This document shows positions 1-64,000 of a stretch of 64,000 nucleotides of DNA, piece by piece. Positions within the stretch are counted from its first letter, which is position 1. Each line of letters begins with the position of its first letter. Both the position numbers and the translations under genes were made by a program. The DNA is taken from contig CANOQG010000006.1 of NCBI GenBank assembly GCA_947568835.1, positions 248,001 through 312,000 of the forward strand. Reading direction: 5' to 3'. This stretch comes from Protonemura montana (Eukaryota; Arthropoda; Insecta; Plecoptera; Nemouridae). The notes beneath the pieces were generated by a model. That model was not told the DNA's origin. It worked only from the letters and a program-made list of their open reading frames with translations, and ran no database searches.

Positions 1-1716
1 CCTGCCCCATGTCCTGCCCCATGTCCTGCCCCATGTCCTGCCCTATGTCCTGCCCCATGTCCTGCCCCATGTCCTGCCCTATGTCCTGTCCCATGTCCTG
101 TCCCATGTCCTGCCCCATGTCCTGCCCCATGTCCTTCCCTATGTCCTGTCCCATGTCCTGCCCCATGTCCTGCCCCATGTCCTGCTCCATGTCCTCCCCC
201 TGTCCTGCCTCATGTCCCATGTCCTGCCCCGTGTCCTGCCCAATGTCCTGCCCCATGTCCTGCCCTATGTCCTGTCCCATGTCCTGCCCCATGTCCTGCC
301 CCATGTCCTGCCCCATGTCCTGCCCCATGTCTTTCCCCATGTCCCATGTCCTGCCCCATGTCCTGCCCCATGTCCTGCCCCATGTCCTGCCCCATGTCCT
401 GTCCCATGTCCTGCCTCATGTCCTGCCCCATGTCCTGCCCCATAGCCTGGCCTATGTCCTGCCCCATGTCCTGTCCCATGTCCTGCCCCATGTCCTGCCC
501 CATGTCCTGCCCCATGTCCTGCCCCATGTCCTGCCCCATGTCCTGTCCCATGTCATGTCCCATGTCCTGCTCCATGTCCTGCCCCATGTCCTGCCCCATG
601 TCCTGCCCTATGTCCTGCCCCATGTCCTGCCCCATGTCCTGCCCCATGTCCTGCCCCATGTCCTGCCCTATGTCCTGCCCCATGTCCTGCCCCATGTCTT
701 GCCCCATGTCCCATGTCCTGCCCCATGTCCTGCCCCATGTCCTACCCCATGTCCTGCCCTATGTCCTGTCTTATGTCCTGCCCCATGTCCTGCCCCATGT
801 CCTGCTCCATGTCCTGCCCCATGTCCTGCTCCATGTCCCATGTCCTGCCCCATGTCCTGCCCCATGTCCTGTCCCATGTCCTGCCTCATGTCCTGCCCCA
901 TGTCCTGCCCCATGTTCTGCCCCATGTCCTGCCCCATGTCCTGTCCCATGTCCTGCCCCATGTCATGCCCCATGTCCTGCCCCATGTCCTGCCCCATGTC
1001 CCATGTCCTGCCCCATGTCCTGCCCTTTGTCCTGTCACATTTCCTGCCCCATGTCCTGCCCCATGTCCTGCCCCATGTCCTGCCCCATGTCCTGCCCCAT
1101 GTTCTGCCCCATGTCCTGCCCTATGTCTTGCCCCATGTCCCATGTCCTGCCCCATGTCCTGCCCCATGTCCTGCCCCATGTCCTTCCCTATGTCCTGTCC
1201 TATGTCCTGCCCCATGTCCTGCCCCATGTCCTGCTCCATGTCCTCCCCCTGTCCTGCCCCATGTCCCATGTCCTGCCCCATGTCCTGCCCCATGTCCTGC
1301 CCCATGTCCTGCCCTATGTCCTGTCCCATGTCCTGCCCCATGTCCTGCCCCATGTCCTGCCCTATGTCCTGCCCCATGTCTTGCCCCATGTCCCATGTCC
1401 TGCCCCATGTCCTGCCCCATGTCCTGCCCTATGTCCTGCCCCATGTCCTGCCCCATTTTCTGCTCCATGTTCCACCCCATGTCCTGCCCCATGTCCCATG
1501 TCATGCCCCATGTCCTGCCCCATGTCCTGCCCCATGTCCTGTCCCATGTCCTGCTCCATGTCCTGCCCCATGTCTTACCTCATGTCCCATGTCCTGCCTC
1601 ATGTCCTGCCCCATGTCCTGCCCCATATCCTGCCCCATGTCCTGCCCCATGTCCTGCCCCATGTCCTGTCCCATGTCCTGCCCAATGTCCTGCCCCATGT
1701 CCTGCCCCATGTCCTG
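1..1716. repeat. Array I: 12-bp minisatellite with 7-bp punctuation
   Basis: Uninterrupted tandem copies of ATGTCCTGCCCC and near variants (TGTCCC, TGCCCT, TGCTCC, TGCCTC endings). Seven-base monomers ATGTCCC begin at 212, 339, 706, 833, 996, 1135, 1261, 1388, 1491 and 1582. Every spacing is a multiple of 12 plus 7 except one, which also contains an 11-bp monomer near 200-211-type sequence (the CTCCCCCTGTCC variant). The array continues past the left window edge. It is a near copy of 17651-19378, one monomer shorter between about 1389 and 1491. Reading frames through it are open only because the monomer lacks stops; I assign no gene. Confidence 0.98.
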
Positions 1717-2430
1717 CATCCGATGTCCTCTACCAGGAAGCCTCGGACCGCACTACTCCGCCTCCTCTGACCCATGACTTCCAAATCCCCTTATAGTGCT
1801 CCCAAGAAAGAAGAAAGAATGCCGCCTGCTGATCTACATCGGGGCAATCATTTATACCCATACCCTGCCTCATGTACTGCCATAAGTCCTGCCCTATGTT
1901 ATGCCCTATGCCCTGCCCCATGAACTGTATTATGTCCTGACTGACATCACGGCATCTGATGTCCTCATCCCAGAAAGCCGAGGACCGCAATACTCCGCCT
2001 TCTGGCTTCAGCCAGTCCTGTCCTGTCCTATGACCTGCCCCATGTTATGCCCCACATCCTGCCGCATATCCTGCCCAATGCCCCGACTATGTCAAACACA
2101 TCTTGGGTCTTATGTCCTCCCCGATGTCCTGGGGCATGTCCTGCACCAAGTCCTGCCCCATGTCCTGCACCATGTCTTGTCTGACACCATCGCATCCGAT
2201 GTCCTCATCCAGAATGCCGCGGACCCCGATACTTTGCCTTCTCAGACACATGGATTCCCAATTCATTTACACTGCTACTACGTTATAAGAAAGAATGCCC
2301 GCTAGATCGCGACCATCATTTTCACCGGAGACCAAACGCATCCTCCTCATCTCAGCTAGTTCTGCTCCATGTCCTGCCTTATGTCCTGATCCACATCCTG
2401 CCCCAAGTCCTGCCCCACGTTATGCCCTAA
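1716..2430. repeat. Degenerate ~238-bp repeats (x3) in element A1
   Basis: The head motif GCATCYGATGTCCTC begins at 1716, 1952 and 2192, so the spacings are 236 and 240 bp. After each head comes a related stretch (AGAAAGCCGAGGACC-like, then a TACTCCGCC-like run). Copies 1 and 3 also share a tail ending AAGAAAGAATGCC. Between the heads lie recognisable but decayed 12-bp monomers such as TATGTTATGCCC. This looks like an older, diverged higher-order repeat fossilised inside the young array. Open frames of 134 and 74 codons (1901-2305, 2295-2519) read through decayed monomers and are not credible genes. Confidence 0.75.
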
Positions 2431-2485
2431 GCCCTGCCCTATGTCCTGTACGATGTCCTGTTTCGCCTCTCCCGCCTCCTCTGCA

Positions 2486-2638
2486 GTTCATTGCCTCTGC
2501 CTTGCCGAAAGTTCATTGACCTCTGTTTTGCCGAAAGGTCATTCGCCTCTGATTTGCCCATGTCATTGACCTCTGTCTTGCCGAAAGTTCATTGACCTCT
2601 CTTTAGCCGAAAGGTCATCGACCTTTGTCTTGCTGAAC
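2486..2638. repeat. 25-26-bp tandem repeat, six copies (element A1)
   Basis: Units begin at 2486, 2511, 2537, 2562, 2587 and 2613. The shared core is GTTCATTGACCTCTG followed by TTGCCGAAA. Five of the six units end in GAAA or a one-base variant. The unit has no relationship to the 12-bp monomer. Several units contain RGKTCA-N-TGMCCY-like inverted half-sites (AGTTCATTGACCT at 2510-2522 and 2586-2598), discussed as a finding. Copies of the block are at 20148, 34215 and 43723. Confidence 0.85.
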
Positions 2639-2741
2639 AACATCTCGACAAGAGCCAGAGCTTTCTGACCGTGCGCCACACAAAGGAGAGCAATCTCGAA
2701 TCAGCAAGTCTAATCCGACGCCAGAGACACGTTGACGAGCC

Positions 2742-2816
2742 ATGAATTCCTCCACGGGCTTCGTCTGCGATCGTTGCGACAATGTCTTCACGTCGTTTGC
2801 CTACTCGGACGGCTAA
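2742..2816 (+). other. 24-codon ORF resembling half a C2H2 finger (speculative)
   Basis: The frame ATG...TAA encodes MNSSTGFVCDRCDNVFTSFA plus four residues. It has an F-x-C-x2-C-x3-F pattern like the first half of a C2H2 zinc finger, but no histidine pair follows before the stop. An in-frame TGA three codons upstream bounds it. A G at -3 is an acceptable eukaryotic start context. The stop codon lies inside a perfect hairpin loop (2805-2823). It could be a decayed first exon, or chance. Identical copies: 20404-20478, 34471-34545, 43979-44053. Confidence 0.2.
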
Positions 2817-2823
2817 CGTCCGA
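2805..2823. other. Perfect 7-bp hairpin, 5-nt loop (element A1)
   Basis: Arms TCGGACG (2805-2811) and CGTCCGA (2817-2823) flank the loop GCTAA. The stem is GC-rich and perfect. No T-run follows, so it is not an intrinsic terminator. It may be a structural element of a transcript or a chance palindrome. Confidence 0.6.
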
Positions 2824-2842
2824 ATGACACGGCGGCTTTCTA

Positions 2843-2888
2843 GCCTGCGCTACGGTAGTTAATATACACAACGGCTACTGTCGCAGGC
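2843..2888. other. Long imperfect inverted repeat around an AT-rich centre (element A1)
   Basis: The left arm GCCTGCGCTACGGTAG (2843-2858) pairs with the right arm CTACTGTCGCAGGC (2875-2888). The outer 7 bp are perfect, followed by a small bulge and a further GTAG/CTAC stem. The central stretch contains TTAATATACACA. Identical in all four A copies (20505, 34572, 44080). Confidence 0.65.
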
Positions 2889-3081
2889 AGTCAACGAGCC
2901 GCAAACATCGTTCCCTTCTACGTAGGATCCAGAATCACTCGATACGGACCATCTCCCCGACGCGCCATGGTCTCGGTGCTCTCGCGTCACCCTCCGTCGC
3001 GCGGGGGGTTAGGTTGCCACCGACGCGTAATACCAGTCTTTTAGCTACAATAGATTAGGCTTAGTGGTGGTTGTTAGTTCA

Positions 3082-3103
3082 CCTCGTGGTGGTCGACACG
3101 AGG
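3082..3103. other. Junction hairpin at the right end of element A1
   Basis: Perfect arms CCTCGTG (3082-3088) and CACGAGG (3097-3103) have an 8-nt loop. They end two bases before the 12-bp array resumes. The same hairpin sits at the same junction in all four A elements (20744, 34811, 44319). Confidence 0.65.
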
Positions 3104-4511
3104 CTCCTGCCCCATGTCCTGCCCTATGTCCTGCCCCATGTCCTGCCCCATTTTCTGCTCCATGTCCCGCCCCATGTCCTGCCCCATGTCCCATGTCATG
3201 CCCCATGTCCTGCCCCATGTCCTGCCCCATGTCCTGTCCCATGTCCTGCTCCATGTCCTGCCCCATGTCCTGCCCCATGTCCTGCCCCATGTCCTGCCCC
3301 ATGTCCTGTCCCATGTCATGTCCCATGTCCTGCTCCATGTCCTGCCCCATGTCCTGCCCCATGTCCTGCCCTATGTCCTGCCCCATGTCCTGCCCCATGT
3401 CCTGCCCCATGTCCTGCCCCATGTCCTGCCCTATGTCCTGCCCCATGTCCTGCCCCATGTCTTGCCCCATGTCCCATGTCCTGCCCCATGTCCTGCCCCA
3501 TGTCCTACCCCATGTCCTGCCCTATGTCCTGTCTAATGTCCTGCCCCATGTCCTGCCCCATGTCCTGCTCCATGTCCTGCCCCATGTCCTGCTCCATGTC
3601 CCATGTCCTGCCCCATGTCCTGCCCCATGTCCTGTCCCATGTCCTGCCTCATCTCCTGCCCCATGTCCTGCCCCATGTCCTGCCCCATGTCCTGCCCCAT
3701 GTCCTGTCCCATGTCCTGCCCCATTTCATGCCCCATGTCCTGCCCCATGTCCTGCCCCATGTCCCATGTCCTGCCCCATGTCCTGCCCCATGTCCTGTCA
3801 CATTTCCTGCCCCATGTCCTGCCCCATGTCCTGCCCCATGTCCTGCCCCATGTCCTGCCCCATGTTCTGCCCCATGTCCTGCCCTATGTCTTGCCCCATG
3901 TCCCATGTCCTGCCCCATGTCCTGCCCCATGTCCTGCCCTATGTCCTGTCCCATGTCCTGCCCCATGTCCTGCCCCATGTCCTGCCCTATGTCCTGCCCC
4001 ATGTCTTGCCCCATGTCCCATGTCCTGCCCCATGTCCTGCCCCATGTCCTGCCCCATGTCCTGCCCTATGTCCTGCCCCATGTCCTGCCCCATTTTCTGC
4101 TCCATGTTCCACCCCATGTCCTGCCCCATGTCCCATGTCATGCCCCATGTCCTGCCCCATGTCCTGCCCCATGTCCTGTCCCATGTCCTGCTCCATGTCC
4201 TGCCCCATGTCTTACCTCATGTCCCATGTCCTGCCTCATGTCCTGCCCCATGTCCCGCCCCATATCCTGCCCCATGTCCTGCCCCATGTCCTGCCCCATG
4301 TCCTGTCCCATGTCCTGCCCAATGTCCTGCCCCATGTCCTGCCCCATGTCCTGCCCTATGTCCTGCCCCATGTCCTGCCCCATGTCCTGCCCCATGTCCT
4401 GTCCCATGTCATGTCCCATGTCCTGCTCCATGTCCTGCCCCATGTCCTGCCCCATGTCCTGCCCTATGTCCTGCCCCATGTCCTGCCCCATGTCCTGCCC
4501 CATGTCCTGCC

Positions 4512-7500
4512 CTATGTCCTGCCCCATGTCCTGCCCCATGTCCCATGTCCTGCCCCATGTCCTGCCCCTTGTCCTGTCCCATTTCCTGCCCCATGTCCTA
4601 CCCCATGTCCTGCCCCATGTCCTGCCCCATGTCCTGCCCCATGTCCTGCCTCATGTCCTGCCCCATGTCTTGCCCCATGTCCCATGTCCTGCCCCATGTC
4701 CTGCCCCATGTCCTGCCCCATGTCCTGCCCTATGTCCTGTCTTATGTCCTGCCCCATGTAATGCCCCATTTTCTGCTCCATGTCCTGCCCCATGTCCCAT
4801 GTCATGCCCCATGTCCTGCCCCATGTCCTGCACCATGTCCTGTCCCATGTCCTGCTCCATGTCCTGCCCCATGTCCTGCCCCATGTCCTGCCCCATGTCC
4901 TGCCCCATGTCCTGTCCCATGTCATGTCCCATGTCCTGCTTCATGTCCTGCCCCATGTCCTGCCCCATGTCCTGCCCTATGTCCTGCCCCATGTCCTGCC
5001 CCATGTCCTGCCCCATGTCCTGCCCCATGTCCTGCCCTATGTCCTGCCCCATGTCCTGCCCCATGTCTTGCCCCATGTCCCATGTCCTGCCCCATGTCCT
5101 GCCCCATGTCCTACCCCATGTCCTGCCCTATGTCCTGTCTAATGTCCTGCCCCATGTCCTGCCCCATGTCCTGCTCCATGTCCTGCCCCATGTCCTGCTC
5201 CATGTCCCATGTCCTGCCCCATGTCCTGCCCCATGTCCTGTCCCATGTCCTGCCTCATCTCCTGCCCCATGTCCTGCCCCATGTCCTGCCCCATGTCCTG
5301 CCCCATGTCCTGTCCCATGTCCTGCCCCATTTCATGCCCCATGTCCTGCCCCATGTCCAGCCCCATGTCCCATGTCCTGCCCCATGTCCTGCCCCATGTC
5401 CTGTCACATTTCCTGCCCCATGTCCTGCCCCATGTCCTGCCCCATGTCCTGCCCCATGTCCTGCCCCATGTTCTGCCCCATGTCCTGCCCTATGTCTTGC
5501 CCCATGTCCCATGTCCTGCCCCATGTCCTGCCCCATGTCCTGCCCCATGTCCTTCCCTATGTCCTGTCCTATGTCCTGCCCCATGTCCTGCCCCATGTCC
5601 TGCTCCATGTCCTCCCCCTGTCCTGCCCCATGTCCCATGTCCTGCCCCATGTCCTGCCCCATGTCCTGCCCCATGTCCTGCCCTATGTCCTGTCCCATGT
5701 CCTGCCCCATGTCCTGCCCCATGTCCTGCCCTATGTCCTGCCCCATGTCTTGCCCCATGTCCCATGTCCTGCCCCATGTCCTGCCCCATGTCCTGCCCCA
5801 TGTCCTGCCCTATGTCCTGCCCCATGTCCTGCCCCATTTTCTGCTCCATGTTCCACCCCATGTCCTGCCCCATGTCCCATGTCATGCCCCATGTCCTGCC
5901 CCATGTCCTGCCCCATGTCCTGTCCCATGTCCTGCTCCATGTCCTGCCCCATGTCTTACCTCATGTCCCATGTCCTGCCTAATGTCCTGCCCCATGTCCC
6001 GCCCCATATCCTGCCCCATGTCCTGCCCCATGTCCTGCCCCATGTCCTGTCCCATGTCCTGCCCAATGTCCTGCCCCATGTCCTGCCCCATGTCCTGCCC
6101 TATGTCCTGCCCCATGTCCTGCCCCATGTCCTGCCCCATGTCCTGTCCCATGTCATGTCCCATGTCCTGCTCCATGTCCTGCCCCATGTCCTGCCCCATG
6201 TCCTGCCCTATGTCCTGCCCCATGTCCTGCCCCATGTCCTGCCCCATGTCCTGCCCTATGTCCTGCCCCATGTCCTGCCCCATGTCCCATGTCCTGCCCC
6301 ATGTCCTGCCCCTTGTCCTGTCCCATTTCCTGCCCCATGTCCTACCCCATGTCCTGCCCCATGTCCTGCCCCATGTCCTGCCCCATGTCCTGCCCCATGT
6401 CCTGCCCCATGTCTTGCCCCATGTCCCATGTCCTGCCCCATGTCCTGCCCCATGTCCTGCCCCATGTCCTGCCCTATGTCCTGTCTTATGTCCTGCCCCA
6501 TGTAATGCCCCATGTCCTGCTCCATGTCCTCCCCCTGTCCTGCCCTATGTCTTATGTCCTGCCCCATGTAATGCCCCATGTCCTGCTCCATGTCCTCCCC
6601 CTGTCCTGCCCTATGTCTTATGTCCTGCCCCATGTCCTGCCTCATGTCCTGCCCCATGTCCTTCCCTATGTCCTGTCCCATGTCCTGCCCCATTTCCTGC
6701 CCCATGTCCTGCTCCATGTCCTGCCCCATGTCCTGCCCCATGTCCTGCCCCATGTTCTGCCCCATGTCCTGCCCTATGTCTTGCCCCATGTCCCATGTCC
6801 TGCCCCATGTCCTGCCCCATGTCCTGCCCCATGTCCTTCCCTATGTCCTGTCCTATGTCCTGCCCCATGTCCTGCCCCATGTCCTGCTCCATGTCCTCCC
6901 CCTGTCCTGCCCCATGTCCCATGTCCTGCCCCATGTCCTGCCCCATGTCCTGCCCCATGTCCTGCCCTATGTCCTGTCCCATGTCCTGCCCCATGTCCTG
7001 CCCCATGTCCTGCCCTATGTCCTGCCCCATGTCTTGCCCCATGTCCCATGTCCTGCCCCATGTCCTGCCCCATGTCCTGCCCCATGTCCTGCCCTATGTC
7101 CTGCCCCATGTCCTGCCCCATTTTCTGCTCCATGTTCCACCCCATGTCCTGCCCCATGTCCCATGTCATGCCCCATGTCCTGCCCCATGTCCTGCCCCAT
7201 GTCCTGTCCCATGTCCTGCTCCATGTCCTGCCCCATGTCTTACCTCATGTCCCATGTCCTGCCTCATGTCCTGCCCCATGTCCCGCCCCATATCCTGCCC
7301 CATGTCCTGCCCCATGTCCTGCCCCATGTCCTGTCCCATGTCCTGCCCAATGTCCTGCCCCATGTCCTGCCCCATGTCCTGCCCTATGTCCTGCCCCATG
7401 TCCTGCCCCATGTCCTGCCCCATGTCCTGTCCCATGTCATGTCCCATGTCCTGCTCCATGTCCTGCCCCATGTCCTGCCCCATGTCCTGCCCTATGTCCT

Positions 7501-7618
7501 GCCCCATGTCCTGCCCCATGTCCTGCCCCATGTCCTGCCCTATGTCCTGCCCCATGTCCTGCCCCATGTCCCATGTCCTGCCCCATGTCCTGCCCCTTGT
7601 CCTGTCCCATTTCCTGCC
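4512..7618. repeat. 3.1-kb tandem duplication, copy 1
   Basis: The marker monomer order of this stretch repeats in 7619-10710 at an offset that rises from 3107 to 3143 bp as single-monomer or two-monomer indels accumulate. The largest is 24 bp inserted in the second copy between 8485 and 8874. The breakpoint near 7618 is visible as an immediate repetition of the CCTTGTCCTGTCCCATTTCC marker at about 7595 and 7672. Confidence 0.8.
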
Positions 7619-10600
7619 CTATGTCCTGCCCCATGTCCTGCCCCATGTCCCATGTCCTGCCCCATGTCCTGCCCCTTGTCCTGTCCCATTTCCTGCCCCA
7701 TGTCCTACCCCATGTCCTGCCCCATGTCCTGCCCCATGTCCTGCCCCATGTCCTGCCTCATGTCCTGCCCCATGTCTTGCCCCATGTCCCATGTCCTGCC
7801 CCATGTCCTGCCCCATGTCCTGCCCCATGTCCTGCCCTATGTCCTGTCTTATGTCCTGCCCCATGTAATGCCCCATTTTCTGCTCCATGTCCCGCCCCAT
7901 GTCCTGCCCCATGTCCCATGTCATGCCCCATGTCCTGCCCCATGTCCTGCCCCATGTCCTGTCCCATGTCCTGCTCCATGTCCTGCCCCATGTCCTGCCC
8001 CATGTCCTGCCCCATGTCCTGCCCCATGTCCTGTCCCATGTCATGTCCCATGTCCTGCTTCATGTCCTGCCCCATGTCCTGCCCCATGTCCTGCCCTATG
8101 TCCTGCCCCATGTCCTGCCCCATGTCCTGCCCCATGTCCTGCCCCATGTCCTGCCCTATGTCCTGCCCCATGTCCTGCCCCATGTCTTGCCCCATGTCCC
8201 ATGTCCTGCCCCATGTCCTGCCCCATGTCCTACCCCATGTCCTGCCCTATGTCCTGTCTAATGTCCTGCCCCATGTCCTGCCCCATGTCCTGCTCCATGT
8301 CCTGCCCCATGTCCTGCTCCATGTCCCATGTCCTGCCCCATGTCCTGCCCCATGTCCTGTCCCATGTCCTGCCTCATCTCCTGCCCCATGTCCTGCCCCA
8401 TGTCCTGCCCCATGTCCTGCCCCATGTCCTGTCCCATGTCCTGCCCCATTTCATGCCCCATGTCCTGCCCCATGTCCTGCCCCATGTCCCATGTCCTGCC
8501 CCATGTCCTGCCCCATGTCCTGTCACATTTCCTGCCCCATGTCCTGCCCCATGTCCTGCCCCATGTCCTGCCCCATGTCCTGCCCCATGTTCTGCCCCAT
8601 GTCCTGCCCTATGTCTTGCCCCATGTCCCATGTCCTGCCCCATGTCCTGCCCCATGTCCTGCCCCATGTCCTTCCCTATGTCCTGTCCTATGTCCTGCCC
8701 CATGTCCTGCCCCATGTCCTGCTCCATGTCCTCCCCCTGTCCTGCCCCATGTCCCATGTCCTGCCCCATGTCCTGCCCCATGTCCTGCCCCATGTCCTGC
8801 CCCATGTCCTGCCCCATGTCCTGCCCTATGTCCTGTCCCATGTCCTGCCCCATGTCCTGCCCCATGTCCTGCCCTATGTCCTGCCCCATGTCTTGCCCCA
8901 TGTCCCATGTCCTGCCCCATGTCCTGCCCCATGTCCTGCCCCATGTCCTGCCCTATGTCCTGCCCCATGTCCTGCCCCATTTTCTGCTCCATGTTCCACC
9001 CCATGTCCTGCCCCATGTCCCATGTCATGCCCCATGTCCTGCCCCATGTCCTGCCCCATGTCCTGTCCCATGTCCTGCTCCATGTCCTGCCCCATGTCTT
9101 ACCTCATGTCCCATGTCCTGCCTAATGTCCTGCCCCATGTCCCGCCCCATATCCTGCCCCATGTCCTGCCCCATGTCCTGCCCCATGTCCTGTCCCATGT
9201 CCTGCCCAATGTCCTGCCCCATGTCCTGCCCCATGTCCTGCCCTATGTCCTGCCCCATGTCCTGCCCCATGTCCTGCCCCATGTCCTGTCCCATGTCATG
9301 TCCCATGTCCTGCTCCATGTCCTGCCCCATGTCCTGCCCCATGTCCTGCCCTATGTCCTGCCCCATGTCCTGCCCCATGTCCTGCCCCATGTCCTGCCCT
9401 ATGTCCTGCCCCATGTCCTGCCCCATGTCCCATGTCCTGCCCCATGTCCTGCCCCTTGTCCTGTCCCATTTTCTGCCCCATGTCCTACCCCATGTCCTGC
9501 CCCATGTCCTGCCCCATGTCCTGCCCCATGTCCTGCCTCATGTCCTGCCCCATGTCTTGCCCCATGTCCCATGTCCTGCCCCATGTCCTGCCCCATGTCC
9601 TGCCCCATGTCCTGCCCTATGTCCTGTCTTATGTCCTGCCCCATGTAATGCCCCATGTCCTGCTCCATGTCCTCCCCCTGTCCTGCCCTATGTCTTATGT
9701 CCTGCCCCATGTAATGCCCCATGTCCTGCTCCATGTCCTCCCCCTGTCCTGCCCTATGTCTTATGTCCTGCCCCATGTCCTGCCTCATGTCCTGCCCCAT
9801 GTCCTTCCCTATGTCCTGTCCCATGTCCTGCCCCATTTCCTGCCCCATGTCCTGCTCCATGTCCTGCCCCATGTCCTGCCCCATGTCCTGCCCCATGTTC
9901 TGCCCCATGTCCTGCCCTATGTCTTGCCCCATGTCCCATGTCCTGCCCCATGTCCTGCCCCATGTCCTGCCCCATGTCCTTCCCTATGTCCTGTCCTATG
10001 TCCTGCCCCATGTCCTGCCCCATGTCCTGCTCCATGTCCTCCCCCTGTCCTGCCCCATGTCCCATGTCCTGCCCCATGTCCTGCCCCATGTCCTGCCCCA
10101 TGTCCTGCCCTATGTCCTGTCCCATGTCCTGCCCCATGTCCTGCCCCATGTCCTGCCCTATGTCCTGCCCCATGTCTTGCCCCATGTCCCATGTCCTGCC
10201 CCATGTCCTGCCCCATGTCCTGCCCCATGTCCTGCCCTATGTCCTGCCCCATGTCCTGCCCCATTTTCTGCTCCATGTTCCACCCCATGTCCTGCCCCAT
10301 GTCCCATGTCATGCCCCATGTCCTGCCCCATGTCCTGCCCCATGTCCTGTCCCATGTCCTGCTCCATGTCCTGCCCCATGTCTTACCTCATGTCCCATGT
10401 CCTGCCTCATGTCCTGCCCCATGTCCCGCCCCATATCCTGCCCCATGTCCTGCCCCATGTCCTGCCCCATGTCCTGTCCCATGTCCTGCCCAATGTCCTG
10501 CCCCATGTCCTGCCCCATGTCCTGCCCTATGTCCTGCCCCATGTCCTGCCCCATGTCCTGCCCCATGTCCTGTCCCATGTCATGTCCCATGTCCTGCTCC

Positions 10601-10710
10601 ATGTCCTGCCCCATGTCCTGCCCCATGTCCTGCCCTATGTCCTGCCCCATGTCCTGCCCCATGTCCTGCCCCATGTCCTGCCCTATGTCCTGCCCCATGT
10701 CCTGCCCCAT
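7619..10710. repeat. 3.1-kb tandem duplication, copy 2
   Basis: Second copy of 4512-7618. It includes the doubled TAATG/CTCCCCCTGTCCTGCCCTATG module seen at 6503-6620 and again at 9645-9765. The right part (from about 9865) also belongs to the block repeated at 21494 onward. Confidence 0.8.
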
Positions 10711-12955
10711 GTCCCATGTCCTGCCCCATGTCCTGCCCCTTGTCCTGTCCCATTTCCTGCCCCATGTCCTACCCCATGTCCTGCCCCATGTCCTGCCCCA
10801 TGTCCTGCCCCATGTCCTGCCTCATGTCCTGCCCCATGTCTTGCCCCATGTCCCATGTCCTGCCCCATGTCCTGCCCCATGTCCTGCCCCATGTCCTGCC
10901 CTATGTCCTGTCTTATGTCCTGCCCCATGTAATGCCCCATGTCCTGCTCCATGTCCTCCCCCTGTCCTGCCCTATGTCTTATGTCCTGCCCCATGTCCTG
11001 CCTCATGTCCTGCCCCATGTCCTTCCCTATGTCCTGTCCCATGTCCTGCCCCATTTCCTGCCCCATGTCCTGCTCCATGTCCTGCCCCATGTCCTGCCCC
11101 ATGTCCCGCTCCATGTCCTCCCCCTGTCCTGCCTCATGTCCCATGTCCTGCCCCATGTCCTGCCCCATGTCCTGCCCCATGTCCTGCCCCATGTCCTGTC
11201 CCATGTCCAGCCCCATGTTTTGCCCCATGTCCTGTCCAATGTCCTGCCTTATGTCCTGCCCCATGTCCTGCCCCATGTCCTGCCCCATGTCCTTCCCTAT
11301 GTCCTGTCCCATGTCCTGCCCCATGTCCTGCCCCATGTCCTGCCCCATGTCTTGCCCCATGTCCCATGTCCTGCCCCATGTCCTGCCCCATGTCCTGCCC
11401 CATGTCCTGCCCTATGTCCTGTCCCATGTCCTGTCCCATGTCATGTCCCATGTCCTGCTCCATGTCCTGCCCCATGTCCTGCCCCATGTCCTGCCGCATA
11501 TCCTGCCCAATGCCCCGACTATGTCGAACACATCTAACATCTTATGTTTTCCCCCATATACTGTCGCATGTCATGCACTATGTCCTGCCCCATGTCCTAT
11601 ATCATGTCTTGTCTGACATCACCGCATCCGATGTCCTCTACCAGGAAGCCTCGGACCGCACTACTCCGCCTCCTCTGACCCATGACTTCCAAATCCCCTT
11701 ATAGTGCTCCCAAGAAAGAAGAAAGAATGCCGCCTGCTGATCTCTACATCGCGGCAATCATTTCCACCCATACCCTGCCTCATGTACTGCCATAAGTCCT
11801 GCCCTATGTTATGCCCTATGCCCTGCCCCATGAACTGTATTATGTCCTGACTGACATCACGGCATCTGATGTCCTCATCCCAGAAAGCCGAGGACCCCAA
11901 TACTCCGCCTTCTGCCTTCAGCCAATCCTGTCCTGTCCTATGTCCTGCCGCATGTTATGCCCCACATCCTGCCGCATAGCTCCGACTATGTCAAACACAT
12001 CTTAGGTCTTATGTCCTCCCCCATGTCCTGCCGCATGTCATGCACTATGTCCTGCCCCATGTCCTGCTCCATGACCTGCCCCATGTCCCATGTCCTGCCC
12101 CATGTCCTGCCCCATGTCCTGCCCCAAGTCCTGCCTCATGTCCTGCCCCATGTCCTGCCCCATGTCCTGCCCCATGTCCTGCCCCATGTCCTGCCCTATG
12201 TCCTGCCCCATGTCCTGCCCCATGTCCTGCCCTATGTCCTGTCCCATGTCCTGTCCCATGTCCTGCCCCATGTCCTGCCCCATGTCCTTCCCTATGTCCT
12301 GTCCCATGTCCTGCCCCATGTCCTGCCCCATGTCCTGCTTCATGTCCTCCCCCTGTCCTGCCTCATGTCCCATGTCCTGCCCCGTGTACTGCCCAATGTC
12401 CTGCCCTATGTCCTGCCCTATGTCCTGTCCCATGTCCTGCCCCATGTCCTGCCCCATGTCCTGCCCCATGTCCTGCCCCATGTCTTTCCCCATGTCCCAT
12501 GTCCTGCCCCATGTCCTGCCCCATGTCCTGCCCCATGTCCTGCCCCATGTCCTGTCCCATGTCCTGCCTCATGTCCTGCCCCATGTCCTGCCCCATAGCC
12601 TGGCCTATGTCCTGCCCCATGTCCTGTCCCATGTCCTGCCCCATGTTTTGCCCCATGTCCTGCCCCATGTCCTGCCCTATGTCCTGTCCCATGTCCTGCC
12701 CCATGTCCTGCCCCATGTCCTGTCCCATGTCCTGCCTCATGTCCTACCCCATGTCCTGCCCTATGTCCTGCCCCATGTCCTGCCCCATGTCCTGCCCCAT
12801 GTCCTGCCCCATGTCCTGCCCCATGTCCTGTCCCATGTCATGTCCCATGTCCTGCTCCATGTCCTGCCCCATGTCCTGCCCCATGTCCTGCCCTATGTCC
12901 TGTCCCATGTCCTGCCCCATGTCCTGCCCCATGTCCTGTCCCATGTCCTGCCTCA
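9865..12955. repeat. Segmental duplication at offset 11,629 (copy 1, contains B1)
   Basis: Array, B1 and the start of array III recur at about 21494-24584 with constant offset 11629. Only scattered differences were seen, for example CTTATG near 10979 versus CATATG near 22608, and T at 11549 versus C at 23178. Downstream the copies diverge by an 84-bp difference. Confidence 0.8.
11494..12049. repeat. Interspersed element B, copy 1
   Basis: A 556-bp interruption made of the same degenerate repeat of about 238 bp as the left half of element A. Head motifs are at 11624 and 11862. The phrase GACTATGTCRAACACATCT occurs at both ends, about 467 bp apart. The 25-26-bp tandem repeat and the CpG-containing core of A are absent. 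Compared with A it differs by a 2-bp insertion (ATCTCTACATCG versus ATCTACATCG) and scattered substitutions, so it is a diverged relative, not a truncated recent copy. Frames ending at 11704 and 12005 are chance. Confidence 0.88.
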
Positions 12956-15900
12956 TGTCCTACCCCATGTCCTGCCCTATGTCCTGCCCCATGTCCTGCC
13001 CCATGTCCTGCCCCATGTCCTGCCCCATGTCCTGCCCTATGTCCCGCCCCATGTCCTGCCCCATGTCCCATGTCCTGCCCCATGTCCAGCCCCTTGTCCT
13101 GTCCCATTTCCTGCCCCATGTCCTGCCCCATGTCCTGCCCCATGTCCTGCCCCATGTCCTGCCCCATGTCCTGCCCCATGTCTTGCCCCATGTCCCATGT
13201 CCTGCCCCATGTCCTGCCCCATGTCCTGCCCCATGTCCTGCCCTATGTCCTGTCCCATGTCCTGTCCCATGTCATGTCCCATGTCCTGCTCCATGTCCTG
13301 CCCCATGTCCTGCCCCATGTCCTGCCCTATGTCCTGCCCCATGTCCTGCCCCATGTCCTGCCCCATGTCCTGCTCCATGACCTGCCCCATGTCCCATGTC
13401 CTGCCCCATGTCCTGCCCCATGTCCTGCCCCAAGTCCTGCCTCATGTCCTGCCCTATGTCCTGCCCCATGTCCTGCCCCATGTCCTGCCCCATGTCCTGC
13501 CCTATGTCCTGCCCCATGTCCTGCCCTATGTCCTGTCCCATGTCCTGTCCCATGTCCTGCCCCATGTCCTGCCCCATGTCCTTCCCTATGTCCTGTCCCA
13601 TGTCCTGCCCCATGTCCTGCCCCATGTCCTGCTCCATGTCCTCCCCCTGTCCTGCCTCATGTCCCATGTCCTGCCCCGTGTCCTGCCCAATGTCCTGCCC
13701 CATGTCCTGCCCTATGTCCTGTCCCATGTCCTGCCCCATGTCCTGCCCCATGTCCTGCCCCATGTCCTGCCCCATGTCTTTCCCCATGTCCCATGTCCTG
13801 CCCCATGTCCTGCCCCATGTCCTGCCCCATGTCCTGCCCCATGTCCTGTCCCATGTCCTGCCTCATGTCCTGCCCCATGTCCTGCCCCATAGCCTGGCCT
13901 ATGTCCTGCCCCATGTCCTGTCCCATGTCCTGCCCCATGTCCTGCCCCATGTCCTGCCCCATGTCCTGTCCCATGTCATGTCCCATGTCCTGCTCCATGT
14001 CCTGCCCCATGTCCTGCCCCATGTCCTGCCTTATGTCCTGCCCCATGTCCTGCCCCATGTCCTGCCCCATGTCCTGCCCCATGTCCTGCCCTATGTCCTG
14101 CCCCATGTCCTGCCCCATGTCTTGCCCCATGTCCCATGTCCTGCCCCATGTCCTGCCCCATGTCCTACCCCATGTCCTGCCCTATGTCCTGTCTTATGTC
14201 CTGCCCCATGTCCTGCCCCATGTCCTGCTCCATGTCCTGCCCCATGTCCTGCTCCATGTCCCATGTCCTGCCCCATGTCCTGCCCCATGTCCTGTCCCAT
14301 GTCCTGCCTCATCTCCTGCCCCATGTCCTGCCCCATGTCCTGCCCCATGTCCTGCCCCATGTCCTGTCCCATGTCCTGCCCCATGTCATGCCCCATGTCC
14401 TGCCCCATGTCCTGCCCCATGTCCCATGTCCTGCCCCATGTCCTGCCCCATGTCCTGCCCCATGTCCTGCCCCATGTCCTGCCCCATGTCCTGCCCCATG
14501 TCTTGCCCCATGTCCCATGTCCTGCCCCATGTCCTGCCCCATGTCCTGCCCCATGTCCTGCCCTATGTCCTGTCCCATGTCCTGTCCCATGTCATGTCCC
14601 ATGTCCTGCTCCATGTCCTGCCCCATGTCCTGCCCCATGTCCTGCTCCATGTCCTGCCCCATGTCCTGCCCCATGTCCTGCCCTATGTCCTGCCCCATGT
14701 CCTGCCCCATGTCCTGCCCCATGTCCTGCCCCATGTCCTGCCCTATGTCCTGCCCCATGTCCTGCCCCATGTCTTGCCCCATGTCCCATGTCCTGCCCCA
14801 TGTCCTGCCCCATGTCCTACCCCATGTCCTGCCCTATGTCCTGTCTTATGTCCTGCCCCATGTCCTGCCCCATGTCCTGCTCCATGTCCTGCCCCATGTC
14901 CTGCTCCATGTCCCATGTCCTGCCCCATGTCCTGCCCCATGTCCTGTCCCATGTCCTGCCTCATCTCCTGCCCCATGTCCTGCCCCATGTCCTGCCCCAT
15001 GTCCTGCCCCATGTCCTGTCCCATGTCCTGCCCCATGTCATGCCCCATGTCCTGCCCCATGTCCTGCCCCATGTCCCATGTCCTGCCCCATGTCCTGCCC
15101 CATGTCCTGCCCCATGTCCTGCCCCATGTCCTGCCCCATGTCCTGCCCCATGTCTTGCCCCATGTCCCATGTCCTGCCCCATGTCCTGCCCCATGTCCTG
15201 CCCCATGTCCTGCCCTATGTCCTGTCCCATGTCCTGTCCCATGTCATGTCCCATGTCCTGCTCCATGTCCTGCCCCATGTCCTGCCCCATGTCCTGCCCT
15301 ATGTCCTGCCCCATGTCCTGCCCCATGTCCTGCCCCATGTCCTGCTCCATGACCTGCCCCATGTCCCATGTCCTGCCCCATGTCCTGCCCCATGTCCTGC
15401 CCCAAGTCCTGCCTCATGTCCTGCCCTATGTCCTGCCCCATGTCCTGCCCCATGTCCTGCCCCATGTCCTGCCCTATGTCCTGCCCCATGTCCTGCCCCA
15501 TGTCCTGCCCTATGTCCTGTCCCATGTCCTGTCCCATGTCCTGCCCCATGTCCTGCCCCATGTCCTTCCCTATGTCCTGTCCCATGTCCTGCCCCATGTC
15601 CTGCCCCATGTCCTGCTCCATGTCCTCCCCCTGTCCTGCCTCATGTCCCATGTCCTGCCCCGTGTCCTGCCCAATGTCCTGCCCCATGTCCTGCCCTATG
15701 TCCTGTCCCATGTCCTGCCCCATGTCCTGCCCCATGTCCTGCCCCATGTCCTGCCCCATGTCTTTCCCCATGTCCCATGTCCTGCCCCATGTCCTGCCCC
15801 ATGTCCTGCCCCATGTCCTGCCCCATGTCCTGTCCCATGTCCTGCCTCATGTCTTGCCCCATGTCCTGCCCCATAGCCTGGCCTATGTCCTGCCCCATGT

Positions 15901-18900
15901 CCTGTCCCATGTCCTGCCCCATGTCCTGCCCCATGTCCTGCCCCATGTCCTGCCCCATGTCCTGCCCCATGTCCTGTCCCATGTCATGTCCCATGTCCTG
16001 CTCCATGTCCTGCCCCATGTCCTGCCCCATGTCCTGCCCTATGTCCTGCCCCATGTCCTGCCCCATCTCCTGCCCCATGTCCTGCCCCATGTCCTGCCCT
16101 ATGTCCTGCCCCATGTCCTGCCCCATGTCTTGCCCCATGTCCCATGTCCTGCCCCATGTCCTGCCCCATGTCCTACCCCATGTCCTGCCCTATGTCCTGT
16201 CTTATGTCCTGCCCCATGTCCTGCCCCATGTCCTGCTCCATGTCCTGCCCCATGTCCTGCTCCATGTCCCATGTCCTGCCCCATGTCCTGCCCCATGTCC
16301 TGTCCCATGTCCTGCCTCATCTCCTGCCCCATGTCCTGCCCCATGTCCTGCCCCATGTCCTGCCCCATGTCCTGTCCCATGTCCTGCCCCATGTCATGCC
16401 CCATGTCCTGCCCCATGTCCTGCCCCATGTCCCATGTCCTGCCCCATGTCCTGCCCTTTGTCCTGTCACATTTCCTGCCCCATGTCCTGCCCCATGTCCT
16501 GCCCCATGTCCTGCCCCATGTCCTGCCCCATGTTCTGCCCCATGTCCTGCCCTATGTCTTGCCCCATGTCCCATGTCCTGCCCCATGTCCTGCCCCATGT
16601 CCTGCCCCATGTCCTTCCCTATGTCCTGTCCTATGTCCTGCCCCATGTCCTGCCCCATGTCCTGCTCCATGTCCTCCCCCTGTCCTGCCCCATGTCCCAT
16701 GTCCTGCCCCATGTCCTGCCCCATGTCCTGCCCCATGTCCTGCCCTATGTCCTGTCCCATGTCCTGCCCCATGTCCTGCCCCATGTCCTGCCCTATGTCC
16801 TGCCCCATGTCTTGCCCCATGTCCCATGTCCTGCCCCATGTCCTGCCCCATGTCCTGCCCCATGTCCTGCCCTATGTCCTGCCCCATGTCCTGCCCCATT
16901 TTCTGCTCCATGTTCCACCCCATGTCCTGCCCCATGTCCCATGTCATGCCCCATGTCCTGCCCCATGTCCTGCCCCATGTCCTGTCCCATGTCCTGCTCC
17001 ATGTCCTGCCCCATGTCTTACCTCATGTCCCATGTCCTGCCTCATGTCCTGCCCCATGTCCCGCCCCATATCCTGCCCCATGTCCTGCCCCATGTCCTGC
17101 CCCATGTCCTGCCCCATGTCCTTCCCTATGTCCTGTCCCATGTCCTGCCCCATGTCCTGCCCCATGTCCTGCTTTATGTCCTCCCCCTGTCCTGCCTCAT
17201 GTCCCATGTCCTGCCCCGTGTACTGCCCAATGTCCTGCCCTATGTCCTGCCCTATGTCCTGTCCCATGTCCTGCCCCATGTCCTGCCCCATGTCCTGCCC
17301 CATGTCCCATGTCCTGCCCCATGTCCAGCCCCTTGTCCTGTCCCATTTCCTGCCCCATGTCCTGCCCCATGTCCTGCCCCATGTCCTGCCCCATGTCCTG
17401 CCCCATGTCCTGCCCCATGTCTTGCCCCATGTCCCATGTCCTGCCCCATGTCCTGCCCCATGTCCTGCCCCATGTCCTGCCCTATGTCCTGTCCCATGTC
17501 CTGTCCCATGTCATGTCCCATGTCCTGCTCCATGTCCTGCCCCATGTCCTGCCCCATGTCCTGCTCCATGACCTGCCCCATGTCCCATGTCCTGCCCCAT
17601 GTCCTGCCCCATGTCCTGCCCCAAGTCCTGCTTCATGTCCTGCCCCATGTCCTGCCCCATGTCCTGCCCCATGTCCTGCCCCATGTCCTGCCCTATGTCC
17701 TGCCCCATGTCCTGCCCCATGTCCTGCCCTATGTCCTGTCCCATGTCCTGTCCCATGTCCTGCCCCATGTCCTGCCCCATGTCCTTCCCTATGTCCTGTC
17801 CCATGTCCTGCCCCATGTCCTGCCCCATGTCCTGCTCCATGTCCTCCCCCTGTCCTGCCTCATGTCCCATGTCCTGCCCCGTGTCCTGCCCAATGTCCTG
17901 CCCCATGTCCTGCCCTATGTCCTGTCCCATGTCCTGCCCCATGTCCTGCCCCATGTCCTGCCCCATGTCCTGCCCCATGTCTTTCCCCATGTCCCATGTC
18001 CTGCCCCATGTCCTGCCCCATGTCCTGCCCCATGTCCTGCCCCATGTCCTGTCCCATGTCCTGCCTCATGTCCTGCCCCATGTCCTGCCCCATAGCCTGG
18101 CCTATGTCCTGCCCCATGTCCTGTCCCATGTCCTGCCCCATGTCCTGCCCCATGTCCTGCCCCATGTCCTGCCCCATGTCCTGCCCCATGTCCTGTCCCA
18201 TGTCATGTCCCATGTCCTGCTCCATGTCCTGCCCCATGTCCTGCCCCATGTCCTGCCCTATGTCCTGCCCCATGTCCTGCCCCATGTCCTGCCCCATGTC
18301 CTGCCCCATGTCCTGCCCTATGTCCTGCCCCATGTCCTGCCCCATGTCTTGCCCCATGTCCCATGTCCTGCCCCATGTCCTGCCCCATGTCCTACCCCAT
18401 GTCCTGCCCTATGTCCTGTCTTATGTCCTGCCCCATGTCCTGCCCCATGTCCTGCTCCATGTCCTGCCCCATGTCCTGCTCCATGTCCCATGTCCTGCCC
18501 CATGTCCTGCCCCATGTCCTGTCCCATGTCCTGCCTCATGTCCTGCCCCATGTCCTGCCCCATGTCCTGCCCCATGTCCTGCCCCATGTCCTGTCCCATG
18601 TCCTGCCCCATGTCATGCCCCATGTCCTGCCCCATGTCCTGCCCCATGTCCCATGTCCTGCCCCATGTCCTGCCCTTTGTCCTGTCACATTTCCTGCCCC
18701 ATGTCCTGCCCCATGTCCTGCCCCATGTCCTGCCCCATGTCCTGCCCCATGTTCTGCCCCATGTCCTGCCCTATGTCTTGCCCCATGTCCCATGTCCTGC
18801 CCCATGTCCTGCCCCATGTCCTGCCCCATGTCCTTCCCTATGTCCTGTCCTATGTCCTGCCCCATGTCCTGCCCCATGTCCTGCTCCATGTCCTTCCCCT

Positions 18901-19378
18901 GTCCTGCCCCATGTCCCATGTCCTGCCCCATGTCCTGCCCCATGTCCTGCCCCATGTCCTGCCCTATGTCCTGTCCCATGTCCTGCCCCATGTCCTGCCC
19001 CATGTCCTGCCCTATGTCCTGCCCCATGTCTTGCCCCATGTCCCATGTCCTGCCCCATGTCCTGCCCCATGTCCTGCCCCATGTCCTGCCCTATGTCCTG
19101 CCCCATGTCCTGCCCCATTTTCTGCTCCATGTTCCACCCCATGTCCTGCCCCATGTCCCATGTCATGCCCCATGTCCTGCCCCATGTCCTGCCCCATGTC
19201 CTGTCCCATGTCCTGCTCCATGTCCTGCCCCATGTCTTACCTCATGTCCCATGTCCTGCCTCATGTCCTGCCCCATGTCCTGCCCCATATCCTGCCCCAT
19301 GTCCTGCCCCATGTCCTGCCCCATGTCCTGTCCCATGTCCTGCCCAATGTCCTGCCCCATGTCCTGCCCCATGTCCTG
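12050..19378. repeat. Array III: 12-bp minisatellite
   Basis: Monomer array between B1 and A2. The rare marker CATAGCCTGGCC occurs near 12593, 13887, 15871 and 18090, so marker spacing is 1294, 1984 and 2219 bp. A monomer ACCTGCCCC after CTCC and a CCAAGTCC monomer mark the start of most units. The right 2.3 kb is shared by all four A elements as their left flank. No non-monomer sequence and no gene is seen. Confidence 0.97.
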
Positions 19379-20147
19379 CATCCGATGTCCTCTACCAGGA
19401 AGCCTCGGACCGCACTACTCCGCCTCCTCTGACCCATGACTTCCAAATCCCCTTATAGTGCTCCCAAGAAAGAAGAAAGAATGCCGCCTGCTGATCTACA
19501 TCGGGGCAATCATTTATACCCATACCCTGCCTCATGTACTGCCATAAGTCCTGCCCTATGTTATGCCCTATGCCCTGCCCCATGAACTGTATTATGTCCT
19601 GACTGACATCACGGCATCTGATGTCCTCATCCCAGAAAGCCGAGGACCGCAATACTCCGCCTTCTGGCTTCAGCCAGTCCTGTCCTGTCCTATGACCTGC
19701 CCCATGTTATGCCCCACATCCTGCCGCATATCCTGCCCAATGCCCCGACTATGTCAAACACATCTTGGGTCTTATGTCCTCCCCGATGTCCTGGGGCATG
19801 TCCTGCACCAAGTCCTGCCCCATGTCCTGCACCATGTCTTGTCTGACACCATCGCATCCGATGTCCTCATCCAGAATGCCGCGGACCCCGATACTTTGCC
19901 TTCTCAGACACATGGATTCCCAATTCATTTACACTGCTACTACGTTATAAGAAAGAATGCCCGCTAGATCGCGACCATCATTTTCACCGGAGACCAAACG
20001 CATCCTCCTCATCTCAGCTAGTTCTGCTCCATGTCCTGCCTTATGTCCTGATCCACATCCTGCCCCAAGTCCTGCCCCACGTTATGCCCTAAGCCCTGCC
20101 CTATGTCCTGTACGATGTCCTGTTTCGCCTCTCCCGCCTCCTCTGCA

Positions 20148-20300
20148 GTTCATTGCCTCTGCCTTGCCGAAAGTTCATTGACCTCTGTTTTGCCGAAAGG
20201 TCATTCGCCTCTGATTTGCCCATGTCATTGACCTCTGTCTTGCCGAAAGTTCATTGACCTCTCTTTAGCCGAAAGGTCATCGACCTTTGTCTTGCTGAAC
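20148..20300. repeat. 25-26-bp tandem repeat (element A2)
   Basis: Six units identical to those at 2486-2638, including the two AGTTCATTGACCT sites (20172-20184 and 20248-20260). Confidence 0.85.
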
Positions 20301-20767
20301 AACATCTCGACAAGAGCCAGAGCTTTCTGACCGTGCGCCACACAAAGGAGAGCAATCTCGAATCAGCAAGTCTAATCCGACGCCAGAGACACGTTGACGA
20401 GCCATGAATTCCTCCACGGGCTTCGTCTGCGATCGTTGCGACAATGTCTTCACGTCGTTTGCCTACTCGGACGGCTAACGTCCGAATGACACGGCGGCTT
20501 TCTAGCCTGCGCTACGGTAGTTAATATACACAACGGCTACTGTCGCAGGCAGTCAACGAGCCGCAAACATCGTTCCCTTCTACGTAGGATCCAGAATCAC
20601 TCGATACGGACCATCTCCCCGACGCGCCATGGTCTCGGTGCTCTCGCGTCACCCTCCGTCGCGCGGGGGGTTAGGTTGCCACCGACGCGTAATACCAGTC
20701 TTTTAGCTACAATAGATTAGGCTTAGTGGTGGTTGTTAGTTCACCTCGTGGTGGTCGACACGAGGCT
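20301..20767. other. Non-repetitive core of element A2
   Basis: Same sequence as 2639-3105. It holds the 24-codon frame (20404-20478), the inverted repeats at 20467-20485 and 20505-20550, and the junction hairpin at 20744-20765. Confidence 0.6.
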
Positions 20768-23122
20768 CCTGCCCCATGTCCTGCCCTATGTCCTGCCCCA
20801 TGTCCTGCCCCATTTTCTGCTCCATGTCCCGCCCCATGTCCTGCCCCATGTCCCATGTCATGCCCCATGTCCTGCCCCATGTCCTGCCCCATGTCCTGTC
20901 CCATGTCCTGCTCCATGTCCTGCCCCATGTCCTGCCCCATGTCCTGCCCCATGTCCTGCCCCATGTCCTGTCCCATGTCATGTCCCATGTCCTGCTCCAT
21001 GTCCTGCCCCATGTCCTGCCCCATGTCCTGCCCTATGTCCTGCCCCATGTCCTGCCCCATGTCCTGCCCCATGTCCTGCCCCATGTCCTGCCCTATGTCC
21101 TGCCCCATGTCCTGCCCCATGTCTTGCCCCATGTCCCATGTCCTGCCCCATGTCCTGCCCCATGTCCTACCCCATGTCCTGCCCTATGTCCTGTCTAATG
21201 TCCTGCCCCATGTCCTGCCCCATGTCCTGCTCCATGTCCTGCCCCATGTCCTGCTCCATGTCCCATGTCCTGCCCCATGTCCTGCCCCATGTCCTGTCCC
21301 ATGTCCTGCCTCATCTCCTGCCCCATGTCCTGCCCCATGTCCTGCCCCATGTCCTGCCCCATGTCCTGTCCCATGTCCTGCCCCATTTCATGCCCCATGT
21401 CCTGCCCCATGTCCTGCCCCATGTCCCATGTCCTGCCCCATGTCCTGCCCCATGTCCTGTCACATTTCCTGCCCCATGTCCTGCCCCATGTCCTGCCCCA
21501 TGTCCTGCCCCATGTCCTGCCCCATGTTCTGCCCCATGTCCTGCCCTATGTCTTGCCCCATGTCCCATGTCCTGCCCCATGTCCTGCCCCATGTCCTGCC
21601 CCATGTCCTTCCCTATGTCCTGTCCTATGTCCTGCCCCATGTCCTGCCCCATGTCCTGCTCCATGTCCTCCCCCTGTCCTGCCCCATGTCCCATGTCCTG
21701 CCCCATGTCCTGCCCCATGTCCTGCCCCATGTCCTGCCCTATGTCCTGTCCCATGTCCTGCCCCATGTCCTGCCCCATGTCCTGCCCTATGTCCTGCCCC
21801 ATGTCTTGCCCCATGTCCCATGTCCTGCCCCATGTCCTGCCCCATGTCCTGCCCCATGTCCTGCCCTATGTCCTGCCCCATGTCCTGCCCCATTTTCTGC
21901 TCCATGTTCCACCCCATGTCCTGCCCCATGTCCCATGTCATGCCCCATGTCCTGCCCCATGTCCTGCCCCATGTCCTGTCCCATGTCCTGCTCCATGTCC
22001 TGCCCCATGTCTTACCTCATGTCCCATGTCCTGCCTCATGTCCTGCCCCATGTCCCGCCCCATATCCTGCCCCATGTCCTGCCCCATGTCCTGCCCCATG
22101 TCCTGTCCCATGTCCTGCCCAATGTCCTGCCCCATGTCCTGCCCCATGTCCTGCCCTATGTCCTGCCCCATGTCCTGCCCCATGTCCTGCCCCATGTCCT
22201 GTCCCATGTCATGTCCCATGTCCTGCTCCATGTCCTGCCCCATGTCCTGCCCCATGTCCTGCCCTATGTCCTGCCCCATGTCCTGCCCCATGTCCTGCCC
22301 CATGTCCTGCCCTATGTCCTGCCCCATGTCCTGCCCCATGTCCCATGTCCTGCCCCATGTCCTGCCCCTTGTCCTGTCCCATTTCCTGCCCCATGTCCTA
22401 CCCCATGTCCTGCCCCATGTCCTGCCCCATGTCCTGCCCCATGTCCTGCCTCATGTCCTGCCCCATGTCTTGCCCCATGTCCCATGTCCTGCCCCATGTC
22501 CTGCCCCATGTCCTGCCCCATGTCCTGCCCTATGTCCTGTCTTATGTCCTGCCCCATGTAATGCCCCATGTCCTGCTCCATGTCCTCCCCCTGTCCTGCC
22601 CTATGTCATATGTCCTGCCCCATGTCCTGCCTCATGTCCTGCCCCATGTCCTTCCCTATGTCCTGTCCCATGTCCTGCCCCATTTCCTGCCCCATGTCCT
22701 GCTCCATGTCCTGCCCCATGTCCTGCCCCATGTCCCGCTCCATGTCCTCCCCCTGTCCTGCCTCATGTCCCATGTCCTGCCCCATGTCCTGCCCCATGTC
22801 CTGCCCCATGTCCTGCCCCATGTCCTGTCCCATGTCCAGCCCCATGTTTTGCCCCATGTCCTGTCCAATGTCCTGCCTTATGTCCTGCCCCATGTCCTGC
22901 CCCATGTCCTGCCCCATGTCCTTCCCTATGTCCTGTCCCATGTCCTGCCCCATGTCCTGCCCCATGTCCTGCCCCATGTCTTGCCCCATGTCCCATGTCC
23001 TGCCCCATGTCCTGCCCCATGTCCTGCCCCATGTCCTGCCCTATGTCCTGTCCCATGTCCTGTCCCATGTCATGTCCCATGTCCTGCTCCATGTCCTGCC
23101 CCATGTCCTGCCCCATGTCCTG
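20768..23122. repeat. Array IV: 12-bp minisatellite between A2 and B2
   Basis: Only 2355 bp separate A2 from B2, against 8388 bp between A1 and B1, because this array lacks the tandem 1.6-kb and 3.1-kb units of array II. The left part copies the start of array II. The right part copies the end of array II (offset 11629). Confidence 0.97.
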
Positions 23123-24584
23123 CCGCATATCCTGCCCAATGCCCCGACTATGTCGAACACATCTAACATCTTATGTTCTCCCCCATATACTGTCGCATGT
23201 CATGCACTATGTCCTGCCCCATGTCCTATATCATGTCTTGTCTGACATCACCGCATCCGATGTCCTCTACCAGGAAGCCTCGGACCGCACTACTCCGCCT
23301 CCTCTGACCCATGACTTCCAAATCCCCTTATAGTGCTCCCAAGAAAGAAGAAAGAATGCCGCCTGCTGATCTCTACATCGCGGCAATCATTTCCACCCAT
23401 ACCCTGCCTCATGTACTGCCATAAGTCCTGCCCTATGTTATGCCCTATGCCCTGCCCCATGAACTGTATTATGTCCTGACTGACATCACGGCATCTGATG
23501 TCCTCATCCCAGAAAGCCGAGGACCCCAATACTCCGCCTTCTGCCTTCAGCCAATCCTGTCCTGTCCTATGTCCTGCCGCATGTTATGCCCCACATCCTG
23601 CCGCATAGCTCCGACTATGTCAAACACATCTTAGGTCTTATGTCCTCCCCCATGTCCTGCCGCATGTCATGCACTATGTCCTGCCCCATGTCCTGCTCCA
23701 TGACCTGCCCCATGTCCCATGTCCTGCCCCATGTCCTGCCCCATGTCCTGCCCCAAGTCCTGCCTCATGTCCTGCCCCATGTCCTGCCCCATGTCCTGCC
23801 CCATGTCCTGCCCCATGTCCTGCCCTATGTCCTGCCCCATGTCCTGCCCCATGTCCTGCCCTATGTCCTGTCCCATGTCCTGTCCCATGTCCTGCCCCAT
23901 GTCCTGCCCCATGTCCTTCCCTATGTCCTGTCCCATGTCCTGCCCCATGTCCTGCCCCATGTCCTGCTTCATGTCCTCCCCCTGTCCTGCCTCATGTCCC
24001 ATGTCCTGCCCCGTGTACTGCCCAATGTCCTGCCCTATGTCCTGCCCTATGTCCTGTCCCATGTCCTGCCCCATGTCCTGCCCCATGTCCTGCCCCATGT
24101 CCTGCCCCATGTCTTTCCCCATGTCCCATGTCCTGCCCCATGTCCTGCCCCATGTCCTGCCCCATGTCCTGCCCCATGTCCTGTCCCATGTCCTGCCTCA
24201 TGTCCTGCCCCATGTCCTGCCCCATAGCCTGGCCTATGTCCTGCCCCATGTCCTGTCCCATGTCCTGCCCCATGTTTTGCCCCATGTCCTGCCCCATGTC
24301 CTGCCCTATGTCCTGTCCCATGTCCTGCCCCATGTCCTGCCCCATGTCCTGTCCCATGTCCTGCCTCATGTCCTACCCCATGTCCTGCCCTATGTCCTGC
24401 CCCATGTCCTGCCCCATGTCCTGCCCCATGTCCTGCCCCATGTCCTGCCCCATGTCCTGTCCCATGTCATGTCCCATGTCCTGCTCCATGTCCTGCCCCA
24501 TGTCCTGCCCCATGTCCTGCCCTATGTCCTGCCCCATGTCCTGCCCCATGTCCTGCCCCATGTCCTGCCCCATGTCCTGCCCTA
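21494..24584. repeat. Segmental duplication at offset 11,629 (copy 2, contains B2)
   Basis: Partner of 9865-12955. B2 and both flanks align without indels until about 24584. Confidence 0.8.
23123..23678. repeat. Interspersed element B, copy 2
   Basis: Same extent as B1, with repeat heads at 23253 and 23491. One substitution was found relative to B1 (C at 23178, T at 11549). Confidence 0.88.
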
Positions 24585-24586
24585 TG

Positions 24587-27500
24587 TCCCGCCCCATGTC
24601 CTGCCCCATGTCCCATGTCCTGCCCCATGTCCAGCCCCTTGTCCTGTCCCATTTCCTGCCCCATGTCCTGCCCCATGTCCTGCCCCATGTCCTGCCCCAT
24701 GTCCTGCCCCATGTCCTGCCCCATGTCTTGCCCCATGTCCCATGTCCTGCCCCATGTCCTGCCCCATGTCCTGCCCCATGTCCTGCCCTATGTCCTGTCC
24801 CATGTCCTGTCCCATGTCATGTCCCATGTCCTGCTCCATGTCCTGCCCCATGTCCTGCCCCATGTCCTGCCCTATGTCCTGCCCCATGTCCTGCCCCATG
24901 TCCTGCCCCATGTCCTGCTCCATGACCTGCCCCATGTCCCATGTCCTGCCCCATGTCCTGCCCCATGTCCTGCCCCAAGTCCTGCCTCATGTCCTGCCCT
25001 ATGTCCTGCCCCATGTCCTGCCCCATGTTCTGCCCCATGTCCTGCCCTATGTCCTGCCCCATGTCCTGCCCCATGTCCTGCCCTATGTCCTGTCCCATGT
25101 CCTGTCCCATGTCCTGCCCCATGTCCTGCCCCATGTCCTTCCCTATGTCCTGTCCCATGTCCTGCCCCATGTCCTGCCCCATGTCCTGCTCCATGTCCTC
25201 CCCCTGTCCTGCCTCATGTCCCATGTCCTGCCCCGTGTCCTGCCCAATGTCCTGCCCCATGTCCTGCCCTATGTCCTGTCCCATGTCCTGCCCCATGTCC
25301 TGCCCCATGTCCTGCCCCATGTCCTGCCCCATGTCTTTCCCCATGTCCCATGTCCTGCCCCATGTCCTGCCCCATGTCCTGCCCCATGTCCTGCCCCATG
25401 TCCTGTCCCATGTCCTGCCTCATGTCCTGCCCCATGTCCTGCCCCATAGCCTGGCCTATGTCCTGCCCCATGTCCTGTCCCATGTCCTGCCCCATGTCCT
25501 GCCCCATGTCCTGCCCCATGTCCTGCCCCATGTCCTGCCCCATGTCCTGTCCCATGTCATGTCCCATGTCCTGCTCCATGTCCTGCCCCATGTCCTGCCC
25601 CATGTCCTGCCCTATGTCCTGCCTCATGTCCTGCCCCATGTCCTGCCCCATGTCCTGCCCCATGTCCTGCCCTATGTCCTGCCCCATGTCCTGCCCCATG
25701 TCTTGCCCCATGTCCCATGTCCTGCCCCATGTCCTGCCCCATGTCCTACCCCATGTCCTGCCCTATGTCCTGTCTTATGTCCTGCCCCATGTCCTGCCCC
25801 ATGTCCTGCTCCATGTCCTGCCCCATGTCCTGCTCCATGTCCCATGTCCTGCCCCATGTCCTGCCCCATGTCCTGTCCCATGTCCTGCCTCATCTCCTGC
25901 CCCATGTCCTGCCCCATGTCCTGCCCCATGTCCTGCCCCATGTCCTGTCCCATGTCCTGCCCCATGTCATGCCCCATGTCCTGCCCCATGTCCTGCCCCA
26001 TGTCCCATGTCCTGCCCCATGTCCTGCCCTTTGTCCTGTCACATTTCCTGCCCCATGTCCTGCCCCATGTCCTGCCCCATGTCCTGCCCCATGTCCTGCC
26101 CCATGTTCTGCCCCATGTCCTGCCCTATGTCTTGCCCCATGTCCCATGTCCTGCCCCATGTCCTGCCCCATGTCCTGCCCCATGTCCTTCCCTATGTCCT
26201 GTCCTATGTCCTGCCCCATGTCCTGCCCCATGTCCTGCTCCATGTCCTCCCCCTGTCCTGCCCCATGTCCCATGTCCTGCCCCATGTCCTGCCCCATGTC
26301 CTGCCCCATGTCCTGCCCTATGTCCTGTCCCATGTCCTGCCCCATGTCCTGCCCCATGTCCTGCCCTATGTCCTGCCCCATGTCTTGCCCCATGTCCCAT
26401 GTCCTGCCCCATGTCCTGCCCCATGTCCTGCCCCATGTCCTGCCCTATGTCCTGCCCCATGTCCTGCCCCATTTTCTGCTCCATGTTCCACCCCATGTCC
26501 TGCCCCATGTCCCATGTCATGCCCCATGTCCTGCCCCATGTCCTGCCCCATGTCCTGTCCCATGTCCTGCTCCATGTCCTGCCCCATGTCTTACCTCATG
26601 TCCCATGTCCTGCCTCATGTCCTGCCCCATGTCCCGCCCCATATCCTGCCCCATGTCCTGCCCCATGTCCTGCCCCATGTCCTGTCCCATGTCCTGCCCA
26701 ATGTCCTGCCCCATGTCCTGCCCCATGTCCTGCCCTATGTCCTGCCCCATGTCCTGCCCCATGTCCTGCCCCATGTCCTGTCCCATGTCATGTCCCATGT
26801 CCTGCTCCATGTCCTGCCCCATGTCCTGCCCCATGTCCTGCCCTATGTCCTGCCCCATGTCCTGCCCCATGTCCTGCCCCATGTCCTGCCCTATGTCCTG
26901 CCCCATGTCCTGCCCCATGTCCCATGTCCTGCCCCATGTCCTGCCCCTTGTCCTGTCCCATTTCCTGCCCCATGTCCTACCCCATGTCCTGCCCCATGTC
27001 CTGCCCCATGTCCTGCCCCATGTCCTGCCTCATGTCCTGCCCCATGTCTTGCCCCATGTCCCATGTCCTGCCCCATGTCCTGCCCCATGTCCTGCCCCAT
27101 GTCCTGCCCTATGTCCTGTCTTATGTCCTGCCCCATGTAATGCCCCATGTCCTGCTCCATGTCCTCCCCCTGTCCTGCCCTATGTCTTATGTCCTGCCCC
27201 ATGTCCTGCCTCATGTCCTGCCCCATGTCCTTCCCTATGTCCTGTCCCATGTCCTGCCCCATTTCCTGCCCCATGTCCTGCTCCATGTCCTGCCCCATGT
27301 CCTGCCCCATGTCCCGCTCCATGTCCTCCCCCTGTCCTGCCTCATGTCCCATGTCCTGCCCCATGTCCTGCCCCATGTCCTGCCCCATGTCCTGCCCCAT
27401 GTCCTGTCCCATGTCCAGCCCCATGTTTTGCCCCATGTCCTGTCCAATGTCCTGCCTTATGTCCTGCCCCATGTCCTGCCCCATGTCCTGCCCCATGTCC

Positions 27501-28274
27501 TTCCCTATGTCCTGTCCCATGTCCTGCCCCATGTCCTGCCCCATGTCCTGCTTTATGTCCTCCCCCTGTCCTGCCTCATGTCCCATGTCCTGCCCCGTGT
27601 ACTGCCCAATGTCCTGCCCTATGTCCTGCCCTATGTCCTGTCCCATGTCCTGCCCCATGTCCTGCCCCATGTCCTGCCCCATGTCCCATGTCCTGCCCCA
27701 TGTCCAGCCCCTTGTCCTGTCCCATTTCCTGCCCCATGTCCTGCCCCATGTCCTGCCCCATGTCCTGCCCCATGTCCTGCCCCATGTCCTGCCCCATGTC
27801 TTGCCCCATGTCCCATGTCCTGCCCCATGTCCTGCCCCATGTCCTGCCCCATGTCCTGCCCTATGTCCTGTCCCATGTCCTGTCCCATGTCATGTCCCAT
27901 GTCCTGCTCCATGTCCTGCCCCATGTCCTGCCCCATGTCCTGCTCCATGACCTGCCCCATGTCCCATGTCCTGCCCCATGTCCTGCCCCATGTCCTGCCC
28001 CAAGTCCTGCCTCATGTCCTGCCCCATGTCCTGCCCCATGTCCTGCCCCATGTCCTGCCCCATGTCCTGCCCTATGTCCTGCCCCATGTCCTGCCCCATG
28101 TCCTGCCCTATGTCCTGTCCCATGTCCTGTCCCATGTCCTGCCCCATGTCCTGCCCCATGTCCTTCCCTATGTCCTGTCCCATGTCCTGCCCCATGTCCT
28201 GCCCCATGTCCTGCTCCATGTCCTCCCCCTGTCCTGCCTCATGTCCCATGTCCTGCCCCGTGTCCTGCCCAATG
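24587..28274. repeat. 3688-bp tandem duplication, copy 1
   Basis: Every marker monomer in this stretch is repeated 3688 bp downstream. The breakpoint is at 28271-28277, where AATGTCC is followed by CGCCCC as at 24585-24591; the parental sequence at the second copy's end (31959) reads AATGTCCTGC. I noticed no difference between the copies, so the event is recent or the assembly repeated a segment. Confidence 0.85.
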
Positions 28275-31200
28275 TCCCGCCCCATGTCCTGCCCCATGTC
28301 CCATGTCCTGCCCCATGTCCAGCCCCTTGTCCTGTCCCATTTCCTGCCCCATGTCCTGCCCCATGTCCTGCCCCATGTCCTGCCCCATGTCCTGCCCCAT
28401 GTCCTGCCCCATGTCTTGCCCCATGTCCCATGTCCTGCCCCATGTCCTGCCCCATGTCCTGCCCCATGTCCTGCCCTATGTCCTGTCCCATGTCCTGTCC
28501 CATGTCATGTCCCATGTCCTGCTCCATGTCCTGCCCCATGTCCTGCCCCATGTCCTGCCCTATGTCCTGCCCCATGTCCTGCCCCATGTCCTGCCCCATG
28601 TCCTGCTCCATGACCTGCCCCATGTCCCATGTCCTGCCCCATGTCCTGCCCCATGTCCTGCCCCAAGTCCTGCCTCATGTCCTGCCCTATGTCCTGCCCC
28701 ATGTCCTGCCCCATGTTCTGCCCCATGTCCTGCCCTATGTCCTGCCCCATGTCCTGCCCCATGTCCTGCCCTATGTCCTGTCCCATGTCCTGTCCCATGT
28801 CCTGCCCCATGTCCTGCCCCATGTCCTTCCCTATGTCCTGTCCCATGTCCTGCCCCATGTCCTGCCCCATGTCCTGCTCCATGTCCTCCCCCTGTCCTGC
28901 CTCATGTCCCATGTCCTGCCCCGTGTCCTGCCCAATGTCCTGCCCCATGTCCTGCCCTATGTCCTGTCCCATGTCCTGCCCCATGTCCTGCCCCATGTCC
29001 TGCCCCATGTCCTGCCCCATGTCTTTCCCCATGTCCCATGTCCTGCCCCATGTCCTGCCCCATGTCCTGCCCCATGTCCTGCCCCATGTCCTGTCCCATG
29101 TCCTGCCTCATGTCCTGCCCCATGTCCTGCCCCATAGCCTGGCCTATGTCCTGCCCCATGTCCTGTCCCATGTCCTGCCCCATGTCCTGCCCCATGTCCT
29201 GCCCCATGTCCTGCCCCATGTCCTGCCCCATGTCCTGTCCCATGTCATGTCCCATGTCCTGCTCCATGTCCTGCCCCATGTCCTGCCCCATGTCCTGCCC
29301 TATGTCCTGCCTCATGTCCTGCCCCATGTCCTGCCCCATGTCCTGCCCCATGTCCTGCCCTATGTCCTGCCCCATGTCCTGCCCCATGTCTTGCCCCATG
29401 TCCCATGTCCTGCCCCATGTCCTGCCCCATGTCCTACCCCATGTCCTGCCCTATGTCCTGTCTTATGTCCTGCCCCATGTCCTGCCCCATGTCCTGCTCC
29501 ATGTCCTGCCCCATGTCCTGCTCCATGTCCCATGTCCTGCCCCATGTCCTGCCCCATGTCCTGTCCCATGTCCTGCCTCATCTCCTGCCCCATGTCCTGC
29601 CCCATGTCCTGCCCCATGTCCTGCCCCATGTCCTGTCCCATGTCCTGCCCCATGTCATGCCCCATGTCCTGCCCCATGTCCTGCCCCATGTCCCATGTCC
29701 TGCCCCATGTCCTGCCCTTTGTCCTGTCACATTTCCTGCCCCATGTCCTGCCCCATGTCCTGCCCCATGTCCTGCCCCATGTCCTGCCCCATGTTCTGCC
29801 CCATGTCCTGCCCTATGTCTTGCCCCATGTCCCATGTCCTGCCCCATGTCCTGCCCCATGTCCTGCCCCATGTCCTTCCCTATGTCCTGTCCTATGTCCT
29901 GCCCCATGTCCTGCCCCATGTCCTGCTCCATGTCCTCCCCCTGTCCTGCCCCATGTCCCATGTCCTGCCCCATGTCCTGCCCCATGTCCTGCCCCATGTC
30001 CTGCCCTATGTCCTGTCCCATGTCCTGCCCCATGTCCTGCCCCATGTCCTGCCCTATGTCCTGCCCCATGTCTTGCCCCATGTCCCATGTCCTGCCCCAT
30101 GTCCTGCCCCATGTCCTGCCCCATGTCCTGCCCTATGTCCTGCCCCATGTCCTGCCCCATTTTCTGCTCCATGTTCCACCCCATGTCCTGCCCCATGTCC
30201 CATGTCATGCCCCATGTCCTGCCCCATGTCCTGCCCCATGTCCTGTCCCATGTCCTGCTCCATGTCCTGCCCCATGTCTTACCTCATGTCCCATGTCCTG
30301 CCTCATGTCCTGCCCCATGTCCCGCCCCATATCCTGCCCCATGTCCTGCCCCATGTCCTGCCCCATGTCCTGTCCCATGTCCTGCCCAATGTCCTGCCCC
30401 ATGTCCTGCCCCATGTCCTGCCCTATGTCCTGCCCCATGTCCTGCCCCATGTCCTGCCCCATGTCCTGTCCCATGTCATGTCCCATGTCCTGCTCCATGT
30501 CCTGCCCCATGTCCTGCCCCATGTCCTGCCCTATGTCCTGCCCCATGTCCTGCCCCATGTCCTGCCCCATGTCCTGCCCTATGTCCTGCCCCATGTCCTG
30601 CCCCATGTCCCATGTCCTGCCCCATGTCCTGCCCCTTGTCCTGTCCCATTTCCTGCCCCATGTCCTACCCCATGTCCTGCCCCATGTCCTGCCCCATGTC
30701 CTGCCCCATGTCCTGCCTCATGTCCTGCCCCATGTCTTGCCCCATGTCCCATGTCCTGCCCCATGTCCTGCCCCATGTCCTGCCCCATGTCCTGCCCTAT
30801 GTCCTGTCTTATGTCCTGCCCCATGTAATGCCCCATGTCCTGCTCCATGTCCTCCCCCTGTCCTGCCCTATGTCTTATGTCCTGCCCCATGTCCTGCCTC
30901 ATGTCCTGCCCCATGTCCTTCCCTATGTCCTGTCCCATGTCCTGCCCCATTTCCTGCCCCATGTCCTGCTCCATGTCCTGCCCCATGTCCTGCCCCATGT
31001 CCCGCTCCATGTCCTCCCCCTGTCCTGCCTCATGTCCCATGTCCTGCCCCATGTCCTGCCCCATGTCCTGCCCCATGTCCTGCCCCATGTCCTGTCCCAT
31101 GTCCAGCCCCATGTTTTGCCCCATGTCCTGTCCAATGTCCTGCCTTATGTCCTGCCCCATGTCCTGCCCCATGTCCTGCCCCATGTCCTTCCCTATGTCC

Positions 31201-31962
31201 TGTCCCATGTCCTGCCCCATGTCCTGCCCCATGTCCTGCTTTATGTCCTCCCCCTGTCCTGCCTCATGTCCCATGTCCTGCCCCGTGTACTGCCCAATGT
31301 CCTGCCCTATGTCCTGCCCTATGTCCTGTCCCATGTCCTGCCCCATGTCCTGCCCCATGTCCTGCCCCATGTCCCATGTCCTGCCCCATGTCCAGCCCCT
31401 TGTCCTGTCCCATTTCCTGCCCCATGTCCTGCCCCATGTCCTGCCCCATGTCCTGCCCCATGTCCTGCCCCATGTCCTGCCCCATGTCTTGCCCCATGTC
31501 CCATGTCCTGCCCCATGTCCTGCCCCATGTCCTGCCCCATGTCCTGCCCTATGTCCTGTCCCATGTCCTGTCCCATGTCATGTCCCATGTCCTGCTCCAT
31601 GTCCTGCCCCATGTCCTGCCCCATGTCCTGCTCCATGACCTGCCCCATGTCCCATGTCCTGCCCCATGTCCTGCCCCATGTCCTGCCCCAAGTCCTGCCT
31701 CATGTCCTGCCCCATGTCCTGCCCCATGTCCTGCCCCATGTCCTGCCCCATGTCCTGCCCTATGTCCTGCCCCATGTCCTGCCCCATGTCCTGCCCTATG
31801 TCCTGTCCCATGTCCTGTCCCATGTCCTGCCCCATGTCCTGCCCCATGTCCTTCCCTATGTCCTGTCCCATGTCCTGCCCCATGTCCTGCCCCATGTCCT
31901 GCTCCATGTCCTCCCCCTGTCCTGCCTCATGTCCCATGTCCTGCCCCGTGTCCTGCCCAATG
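28275..31962. repeat. 3688-bp tandem duplication, copy 2
   Basis: Exact-offset partner of 24587-28274. It shares marker variants such as the single GTTCTGCCCC near 25027/28715 and TGCTTTATG near 27551/31239. Confidence 0.85.
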
Positions 31963-34214
31963 TCCTGCCCCATGTCCTGCCCTATGTCCTGTCCCATGTC
32001 CTGCCCCATGTCCTGCCCCATGTCCTGCCCCATGTCCTGCCCCATGTCTTTCCCCATGTCCCATGTCCTGCCCCATGTCCTGCCCCATGTCCTGCCCCAT
32101 GTCCTGCCCCATGTCCTGTCCCATGTCCTGCCTCATGTCCTGCCCCATGTCCTGCCCCATAGCCTGGCCTATGTCCTGCCCCATGTCCTGTCCCATGTCC
32201 TGCCCCATGTCCTGCCCCATGTCCTGCCCCATGTCCTGCCCCATGTCCTGCCCCATGTCCTGTCCCATGTCATGTCCCATGTCCTGCTCCATGTCCTGCC
32301 CCATGTCCTGCCCCATGTCCTGCCCTATGTCCTGCCCCATGTCCTGCCCCATGTCCTGCCCCATGTCCTGCCCCATGTCCTGCCCTATGTCCTGCCCCAT
32401 GTCCTGCCCCATGTCTTGCCCCATGTCCCATGTCCTGCCCCATGTCCTGCCCCATGTCCTACCCCATGTCCTGCCCTATGTCCTGTCTTATGTCCTGCCC
32501 CATGTCCTGCCCCATGTCCTGCTCCATGTCCTGCCCCATGTCCTGCTCCATGTCCCATGTCCTGCCCCATGTCCTGCCCCATGTCCTGTCCCATGTCCTG
32601 CCTCATGTCCTGCCCCATGTCCTGCCCCATGTCCTGCCCCATGTCCTGCCCCATGTCCTGTCCCATGTCCTGCCCCATGTCATGCCCCATGTCCTGCCCC
32701 ATGTCCTGCCCCATGTCCCATGTCCTGCCCCATGTCCTGCCCTTTGTCCTGTCACATTTCCTGCCCCATGTCCTGCCCCATGTCCTGCCCCATGTCCTGC
32801 CCCATGTCCTGCCCCATGTTCTGCCCCATGTCCTGCCCTATGTCTTGCCCCATGTCCCATGTCCTGCCCCATGTCCTGCCCCATGTCCTGCCCCATGTCC
32901 TTCCCTATGTCCTGTCCTATGTCCTGCCCCATGTCCTGCCCCATGTCCTGCTCCATGTCCTCCCCCTGTCCTGCCCCATGTCCCATGTCCTGCCCCATGT
33001 CCTGCCCCATGTCCTGCCCCATGTCCTGCCCTATGTCCTGTCCCATGTCCTGCCCCATGTCCTGCCCCATGTCCTGCCCTATGTCCTGCCCCATGTCTTG
33101 CCCCATGTCCCATGTCCTGCCCCATGTCCTGCCCCATGTCCTGCCCCATGTCCTGCCCTATGTCCTGCCCCATGTCCTGCCCCATTTTCTGCTCCATGTT
33201 CCACCCCATGTCCTGCCCCATGTCCCATGTCATGCCCCATGTCCTGCCCCATGTCCTGCCCCATGTCCTGTCCCATGTCCTGCTCCATGTCCTGCCCCAT
33301 GTCTTACCTCATGTCCCATGTCCTGCCTCATGTCCTGCCCCATGTCCTGCCCCATATCCTGCCCCATGTCCTGCCCCATGTCCTGCCCCATGTCCTGTCC
33401 CATGTCCTGCCCAATGTCCTGCCCCATGTCCTGCCCCATGTCCTGCATCCGATGTCCTCTACCAGGAAGCCTCGGACCGCACTACTCCGCCTCCTCTGAC
33501 CCATGACTTCCAAATCCCCTTATAGTGCTCCCAAGAAAGAAGAAAGAATGCCGCCTGCTGATCTACATCGGGGCAATCATTTATACCCATACCCTGCCTC
33601 ATGTACTGCCATAAGTCCTGCCCTATGTTATGCCCTATGCCCTGCCCCATGAACTGTATTATGTCCTGACTGACATCACGGCATCTGATGTCCTCATCCC
33701 AGAAAGCCGAGGACCGCAATACTCCGCCTTCTGGCTTCAGCCAGTCCTGTCCTGTCCTATGACCTGCCCCATGTTATGCCCCACATCCTGCCGCATATCC
33801 TGCCCAATGCCCCGACTATGTCAAACACATCTTGGGTCTTATGTCCTCCCCGATGTCCTGGGGCATGTCCTGCACCAAGTCCTGCCCCATGTCCTGCACC
33901 ATGTCTTGTCTGACACCATCGCATCCGATGTCCTCATCCAGAATGCCGCGGACCCCGATACTTTGCCTTCTCAGACACATGGATTCCCAATTCATTTACA
34001 CTGCTACTACGTTATAAGAAAGAATGCCCGCTAGATCGCGACCATCATTTTCACCGGAGACCAAACGCATCCTCCTCATCTCAGCTAGTTCTGCTCCATG
34101 TCCTGCCTTATGTCCTGATCCACATCCTGCCCCAAGTCCTGCCCCACGTTATGCCCTAAGCCCTGCCCTATGTCCTGTACGATGTCCTGTTTCGCCTCTC
34201 CCGCCTCCTCTGCA

Positions 34215-34367
34215 GTTCATTGCCTCTGCCTTGCCGAAAGTTCATTGACCTCTGTTTTGCCGAAAGGTCATTCGCCTCTGATTTGCCCATGTCATTGACC
34301 TCTGTCTTGCCGAAAGTTCATTGACCTCTCTTTAGCCGAAAGGTCATCGACCTTTGTCTTGCTGAAC
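34215..34367. repeat. 25-26-bp tandem repeat (element A3)
   Basis: Six units as in 2486-2638. AGTTCATTGACCT occurs at 34239-34251 and 34315-34327. Confidence 0.85.
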
Positions 34368-34834
34368 AACATCTCGACAAGAGCCAGAGCTTTCTGACCG
34401 TGCGCCACACAAAGGAGAGCAATCTCGAATCAGCAAGTCTAATCCGACGCCAGAGACACGTTGACGAGCCATGAATTCCTCCACGGGCTTCGTCTGCGAT
34501 CGTTGCGACAATGTCTTCACGTCGTTTGCCTACTCGGACGGCTAACGTCCGAATGACACGGCGGCTTTCTAGCCTGCGCTACGGTAGTTAATATACACAA
34601 CGGCTACTGTCGCAGGCAGTCAACGAGCCGCAAACATCGTTCCCTTCTACGTAGGATCCAGAATCACTCGATACGGACCATCTCCCCGACGCGCCATGGT
34701 CTCGGTGCTCTCGCGTCACCCTCCGTCGCGCGGGGGGTTAGGTTGCCACCGACGCGTAATACCAGTCTTTTAGCTACAATAGATTAGGCTTAGTGGTGGT
34801 TGTTAGTTCACCTCGTGGTGGTCGACACGAGGCT
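34368..34834. other. Non-repetitive core of element A3
   Basis: Same as 2639-3105. The 24-codon frame is at 34471-34545, inverted repeats are at 34534-34552 and 34572-34617, and the junction hairpin is at 34811-34832. Confidence 0.6.
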
Positions 34835-35663
34835 CCTGCCCCATGTCCTGCCCTATGTCCTGCCCCATGTCCTGCCCCATTTTCTGCTCCATGTCCCGCC
34901 CCATGTCCTGCCCCATGTCCCATGTCATGCCCCATGTCCTGCCCCATATCCTGCCCCATGTCCTGTCCCATGTCCTGCTCCATGTCCTGCCCCATGTCCT
35001 GCCCCATGTCCTGCCCCATGTCCTGCCCCATGTCCTGCCCCATGTCCCATGTCCTGCCCCATGTCCTGCCCCATGTCCTGCCCCATGTCCTGCCCTATGT
35101 CCTGTCCCATGTCCTGCCCCATGTCCTGCCCCATGTCCTGCCCTATGTCCTGCCCCATGTCCTGCCCCATGTCCTGCCCCATGTCTTGCCCCATGTCCCA
35201 TGTCCTGCCCCATGTCCTGCCCCATGTCCTGCCCCATGTCCTGCTCCATGTCCTGCCCCATGTCCTGCCCCATGTCCTGCCCTATGTCCTGCCCCATGTC
35301 CTGCCCCATGTCCTGCCCCATGTCCTGCCCTATGTCCTGCCCCATGTCCTGCCCCATGTCCTGCCCTATGTCCTGTCCCATGTCCTGTCCCATGTCATGT
35401 CCCATGTCCTGCTCCATGTCCTGCCCCATGTCCTGCCCCATGTCCTGCCCTATGTCCTGCCCCATGTCCTGCCCCATGTCCTGCCCCATGTCCTGCTCCA
35501 TGACCTGCCCCATGTCCCATGTCCTGCCCCATGTCCTGCCCCATGTCCTGCCCCAAGTCCTGCCTCATGTCCTGCCCCATGTCCTGCCCCATGTCCTGCC
35601 CCATGTCCTGCCCCATGTCCTGCCCTATGTCCTGCCCCATGTCCTGCCCCATGTCCTGCCCTA

Positions 35664-37700
35664 TGTCCTGTCCCATGTCCTGTCCCATGTCCTGCCCCAT
35701 GTCCTGCCCCATGTCCTTCCCTATGTCCTGTCCCATGTCCTGCCCCATGTCCTGCCCCATGTCCTGCTCCATGTCCTCCCCCTGTCCTGCCTCATGTCCC
35801 ATGTCCTGCCCCGTGTCCTCCCCAATGTCCTGCCCCATGTCCTGCCCTATGTCCTGTCCCATGTCCTGCCCCATGTCCTGCCCCATGTCCTGCCCCATGT
35901 CCTGCCCCATGTCTTTCCCCATGTCCCATGTCCTGCCCCATGTCCTGCCCCATGTCCTGCCCCATGTCCTGCCCTATGTCCTGTCCCATGTCCTGCCTCA
36001 TGTCCTGCCCCATGTTCTGCCCCATAGCCTGGCCTAAGTCCTGCCCCATGTCCTGTCCCATGTCCTGCCCCATGTTTTGCCCCATGTCCTGCCCCATGTC
36101 CTGCCCTATGTCCTGTCCCATGTCCTGCCCCATGTCCTGCCCCATGTCCTGTCCCATGTCCTGCCTCATGTCCTACCCCATGTCCTGCCCTATGTCCTGC
36201 CCCATGTCCTGCCCCATGTCCTGCCCCATGTCCTGCCCCATGTCCTGCCCCATGTCCTGTCCCATGTCATGTCCCATGTCCTGCTCCATGTCCTGCCCCA
36301 TGTCCTGCCCCATGTCCTGCCCTATGTCCTGCCCCATGTCCTGCCCCATGTCCTGCCCCATGTCCTGCCCCATGTCCTGCCCTATGTCCTGCCCCATGTC
36401 CTGCCCCATGTCCCATGTCCTGCCCCATGTCCAGCCCCTTGTCCTGTCCCATTTCCTGCCCCATGTCCTGCCCCATGTCCTGCCCCATGTCCTGCCCCAT
36501 GTCCTGCCCCATGTCCTGCCCCATGTCTTGCCCCATGTCCCATGTCCTGCCCCATGTCCTGCCCCATGTCCTGCCCCATGTCCTGCCCTATGTCCTGTCC
36601 CATGTCCTGTCCCATGTCATGTCCCATGTCCTGCTCCATGTCCTGCCCCATGTCCTGCCCCATGTCCTGCTCCATGACCTGCCCCATGTCCCATGTCCTG
36701 CCCCATGTCCTGCCCCATGTCCTGCCCCAAGTCCTGCCTCATGTCCTGCCCCATGTCCCATGTCCTGCCCCATGTCCAGCCCCTTGTCCTGTCCCATTTC
36801 CTGCCCCATGACCTGCCCCATGTCCTGCCCCATGTCCTGCCCCATGTCCTGCCCCATGTCCTGCCCCATGTCTTGCCCCATGTCCCATGTCCTGCCCCAT
36901 GTCCTGCCCCATGTCCTGCCCCATGTCCTGCCCTATGTCCTGTCCCATGTCCTGTCCCATGTCATGTCCCATGTCCTGCTCCATGTCCTGCCCCATGTCC
37001 TGCCCCATGTCCTGCTCCATGACCTGCCCCATGTCCCATGTCCTGCCCCATGTCCTGCCCCATGTCCTGCCCCAAGTCCTGCCTCATGTCCTGCCCCATG
37101 TCCTGCCCCATGTCCTGCCCCATGTCCTGCCCCATGTCCTGCCCTATGTCCTGCCCCATGTCCTGCCCCATGTCCTGCCCTATGTCCTGTCCCATGTCCT
37201 GTCCCATGTCCTGCCCCATGTCCTGCCCCATGTCCTTCCCTATGTCCTGTCCCATGTCCTGCCCCATGTCCTGCCCCATGTCCTGCTCCATGTCCTCCCC
37301 CTGTCCTGCCTCATGTCCCATGTCCTGCCCCGTGTCCTGCCCAATGTCCTGCCCCATGTCCTGCCCTATGTCCTGTCCCATGTCCTGCCCCATGTCCTGC
37401 CCCATGTCCTGCCCCATGTCCTGCCCCATGTCTTTCCCCATGTCCCATGTCCTGCCCCATGTCCTGCCCCATGTCCTGCCCCATGTCCTGCCCCATGTCC
37501 TGTCCCATGTCCTGCCTCATGTCCTGCCCCATGTCCTGCCCCATAGCCTGGCCTATGTCCTGCCCCATGTCCTGTCCCATGTCCTGCCCCATGTCCTGCC
37601 CCATGTCCTGCCCCATGTCCTGCCCCATGTCCTGCCCCATGTCCTGTCCCATGTCATGTCCCATGTCCTGCTCCATGTCCTGCCCCATGTCCTGCCCCAT
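35664..37700. repeat. 2163-bp HOR, copy 1
   Basis: The marker order (CCTTCCC, CTCCCCCTGTCC, GTGTCCTCCCCAATG, CTTTCCCC, CATAGCCTGGCCTAAG, GTTTTGCCCC, CAGCCCCTTG) repeats 2163 bp downstream. Confidence 0.75.
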
Positions 37701-37826
37701 GTCCTGCCCCATGTCCTGCCCCAAGTCCTGCCTCATGTCCTGCCCCATGTCCTGCCCCATGTCCTGCCCTATGTCCTGCCCCATGTCCTGCCCCATGTCT
37801 TGCCCCATGTCCCATGTCCTGCCCCA

Positions 37827-39863
37827 TGTCCTGTCCCATGTCCTGTCCCATGTCCTGCCCCATGTCCTGCCCCATGTCCTTCCCTATGTCCTGTCCCATG
37901 TCCTGCCCCATGTCCTGCCCCATGTCCTGCTCCATGTCCTCCCCCTGTCCTGCCTCATGTCCCATGTCCTGCCCCGTGTCCTCCCCAATGTCCTGCCCCA
38001 TGTCCTGCCCTATGTCCTGTCCCATGTCCTGCCCCATGTCCTGCCCCATGTCCTGCCCCATGTCCTGCCCCATGTCTTTCCCCATGTCCCATGTCCTGCC
38101 CCATGTCCTGCCCCATGTCCTGCCCCATGTCCTGCCCTATGTCCTGTCCCATGTCCTGCCTCATGTCCTGCCCCATGTTCTGCCCCATAGCCTGGCCTAA
38201 GTCCTGCCCCATGTCCTGTCCCATGTCCTGCCCCATGTTTTGCCCCATGTCCTGCCCCATGTCCTGCCCTATGTCCTGTCCCATGTCCTGCCCCATGTCC
38301 TGCCCCATGTCCTGTCCCATGTCCTGCCTCATGTCCTACCCCATGTCCTGCCCTATGTCCTGCCCCATGTCCTGCCCCATGTCCTGCCCCATGTCCTGCC
38401 CCATGTCCTGCCCCATGTCCTGTCCCATGTCATGTCCCATGTCCTGCTCCATGTCCTGCCCCATGTCCTGCCCCATGTCCTGCCCTATGTCCTGCCCCAT
38501 GTCCTGCCCCATGTCCTGCCCCATGTCCTGCCCCATGTCCTGCCCTATGTCCTGCCCCATGTCCTGCCCCATGTCCCATGTCCTGCCCCATGTCCAGCCC
38601 CTTGTCCTGTCCCATTTCCTGCCCCATGTCCTGCCCCATGTCCTGCCCCATGTCCTGCCCCATGTCCTGCCCCATGTCCTGCCCCATGTCTTGCCCCATG
38701 TCCCATGTCCTGCCCCATGTCCTGCCCCATGTCCTGCCCCATGTCCTGCCCTATGTCCTGTCCCATGTCCTGTCCCATGTCATGTCCCATGTCCTGCTCC
38801 ATGTCCTGCCCCATGTCCTGCCCCATGTCCTGCTCCATGACCTGCCCCATGTCCCATGTCCTGCCCCATGTCCTGCCCCATGTCCTGCCCCAAGTCCTGC
38901 CTCATGTCCTGCCCCATGTCCCATGTCCTGCCCCATGTCCAGCCCCTTGTCCTGTCCCATTTCCTGCCCCATGTCCTGCCCCATGTCCTGCCCCATGTCC
39001 TGCCCCATGTCCTGCCCCATGTCCTGCCCCATGTCTTGCCCCATGTCCCATGTCCTGCCCCATGTCCTGCCCCATGTCCTGCCCCATGTCCTGCCCTATG
39101 TCCTGTCCCATGTCCTGTCCCATGTCATGTCCCATGTCCTGCTCCATGTCCTGCCCCATGTCCTGCCCCATGTCCTGCTCCATGACCTGCCCCATGTCCC
39201 ATGTCCTGCCCCATGTCCTGTCCCATGTCCTGCCCCAAGTCCTGCCTCATGTCCTGCCCCATGTCCTGCCCCATGTCCTGCCCCATGTCCTGCCCCATGT
39301 CCTGCCCTATGTCCTGCCCCATGTCCTGCCCCATGTCCTGCCCTATGTCCTGTCCCATGTCCTGTCCCATGTCCTGCCCCATGTCCTGCCCCATGTCCTT
39401 CCCTATGTCCTGTCCCATGTCCTGCCCCATGTCCTGCCCCATGTCCTGCTCCATGTCCTCCCCCTGTCCTGCCTCATGTCCCATGTCCTGCCCCGTGTCC
39501 TGCCCAATGTCCTGCCCCATGTCCTGCCCTATGTCCTGTCCCATGTCCTGCCCCATGTCCTGCCCCATGTCCTGCCCCATGTCCTGCCCCATGTCTTTCC
39601 CCATGTCCCATGTCCTGCCCCATGTCCTGCCCCATGTCCTGCCCCATGTCCTGCCCCATGTCCTGTCCCATGTCCTGCCTCATGTCCTGCCCCATGTCCT
39701 GCCCCATAGCCTGGCCTATGTCCTGCCCCATGTCCTGTCCCATGTCCTGCCCCATGTCCTGCCCCATGTCCTGCCCCATGTCCTGCCCCATGTCCTGCCC
39801 CATGTCCTGTCCCATGTCATGTCCCATGTCCTGCTCCATGTCCTGCCCCATGTCCTGCCCCAT
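37827..39863. repeat. 2163-bp HOR, copy 2
   Basis: Partner of 35664-37700. The junction lies near 37827, where a shortened unit of about 130 bp separates the copies. Much of this copy also matches 45172-47208 at offset 7345. Confidence 0.75.
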
Positions 39864-42800
39864 GTCCTGCCCTATGTCCTGCCCCATGTCCTGCCCCATG
39901 TCCTGCCCCATGTCCTGCCCCATGTCCTGCCCTATGTCCTGCCCCATGTCCTGCCCCATGTCTTGCCCCATGTCCCATGTCCTGCCCCATGTCCTGCCCC
40001 ATGTCCTGCCCCATGTCCTGCTCCATGTCCTGCCCCATGTCCTGCTCCATGTCCCATGTCCTGCCCCATGTCCTGCCCCATGTCCTGTCCCATGTCCTGC
40101 CTCATGTCCTGCCCCATGTCCTGCCCCATGTCCTGCCCCATGTCCTGCCCCATGTCCTGTCCCATGTCCTGCCCCATGTCATGCCCCATGTCCTGCCCCA
40201 TGTCCTGCCCCATGTCCCATGTCCTGCCCCATGTCCTGCCCTTTGTCCTGTCACATTTCCTGCCCCATGTCCTGCCCCATGTCCTGCCCCATGTCCTGCC
40301 CCATGTCCTGCCCCATGTTCTGCCCCATGTCCTGCCCTATGTCTTGCCCCATGTCCCATGTCCTGCCCCATGTCCTGCCCCATGTCCTGCCCCATGTCCT
40401 TCCCTATGTCCTGTCCTATGTCCTGCCCCATGTCCTGCCCCATGTCCTGCTCCATGTCCTCCCCCTGTCCTGCCCCATGTCCCATGTCCTGCCCCATGTC
40501 CTGCCCCATGTCCTGCCCCATGTCCTGCCCTATGTCCTGTCCCATGTCCTGCCCCATGTCCTGCCCCATGTCCTGCCCTATGTCCTGCCCCATGTCTTGC
40601 CCCATGTCCCATGTCCTGCCCCATGTCCTGCCCCATGTCCTGCCCCATGTCCCATGTCCTGCCCCATGTCCAGCCCCTTGTCCTGTCCCATTTCCTGCCC
40701 CATGTCCTGCCCCATGTCCTGCCCCATGTCCTGCCCCATGTCCTGCCCCATGTCCTGCCCCATGTCTTGCCCCATGTCCCATGTCCTGCCCCATGTCCTG
40801 CCCCATGTCCTGCCCCATGTCCTGCCCTATGTCCTGTCCCATGTCCTGTCCCATGTCATGTCCCATGTCCTGCTCCATGTCCTGCCCCATGTCCTGCCCC
40901 ATGTCCTGCTCCATGACCTGCCCCATGTCCCATGTCCTGCCCCATGTCCTGCCCCATGTCCTGCCCCATGTCCTGCCCCATGTCCTGCCCCATGTCTTGC
41001 CCCATGTCCCATGTCCTGCCCCATGTCCTGCCCCATGTCCTGCCCCATGTCCTGCCCTATGTCCTGTCCCATGTCCTGTCCCATGTCATGTCCCATGTCC
41101 TGCTCCATGTCCTGCCCCATGTCCTGCCCCATGTCCTGCTCCATGACCTGCCCCATGTCCCATGTCCTGCCCCATGTCCTGCCCCATGTCCTGCCCCAAG
41201 TCCTGCCTCATGTCCTGCCCCATGTCCTGCCCCATGTCCTGCCCCATGTCCTGCCCCATGTCCTGCCCTATGTCCTGCCCCATGTCCTGCCCCATGTCCT
41301 GCCCTATGTCCTGTCCCATGTCCTGTCCCATGTCCTGCCCCATGTCCTGCCCCATGTCCTTCCCTATGTCCTGTCCCATGTCCTGCCCCATGTCCTGCCC
41401 CATGTCCTGCTCCATGTCCTCCCCCTGTCCTGCCTCATGTCCCATGTCCTGCCCCGTGTCCTGCCCAATGTCCTGCCCCATGTCCTGCCCTATGTCCTGT
41501 CCCATGTCCTGCCCCATGTCCTGCCCCATGTCCTGCCCCATGTCCTGCCCCATGTCTTTCCCCATGTCCCATGTCCTGCCCCATGTCCTGCCCCATGTCC
41601 TGCCCCATGTCCTGCCCCATGTCCTGTCCCATGTCCTGCCTCATGTCCTGCCCCATGTCCTGCCCCATAGCCTGGCCTATGTCCTGCCCCATGTCCTGTC
41701 CCATGTCCTGCCCCATGTCCTGCCCCATGTCCTGCCCCATGTCCTGCCCCATGTCCTGCCCCATGTCCTGTCCCATGTCATGTCCCATGTCCTGCTCCAT
41801 GTCCTGCCCCATGTCCTGCCCCATGTCCTGCCCTATGTCCTGCCCCATGTCCTGCCCCATGTCCTGCCCCATGTCCTGCCCCATGTCCTGCCCTATGTCC
41901 TGCCCCATGTCCTGCCCCATGTCTTGCCCCATGTCCCATGTCCTGCCCCATGTCCTGCCCCATGTCCTACCCCATGTCCTGCCCTATGTCCTGTCTTATG
42001 TCCTGCCCCATGTCCTGCCCCATGTCCTGCTCCATGTCCTGCCCCATGTCCTGCTCCATGTCCCATGTCCTGCCCCATGTCCTGCCCCATGTCCTGTCCC
42101 ATGTCCTGCCTTATGTCCTGCCCCATGTCCTGCCCCATGTCCTGCCCCATGTCCTGCCCCATGTCCTGTCCCATGTCCTGCCCCATGTCATGCCCCATGT
42201 CCTGCCCCATGTCCTGCCCCATGTCCCATGTCCTGCCCCATGTCCTGCCCTTTGTCCTGTCACATTTCCTGCCCCATGTCCTGCCCCATGTCCTGCCCCA
42301 TGTCCTGCCCCATGTCCTGCCCCATGTTCTGCCCCATGTCCTGCCCTATGTCTTGCCCCATGTCCCATGTCCTGCCCCATGTCCTGCCCCATGTCCTGCC
42401 CCATGTCCTTCCCTATGTCCTGTCCTATGTCCTGCCCCATGTCCTGCCCCATGTCCTGCTCCATGTCCTCCCCCTGTCCTGCCCCATGTCCCATGTCCTG
42501 CCCCATGTCCTGCCCCATGTCCTGCCCCATGTCCTGCCCTATGTCCTGTCCCATGTCCTGCCCCATGTCCTGCCCCATGTCCTGCCCTATGTCCTGCCCC
42601 ATGTCTTGCCCCATGTCCCATGTCCTGCCCCATGTCCTGCCCCATGTCCTGCCCCATGTCCTGCCCTATGTCCTGCCCCATGTCCTGCCCCATTTTCTGC
42701 TCCATGTTCCACCCCATGTCCTGCCCCATGTCCCATGTCATGCCCCATGTCCTGCCCCATGTCCTGCCCCATGTCCTGTCCCATGTCCTGCTCCATGTCC

Positions 42801-43722
42801 TGCCCCATGTCTTACCTCATGTCCCATGTCCTGCCTCATGTCCTGCCCCATGTCCTGCCCCATATCCTGCCCCATGTCCTGCCCCATGTCCTGCCCCATG
42901 TCCTGTCCCATGTCCTGCCCAATGTCCTGCCCCATGTCCTGCCCCATGTCCTGCATCCGATGTCCTCTACCAGGAAGCCTCGGACCGCACTACTCCGCCT
43001 CCTCTGACCCATGACTTCCAAATCCCCTTATAGTGCTCCCAAGAAAGAAGAAAGAATGCCGCCTGCTGATCTACATCGGGGCAATCATTTATACCCATAC
43101 CCTGCCTCATGTACTGCCATAAGTCCTGCCCTATGTTATGCCCTATGCCCTGCCCCATGAACTGTATTATGTCCTGACTGACATCACGGCATCTGATGTC
43201 CTCATCCCAGAAAGCCGAGGACCGCAATACTCCGCCTTCTGGCTTCAGCCAGTCCTGTCCTGTCCTATGACCTGCCCCATGTTATGCCCCACATCCTGCC
43301 GCATATCCTGCCCAATGCCCCGACTATGTCAAACACATCTTGGGTCTTATGTCCTCCCCGATGTCCTGGGGCATGTCCTGCACCAAGTCCTGCCCCATGT
43401 CCTGCACCATGTCTTGTCTGACACCATCGCATCCGATGTCCTCATCCAGAATGCCGCGGACCCCGATACTTTGCCTTCTCAGACACATGGATTCCCAATT
43501 CATTTACACTGCTACTACGTTATAAGAAAGAATGCCCGCTAGATCGCGACCATCATTTTCACCGGAGACCAAACGCATCCTCCTCATCTCAGCTAGTTCT
43601 GCTCCATGTCCTGCCTTATGTCCTGATCCACATCCTGCCCCAAGTCCTGCCCCACGTTATGCCCTAAGCCCTGCCCTATGTCCTGTACGATGTCCTGTTT
43701 CGCCTCTCCCGCCTCCTCTGCA

Positions 43723-43875
43723 GTTCATTGCCTCTGCCTTGCCGAAAGTTCATTGACCTCTGTTTTGCCGAAAGGTCATTCGCCTCTGATTTGCCCATGT
43801 CATTGACCTCTGTCTTGCCGAAAGTTCATTGACCTCTCTTTAGCCGAAAGGTCATCGACCTTTGTCTTGCTGAAC
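43723..43875. repeat. 25-26-bp tandem repeat (element A4)
   Basis: Six units as in 2486-2638. AGTTCATTGACCT occurs at 43747-43759 and 43823-43835. Confidence 0.85.
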
Positions 43876-44342
43876 AACATCTCGACAAGAGCCAGAGCTT
43901 TCTGACCGTGCGCCACACAAAGGAGAGCAATCTCGAATCAGCAAGTCTAATCCGACGCCAGAGACACGTTGACGAGCCATGAATTCCTCCACGGGCTTCG
44001 TCTGCGATCGTTGCGACAATGTCTTCACGTCGTTTGCCTACTCGGACGGCTAACGTCCGAATGACACGGCGGCTTTCTAGCCTGCGCTACGGTAGTTAAT
44101 ATACACAACGGCTACTGTCGCAGGCAGTCAACGAGCCGCAAACATCGTTCCCTTCTACGTAGGATCCAGAATCACTCGATACGGACCATCTCCCCGACGC
44201 GCCATGGTCTCGGTGCTCTCGCGTCACCCTCCGTCGCGCGGGGGGTTAGGTTGCCACCGACGCGTAATACCAGTCTTTTAGCTACAATAGATTAGGCTTA
44301 GTGGTGGTTGTTAGTTCACCTCGTGGTGGTCGACACGAGGCT
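43876..44342. other. Non-repetitive core of element A4
   Basis: Same as 2639-3105. The 24-codon frame is at 43979-44053, inverted repeats are at 44042-44060 and 44080-44125, and the junction hairpin is at 44319-44340. Confidence 0.6.
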
Positions 44343-47300
44343 CCTGCCCCATGTCCTGCCCTATGTCCTGCCCCATGTCCTGCCCCATTTTCTGCTCCAT
44401 GTCCCGCCCCATGTCCTGCCCCATGTCCCATGTCATGCCCCATGTCCTGCCCCATATCCTGCCCCATGTCCTGTCCCATGTCCTGCTCCATGTCCTGCCC
44501 CATGTCCTGCCCCATGTCCTGCCCCATGTCCTGCCCCATGTCCTGCCCCATGTCCCATGTCCTGCCCCATGTCCTGCCCCATGTCCTGCCCCATGTCCTG
44601 CCCTATGTCCTGTCCCATGTCCTGCCCCATGTCCTGCCCCATGTCCTGCCCTATGTCCTGCCCCATGTCCTGCCCCATGTCCTGCCCCATGTCTTGCCCC
44701 ATGTCCCATGTCCTGCCCCATGTCCTGCCCCATGTCCTGCCCCATGTCCTGCTCCATGTCCTGCCCCATGTCCTGCCCCATGTCCTGCCCTATGTCCTGC
44801 CCCATGTCCTGCCCCATGTCCTGCCCCATGTCCTGCCCTATGTCCTGCCCCATGTCCTGCCCCATGTCCTGCCCTATGTCCTGTCCCATGTCCTGTCCCA
44901 TGTCATGTCCCATGTCCTGCTCCATGTCCTGCCCCATGTCCTGCCCCATGTCCTGCCCTATGTCCTGCCCCATGTCCTGCCCCATGTCCTGCCCCATGTC
45001 CTGCTCCATGACCTGCCCCATGTCCCATGTCCTGCCCCATGTCCTGCCCCATGTCCTGCCCCAAGTCCTGCCTCATGTCCTGCCCCATGTCCTGCCCCAT
45101 GTCCTGCCCCATGTCCTGCCCCATGTCCTGCCCTATGTCCTGCCCCATGTCCTGCCCCATGTCCTGCCCTATGTCCTGTCCCATGTCCTGTCCCATGTCC
45201 TGCCCCATGTCCTGCCCCATGTCCTTCCCTATGTCCTGTCCCATGTCCTGCCCCATGTCCTGCCCCATGTCCTGCTCCATGTCCTCCCCCTGTCCTGCCT
45301 CATGTCCCATGTCCTGCCCCGTGTCCTCCCCAATGTCCTGCCCCATGTCCTGCCCTATGTCCTGTCCCATGTCCTGCCCCATGTCCTGCCCCATGTCCTG
45401 CCCCATGTCCTGCCCCATGTCTTTCCCCATGTCCCATGTCCTGCCCCATGTCCTGCCCCATGTCCTGCCCCATGTCCTGCCCTATGTCCTGTCCCATGTC
45501 CTGCCTCATGTCCTGCCCCATGTTCTGCCCCATAGCCTGGCCTAAGTCCTGCCCCATGTCCTGTCCCATGTCCTGCCCCATGTTTTGCCCCATGTCCTGC
45601 CCCATGTCCTGCCCTATGTCCTGTCCCATGTCCTGCCCCATGTCCTGCCCCATGTCCTGTCCCATGTCCTGCCTCATGTCCTACCCCATGTCCTGCCCTA
45701 TGTCCTGCCCCATGTCCTGCCCCATGTCCTGCCCCATGTCCTGCCCCATGTCCTGCCCCATGTCCTGTCCCATGTCATGTCCCATGTCCTGCTCCATGTC
45801 CTGCCCCATGTCCTGCCCCATGTCCTGCCCTATGTCCTGCCCCATGTCCTGCCCCATGTCCTGCCCCATGTCCTGCCCCATGTCCTGCCCTATGTCCTGC
45901 CCCATGTCCTGCCCCATGTCCCATGTCCTGCCCCATGTCCAGCCCCTTGTCCTGTCCCATTTCCTGCCCCATGTCCTGCCCCATGTCCTGCCCCATGTCC
46001 TGCCCCATGTCCTGCCCCATGTCCTGCCCCATGTCTTGCCCCATGTCCCATGTCCTGCCCCATGTCCTGCCCCATGTCCTGCCCCATGTCCTGCCCTATG
46101 TCCTGTCCCATGTCCTGTCCCATGTCATGTCCCATGTCCTGCTCCATGTCCTGCCCCATGTCCTGCCCCATGTCCTGCTCCATGACCTGCCCCATGTCCC
46201 ATGTCCTGCCCCATGTCCTGCCCCATGTCCTGCCCCAAGTCCTGCCTCATGTCCTGCCCCATGTCCCATGTCCTGCCCCATGTCCAGCCCCTTGTCCTGT
46301 CCCATTTCCTGCCCAATGACCTGCCCCATGTCCTGCCCCATGTCCTGCCCCATGTCCTGCCCCATGTCCTGCCCCATGTCTTGCCCCATGTCCCATGTCC
46401 TGCCCCATGTCCTGCCCCATGTCCTGCCCCATGTCCTGCCCTATGTCCTGTCCCATGTCCTGTCCCATGTCATGTCCCATGTCCTGCTCCATGTCCTGCC
46501 CCATGTCCTGCCCCATGTCCTGCTCCATGACCTGCCCCATGTCCCATGTCCTGCCCCATGTCCTGCCCCATGTCCTGCCCCAAGTCCTGCCTCATGTCCT
46601 GCCCCATGTCCTGCCCCATGTCCTGCCCCATGTCCTGCCCCATGTCCTGCCCTATGTCCTGCCCCATGTCCTGCCCCATGTCCTGCCCTATGTCCTGTCC
46701 CATGTCCTGTCCCATGTCCTGCCCCATGTCCTGCCCCATGTCCTTCCCTATGTCCTGTCCCATGTCCTGCCCCATGTCCTGCCCCATGTCCTGCTCCATG
46801 TCCTCCCCCTGTCCTGCCTCATGTCCCATGTCCTGCCCCGTGTCCTGCCCAATGTCCTGCCCCATGTCCTGCCCTATGTCCTGTCCCATGTCCTGCCCCA
46901 TGTCCTGCCCCATGTCCTGCCCCATGTCCTGCCCCATGTCTTTCCCCATGTCCCATGTCCTGCCCCATGTCCTGCCCCATGTCCTGCCCCATGTCCTGCC
47001 CCATGTCCTGTCCCATGTCCTGCCTCATGTCCTGCCCCATGTCCTGCCCCATAGCCTGGCCTATGTCCTGCCCCATGTCCTGTCCCATGTCCTGCCCCAT
47101 GTCCTGCCCCATGTCCTGCCCCATGTCCTGCCCCATGTCCTGCCCCATGTCCTGTCCCATGTCATGTCCCATGTCCTGCTCCATGTCCTGCCCCATGTCC
47201 TGCCCCATGTCCTGCCCTATGTCCTGCCCCATGTCCTGCCCCATGTCCTGCCCCATGTCCTGCCCCATGTCCTGCCCTATGTCCTGCCCCATGTCCTGCC

Positions 47301-48015
47301 CCATGTCTTGCCCCATGTCCCATGTCCTGCCCCATGTCCTGCCCCATGTCCTGCCCCATGTCCTGCTCCATGTCCTGCCCCATGTCCTGCTCCATGTCCC
47401 ATGTCCTGCCCCATGTCCTGCCCCATGTCCTGTCCCATGTCCTGCCTCATGTCCTGCCCCATGTCCTGCCCCATGTCCTGCCCCATGTCCTGCCCCATGT
47501 CCTGTCCCATGTCCTGCCCCATGTCATGCCCCATGTCCTGCCCCATGTCCTGCCCCATGTCCCATGTCCTGCCCCATGTCCTGCCCTTTGTCCTGTCACA
47601 TTTCCTGCCCCATGTCCTGCCCCATGTCCTGCCCCATGTCCTGCCCCATGTCCTGCCCCATGTTCTGCCCCATGTCCTGCCCTATGTCTTGCCCCATGTC
47701 CCATGTCCTGCCCCATGTCCTGCCCCATGTCCTGCCCCATGTCCTTCCCTATGTCCTGTCCTATGTCCTGCCCCATGTCCTGCCCCATGTCCTGCTCCAT
47801 GTCCTCCCCCTGTCCTGCCCCATGTCCCATGTCCTGCCCCATGTCCTGCCCCATGTCCTGCCCCATGTCCTGCCCTATGTCCTGTCCCATGTCCTGCCCC
47901 ATGTCCTGCCCCATGTCCTGCCCTATGTCCTGCCCCATGTCTTGCCCCATGTCCCATGTCCTGCCCCATGTCCTGCCCCATGTCCTGCCCCATGTCCCAT
48001 GTCCTGCCCCATGTC

Positions 48016-51000
48016 CAGCCCCTTGTCCTGTCCCATTTCCTGCCCCATGTCCTGCCCCATGTCCTGCCCCATGTCCTGCCCCATGTCCTGCCCCATGTCC
48101 TGCCCCATGTCTTGCCCCATGTCCCATGTCCTGCCCCATGTCCTGCCCCATGTCCTGCCCCATGTCCTGCCCTATGTCCTGTCCCATGTCCTGTCCCATG
48201 TCATGTCCCATGTCCTGCTCCATGTCCTGCCCCATGTCCTGCCCCATGTCCTGCTCCATGACCTGCCCCATGTCCCATGTCCTGCCCCATGTCCTGCCCC
48301 ATGTCCTGCCCCAAGTCCTGTCTCATGTCCTGCCCCATGTCCTGCCCCATGTCCTGCCCCATGTCCTGCCCCATGTCCTGCCCTATGTCCTGCCCCATGT
48401 CCTGCCCCATGTCCTGCCCTATGTCCTGTCCCATGTCCTGTCCCATGTCCTGCCCCATGTCCTGCCCCATGTCCTTCCCTATGTCCTGTCCCATGTCCTG
48501 CCCCATGTCCTGCCCCATGTCCTGCTCCATGTCCTCCCCCTGTCCTGCCTCATGTCCCATGTCCTGCCCCGTGTCCTGCCCAATGTCCTGCCCCATGTCC
48601 TGCCCTATGTCCTGTCCCATGTCCTGCCCCATGTCCTGCCCCATGTCCTGCCCCATGTCCTGCCCCATGTCTTTCCCCATGTCCCATGTCCTGCCCCATG
48701 TCCTGCCCCATGTCCTGCCCCATGTCCTGCCCCATGTCCTGTCCCATGTCCTGCCTCATGTCCTGCCCCATGTCCTGCCCCATAGCCTGGCCTATGTCCT
48801 GCCCCATGTCCTGTCCCATGTCCTGCCCCATGTCCTGCCCCATGTCCTGCCCCATGTCCTGCCCCATGTCCTGCCCCATGTCCTGTCCCATGTCATGTCC
48901 CATGTCCTGCTCCATGTCCTGCCCCATGTCCTGCCCCATGTCCTGCCCTATGTCCTGCCCCATGTCCTGCCCCATGTCCTGCCCCATGTCCTGCCCCATG
49001 TCCTGCCCTATGTCCTGCCCCATGTCCTGCCCCATGTCTTGCCCCATGTCCCATGTCCTGCCCCATGTCCTGCCCCATGTCCTGCCCCATGTCCTGCTCC
49101 ATGTCCTGCCCCATGTCCTGCTCCATGTCCCATGTCCTGCCCCATGTCCTGCCCCATGTCCTGTCCCATGTCCTGCCTCATGTCCTGCCCCATGTCCTGC
49201 CCCATGTCCTGCCCCATGTCCTGCCCCATGTCCTGTCCCATGTCCTGCCCCATGTCATGCCCCATGTCCTGCCCCATGTCCTGCCCCATGTCCAATGTCC
49301 TGCCCCATGTCCTGCCCTTTGTCCTGTCACATTTCCTGCCCCATGTCCTGCCCCATGTCCTGCCCCATGTCCTGCCCCATGTCCTGCCCCATGTTCTGCC
49401 CCATGTCCTGCCCTATGTCTTGCCCCATGTCCCATGTCCTGCCCCATGTCCTGCCCCATGTCCTGCCCCATGTCCTTCCCTATGTCCTGTCCTATGTCCT
49501 GCCCCATGTCCTGCCCCATGTCCTGCTCCATGTCCTCCCCCTGTCCTGCCCCATGTCCCATGTCCTGCCCCATGTCCTGCCCCATGTCCTGCCCCATGTC
49601 CTGCCCTATGTCCTGTCCCATGTCCTGCCCCATGTCCTGCCCCATGTCCTGCCCTATGTCCTGCCCCATGTCTTGCCCCATGTCCCATGTCCTGCCCCAT
49701 GTCCTGCCCCATGTCCTGCCCCATGTCCTGCCCTATGTCCTGCCCCATGTCCTGCCCCATTTTCTGCTCCATGTTCCACCCCATGTCCTGCCCCATGTCC
49801 CATGTCATGCCCCATGTCCTGCCCCATGTCCTGCCCCATGTCCTGTCCCATGTCCTGCTCCATGTCCTGCCCCATGTCTTACCTCATGTCCCATGTCCTG
49901 CCTCATGTCCTGCCCCATGTCCTGCCCCATATCCTGCCCCATGTCCTGCCCCATGTCCTGCCCCATGTCCTGTCCCATGTCCTGCCCAATGTCCTGCCCC
50001 ATGTCCTGCCCCATGTCCTGCCCTATGTCCTGCCCCATGTCCTGCCCCATGTCCTGCCCCATGTCCTGTCCAATGTCCTGCCTTATGTCCTGCCCCATGT
50101 CCTGCCCCATGTCCTGCCCCATGTCCTTCCCTATGTCCTGTCCCATGTCCTGCCCCATGTCCTGCCACATGTCCTGCTTCATGTCCTCCCCCTGTCCTGC
50201 CTCATGTCCCATGTCCTGCCCCGTGTACTGCCCAATGTCCTGCCCTATGTCCTGCCCTATGTCCTGTCCCATGTCCTGCCCCATGTCCTGCCCCATGTCC
50301 TGCCCCATGTCCTGCCCCATGTCTTTCCCCATGTCCCATGTCCTGCCCCATGTCCTGCCCCATGTCCTGCCCCATGTCCTGCCCCATGTCCTGTCCCATG
50401 TCCTGCCTCATGTCCTGCCCCATGTCCTGCCCCATAGCCTGGCCTATGTCCTGCCCCATGTCCTGTCCCATGTCCTGCCCCATGTTTTGCCCCATGTCCT
50501 GCCCCATGTCCTGCCCTATGTCCTGTCCCATGTCCTGCCCCATGTCCTGCCCCATGTCCTGTCCCATGTCCTGCCTCATGTCCTACCCCATGTCCTGCCC
50601 TATGTCCTGCCCCATGTCCTGCCCCATGTCCTGCCCCATGTCCTGCCCCATGTCCTGCCCCATGTCCTGTCCCATGTCATGTCCCATGTCCTGCTCCATG
50701 TCCTGCCCCATGTCCTGCCCCATGTCCTGCCCTATGTCCTGCCCCATGTCCTGCCCCATGTCCTGCCCCATGTCCTGCCCCATGTCCTGCCCTATGTCCT
50801 GCCCCATGTCCTGCCCCATGTCCCATGTCCTGCCCCATGTCCAGCCCCTTGTCCTGTCCCATTTCCTGCCCCATGTCCTGCCCCATGTCCTGCCCCATGT
50901 CCTGCCCCATGTCCTGCCCCATGTCCTGCCCCATGTCTTGCCCCATGTCCCATGTCCTGCCCCATGTCCTGCCCCATGTCCTGCCCCATGTCCTGCCCTA

Positions 51001-51238
51001 TGTCCTGTCCCATGTCCTGTCCCATGTCATGTCCCATGTCCTGCTCCATGTCCTGCCCCATGTCCTGCCCCAAGTCCTGCTCCATGACCTGCCCCATGTC
51101 CCATGTCCTGCCCCATGTCCTGCCCCATGTCCTGCCCCAAGTCCTGCCTCATGTCCTGCCCCATGTCCTGCCCCATGTCCTGCCCCATGTCCTGCCCCAT
51201 GTCCTGCCCTATGTCCTGCCCCATGTCCTGCCCCATGT
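48016..51238. repeat. Segmental duplication at offset 6,047 (copy 1)
   Basis: Marker order recurs at about 54063-57285 at a constant offset of 6047. Small differences are present, such as CCAATGTCC near 49291 where the partner reads CCCATGTCC. Confidence 0.75.
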
Positions 51239-52012
51239 CCTGCCCTATGTCCTGTCCCATGTCCTGTCCCATGTCCTGCCCCATGTCCTGCCCCATGTCC
51301 TTCCCTATGTCCTGTCCCATGTCCTGCCCCATGTCCTGCCCCATGTCCTGCTCCATGTCCTCCCCCTGTCCTGCCTCATGTCCCATGTCCTGCCCCGTGT
51401 CCTGCCCAATGTCCTGCCCCATGTCCTGCCCTATGTCCTGTCCCATGTCCTGCCCCATGTCCTGCCCCATGTCCTGCCCCATGTCCTGCCCCATGTCTTT
51501 CCCCATGTCCCATGTCCTGCCCCATGTCCTGCCCCATGTCCTGCCCCATGTCCTGCCCCATGTCCTGTCCCATGTCCTGCCTCATGTCCTGCCCCATGTC
51601 CTGCCCCATAGCCTGGCCTATGTCCTGCCCCATGTCCTGTCCCATGTCCTGCCCCATGTCCTGCCCCATGTCCTGCCCCATGTCCTGCCCCATGTCCTGC
51701 CCCATGTCCTGTCCCATGTCATGTCCCATGTCCTGCTCCATGTCCTGCCCCATGTCCTGCCCCATGTCCTGCCCTATGTCCTGCCCCATGTCCTGCCCCA
51801 TGTCCTGCCCCATGTCCTGCCCCATGTCCTGCCCTATGTCCTGCCCCATAACCTGCCCCATGTCTTGCCCCATGTCCCATGTCCTGCCCCATGTCCTGCC
51901 CCATGTCCTACCCCATGTCCTGCCCTATGTCCTGCCCCATGTCCTGCCCCGTGTCCTGCCCAATGTCCTGCCCCATGTCCTGCCCTATGTCCTGTCCCAT
52001 GTCCTGCCCCAT
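49717..52012. repeat. Segmental duplication at offset 11,988 (copy 1)
   Basis: Matches 61705-64000 including the rare CATAACCTGCCCC monomer (51847 and 63835) and the CCAAGTCCTGCTCC monomer (51072 and 63060). It is cut by the right window edge. Confidence 0.78.
50438..51611. repeat. 1174-bp HOR unit (example 1)
   Basis: One complete unit from one CATAGCCTGGCC marker to the next. Internal markers in order: GTTTTGCCCC, CTACCCC, CAGCCCCTTG, CCATGACC, CCAAGTCCTGCCTC, CCTTCCC, the 11-bp monomer, CCGTG..CCAATG, CTTTCCCC. Confidence 0.7.
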
Positions 52013-52165
52013 GTCCTGCCCCATGTCCTGCCCCATGTCCAGCCCCATGTCTTTCCCCATGTCCCATGTCCTGCCCCATGTCCTGCCCCATGTCCTGCCC
52101 CATGTCCTGCCCCATGTCCTGTCCCATGTCCTGCCTCATGTCCTGCCCCATGTCCTGCCCCATAG

Positions 52166-53339
52166 CCTGGCCTATGTCCTGCCCCATGTCCTGTCCCATG
52201 TCCTGCCCCATGTTTTGCCCCATGTCCTGCCCCATGTCCTGCCCTATGTCCTGTCCCATGTCCTGCCCCATGTCCTGCCCCATGTCCTGTCCCATGTCCT
52301 GCCTCATGTCCTACCCCATGTCCTGCCCTATGTCCTGCCCCATGTCCTGCCCCATGTCCTGCCCCATGTCCTGCCCCATGTCCTGCCCCATGTCCTGTCC
52401 CATGTCATGTCCCATGTCCTGCTCCATGTCCTGCCCCATGTCCTGCCCCATGTCCTGCCCTATGTCCTGCCCCATGTCCTGCCCCATGTCCTGCCCCATG
52501 TCCTGCCCCATGTCCTGCCCTATGTCCTGCCCCATGTCCTGCCCCATGTCCCATGTCCTGCCCCATGTCCAGCCCCTTGTCCTGTCCCATTTCCTGTCCC
52601 ATGTCCTGCCCCATGTCCTGCCCCATGTCCTGCCCCATGTCCTGCCCCATGTCCTGCCCCATGTCTTGCCCCATGTCCCATGTCCTGCCCCATGTCCTGC
52701 CCCATGTCCTGCCCCATGTCCTGCCCTATGTCCTGTCCCATGTCCTGTCCCATGTCATGTCCCATGTCCTGCTCCATGTCCTGCCCCATGTCCTGCCCCA
52801 TGTCCTGCTCCATGACCTGCCCCATGTCCCATGTCCTGCCCCATGTCCTGCCCCATGTCCTGCCCCAAGTCCTGCCTCATGTCCTGCCCCATGTCCTGCC
52901 CCATGTCCTGCCCCATGTCCTGCCCCATGTCCTGCCCTATGTCCTGCCCCATGTCCTGCCCCATGTCCTGCCCTATGTCCTGTCCCATGTCCTGTCCCAT
53001 GTCCTGCCCCATGTCCTGCCCCATGTCCTTCCCTATGTCCTGTCCCATGTCCTGCCCCATGTCCTGCCCCATGTCCTGCTCCATGTCCTCCCCCTGTCCT
53101 GCCTCATGTCCCATGTCCTGCCCCGTGTCCTGCCCAATGTCCTGCCCCATGTCCTGCCCTATGTCCTGTCCCATGTCCTGCCCCATGTCCTGCCCCATGT
53201 CCTGCCCCATGTCCTGCCCCATGTCTTTCCCCATGTCCCATGTCCTGCCCCATGTCCTGCCCCATGTCCTGCCCCATGTCCTGCCCCATGTCCTGTCCCA
53301 TGTCCTGCCTCATGTCCTGCCCCATGTCCTGCCCCATAG
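52166..53339. repeat. 1174-bp HOR unit (example 2)
   Basis: Same length and marker order as 50438-51611. It also matches 59993-61166 at offset 7827. Confidence 0.7.
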
Positions 53340-53803
53340 CCTGGCCTATGTCCTGCCCCATGTCCTGTCCCATGTCCTGCCCCATGTCCTGCCCCATGTC
53401 CTGCCCCATGGCCTGCCCCATGTCCTGCCCCATGTCCTGTCCCATGTCATGTCCCATGTCCTGCTCCATGTCCTGCCCCATGTCCTGCCCCATGTCCTGC
53501 CCTATGTCCTGCCCCATGTCCTGCCCCATGTCCTGCCCCATGTCCTGCCCCATGTCCTGCCCTATGTCCTGCCCCATGTCCTGCCCCATGTCTTGCCCCA
53601 TGTCCCATGTCCTGCCCCATGTCCTGCCCCATGTCCTGCCTCATGTCCTGCCCCATGTCCTGCCCCATAGCCTGGCCTATGTCCTGCCCCATGTCCTGTC
53701 CCATGTCCTGCCCCATGTCCTGCCCCATGTCCTGCCCCATGGCCTGCCCCATGTCCTGCCCCATGTCCTGCCCCATGTCCTGTCCCATGTCCTGCCTCAT
53801 GTC
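52311..53803. repeat. 1493-bp tandem HOR, copy 1
   Basis: Markers of this stretch repeat 1493 bp downstream (53804-55094), including the distinctive CATGGCCTGCC monomer near 53409 and 54902. Confidence 0.72.
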
Positions 53804-55094
53804 CTACCCCATGTCCTGCCCTATGTCCTGCCCCATGTCCTGCCCCATGTCCTGCCCCATGTCCTGCCCCATGTCCTGCCCCATGTCCTGTCCCATGTCA
53901 TGTCCCATGTCCTGCTCCATGTCCTGCCCCATGTCCTGCCCCATGTCCTGCCCTATGTCCTGCCCCATGTCCTGCCCCATGTCCTGCCCCATGTCCTGCC
54001 CCATGTCCTGCCCTATGTCCTGCCCCATGTCCTGCCCCATGTCCCATGTCCTGCCCCATGTCCAGCCCCTTGTCCTGTCCCATTTCCTGTCCCATGTCCT
54101 GCCCCATGTCCTGCCCCATGTCCTGCCCCATGTCCTGCCCCATGTCCTGCCCCATGTCTTGCCCCATGTCCCATGTCCTGCCCCATGTCCTGCCCCATGT
54201 CCTGCCCCATGTCCTGCCCTATGTCCTGTCCCATGTCCTGTCCCATGTCATGTCCCATGTCCTGCTCCATGTCCTGCCCCATGTCCTGCCCCATGTCCTG
54301 CTCCATGACCTGCCCCATGTCCCATGTCCTGCCCCATGTCCTGCCCCATGTCCTGCCCCAAGTCCTGCCTCATGTCCTGCCCCATGTCCTGCCCCATGTC
54401 CTGCCCCATGTCCTGCCCCATGTCCTGCCCTATGTCCTGCCCCATGTCCTGCCCCATGTCCTGCCCTATGTCCTGTCCCATGTCCTGTCCCATGTCCTGC
54501 CCCATGTCCTGCCCCATGTCCTTCCCTATGTCCTGTCCCATGTCCTGCCCCATGTCCTGCCCCATGTCCTGCTCCATGTCCTCCCCCTGTCCTGCCTCAT
54601 GTCCCATGTCCTGCCCCGTGTCCTGCCCAATGTCCTGCCCCATGTCCTGCCCTATGTCCTGTCCCATGTCCTGCCCCATGTCCTGCCCCATGTCCTGCCC
54701 CATGTCCTGCCCCATGTCTTTCCCCATGTCCCATGTCCTGCCCCATGTCCTGCCCCATGTCCTGCCCCATGTCCTGCCCCATGTCCTGTCCCATGTCCTG
54801 CCTCATGTCCTGCCCCATGTCCTGCCCCATAGCCTGGCCTATGTCCTGCCCCATGTCCTGTCCCATGTCCTGCCCCATGTCCTGCCCCATGTCCTGCCCC
54901 ATGGCCTGCCCCATGTCCTGCCCCATGTCCTGTCCCATGTCATGTCCCATGTCCTGCTCCATGTCCTGCCCCATGTCCTGCCCCATGTCCTGCCCTATGT
55001 CCTGCCCCATGTCCTGCCCCATGTCCTGCCCCATGTCCTGCCCCATGTCCTGCCCTATGTCCTGCCCCATGTCCTGCCCCATGTCTTGCCCCAT
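53804..55094. repeat. 1493-bp tandem HOR, copy 2 (partial)
   Basis: Partner of 52311-53601. Beyond 55094 the sequence follows the 6047-offset block instead. Confidence 0.7.
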
Positions 55095-57285
55095 GTCCCA
55101 TGTCCTGCCCCATGTCCTGCCCCATGTCCTGCCCCATGTCCTGCTCCATGTCCTGCCCCATGTCCTGCTCCATGTCCCATGTCCTGCCCCATGTCCTGCC
55201 CCATGTCCTGTCCCATGTCCTGCCTCATGTCCTGCCCCATGTCCTGCCCCATGTCCTGCCCCATGTCCTGCCCCATGTCCTGTCCCATGTCCTGCCCCAT
55301 GTCATGCCCCATGTCCTGCCCCATGTCCTGCCCCATGTCCCATGTCCTGCCCCATGTCCTGCCCTTTGTCCTGTCACATTTCCTGCCCCATGTCCTGCCC
55401 CATGTCCTGCCCCATGTCCTGCCCCATGTCCTGCCCCATGTTCTGCCCCATGTCCTGCCCTATGTCTTGCCCCATGTCCCATGTCCTGCCCCATGTCCTG
55501 CCCCATGTCCTGCCCCATGTCCTTCCCTATGTCCTGTCCTATGTCCTGCCCCATGTCCTGCCCCATGTCCTGCTCCATGTCCTCCCCCTGTCCTGCCCCA
55601 TGTCCCATGTCCTGCCCCATGTCCTGCCCCATGTCCTGCCCCATGTCCTGCCCTATGTCCTGTCCCATGTCCTGCCCCATGTCCTGCCCCATGTCCTGCC
55701 CTATGTCCTGCCCCATGTCTTGCCCCATGTCCCATGTCCTGCCCCATGTCCTGCCCCATGTCCTGCCCCATGTCCTGCCCTATGTCCTGCCCCATGTCCT
55801 GCCCCATTTTCTGCTCCATGTTCCACCCCATGTCCTGCCCCATGTCCCATGTCATGCCCCATGTCCTGCCCCATGTCCTGCCCCATGTCCTGTCCCATGT
55901 CCTGCTCCATGTCCTGCCCCATGTCTTACCTCATGTCCCATGTCCTGCCTCATGTCCTGCCCCATGTCCTGCCCCATATCCTGCCCCATGTCCTGCCCCA
56001 TGTCCTGCCCCATGTCCTGTCCCATGTCCTGCCCAATGTCCTGCCCCATGTCCTGCCCCATGTCCTGCCCTATGTCCTGCCCCATGTCCTGCCCCATGTC
56101 CTGCCCCATGTCCTGTCCAATGTCCTGCCTTATGTCCTGCCCCATGTCCTGCCCCATGTCCTGCCCCATGTCCTTCCCTATGTCCTGTCCCATGTCCTGC
56201 CCCATGTCCTGCCCCATGTCCTGCTTCATGTCCTCCCCCTGTCCTGCCTCATGTCCCATGTCCTGCCCCGTGTACTGCCCAATGTCCTGCCCTATGTCCT
56301 GCCCTATGTCCTGTCCCATGTCCTGCCTCATGTCCTGCCCCATGTCCTGCCCCATGTCCTGCCCCATGTCTTTCCCCATGTCCCATGTCCTGCCCCATGT
56401 CCTGCCCCATGTCCTGCCCCATGTCCTGCCCCATGTCCTGTCCCATGTCCTGCCTCATGTCCTGCCCCATGTCCTGCCCCATAGCCTGGCCTATGTCCTG
56501 CCCCATGTCCTGTCCCATGTCCTGCCCCATGTTTTGCCCCATGTCCTGCCCCATGTCCTGCCCTATGTCCTGTCCCATGTCCTGCCCCATGTCCTGCCCC
56601 ATGTCCTGTCCCATTTCCTGCCTCATGTCCTACCCCATGTCCTGCCCTATGTCCTGCCCCATGTCCTGACCCATGTCCTGCCCCATGTCCTGCCCCATGT
56701 CCTGCCCCATGTCCTGTCCCATGTCATGTCCCATGTCCTGCTCCATGTCCTGCCCCATGTCCTGCCCCATGTCCTGCCCTATGTCCTGCCCCATGTCCTG
56801 CCCCATGTCCTGCCCCATGTCCTGCCCCATGTCCTGCCCTATGTCCTGCCCCATGTCCTGCCCCATGTCCCATGTCCTGCCCCATGTCCAGCCCCTTGTC
56901 CTGTCCCATTTCCTGCCCCATGTCCTGCCCCATGTCCTGCCCCATGTCCTGCCCCATGTCCTGCCCCATGTCCTGCCCCATGTCTTGCCCCATGTCCCAT
57001 GTCCTGCCCCATGTCCTGCCCCATGTCCTGCCCCATGTCCTGCCCTATGTCCTGTCCCATGTCCTGTCCCATGTCATGTCCCATGTCCTGCTCCATGTCC
57101 TGCCCCATGTCCTGCCCCAAGTCCTGCTCCATGACCTGCCCCATGTCCCATGTCCTGCCCCATGTCCTGCCCCATGTCCTGCCCCAAGTCCTGCCTCATG
57201 TCCTGCCCCATGTCCTGCCCCATGTCCTGCCCCATGTCCTGCCCCATGTCCTGCCCTATGTCCTGCCCCATGTCCTGCCCCATGT
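54063..57285. repeat. Segmental duplication at offset 6,047 (copy 2)
   Basis: Partner of 48016-51238. After 57285 it enters a rearranged hybrid stretch. Confidence 0.75.
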
Positions 57286-58099
57286 CCTGCCCCATGTCCT
57301 GCCCTATGTCCTGCCCCATGTCCTGCCCCATGTCCTGCCCCATGTCCTGCCCCATGTCCTGCCCCATGTCCTGCCCTATGTCCTGTCCCATGTCCTGTCC
57401 CATGTCATGTCCCATGTCCTGCTCCATGTCCTGCCCCATGTCCTGCCCCATGTCCTGTCCCATGTCCTGCCCCATGTCCTGCCCCATGTCCTGCTCCATG
57501 TCCTCCCCCTGTCCTGCCTCATGTCCCATGTCCTGCCCCGTGTCCTGCCCAATGTCCTGCCCCATGTCCTGCCCTATGTCCTGTCCCATGTCCTGCCCCA
57601 TGTCCTGCCCCATGTCCTGCCCTATGTCCTGCCCCATGTCCTGCCCCATGTCCTGCCCCATGTCCTGCCCTATGTCCTGCCCCATGTCCTGCCCCATGTC
57701 CTGCCCCATATCCTGCCCCATGTCCTGCCCCATGTCCTGCCCCATGTCCTGTCCCATGTCCTGCCCAATGTCCTGCCCCATGTCCTGCCCCATGTCCTGC
57801 CCTATGTCCTGCCCCATGTCCTGCCCCATGTCCTGCCCCATGTCCTGTCCAATGTCCTGCCTTATGTCCTGCCCCATGTCCTGCCCCATGTCCTGCCCCA
57901 TGTCCTTCCCTATGTCCTGTCCCATGTCCTGCCCCATGTCCTGCCCCATGTCCTGCTTCATGTCCTCCCCCTGTCCTGCCTCATGTCCCATGTCCTGCCC
58001 CGTGTACTGCCCAATGTCCTGCCCTATGTCCTGCCCTATGTCCTGTCCCATGTCCTGCCCCATGTCCTGCCCCATGTCCTGCCCCATGTCCTGCCCCAT

Positions 58100-58689
58100 G
58101 TCTTTCCCCATGTCCCATGTCCTGCCCCATGTCCTGCCCCATGTCCTGCCCCATGTCCTGCCCCATGTCCTGTCCCATGTCCTGCCTCATGTCCTGCCCC
58201 ATGTCCTGCCCCATAGCCTGGCCTATGTCCTGCCCCATGTCCTGTCCCATGTCCTGCCCCATGTTTTGCCCCATGTCCTGCCCCATGTCCTGCCCTATGT
58301 CCTGTCCCATGTCCTGCCCCATGTCCTGCCCCATGTCCTGTCCCATGTCCTGCCTCATGTCCTACCCCATGTCCTGCCCTATGTCCTGCCCCATGTCCTG
58401 CCCCATGTCCTGCCCCATGTCCTGCCCCATGTCCTGCCCCATGTCCTGTCCCATGTCATGTCCCATGTCCTGCTCCATGTCCTGCCCCATGTCCTGCCCC
58501 ATGTCCTGCCCTATGTCCTGCCCCATGTCCTGCCCCATGTCCTGCCCCATGTCCTGCCCCATGTCCTGCCCTATGTCCTGCCCCATGTCCTGCCCCATGT
58601 CCCATGTCCTGCCCCATGTCCAGCCCCTTGTCCTGTCCCATTTCCTGCCCCATGTCCTGCCCCATGTCCTGCCCCATGTCCTGCCCCAT
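58100..58689. repeat. 590-bp tandem HOR, copy 1
   Basis: The marker CATAGCCTGGCC occurs near 58212 and again 590 bp later near 58802. The whole stretch repeats in order. Confidence 0.75.
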
Positions 58690-59279
58690 GTCTTTCCCCA
58701 TGTCCCATGTCCTGCCCCGTGTCCTGCCCCATGTCCTGCCCCATGTCCTGCCCCATGTCCTGTCCCATGTCCTGCCTCATGTCCTGCCCCATGTCCTGCC
58801 CCATAGCCTGGCCTATGTCCTGCCCCATGTCCTGTCCCATGTCCTGCCCCATGTTTTGCCCCATGTCCTGCCCCATGTCCTGCCCTATGTCCTGTCCCAT
58901 GTCCTGCCCCATGTCCTGCCCCATGTCCTGTCCCATGTCCTGCCTCATGTCCTACCCCATGTCCTGCCCTATGTCCTGCCCCATGTCCTGCCCCATGTCC
59001 TGCCCCATGTCCTGCCCCATGTCCTGCCCCATGTCCTGTCCCATGTCATGTCCCATGTCCTGCTCCATGTCCTGCCCCATGTCCTGCCCCATGTCCTGCC
59101 CTATGTCCTGCCCCATGTCCTGCCCCATGTCCTGCCCCATGTCCTGCCCCATGTCCTGCCCTATGTCCTGCCCCATGTCCTGCCCCATGTCCCATGTCCT
59201 GCCCCATGTCCAGCCCCTTGTCCTGTCCCATTTCCTGCCCCATGTCCTGCCCCATGTCCTGCCCCATGTCCTGCCCCAT
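58690..59279. repeat. 590-bp tandem HOR, copy 2
   Basis: Partner of 58100-58689, separated from it by a CTTTCCCC marker. One substitution gives CCCCGTG near 58717 where copy 1 has CCCCATG. Confidence 0.75.
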
Positions 59280-59980
59280 GTCCTGCCCCATGTCCTGCCC
59301 CATGTCTTGCCCCATGTCCCATGTCCTGCCCCATGTCCTGCCCCATGTCCTGCCCCATGTCCTGCCCTATGTCCTGTCCCATGTCCTGTCCCATGTCATG
59401 TCCCATGTCCTGCTCCATGTCCTGCCCCATGTCCTGCCCCAAGTCCTGCTCCATGACCTGCCCCATGTCCCATGTCCTGCCCCATGTCCTGCCCCATGTC
59501 CTGCCCCAAGTCCTGCCTCATGTCCTGTCCCATGTCCTGCCCCATGTCCTGCCCCATGTCCTGCCCCATGTCCTGCCCTATGTCCTGCCCCATGTCCTGC
59601 CCCATGTCCTGCCCTATGTCCTGTCCCATGTCCTGTCCCATGTCCTGCCCCATGTCCTGCCCCATGTCCTTCCCTATGTCCTGTCCCATGTCCTGCCCCA
59701 TGTCCTGCCCCATGTCCTGCTCCATGTCCTCCCCCTGTCCTGCCTCATGTCCCATGTCCTGCCCCGTGTCCTGCCCAATGTCCTGCCCCATGTCCTGCCC
59801 TATGTCCTGTCCCATGTCCTGCCCCATGTCCTGCCCCATGTCCTGCCCCATGTCCTGCCCCATGTCTTTCCCCATGTCCCATGTCCTGCCCCATGTCCTG
59901 CCCCATGTCCTGCCCCATGTCCTGCCCCATGTCCTGTCCCATGTCCTGCCTCATGTCCTGCCCCATGTCCTGCCCCATAG
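58807..59980. repeat. 1174-bp HOR unit (example 3)
   Basis: Same length and marker order as 50438-51611. It differs by a few substitutions, for example CCTCATGTCCTGTCCC near 59518. Confidence 0.68.
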
Positions 59981-61704
59981 CCTGGCCTATGTCCTGCCCC
60001 ATGTCCTGTCCCATGTCCTGCCCCATGTCCTGCCCCATGTCCTGCCCCATGTCCTGCCCCATGTCCTGCCCCATGTCCTGTCCCATGTCCTGCCCCATGT
60101 CCTGCCCCATGTCCTGTCCCATGTCCTGCCTCATGTCCTACCCCATGTCCTGCCCTATGTCCTGCCCCATGTCCTGCCCCATGTCCTGCCCCATGTCCTG
60201 CCCCATGTCCTGCCCCATGTCCTGTCCCATGTCATGTCCCATGTCCTGCTCCATGTCCTGCCCCATGTCCTGCCCCATGTCCTGCCCTATGTCCTGCCCC
60301 ATGTCCTGCCCCATGTCCTGCCCCATGTCCTGCCCCATGTCCTGCCCTATGTCCTGCCCCATGTCCTGCCCCATGTCCCATGTCCTGCTCCATGTCCAGC
60401 CCCTTGTCCTGTCCCATTTCCTGTCCCATGTCCTGCCCCATGTCCTGCCCCATGTCCTGCCCCATGTCCTGCCCCATGTCCTGCCCCATGTCTTGCCCCA
60501 TGTCCCATGTCCTGCCCCATGTCCTGCCCCATGTCCTGCCCCATGTCCTGCCCTATGTCCTGTCCCATGTCCTGTCCCATGTCATGTCCCATGTCCTGCT
60601 CCATGTCCTGCCCCATGTCCTGCCCCATGTCCTGCTCCATGACCTGCCCCATGTCCCATGTCCTGCCCCATGTCCTGCCCCATGTCCTGCCCCAAGTCCT
60701 GCCTCATGTCCTGCCCCATGTCCTGCCCCATGTCCTGCCCCATGTCCTGCCCCATGTCCTGCCCTATGTCCTGCCCCATGTCCTGCCCCATGTCCTGCCC
60801 TATGTCCTGTCCCATGTCCTGTCCCATGTCCTGCCCCATGTCCTGCCCCATGTCCTTCCCTATGTCCTGTCCCATGTCCTGCCCCATGTCCTGCCCCATG
60901 TCCTGCTCCATGTCCTCCCCCTGTCCTGCCTCATGTCCCATGTCCTGCCCCGTGTCCTGCCCAATGTCCTGCCCCATGTCCTGCCCTATGTCCTGTCCCA
61001 TGTCCTGCCCCATGTCCTGCCCCATGTCCTGCCCCATGTCCTGCCCCATGTCTTTCCCCATGTCCCATGTCCTGCCCCATGTCCTGCCCCATGTCCTGCC
61101 CCATGTCCTGCCCCATGTCCTGTCCCATGTCCTGCCTCATGTCCTGCCCCATGTCCTGCCCCATAGCCTGGCCTATGTCCTGCCCCATGTCCTGTCCCAT
61201 GTCCTGCCCCATGTCCTGCCCCATGTCCTGCCCCATGTCCTGCCCCATGTCCTGCCCCATGTCCTGTCCCATGTCATGTCCCATGTCCTGCTCCATGTCC
61301 TGCCCCATGTCCTGCCCCATGTCCTGCCCTATGTCCTGCCCCATGTCCTGCCCCATGTCCTGCCCCATGTCCTGCCCCATGTCCTGCCCTATGTCCTGCC
61401 CCATGTCCTGCCCCATGTCTTGCCCCATGTCCCATGTCCTGCCCCATGTCCTGCCCCATGTCCTGCCCCATGTCCTGCTCCATGTCCTGCCCCATGTCCT
61501 GCTCCATGTCCCATGTCCTGCCCCATGTCCTGCCCCATGTCCTGTCCCATGTCCTGCCTCATGTCCTGCCCCATGTCCTGCCCCATGTCCTGCCCCATGT
61601 CCTCCCCCTGTCCTGCCCCATGTCCCATGTCCTGCCCCATGTCCTGCCCCATGTCCTGCCCCATGTCCTGCCCTATGTCCTGTCCCATGTCCTGCCCCAT
61701 GTCC

Positions 61705-64000
61705 TGCCCCATGTCCTGCCCTATGTCCTGCCCCATGTCCTGCCCCATTTTCTGCTCCATGTTCCACCCCATGTCCTGCCCCATGTCCCATGTCATGCCC
61801 CATGTCCTGCCCCATGTCCTGCCCCATGTCCTGTCCCATGTCCTGCTCCATGTCCTGCCCCATGTCTTACCTCATGTCCCATGTCCTGCCTCATGTCCTG
61901 CCCCATGTCCTGCCCCATATCCTGCCCCATGTCCTGCCCCATGTCCTGCCCCATGTCCTGTCCCATGTCCTGCCCAATGTCCTGCCCCATGTCCTGCCCC
62001 ATGTCCTGCCCTATGTCCTGCCCCATGTCCTGCCCCATGTCCTGCCCCATGTCCTGTCCAATGTCCTGCCTTATGTCCTGCCCCATGTCCTGCCCCATGT
62101 CCTGCCCCATGTCCTTCCCTATGTCCTGTCCCATGTCCTGCCCCATGTCCTGCCCCATGTCCTGCTTCATGTCCTCCCCCTGTCCTGCCTCATGTCCCAT
62201 GTCCTGCCCCGTGTACTGCCCAATGTCCTGCCCTATGTCCTGCCCTATGTCCTGTCCCATGTCCTGCCCCATGTCCTGCCCCATGTCCTGCCCCATGTCC
62301 TGCCCCATGTCTTTCCCCATGTCCCATGTCCTGCCCCATGTCCTGCCCCATGTCCTGCCCCATGTCCTGCCCCATGTCCTGTCCCATGTCCTGCCTCATG
62401 TCCTGCCCCATGTCCTGCCCCATAGCCTGGCCTATGTCCTGCCCCATGTCCTGTCCCATGTCCTGCCCCATGTTTTGCCCCATGTCCTGCCCCATGTCCT
62501 GCCCTATGTCCTGTCCCATGTCCTGCCCCATGTCCTGCCCCATGTCCTGTCCCATGTCCTGCCTCATGTCCTACCCCATGTCCTGCCCTATGTCCTGCCC
62601 CATGTCCTGCCCCATGTCCTGCCCCATGTCCAGCCCCATGTCCTGCCCCATGTCCTGTCCCATTTCATGTCCCATGTCCTGCTCCATGTCCTGCCCCATG
62701 TCCTGCCCCATGTCCTGCCCTATGTCCTGCCCCATGTCCTGCCCCATGTCCTGCCCCATGTCCTGCCCCATGTCCTGCCCTATGTCCTGCCCCATGTCCT
62801 GCCCCATGTCCCATGTCCTGCCCCATGTCCAGCCCCTTGTCCTGTCCCATTTCCTGCCCCATGTCCTGCCCCATGTCCTGCCCCATGTCCTGCCCCATGT
62901 CCTGCCCCATGTCCTGCCCCATGTCTTGCCCCATGTCCCATGTCCTGCCCCATGTCCTGCCCCATGTCCTGCCCCATGTCCTGCCCTATGTCCTGTCCCA
63001 TGTCCTGTCCCATGTCATGTCCCATGTCCTGCTCCATGTCCTGCCCCATGTCCTGCCCCAAGTCCTGCTCCATGACCTGCCCCATGTCCCATGTCCTGCC
63101 CCATGTCCTGCCCCATGTCCTGCCCCAAGTCCTGCCTCATGTCCTGCCCCATGTCCTGCCCCATGTCCTGCCCCATGTCCTGCCCCATGTCCTGCCCTAT
63201 GTCCTGCCCCATGTCCTGCCCCATGTCCTGCCCTATGTCCTGTCCCATGTCCTGTCCCATGTCCTGCCCCATGTCCTGCCCCATGTCCTTCCCTATGTCC
63301 TGTCCCATGTCCTGCCCCATGTCCTGCCCCATGTCCTGCTCCATGTCCTCCCCCTGTCCTGCCTCATGTCCCATGTCCTGCCCCGTGTCCTGCCCAATGT
63401 CCTGCCCCATGTCCTGCCCTATGTCCTGTCCCATGTCCTGCCCCATGTCCTGCCCCATGTCCTGCCCCATGTCCTGCCCCATGTCTTTCCCCATGTCCCA
63501 TGTCCTGCCCCATGTCCTGCCCCATGTCCTGCCCCATGTCCTGCCCCATGTCCTGTCCCATGTCCTGCCTCATGTCCTGCCCCATGTCCTGCCCCATAGC
63601 CTGGCCTATGTCCTGCCCCATGTCCTGTCCCATGTCCTGCCCCATGTCCTGCCCCATGTCCTGCCCCATGTCCTGCCCCATGTCCTGCCCCATGTCCTGT
63701 CCCATGTCATGTCCCATGTCCTGCTCCATGTCCTGCCCCATGTCCTGCCCCATGTCCTGCCCTATGTCCTGCCCCATGTCCTGCCCCATGTCCTGCCCCA
63801 TGTCCTGCCCCATGTCCTGCCCTATGTCCTGCCCCATAACCTGCCCCATGTCTTGCCCCATGTCCCATGTCCTGCCCCATGTCCTGCCCCATGTCCTACC
63901 CCATGTCCTGCCCTATGTCCTGCCCCATGTCCTGCCCCGTGTCCTGCCCAATGTCCTGCCCCATGTCCTGCCCTATGTCCTGTCCCATGTCCTGCCCCAT
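61705..64000. repeat. Segmental duplication at offset 11,988 (copy 2, cut by window end)
   Basis: Partner of 49717-52012. The left boundary follows a 393-bp deletion junction near 61595. Confidence 0.78.
62426..63599. repeat. 1174-bp HOR unit (example 4)
   Basis: Same marker order as 50438-51611. It has a private CATTTCATGTCCC variant near 62663 and a CAGCCCCATG variant near 62632. Confidence 0.7.

Follow-up and report, generated by a model that had tools for sequence, protein, structure and literature searches.

The window, the whole stretch of 64,000 bp analysed here, lies within an array of a 12-bp satellite that extends over about 1.16 Mb, from C17:1 to about 1,164,873, and ends in (TTAGG)n. 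The locus represents satellite DNA of a known kind, here well resolved, and not a new genetic system. Very probably, it is a subtelomeric satellite mega-array that has been homogenised by homology-driven unequal exchange, with the repeat hierarchy arising as a by-product. The array displays a layered structure, a telomere junction, a divergence gradient, chimeric cassettes joined in register, and a cassette order that recurs elsewhere in the assembly (258,480,905 bp, 11 chromosome-size contigs).

The window consists of (CCTGCCCCATGT)n, a 12-bp array that includes six degenerate islands, and the monomer is CpG-poor and C-rich. TRF returns a single array at 1-64000 (period 12, 5433.8 copies, matches 81%), and 3,807 of the 4,664 spacings between successive ATGTC anchors equal 12, as expected from the 12-bp basis described in an earlier note on this DNA; another 386 equal 7. 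The underlying feature is:

1..64000, + strand: 12-bp satellite array, consensus CCTGCCCCATGT, in a single orientation

When cassettes are defined as the segments between CATGTCCCATGTCC sites, the window contains 354 of them. The earlier note had described these as n x 12 + 7 in length, which holds for the majority but not as a general rule, since only 212/354 have length 12n+7; the remaining lengths, taken mod 12, are 0 (71), 6 (48), 2 (17), or other values (6). The longest repeated run comprises 23 cassettes (at most 4 in 100 shuffles), and the conditional entropy of the next cassette is 0.92 bits, compared to 2.46 bits after shuffling. The fullest unit contains 19 cassettes and spans 3,025 bp; it occurs complete twice in the window, and the 663 bp between both copies give rise to the period of 3,688. 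Shorter periods draw on the cassettes of this unit, with parts missing or replaced: a 1,174-bp variant, for example, has five of its seven cassettes in common with it. Of the higher-order repeats (HORs) of 0.6-2.2 kb previously proposed, the short periods are real, but the fullest unit exceeds that range.

24938..27962, + strand: complete 3,025-bp higher-order unit, 19 cassettes, copy 1
28626..31650, + strand: complete 3,025-bp higher-order unit, copy 2
35516..36689, + strand: short 1,174-bp HOR variant, seven cassettes, copy 1
45024..46197, + strand: short 1,174-bp HOR variant, copy 2

Repetition at longer range was assessed at named offsets by requiring at least 98% identity in 200-bp windows. 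At least one such block was found at every short period that had been predicted (590, 1174, 1493, 2163, and 3688) and at all eight offsets of the kilobase set, 3.1-17.7 kb (3143, 3688, 6047, 9508, 11629, 11988, 14067/14112, and 17662). The largest blocks measure 6,432 bp (at 9508) and 3,917 bp (at 14067), and the weakest offset is 590, with a single 675-bp block. The longest exact repeat in the window reaches 4,202 bp, compared to 105-186 bp in 20 unit-shuffled controls, which confirms preferred periods beyond 12 bp; the long cassette runs and the low entropy of the next cassette, both relative to shuffles, and the blocks of at least 98% identity likewise support a nested hierarchy. The principal blocks are as follows:

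24551..28304, + strand: tandem repeat block at +3,688, 99.8% identity
31414..37845, + strand: 6.4-kb block, repeat at +9,508 (40922-47353), 99.84% identity; contains the 4,202-bp exact repeat
17065..20981, + strand: block, repeat at +14,067 (31132-35048), 99.7%
1385..3960, + strand: block, repeat at +17,662 (19047-21622), 99.7%
9811..12960, + strand: block, repeat at +11,629 (21440-24589), 99.7%
47948..51301, + strand: block, repeat at +6,047, 99.6%
49679..52012, + strand: block, repeat at +11,988 (to the window end), 99.7%
5627..7652, + strand: block, repeat at +3,143, 99.5%
52215..53674, + strand: tandem block at +1,493, 99.5%
35642..37845, + strand: tandem block at +2,163, 99.6%

As in HOR satellites, distinct units recur in a fixed order within blocks, and the blocks are more alike than the units inside them (listed blocks, 97.5-99.8%); one dominant HOR length in long tandem was not found in the window. 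The nearest copies of at least 98% identity occur at many lags, the commonest being 9508 (47/592 windows) and 3688 (46/592). Exact runs of at least 150 bp account, at any one offset, for roughly a tenth of the window at most (the best is 6,287 bp at 9508), and the window is therefore a patchwork of HOR variants instead of a uniform HOR array. A further repeat level, of about 19-99 kb, is present outside the window.

The six islands, totalling 6,582 bp, are not clean 12-bp array. Island type 1 (1,391 bp) is composed of degenerate 12-mers, spacer modules, and a 26-bp minisatellite; its four copies in the window are identical, and it is without a match in the plasmid collection. The two copies of island type 2 (509 bp) in the window differ by one mismatch.

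1715..3105, + strand: island type 1, copy 1 of 4, 1,391 bp
19377..20767, + strand: island type 1, copy 2
33444..34834, + strand: island type 1, copy 3
42952..44342, + strand: island type 1, copy 4
2485..2637, + strand: 26-bp minisatellite, 6 copies, within island type 1
11503..12011, + strand: island type 2 (509 bp), copy 1 of 2
23132..23640, + strand: island type 2, copy 2

At least 13 island copies are full-length, with 99-100% identity (eight on C17, one on C25, and four on C12), and this similarity across contigs argues for a recent spread. No Rfam family reached its gathering score within the window, and an RNA reading was dropped on that account.

At C17:1,164,874 and C12:18,228,084, (TTAGG)n follows immediately on the satellite, and on both contigs the telomere repeat runs on to the contig end. 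The telomeres of the source are thus of the arthropod type, (TTAGG)n, and the source is probably an insect, perhaps a stonefly; PMC10835800 reports TTAGG at stonefly chromosome ends. An oomycete origin, suggested by TTTAGGG, was rejected in view of the (TTAGG)n at contig ends. In the last 300 bp before the junction, 4 positions differ between C17 and C12, and a 29-bp junction pattern (up to three mismatches allowed) is found in the assembly at these two places only. All C17 samples taken before the telomere are satellite or island, with none on the other strand, and six perfect monomers in a row occur at 5,672 places genome-wide. High copy number and a single orientation (C17 samples all forward), together with a long tandem array that adjoins the telomere on C17 and C12, are characteristic of subtelomeric satellite DNA. 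The earlier note had left the locus class between centromeric and subtelomeric, among others; the array that runs into (TTAGG)n on both contigs shows the location to be subtelomeric, and the centromeric assignment is unsupported.

Monomer divergence, expressed as substitutions per base to the monomer consensus (shuffled control, 0.430), rises from about 4-7% in the core to 14-22% toward the telomere and to 30% at the edge sampled on the chromosome side. Core values are 0.043-0.069 on C17 (7/7 samples; 0.043-0.048 in 15/15 three-kb pieces) and 0.047-0.055 on C12 (4/4 samples); C18 gives 0.033-0.080 in 21/21 satellite samples. On the telomere side, divergence is 0.135-0.167 on C17 (8/8 samples) and 0.137-0.185 in eight of nine samples on C12, the ninth being a non-satellite stretch; in the last 600 bp before the telomere it amounts to 0.215 and 0.217. 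The chromosome-side edge of C12, represented by one sample, gives 0.303.

The cassettes themselves also bear on exchange. Among 37 rare cassette types (a set that excludes two long ones of 1,731 and 1,736 bp), 24 are two-piece chimeras of common types with at most two mismatches, compared to 4-5/37 in five trials with shuffled 12-mers; the other 13 are not simple two-piece chimeras. The shift is 0 mod 12, i.e., in register, in 23 of the 24 chimeras, a phase that has no control of its own. Cassette order was compared as the share of adjacent assigned cassettes that form pairs also present in the window. The window's order recurs in further samples from the first ~410 kb of C17 (45/48, 37/40, 44/45, and 39/42 pairs in four samples; 17/19 and 14/17 at the C17 start), on C25 (27/34, 22/25, and 27/29), and at one place on C12 (9/10 at 17.165 Mb), so that sharing ranges from 0.79 to 0.98, versus shuffled means of 0.05-0.10. 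The window's cassettes are regional, which weighs against the exchange reading: in short samples, only 3/12 were recognised at C17:900 kb (0/2 pairs), 3/15 on C12 at 17.3-17.7 Mb, and 1/3 at C18:2.0 Mb. Similarity between C17 and C12 need not imply exchange between different chromosomes, since C17 could be the alternative haplotype of the end of C12.

We infer the exchange mechanism from these end products. Within a 12-bp minisatellite that occupies about 1.16 Mb of C17 up to the (TTAGG)n telomere, monomer-internal slippage would leave the 7-bp (and 5-bp) remnants that delimit cassettes. Exchange in register between misaligned sister or homologous arrays, or an equivalent replication-based copying, would duplicate and delete blocks ranging from one monomer to tens of kilobases, and this turnover would produce the ~3-kb higher-order unit, its shortened or altered versions, and the block repeats of multi-kb and of 19-99 kb size. 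The core, which is the most uniform part, would turn over fastest, and the diverged edges would be older; the array as a whole would serve the chromosome end purely as a heterochromatic buffer. When blocks are duplicated and deleted at random in a toy model, nested kilobase offsets of similar size result. Of the 300-bp windows, a share of 0.77 have an exact copy, versus 0.18-0.73 in simulation; as all 18 runs fall short, the real process copies to a somewhat greater extent, or has done so more recently, than these settings allow.

An array with a homogeneous core and diverged material on either side also resembles active centromeric arrays, and it could mark the centromere of a chromosome that is acrocentric or telocentric; the homogenised core would then bear the kinetochore, between diverged edges like those of alpha-satellite arrays. 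According to PMC4542561, the dodeca satellite of Drosophila, with its 11/12-bp repeat, lies at a centromere and co-localises with CID. We nevertheless consider this reading unlikely. Any array that undergoes unequal exchange develops such a gradient. The assembly has 11 chromosome-size contigs, but the satellite-telomere junction is found at only two places, and nine perfect monomers in a row (426 places) occur, among the matches listed (by contig, reaching C18), on C12 alone of the chromosome-size contigs, with no other hit within C1-C16; these two observations argue against a centromere satellite common to the karyotype. For six perfect monomers, a pattern that diverged arrays escape, the matches listed comprise three places on C4 and others on C12, and none of the 1,346 reverse-strand places counted is among them. 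Moreover, the sampled ends of C1, C2, C4, C13, C14, and C16 bear other tandem repeats. A telocentric centromere in an insect, specific to one chromosome and built on so short a monomer, with an active, fast-turnover core of ~3-kb HORs beside the telomere, is likewise rather improbable.

In principle, the long exact repeats could have been created during assembly, if a simpler 12-bp array was falsely expanded or mis-joined. C17 and C25 have lengths that are exact multiples of 1,000 bp, which suggests cutting during curation, and the C18 satellite is present on both strands, with several changes of strand along the contig. However, scattered substitutions and cassette gain or loss distinguish the copies, the cassette order is found again on separate contigs, and two contigs agree in telomere junction and gradient; the 2-6 kb duplicates would also be within the reach of long reads, if such reads underlie the assembly. 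Such an origin is therefore very unlikely. The idea that the array encodes a long repetitive protein is scarcely credible and was dropped: it could appeal to 208 ORFs of at least 120 codons (longest, 1,708) and to a monomer length divisible by three, but the consensus is without a stop codon in any forward frame, which makes long open frames automatic, the 7-bp cassette boundaries shift the frame, and the long frames overlap in several phases.

Elsewhere in the assembly, C34 (15,885 bp, A+T 68.5%) is presumably the mitochondrion, with genes recognised by eye from frames and tRNAs and in the usual insect order. A 35-bp repeat is present on C18, C20, and C27; our guess that it is rDNA spacer is unconfirmed, as no Rfam family reached its gathering score in 12 sampled 300-bp pieces from other contigs.

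The alpha-satellite monomer is ~171 bp long, and the 3.6 kb of human HSAT3/DYZ1 is a higher-order repeat unit. The latter, Y-linked satellite derives from 5-bp (AATGG)n and varies between individuals, as stated in PMC7767330, so the earlier note's remark that such depth is uncommon for a short monomer was overstated. Human satellite III/DYZ1 resembles the present array in its kilobase units on a very short monomer, but has another monomer and lies on the human Y, not adjoining a TTAGG telomere. The dodeca satellite of Drosophila, as described in PMC4542561, resembles the array in its short repeat of 11/12 bp, of which one strand is G-rich and the other C-rich, but belongs to the chromosome 3 centromeric region; its unit there, CCCGTACTCGGT/CCCGTACTGGT, is not matched by the window consensus CCTGCCCCATGT. 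Primate alpha-satellite arrays have HOR blocks 97-100% alike and monomeric satellite at centromere edges (PMC8122249), whereas they are centromeric, with HORs of fixed length. MarmoSAT and StSat adjoin telomeres, the former with HORs (the only one quoted is 338 bp, in the common marmoset) and the latter with a 32-bp unit, but both are primate satellites, with 171-bp and AT-rich 32-bp units, respectively (PMC7767330). A literature search by topic did not find the 12-bp satellite in the portions of published work that it returned.

The array reveals no new mechanism, and indicates that deep higher-order structure is possible without a nucleosome-sized monomer. It offers a nearly complete path from the chromosome-side edge (C12) through the satellite core to the telomere, with a readable cassette alphabet, and is thus a good natural case for measuring satellite turnover, in terms of block sizes, in-register recombination, and the rise of divergence toward both edges.

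The window is occupied by a single period-12 array (5,433.8 copies of the consensus CCTGCCCCATGT, called by TRF over 1-64000), in which ATGTC anchors are spaced by 12 nt in 3,807 of 4,664 cases and by 7 nt in 386. The array is broken by six islands, located by a drop in monomer match. Four are 1,391 bp long and mutually identical; the other two are 509 bp long and one mismatch apart. Both types contain degenerate 12-mers and spacer modules, and the longer one additionally has a 26-bp minisatellite. Relatives of the minisatellite-bearing part (window 2485-2637) lie within two chromosomes, at C11:2,265,000-2,269,400 and C2:647,400-647,900, at 81-89% identity. Perfect runs of six monomers number 18 in the window versus 5,672 genome-wide.

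Cutting the window at the 7-bp remnant CATGTCCCATGTCC delimited 354 cassettes of 100 exact types, with 303 cassettes in repeated types and 56 families once a few mismatches were tolerated. The 12n+7 cassette length proposed in the earlier note holds for 212 of the 354 and fails for the remainder. Cassette order is far from random, because the conditional entropy of the next cassette is 0.92 bits versus 2.46 when shuffled, and the longest recurring run spans 23 cassettes versus at most four across 100 shuffles. Several family steps are fixed (26 to 21 in 21/21, 1 to 2 in 16/16, 3 to 4 in 13/13), and 23 to 0 is nearly so (20/21). A 19-cassette cycle totalling 3,025 bp occurs twice with 663 bp between, hence a 3,688-bp period; a seven-cassette variant (1,174 bp) has five cassettes in common with the 3,025-bp unit and two private ones. 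All offsets named in the earlier note, the short ones as well as the kilobase ones, were borne out, each having at least one block at 98% or higher windowed identity, the largest being 6,432 bp at offset 9,508 (99.84%). Exact repeats reach 4,202 bp, versus a maximum of 186 bp in 20 trials of unit-shuffled controls. Among 637 windows of 300 bp, 77% are copied exactly elsewhere in the window and 93% at 98% identity or more. Blocks of the window were compared ungapped, which undercounts diverged or gapped copies. The distance to the nearest copy takes many values (median 2,433 bp), and therefore no one HOR length rules the window.

The satellite extends well beyond the window. The assembly comprises 258.5 Mb in 34 contigs, and C17 (1,170,000 bp), in which the window occupies 248001-312000, was satellite or island on one strand at every place sampled between base 1 and the telomere; the array passes directly into (TTAGG)n at 1,164,874, which continues to the contig end. 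This telomere motif and a mitochondrial contig point to an arthropod, probably an insect and perhaps a stonefly. The chromosome-size contig C12 repeats this junction at 18,228,084, the earliest related repeats of its array lying at ~17.024 Mb. Over the final 300 bp ahead of the telomere the two contigs differ at four positions, and a 29-bp junction pattern occurs at those two sites alone genome-wide with up to three mismatches allowed; C17 may be allelic to the end of C12. Of the 23 places sampled on C18 (5.5 Mb), 21 were also satellite, on both strands, as were all four C25 samples (two with islands) and one sample each of C21 and C24. Extrapolated from samples and summed over these contigs, the satellite totals roughly 8 Mb, ~3% of the assembly. 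Nine perfect monomers in a row occur at 426 places genome-wide; among the matches listed in contig order, these fall on C12, C17 and C18 and on no other contig up to C18.

Other repeats were encountered nearby and at other contig ends. About 110 kb ahead of the main C12 array, a small inverted 12-mer block with its own variant monomers (16,914,000-16,917,000) adjoins another tandem repeat. By eye, C12:17,023,000-17,023,300, adjoining the chromosome-side array edge, resembles a Gypsy-type RNase H-like fragment, and next to it comes a tandem repeat of ~41 bp, also present on the opposite strand at C4:25.6 Mb; a non-satellite stretch in the telomere-side zone (C12:18,210,001-18,210,600) resembles, also by eye, the envelope-type gene of a gypsy-like element from insects. 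Samples of 300-600 bp near the ends of C1, C2, C4, C13, C14 and C16 contain tandem repeats with differing periods (98, 60, 105/249, 33, 47 and 32/38 bp), none of which is the 12-bp satellite; tandem repeats were absent from samples of C3, C5 and C11, and C2, C12 and C15 begin with N. A 35-bp GC-rich tandem repeat without an Rfam match is common to C18:1001-1300, at the start of that contig, and the small contigs C20 and C27. Eight-unit CCTAA matches number 9,672 genome-wide; many of those listed are internal on C1 in both orientations and are interstitial telomere tracts. C16:944,741-944,887 holds a short TTTAGGG tract, although the assembly's telomeres are TTAGG.

Divergence, expressed as substitutions per base versus the consensus (shuffled control, 0.430), forms a gradient along the array. 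Core values are 0.043-0.069 on C17 and 0.047-0.055 on C12, with 0.033-0.080 across the 21 C18 satellite samples. Telomere-side values are 0.135-0.167 on C17 (8/8 samples) and 0.137-0.185 on C12 (8/9, the ninth being a non-satellite stretch), reaching ~0.216 in the last 600 bp before the telomere; a single sample of the C12 chromosome-side edge gave 0.303. The change from core to telomere-side values lies at 0.9-1.0 Mb on C17 and at 17.7-17.8 Mb on C12. Core CpG is almost nil (observed/expected 0.00-0.02 in 11 samples from both contigs).

The island complex recurs near 52, 102, 128 and 175 kb on C17 and near 17.025, 17.124, 17.143 and 17.164 Mb on C12, an additional hierarchy level of ~19-99 kb. 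A 651-bp island probe matched over its full length, at 99-100%, in at least 13 places (C17, 8; C25, 1; C12, 4) and had two further partial matches on C17; the remaining 15 of 30 matches, located on C11, C2 and C5, were diverged or short fragments. Since the chromosome-side edge of C12 holds older repeats—degenerate 12-mers and the same island spacers, at 60-99% identity—the islands look like edge material brought into the core through large duplications.

How such an array might form is suggested by its rare cassette types. With two types longer than 700 bp omitted, 24 of 37 can be assembled from two pieces of common types, allowing no more than two mismatches, versus 4-5 of 37 when 12-mers were shuffled within cassettes; the 12-bp register is preserved in 23 of the 24, a count without a separate control. 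That rare types are mostly in-register joins of common ones speaks more for homology-driven misalignment than for random end joining. Sharing of cassette order is regional: in ten other samples, of which six come from C17 (as far as 410 kb), three from C25 and one from C12:17.165 Mb, 79-98% of neighbouring recognised cassettes form pairs seen in the window, versus 5-10% when shuffled. At C17:900 kb, 3 of 12 cassettes were recognised and neither of two pairs fits; recognition was 3/15 at C12:17.3-17.7 Mb and 1/3 at C18:2.0 Mb. A toy model in which blocks are duplicated and deleted at random, run 18 times from a repeat-free array, yielded nested kilobase offsets resembling those observed, with a median nearest lag of 1.2-10.6 kb (versus 2.4 kb) and a longest exact repeat of 1.4-7.6 kb (versus 4.2 kb); the exactly copied share was 0.18-0.73 in all runs, below the observed 0.77. 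We conclude that unequal exchange together with recent large duplications is sufficient in kind, real exchange probably being somewhat more active than modelled. Homology-driven unequal exchange, misaligned but in 12-bp register, would join pieces of common cassettes, and recent large duplications would add block copies.

By analogy, the array belongs to an already known kind of satellite, because HSAT3/DYZ1, the marmoset subtelomeric satellite, the dodeca satellite and the mouse major satellite, another satellite assembled from short units, are comparable. HSAT3/DYZ1, the human Y-linked 3.6-kb satellite, is described as originating in (AATGG)n, and the marmoset satellite as having HORs (PMC7767330). 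As described, the dodeca satellite is like this array in unit size and strand asymmetry but unlike it in sequence and chromosomal place (PMC4542561). The genomic context of the present satellite is unusually complete. Analysis of the array showed no sequence-specific function. It could be a terminal centromere; most likely its role is passive, as constitutive heterochromatin that would separate the chromosome arm from the telomere.
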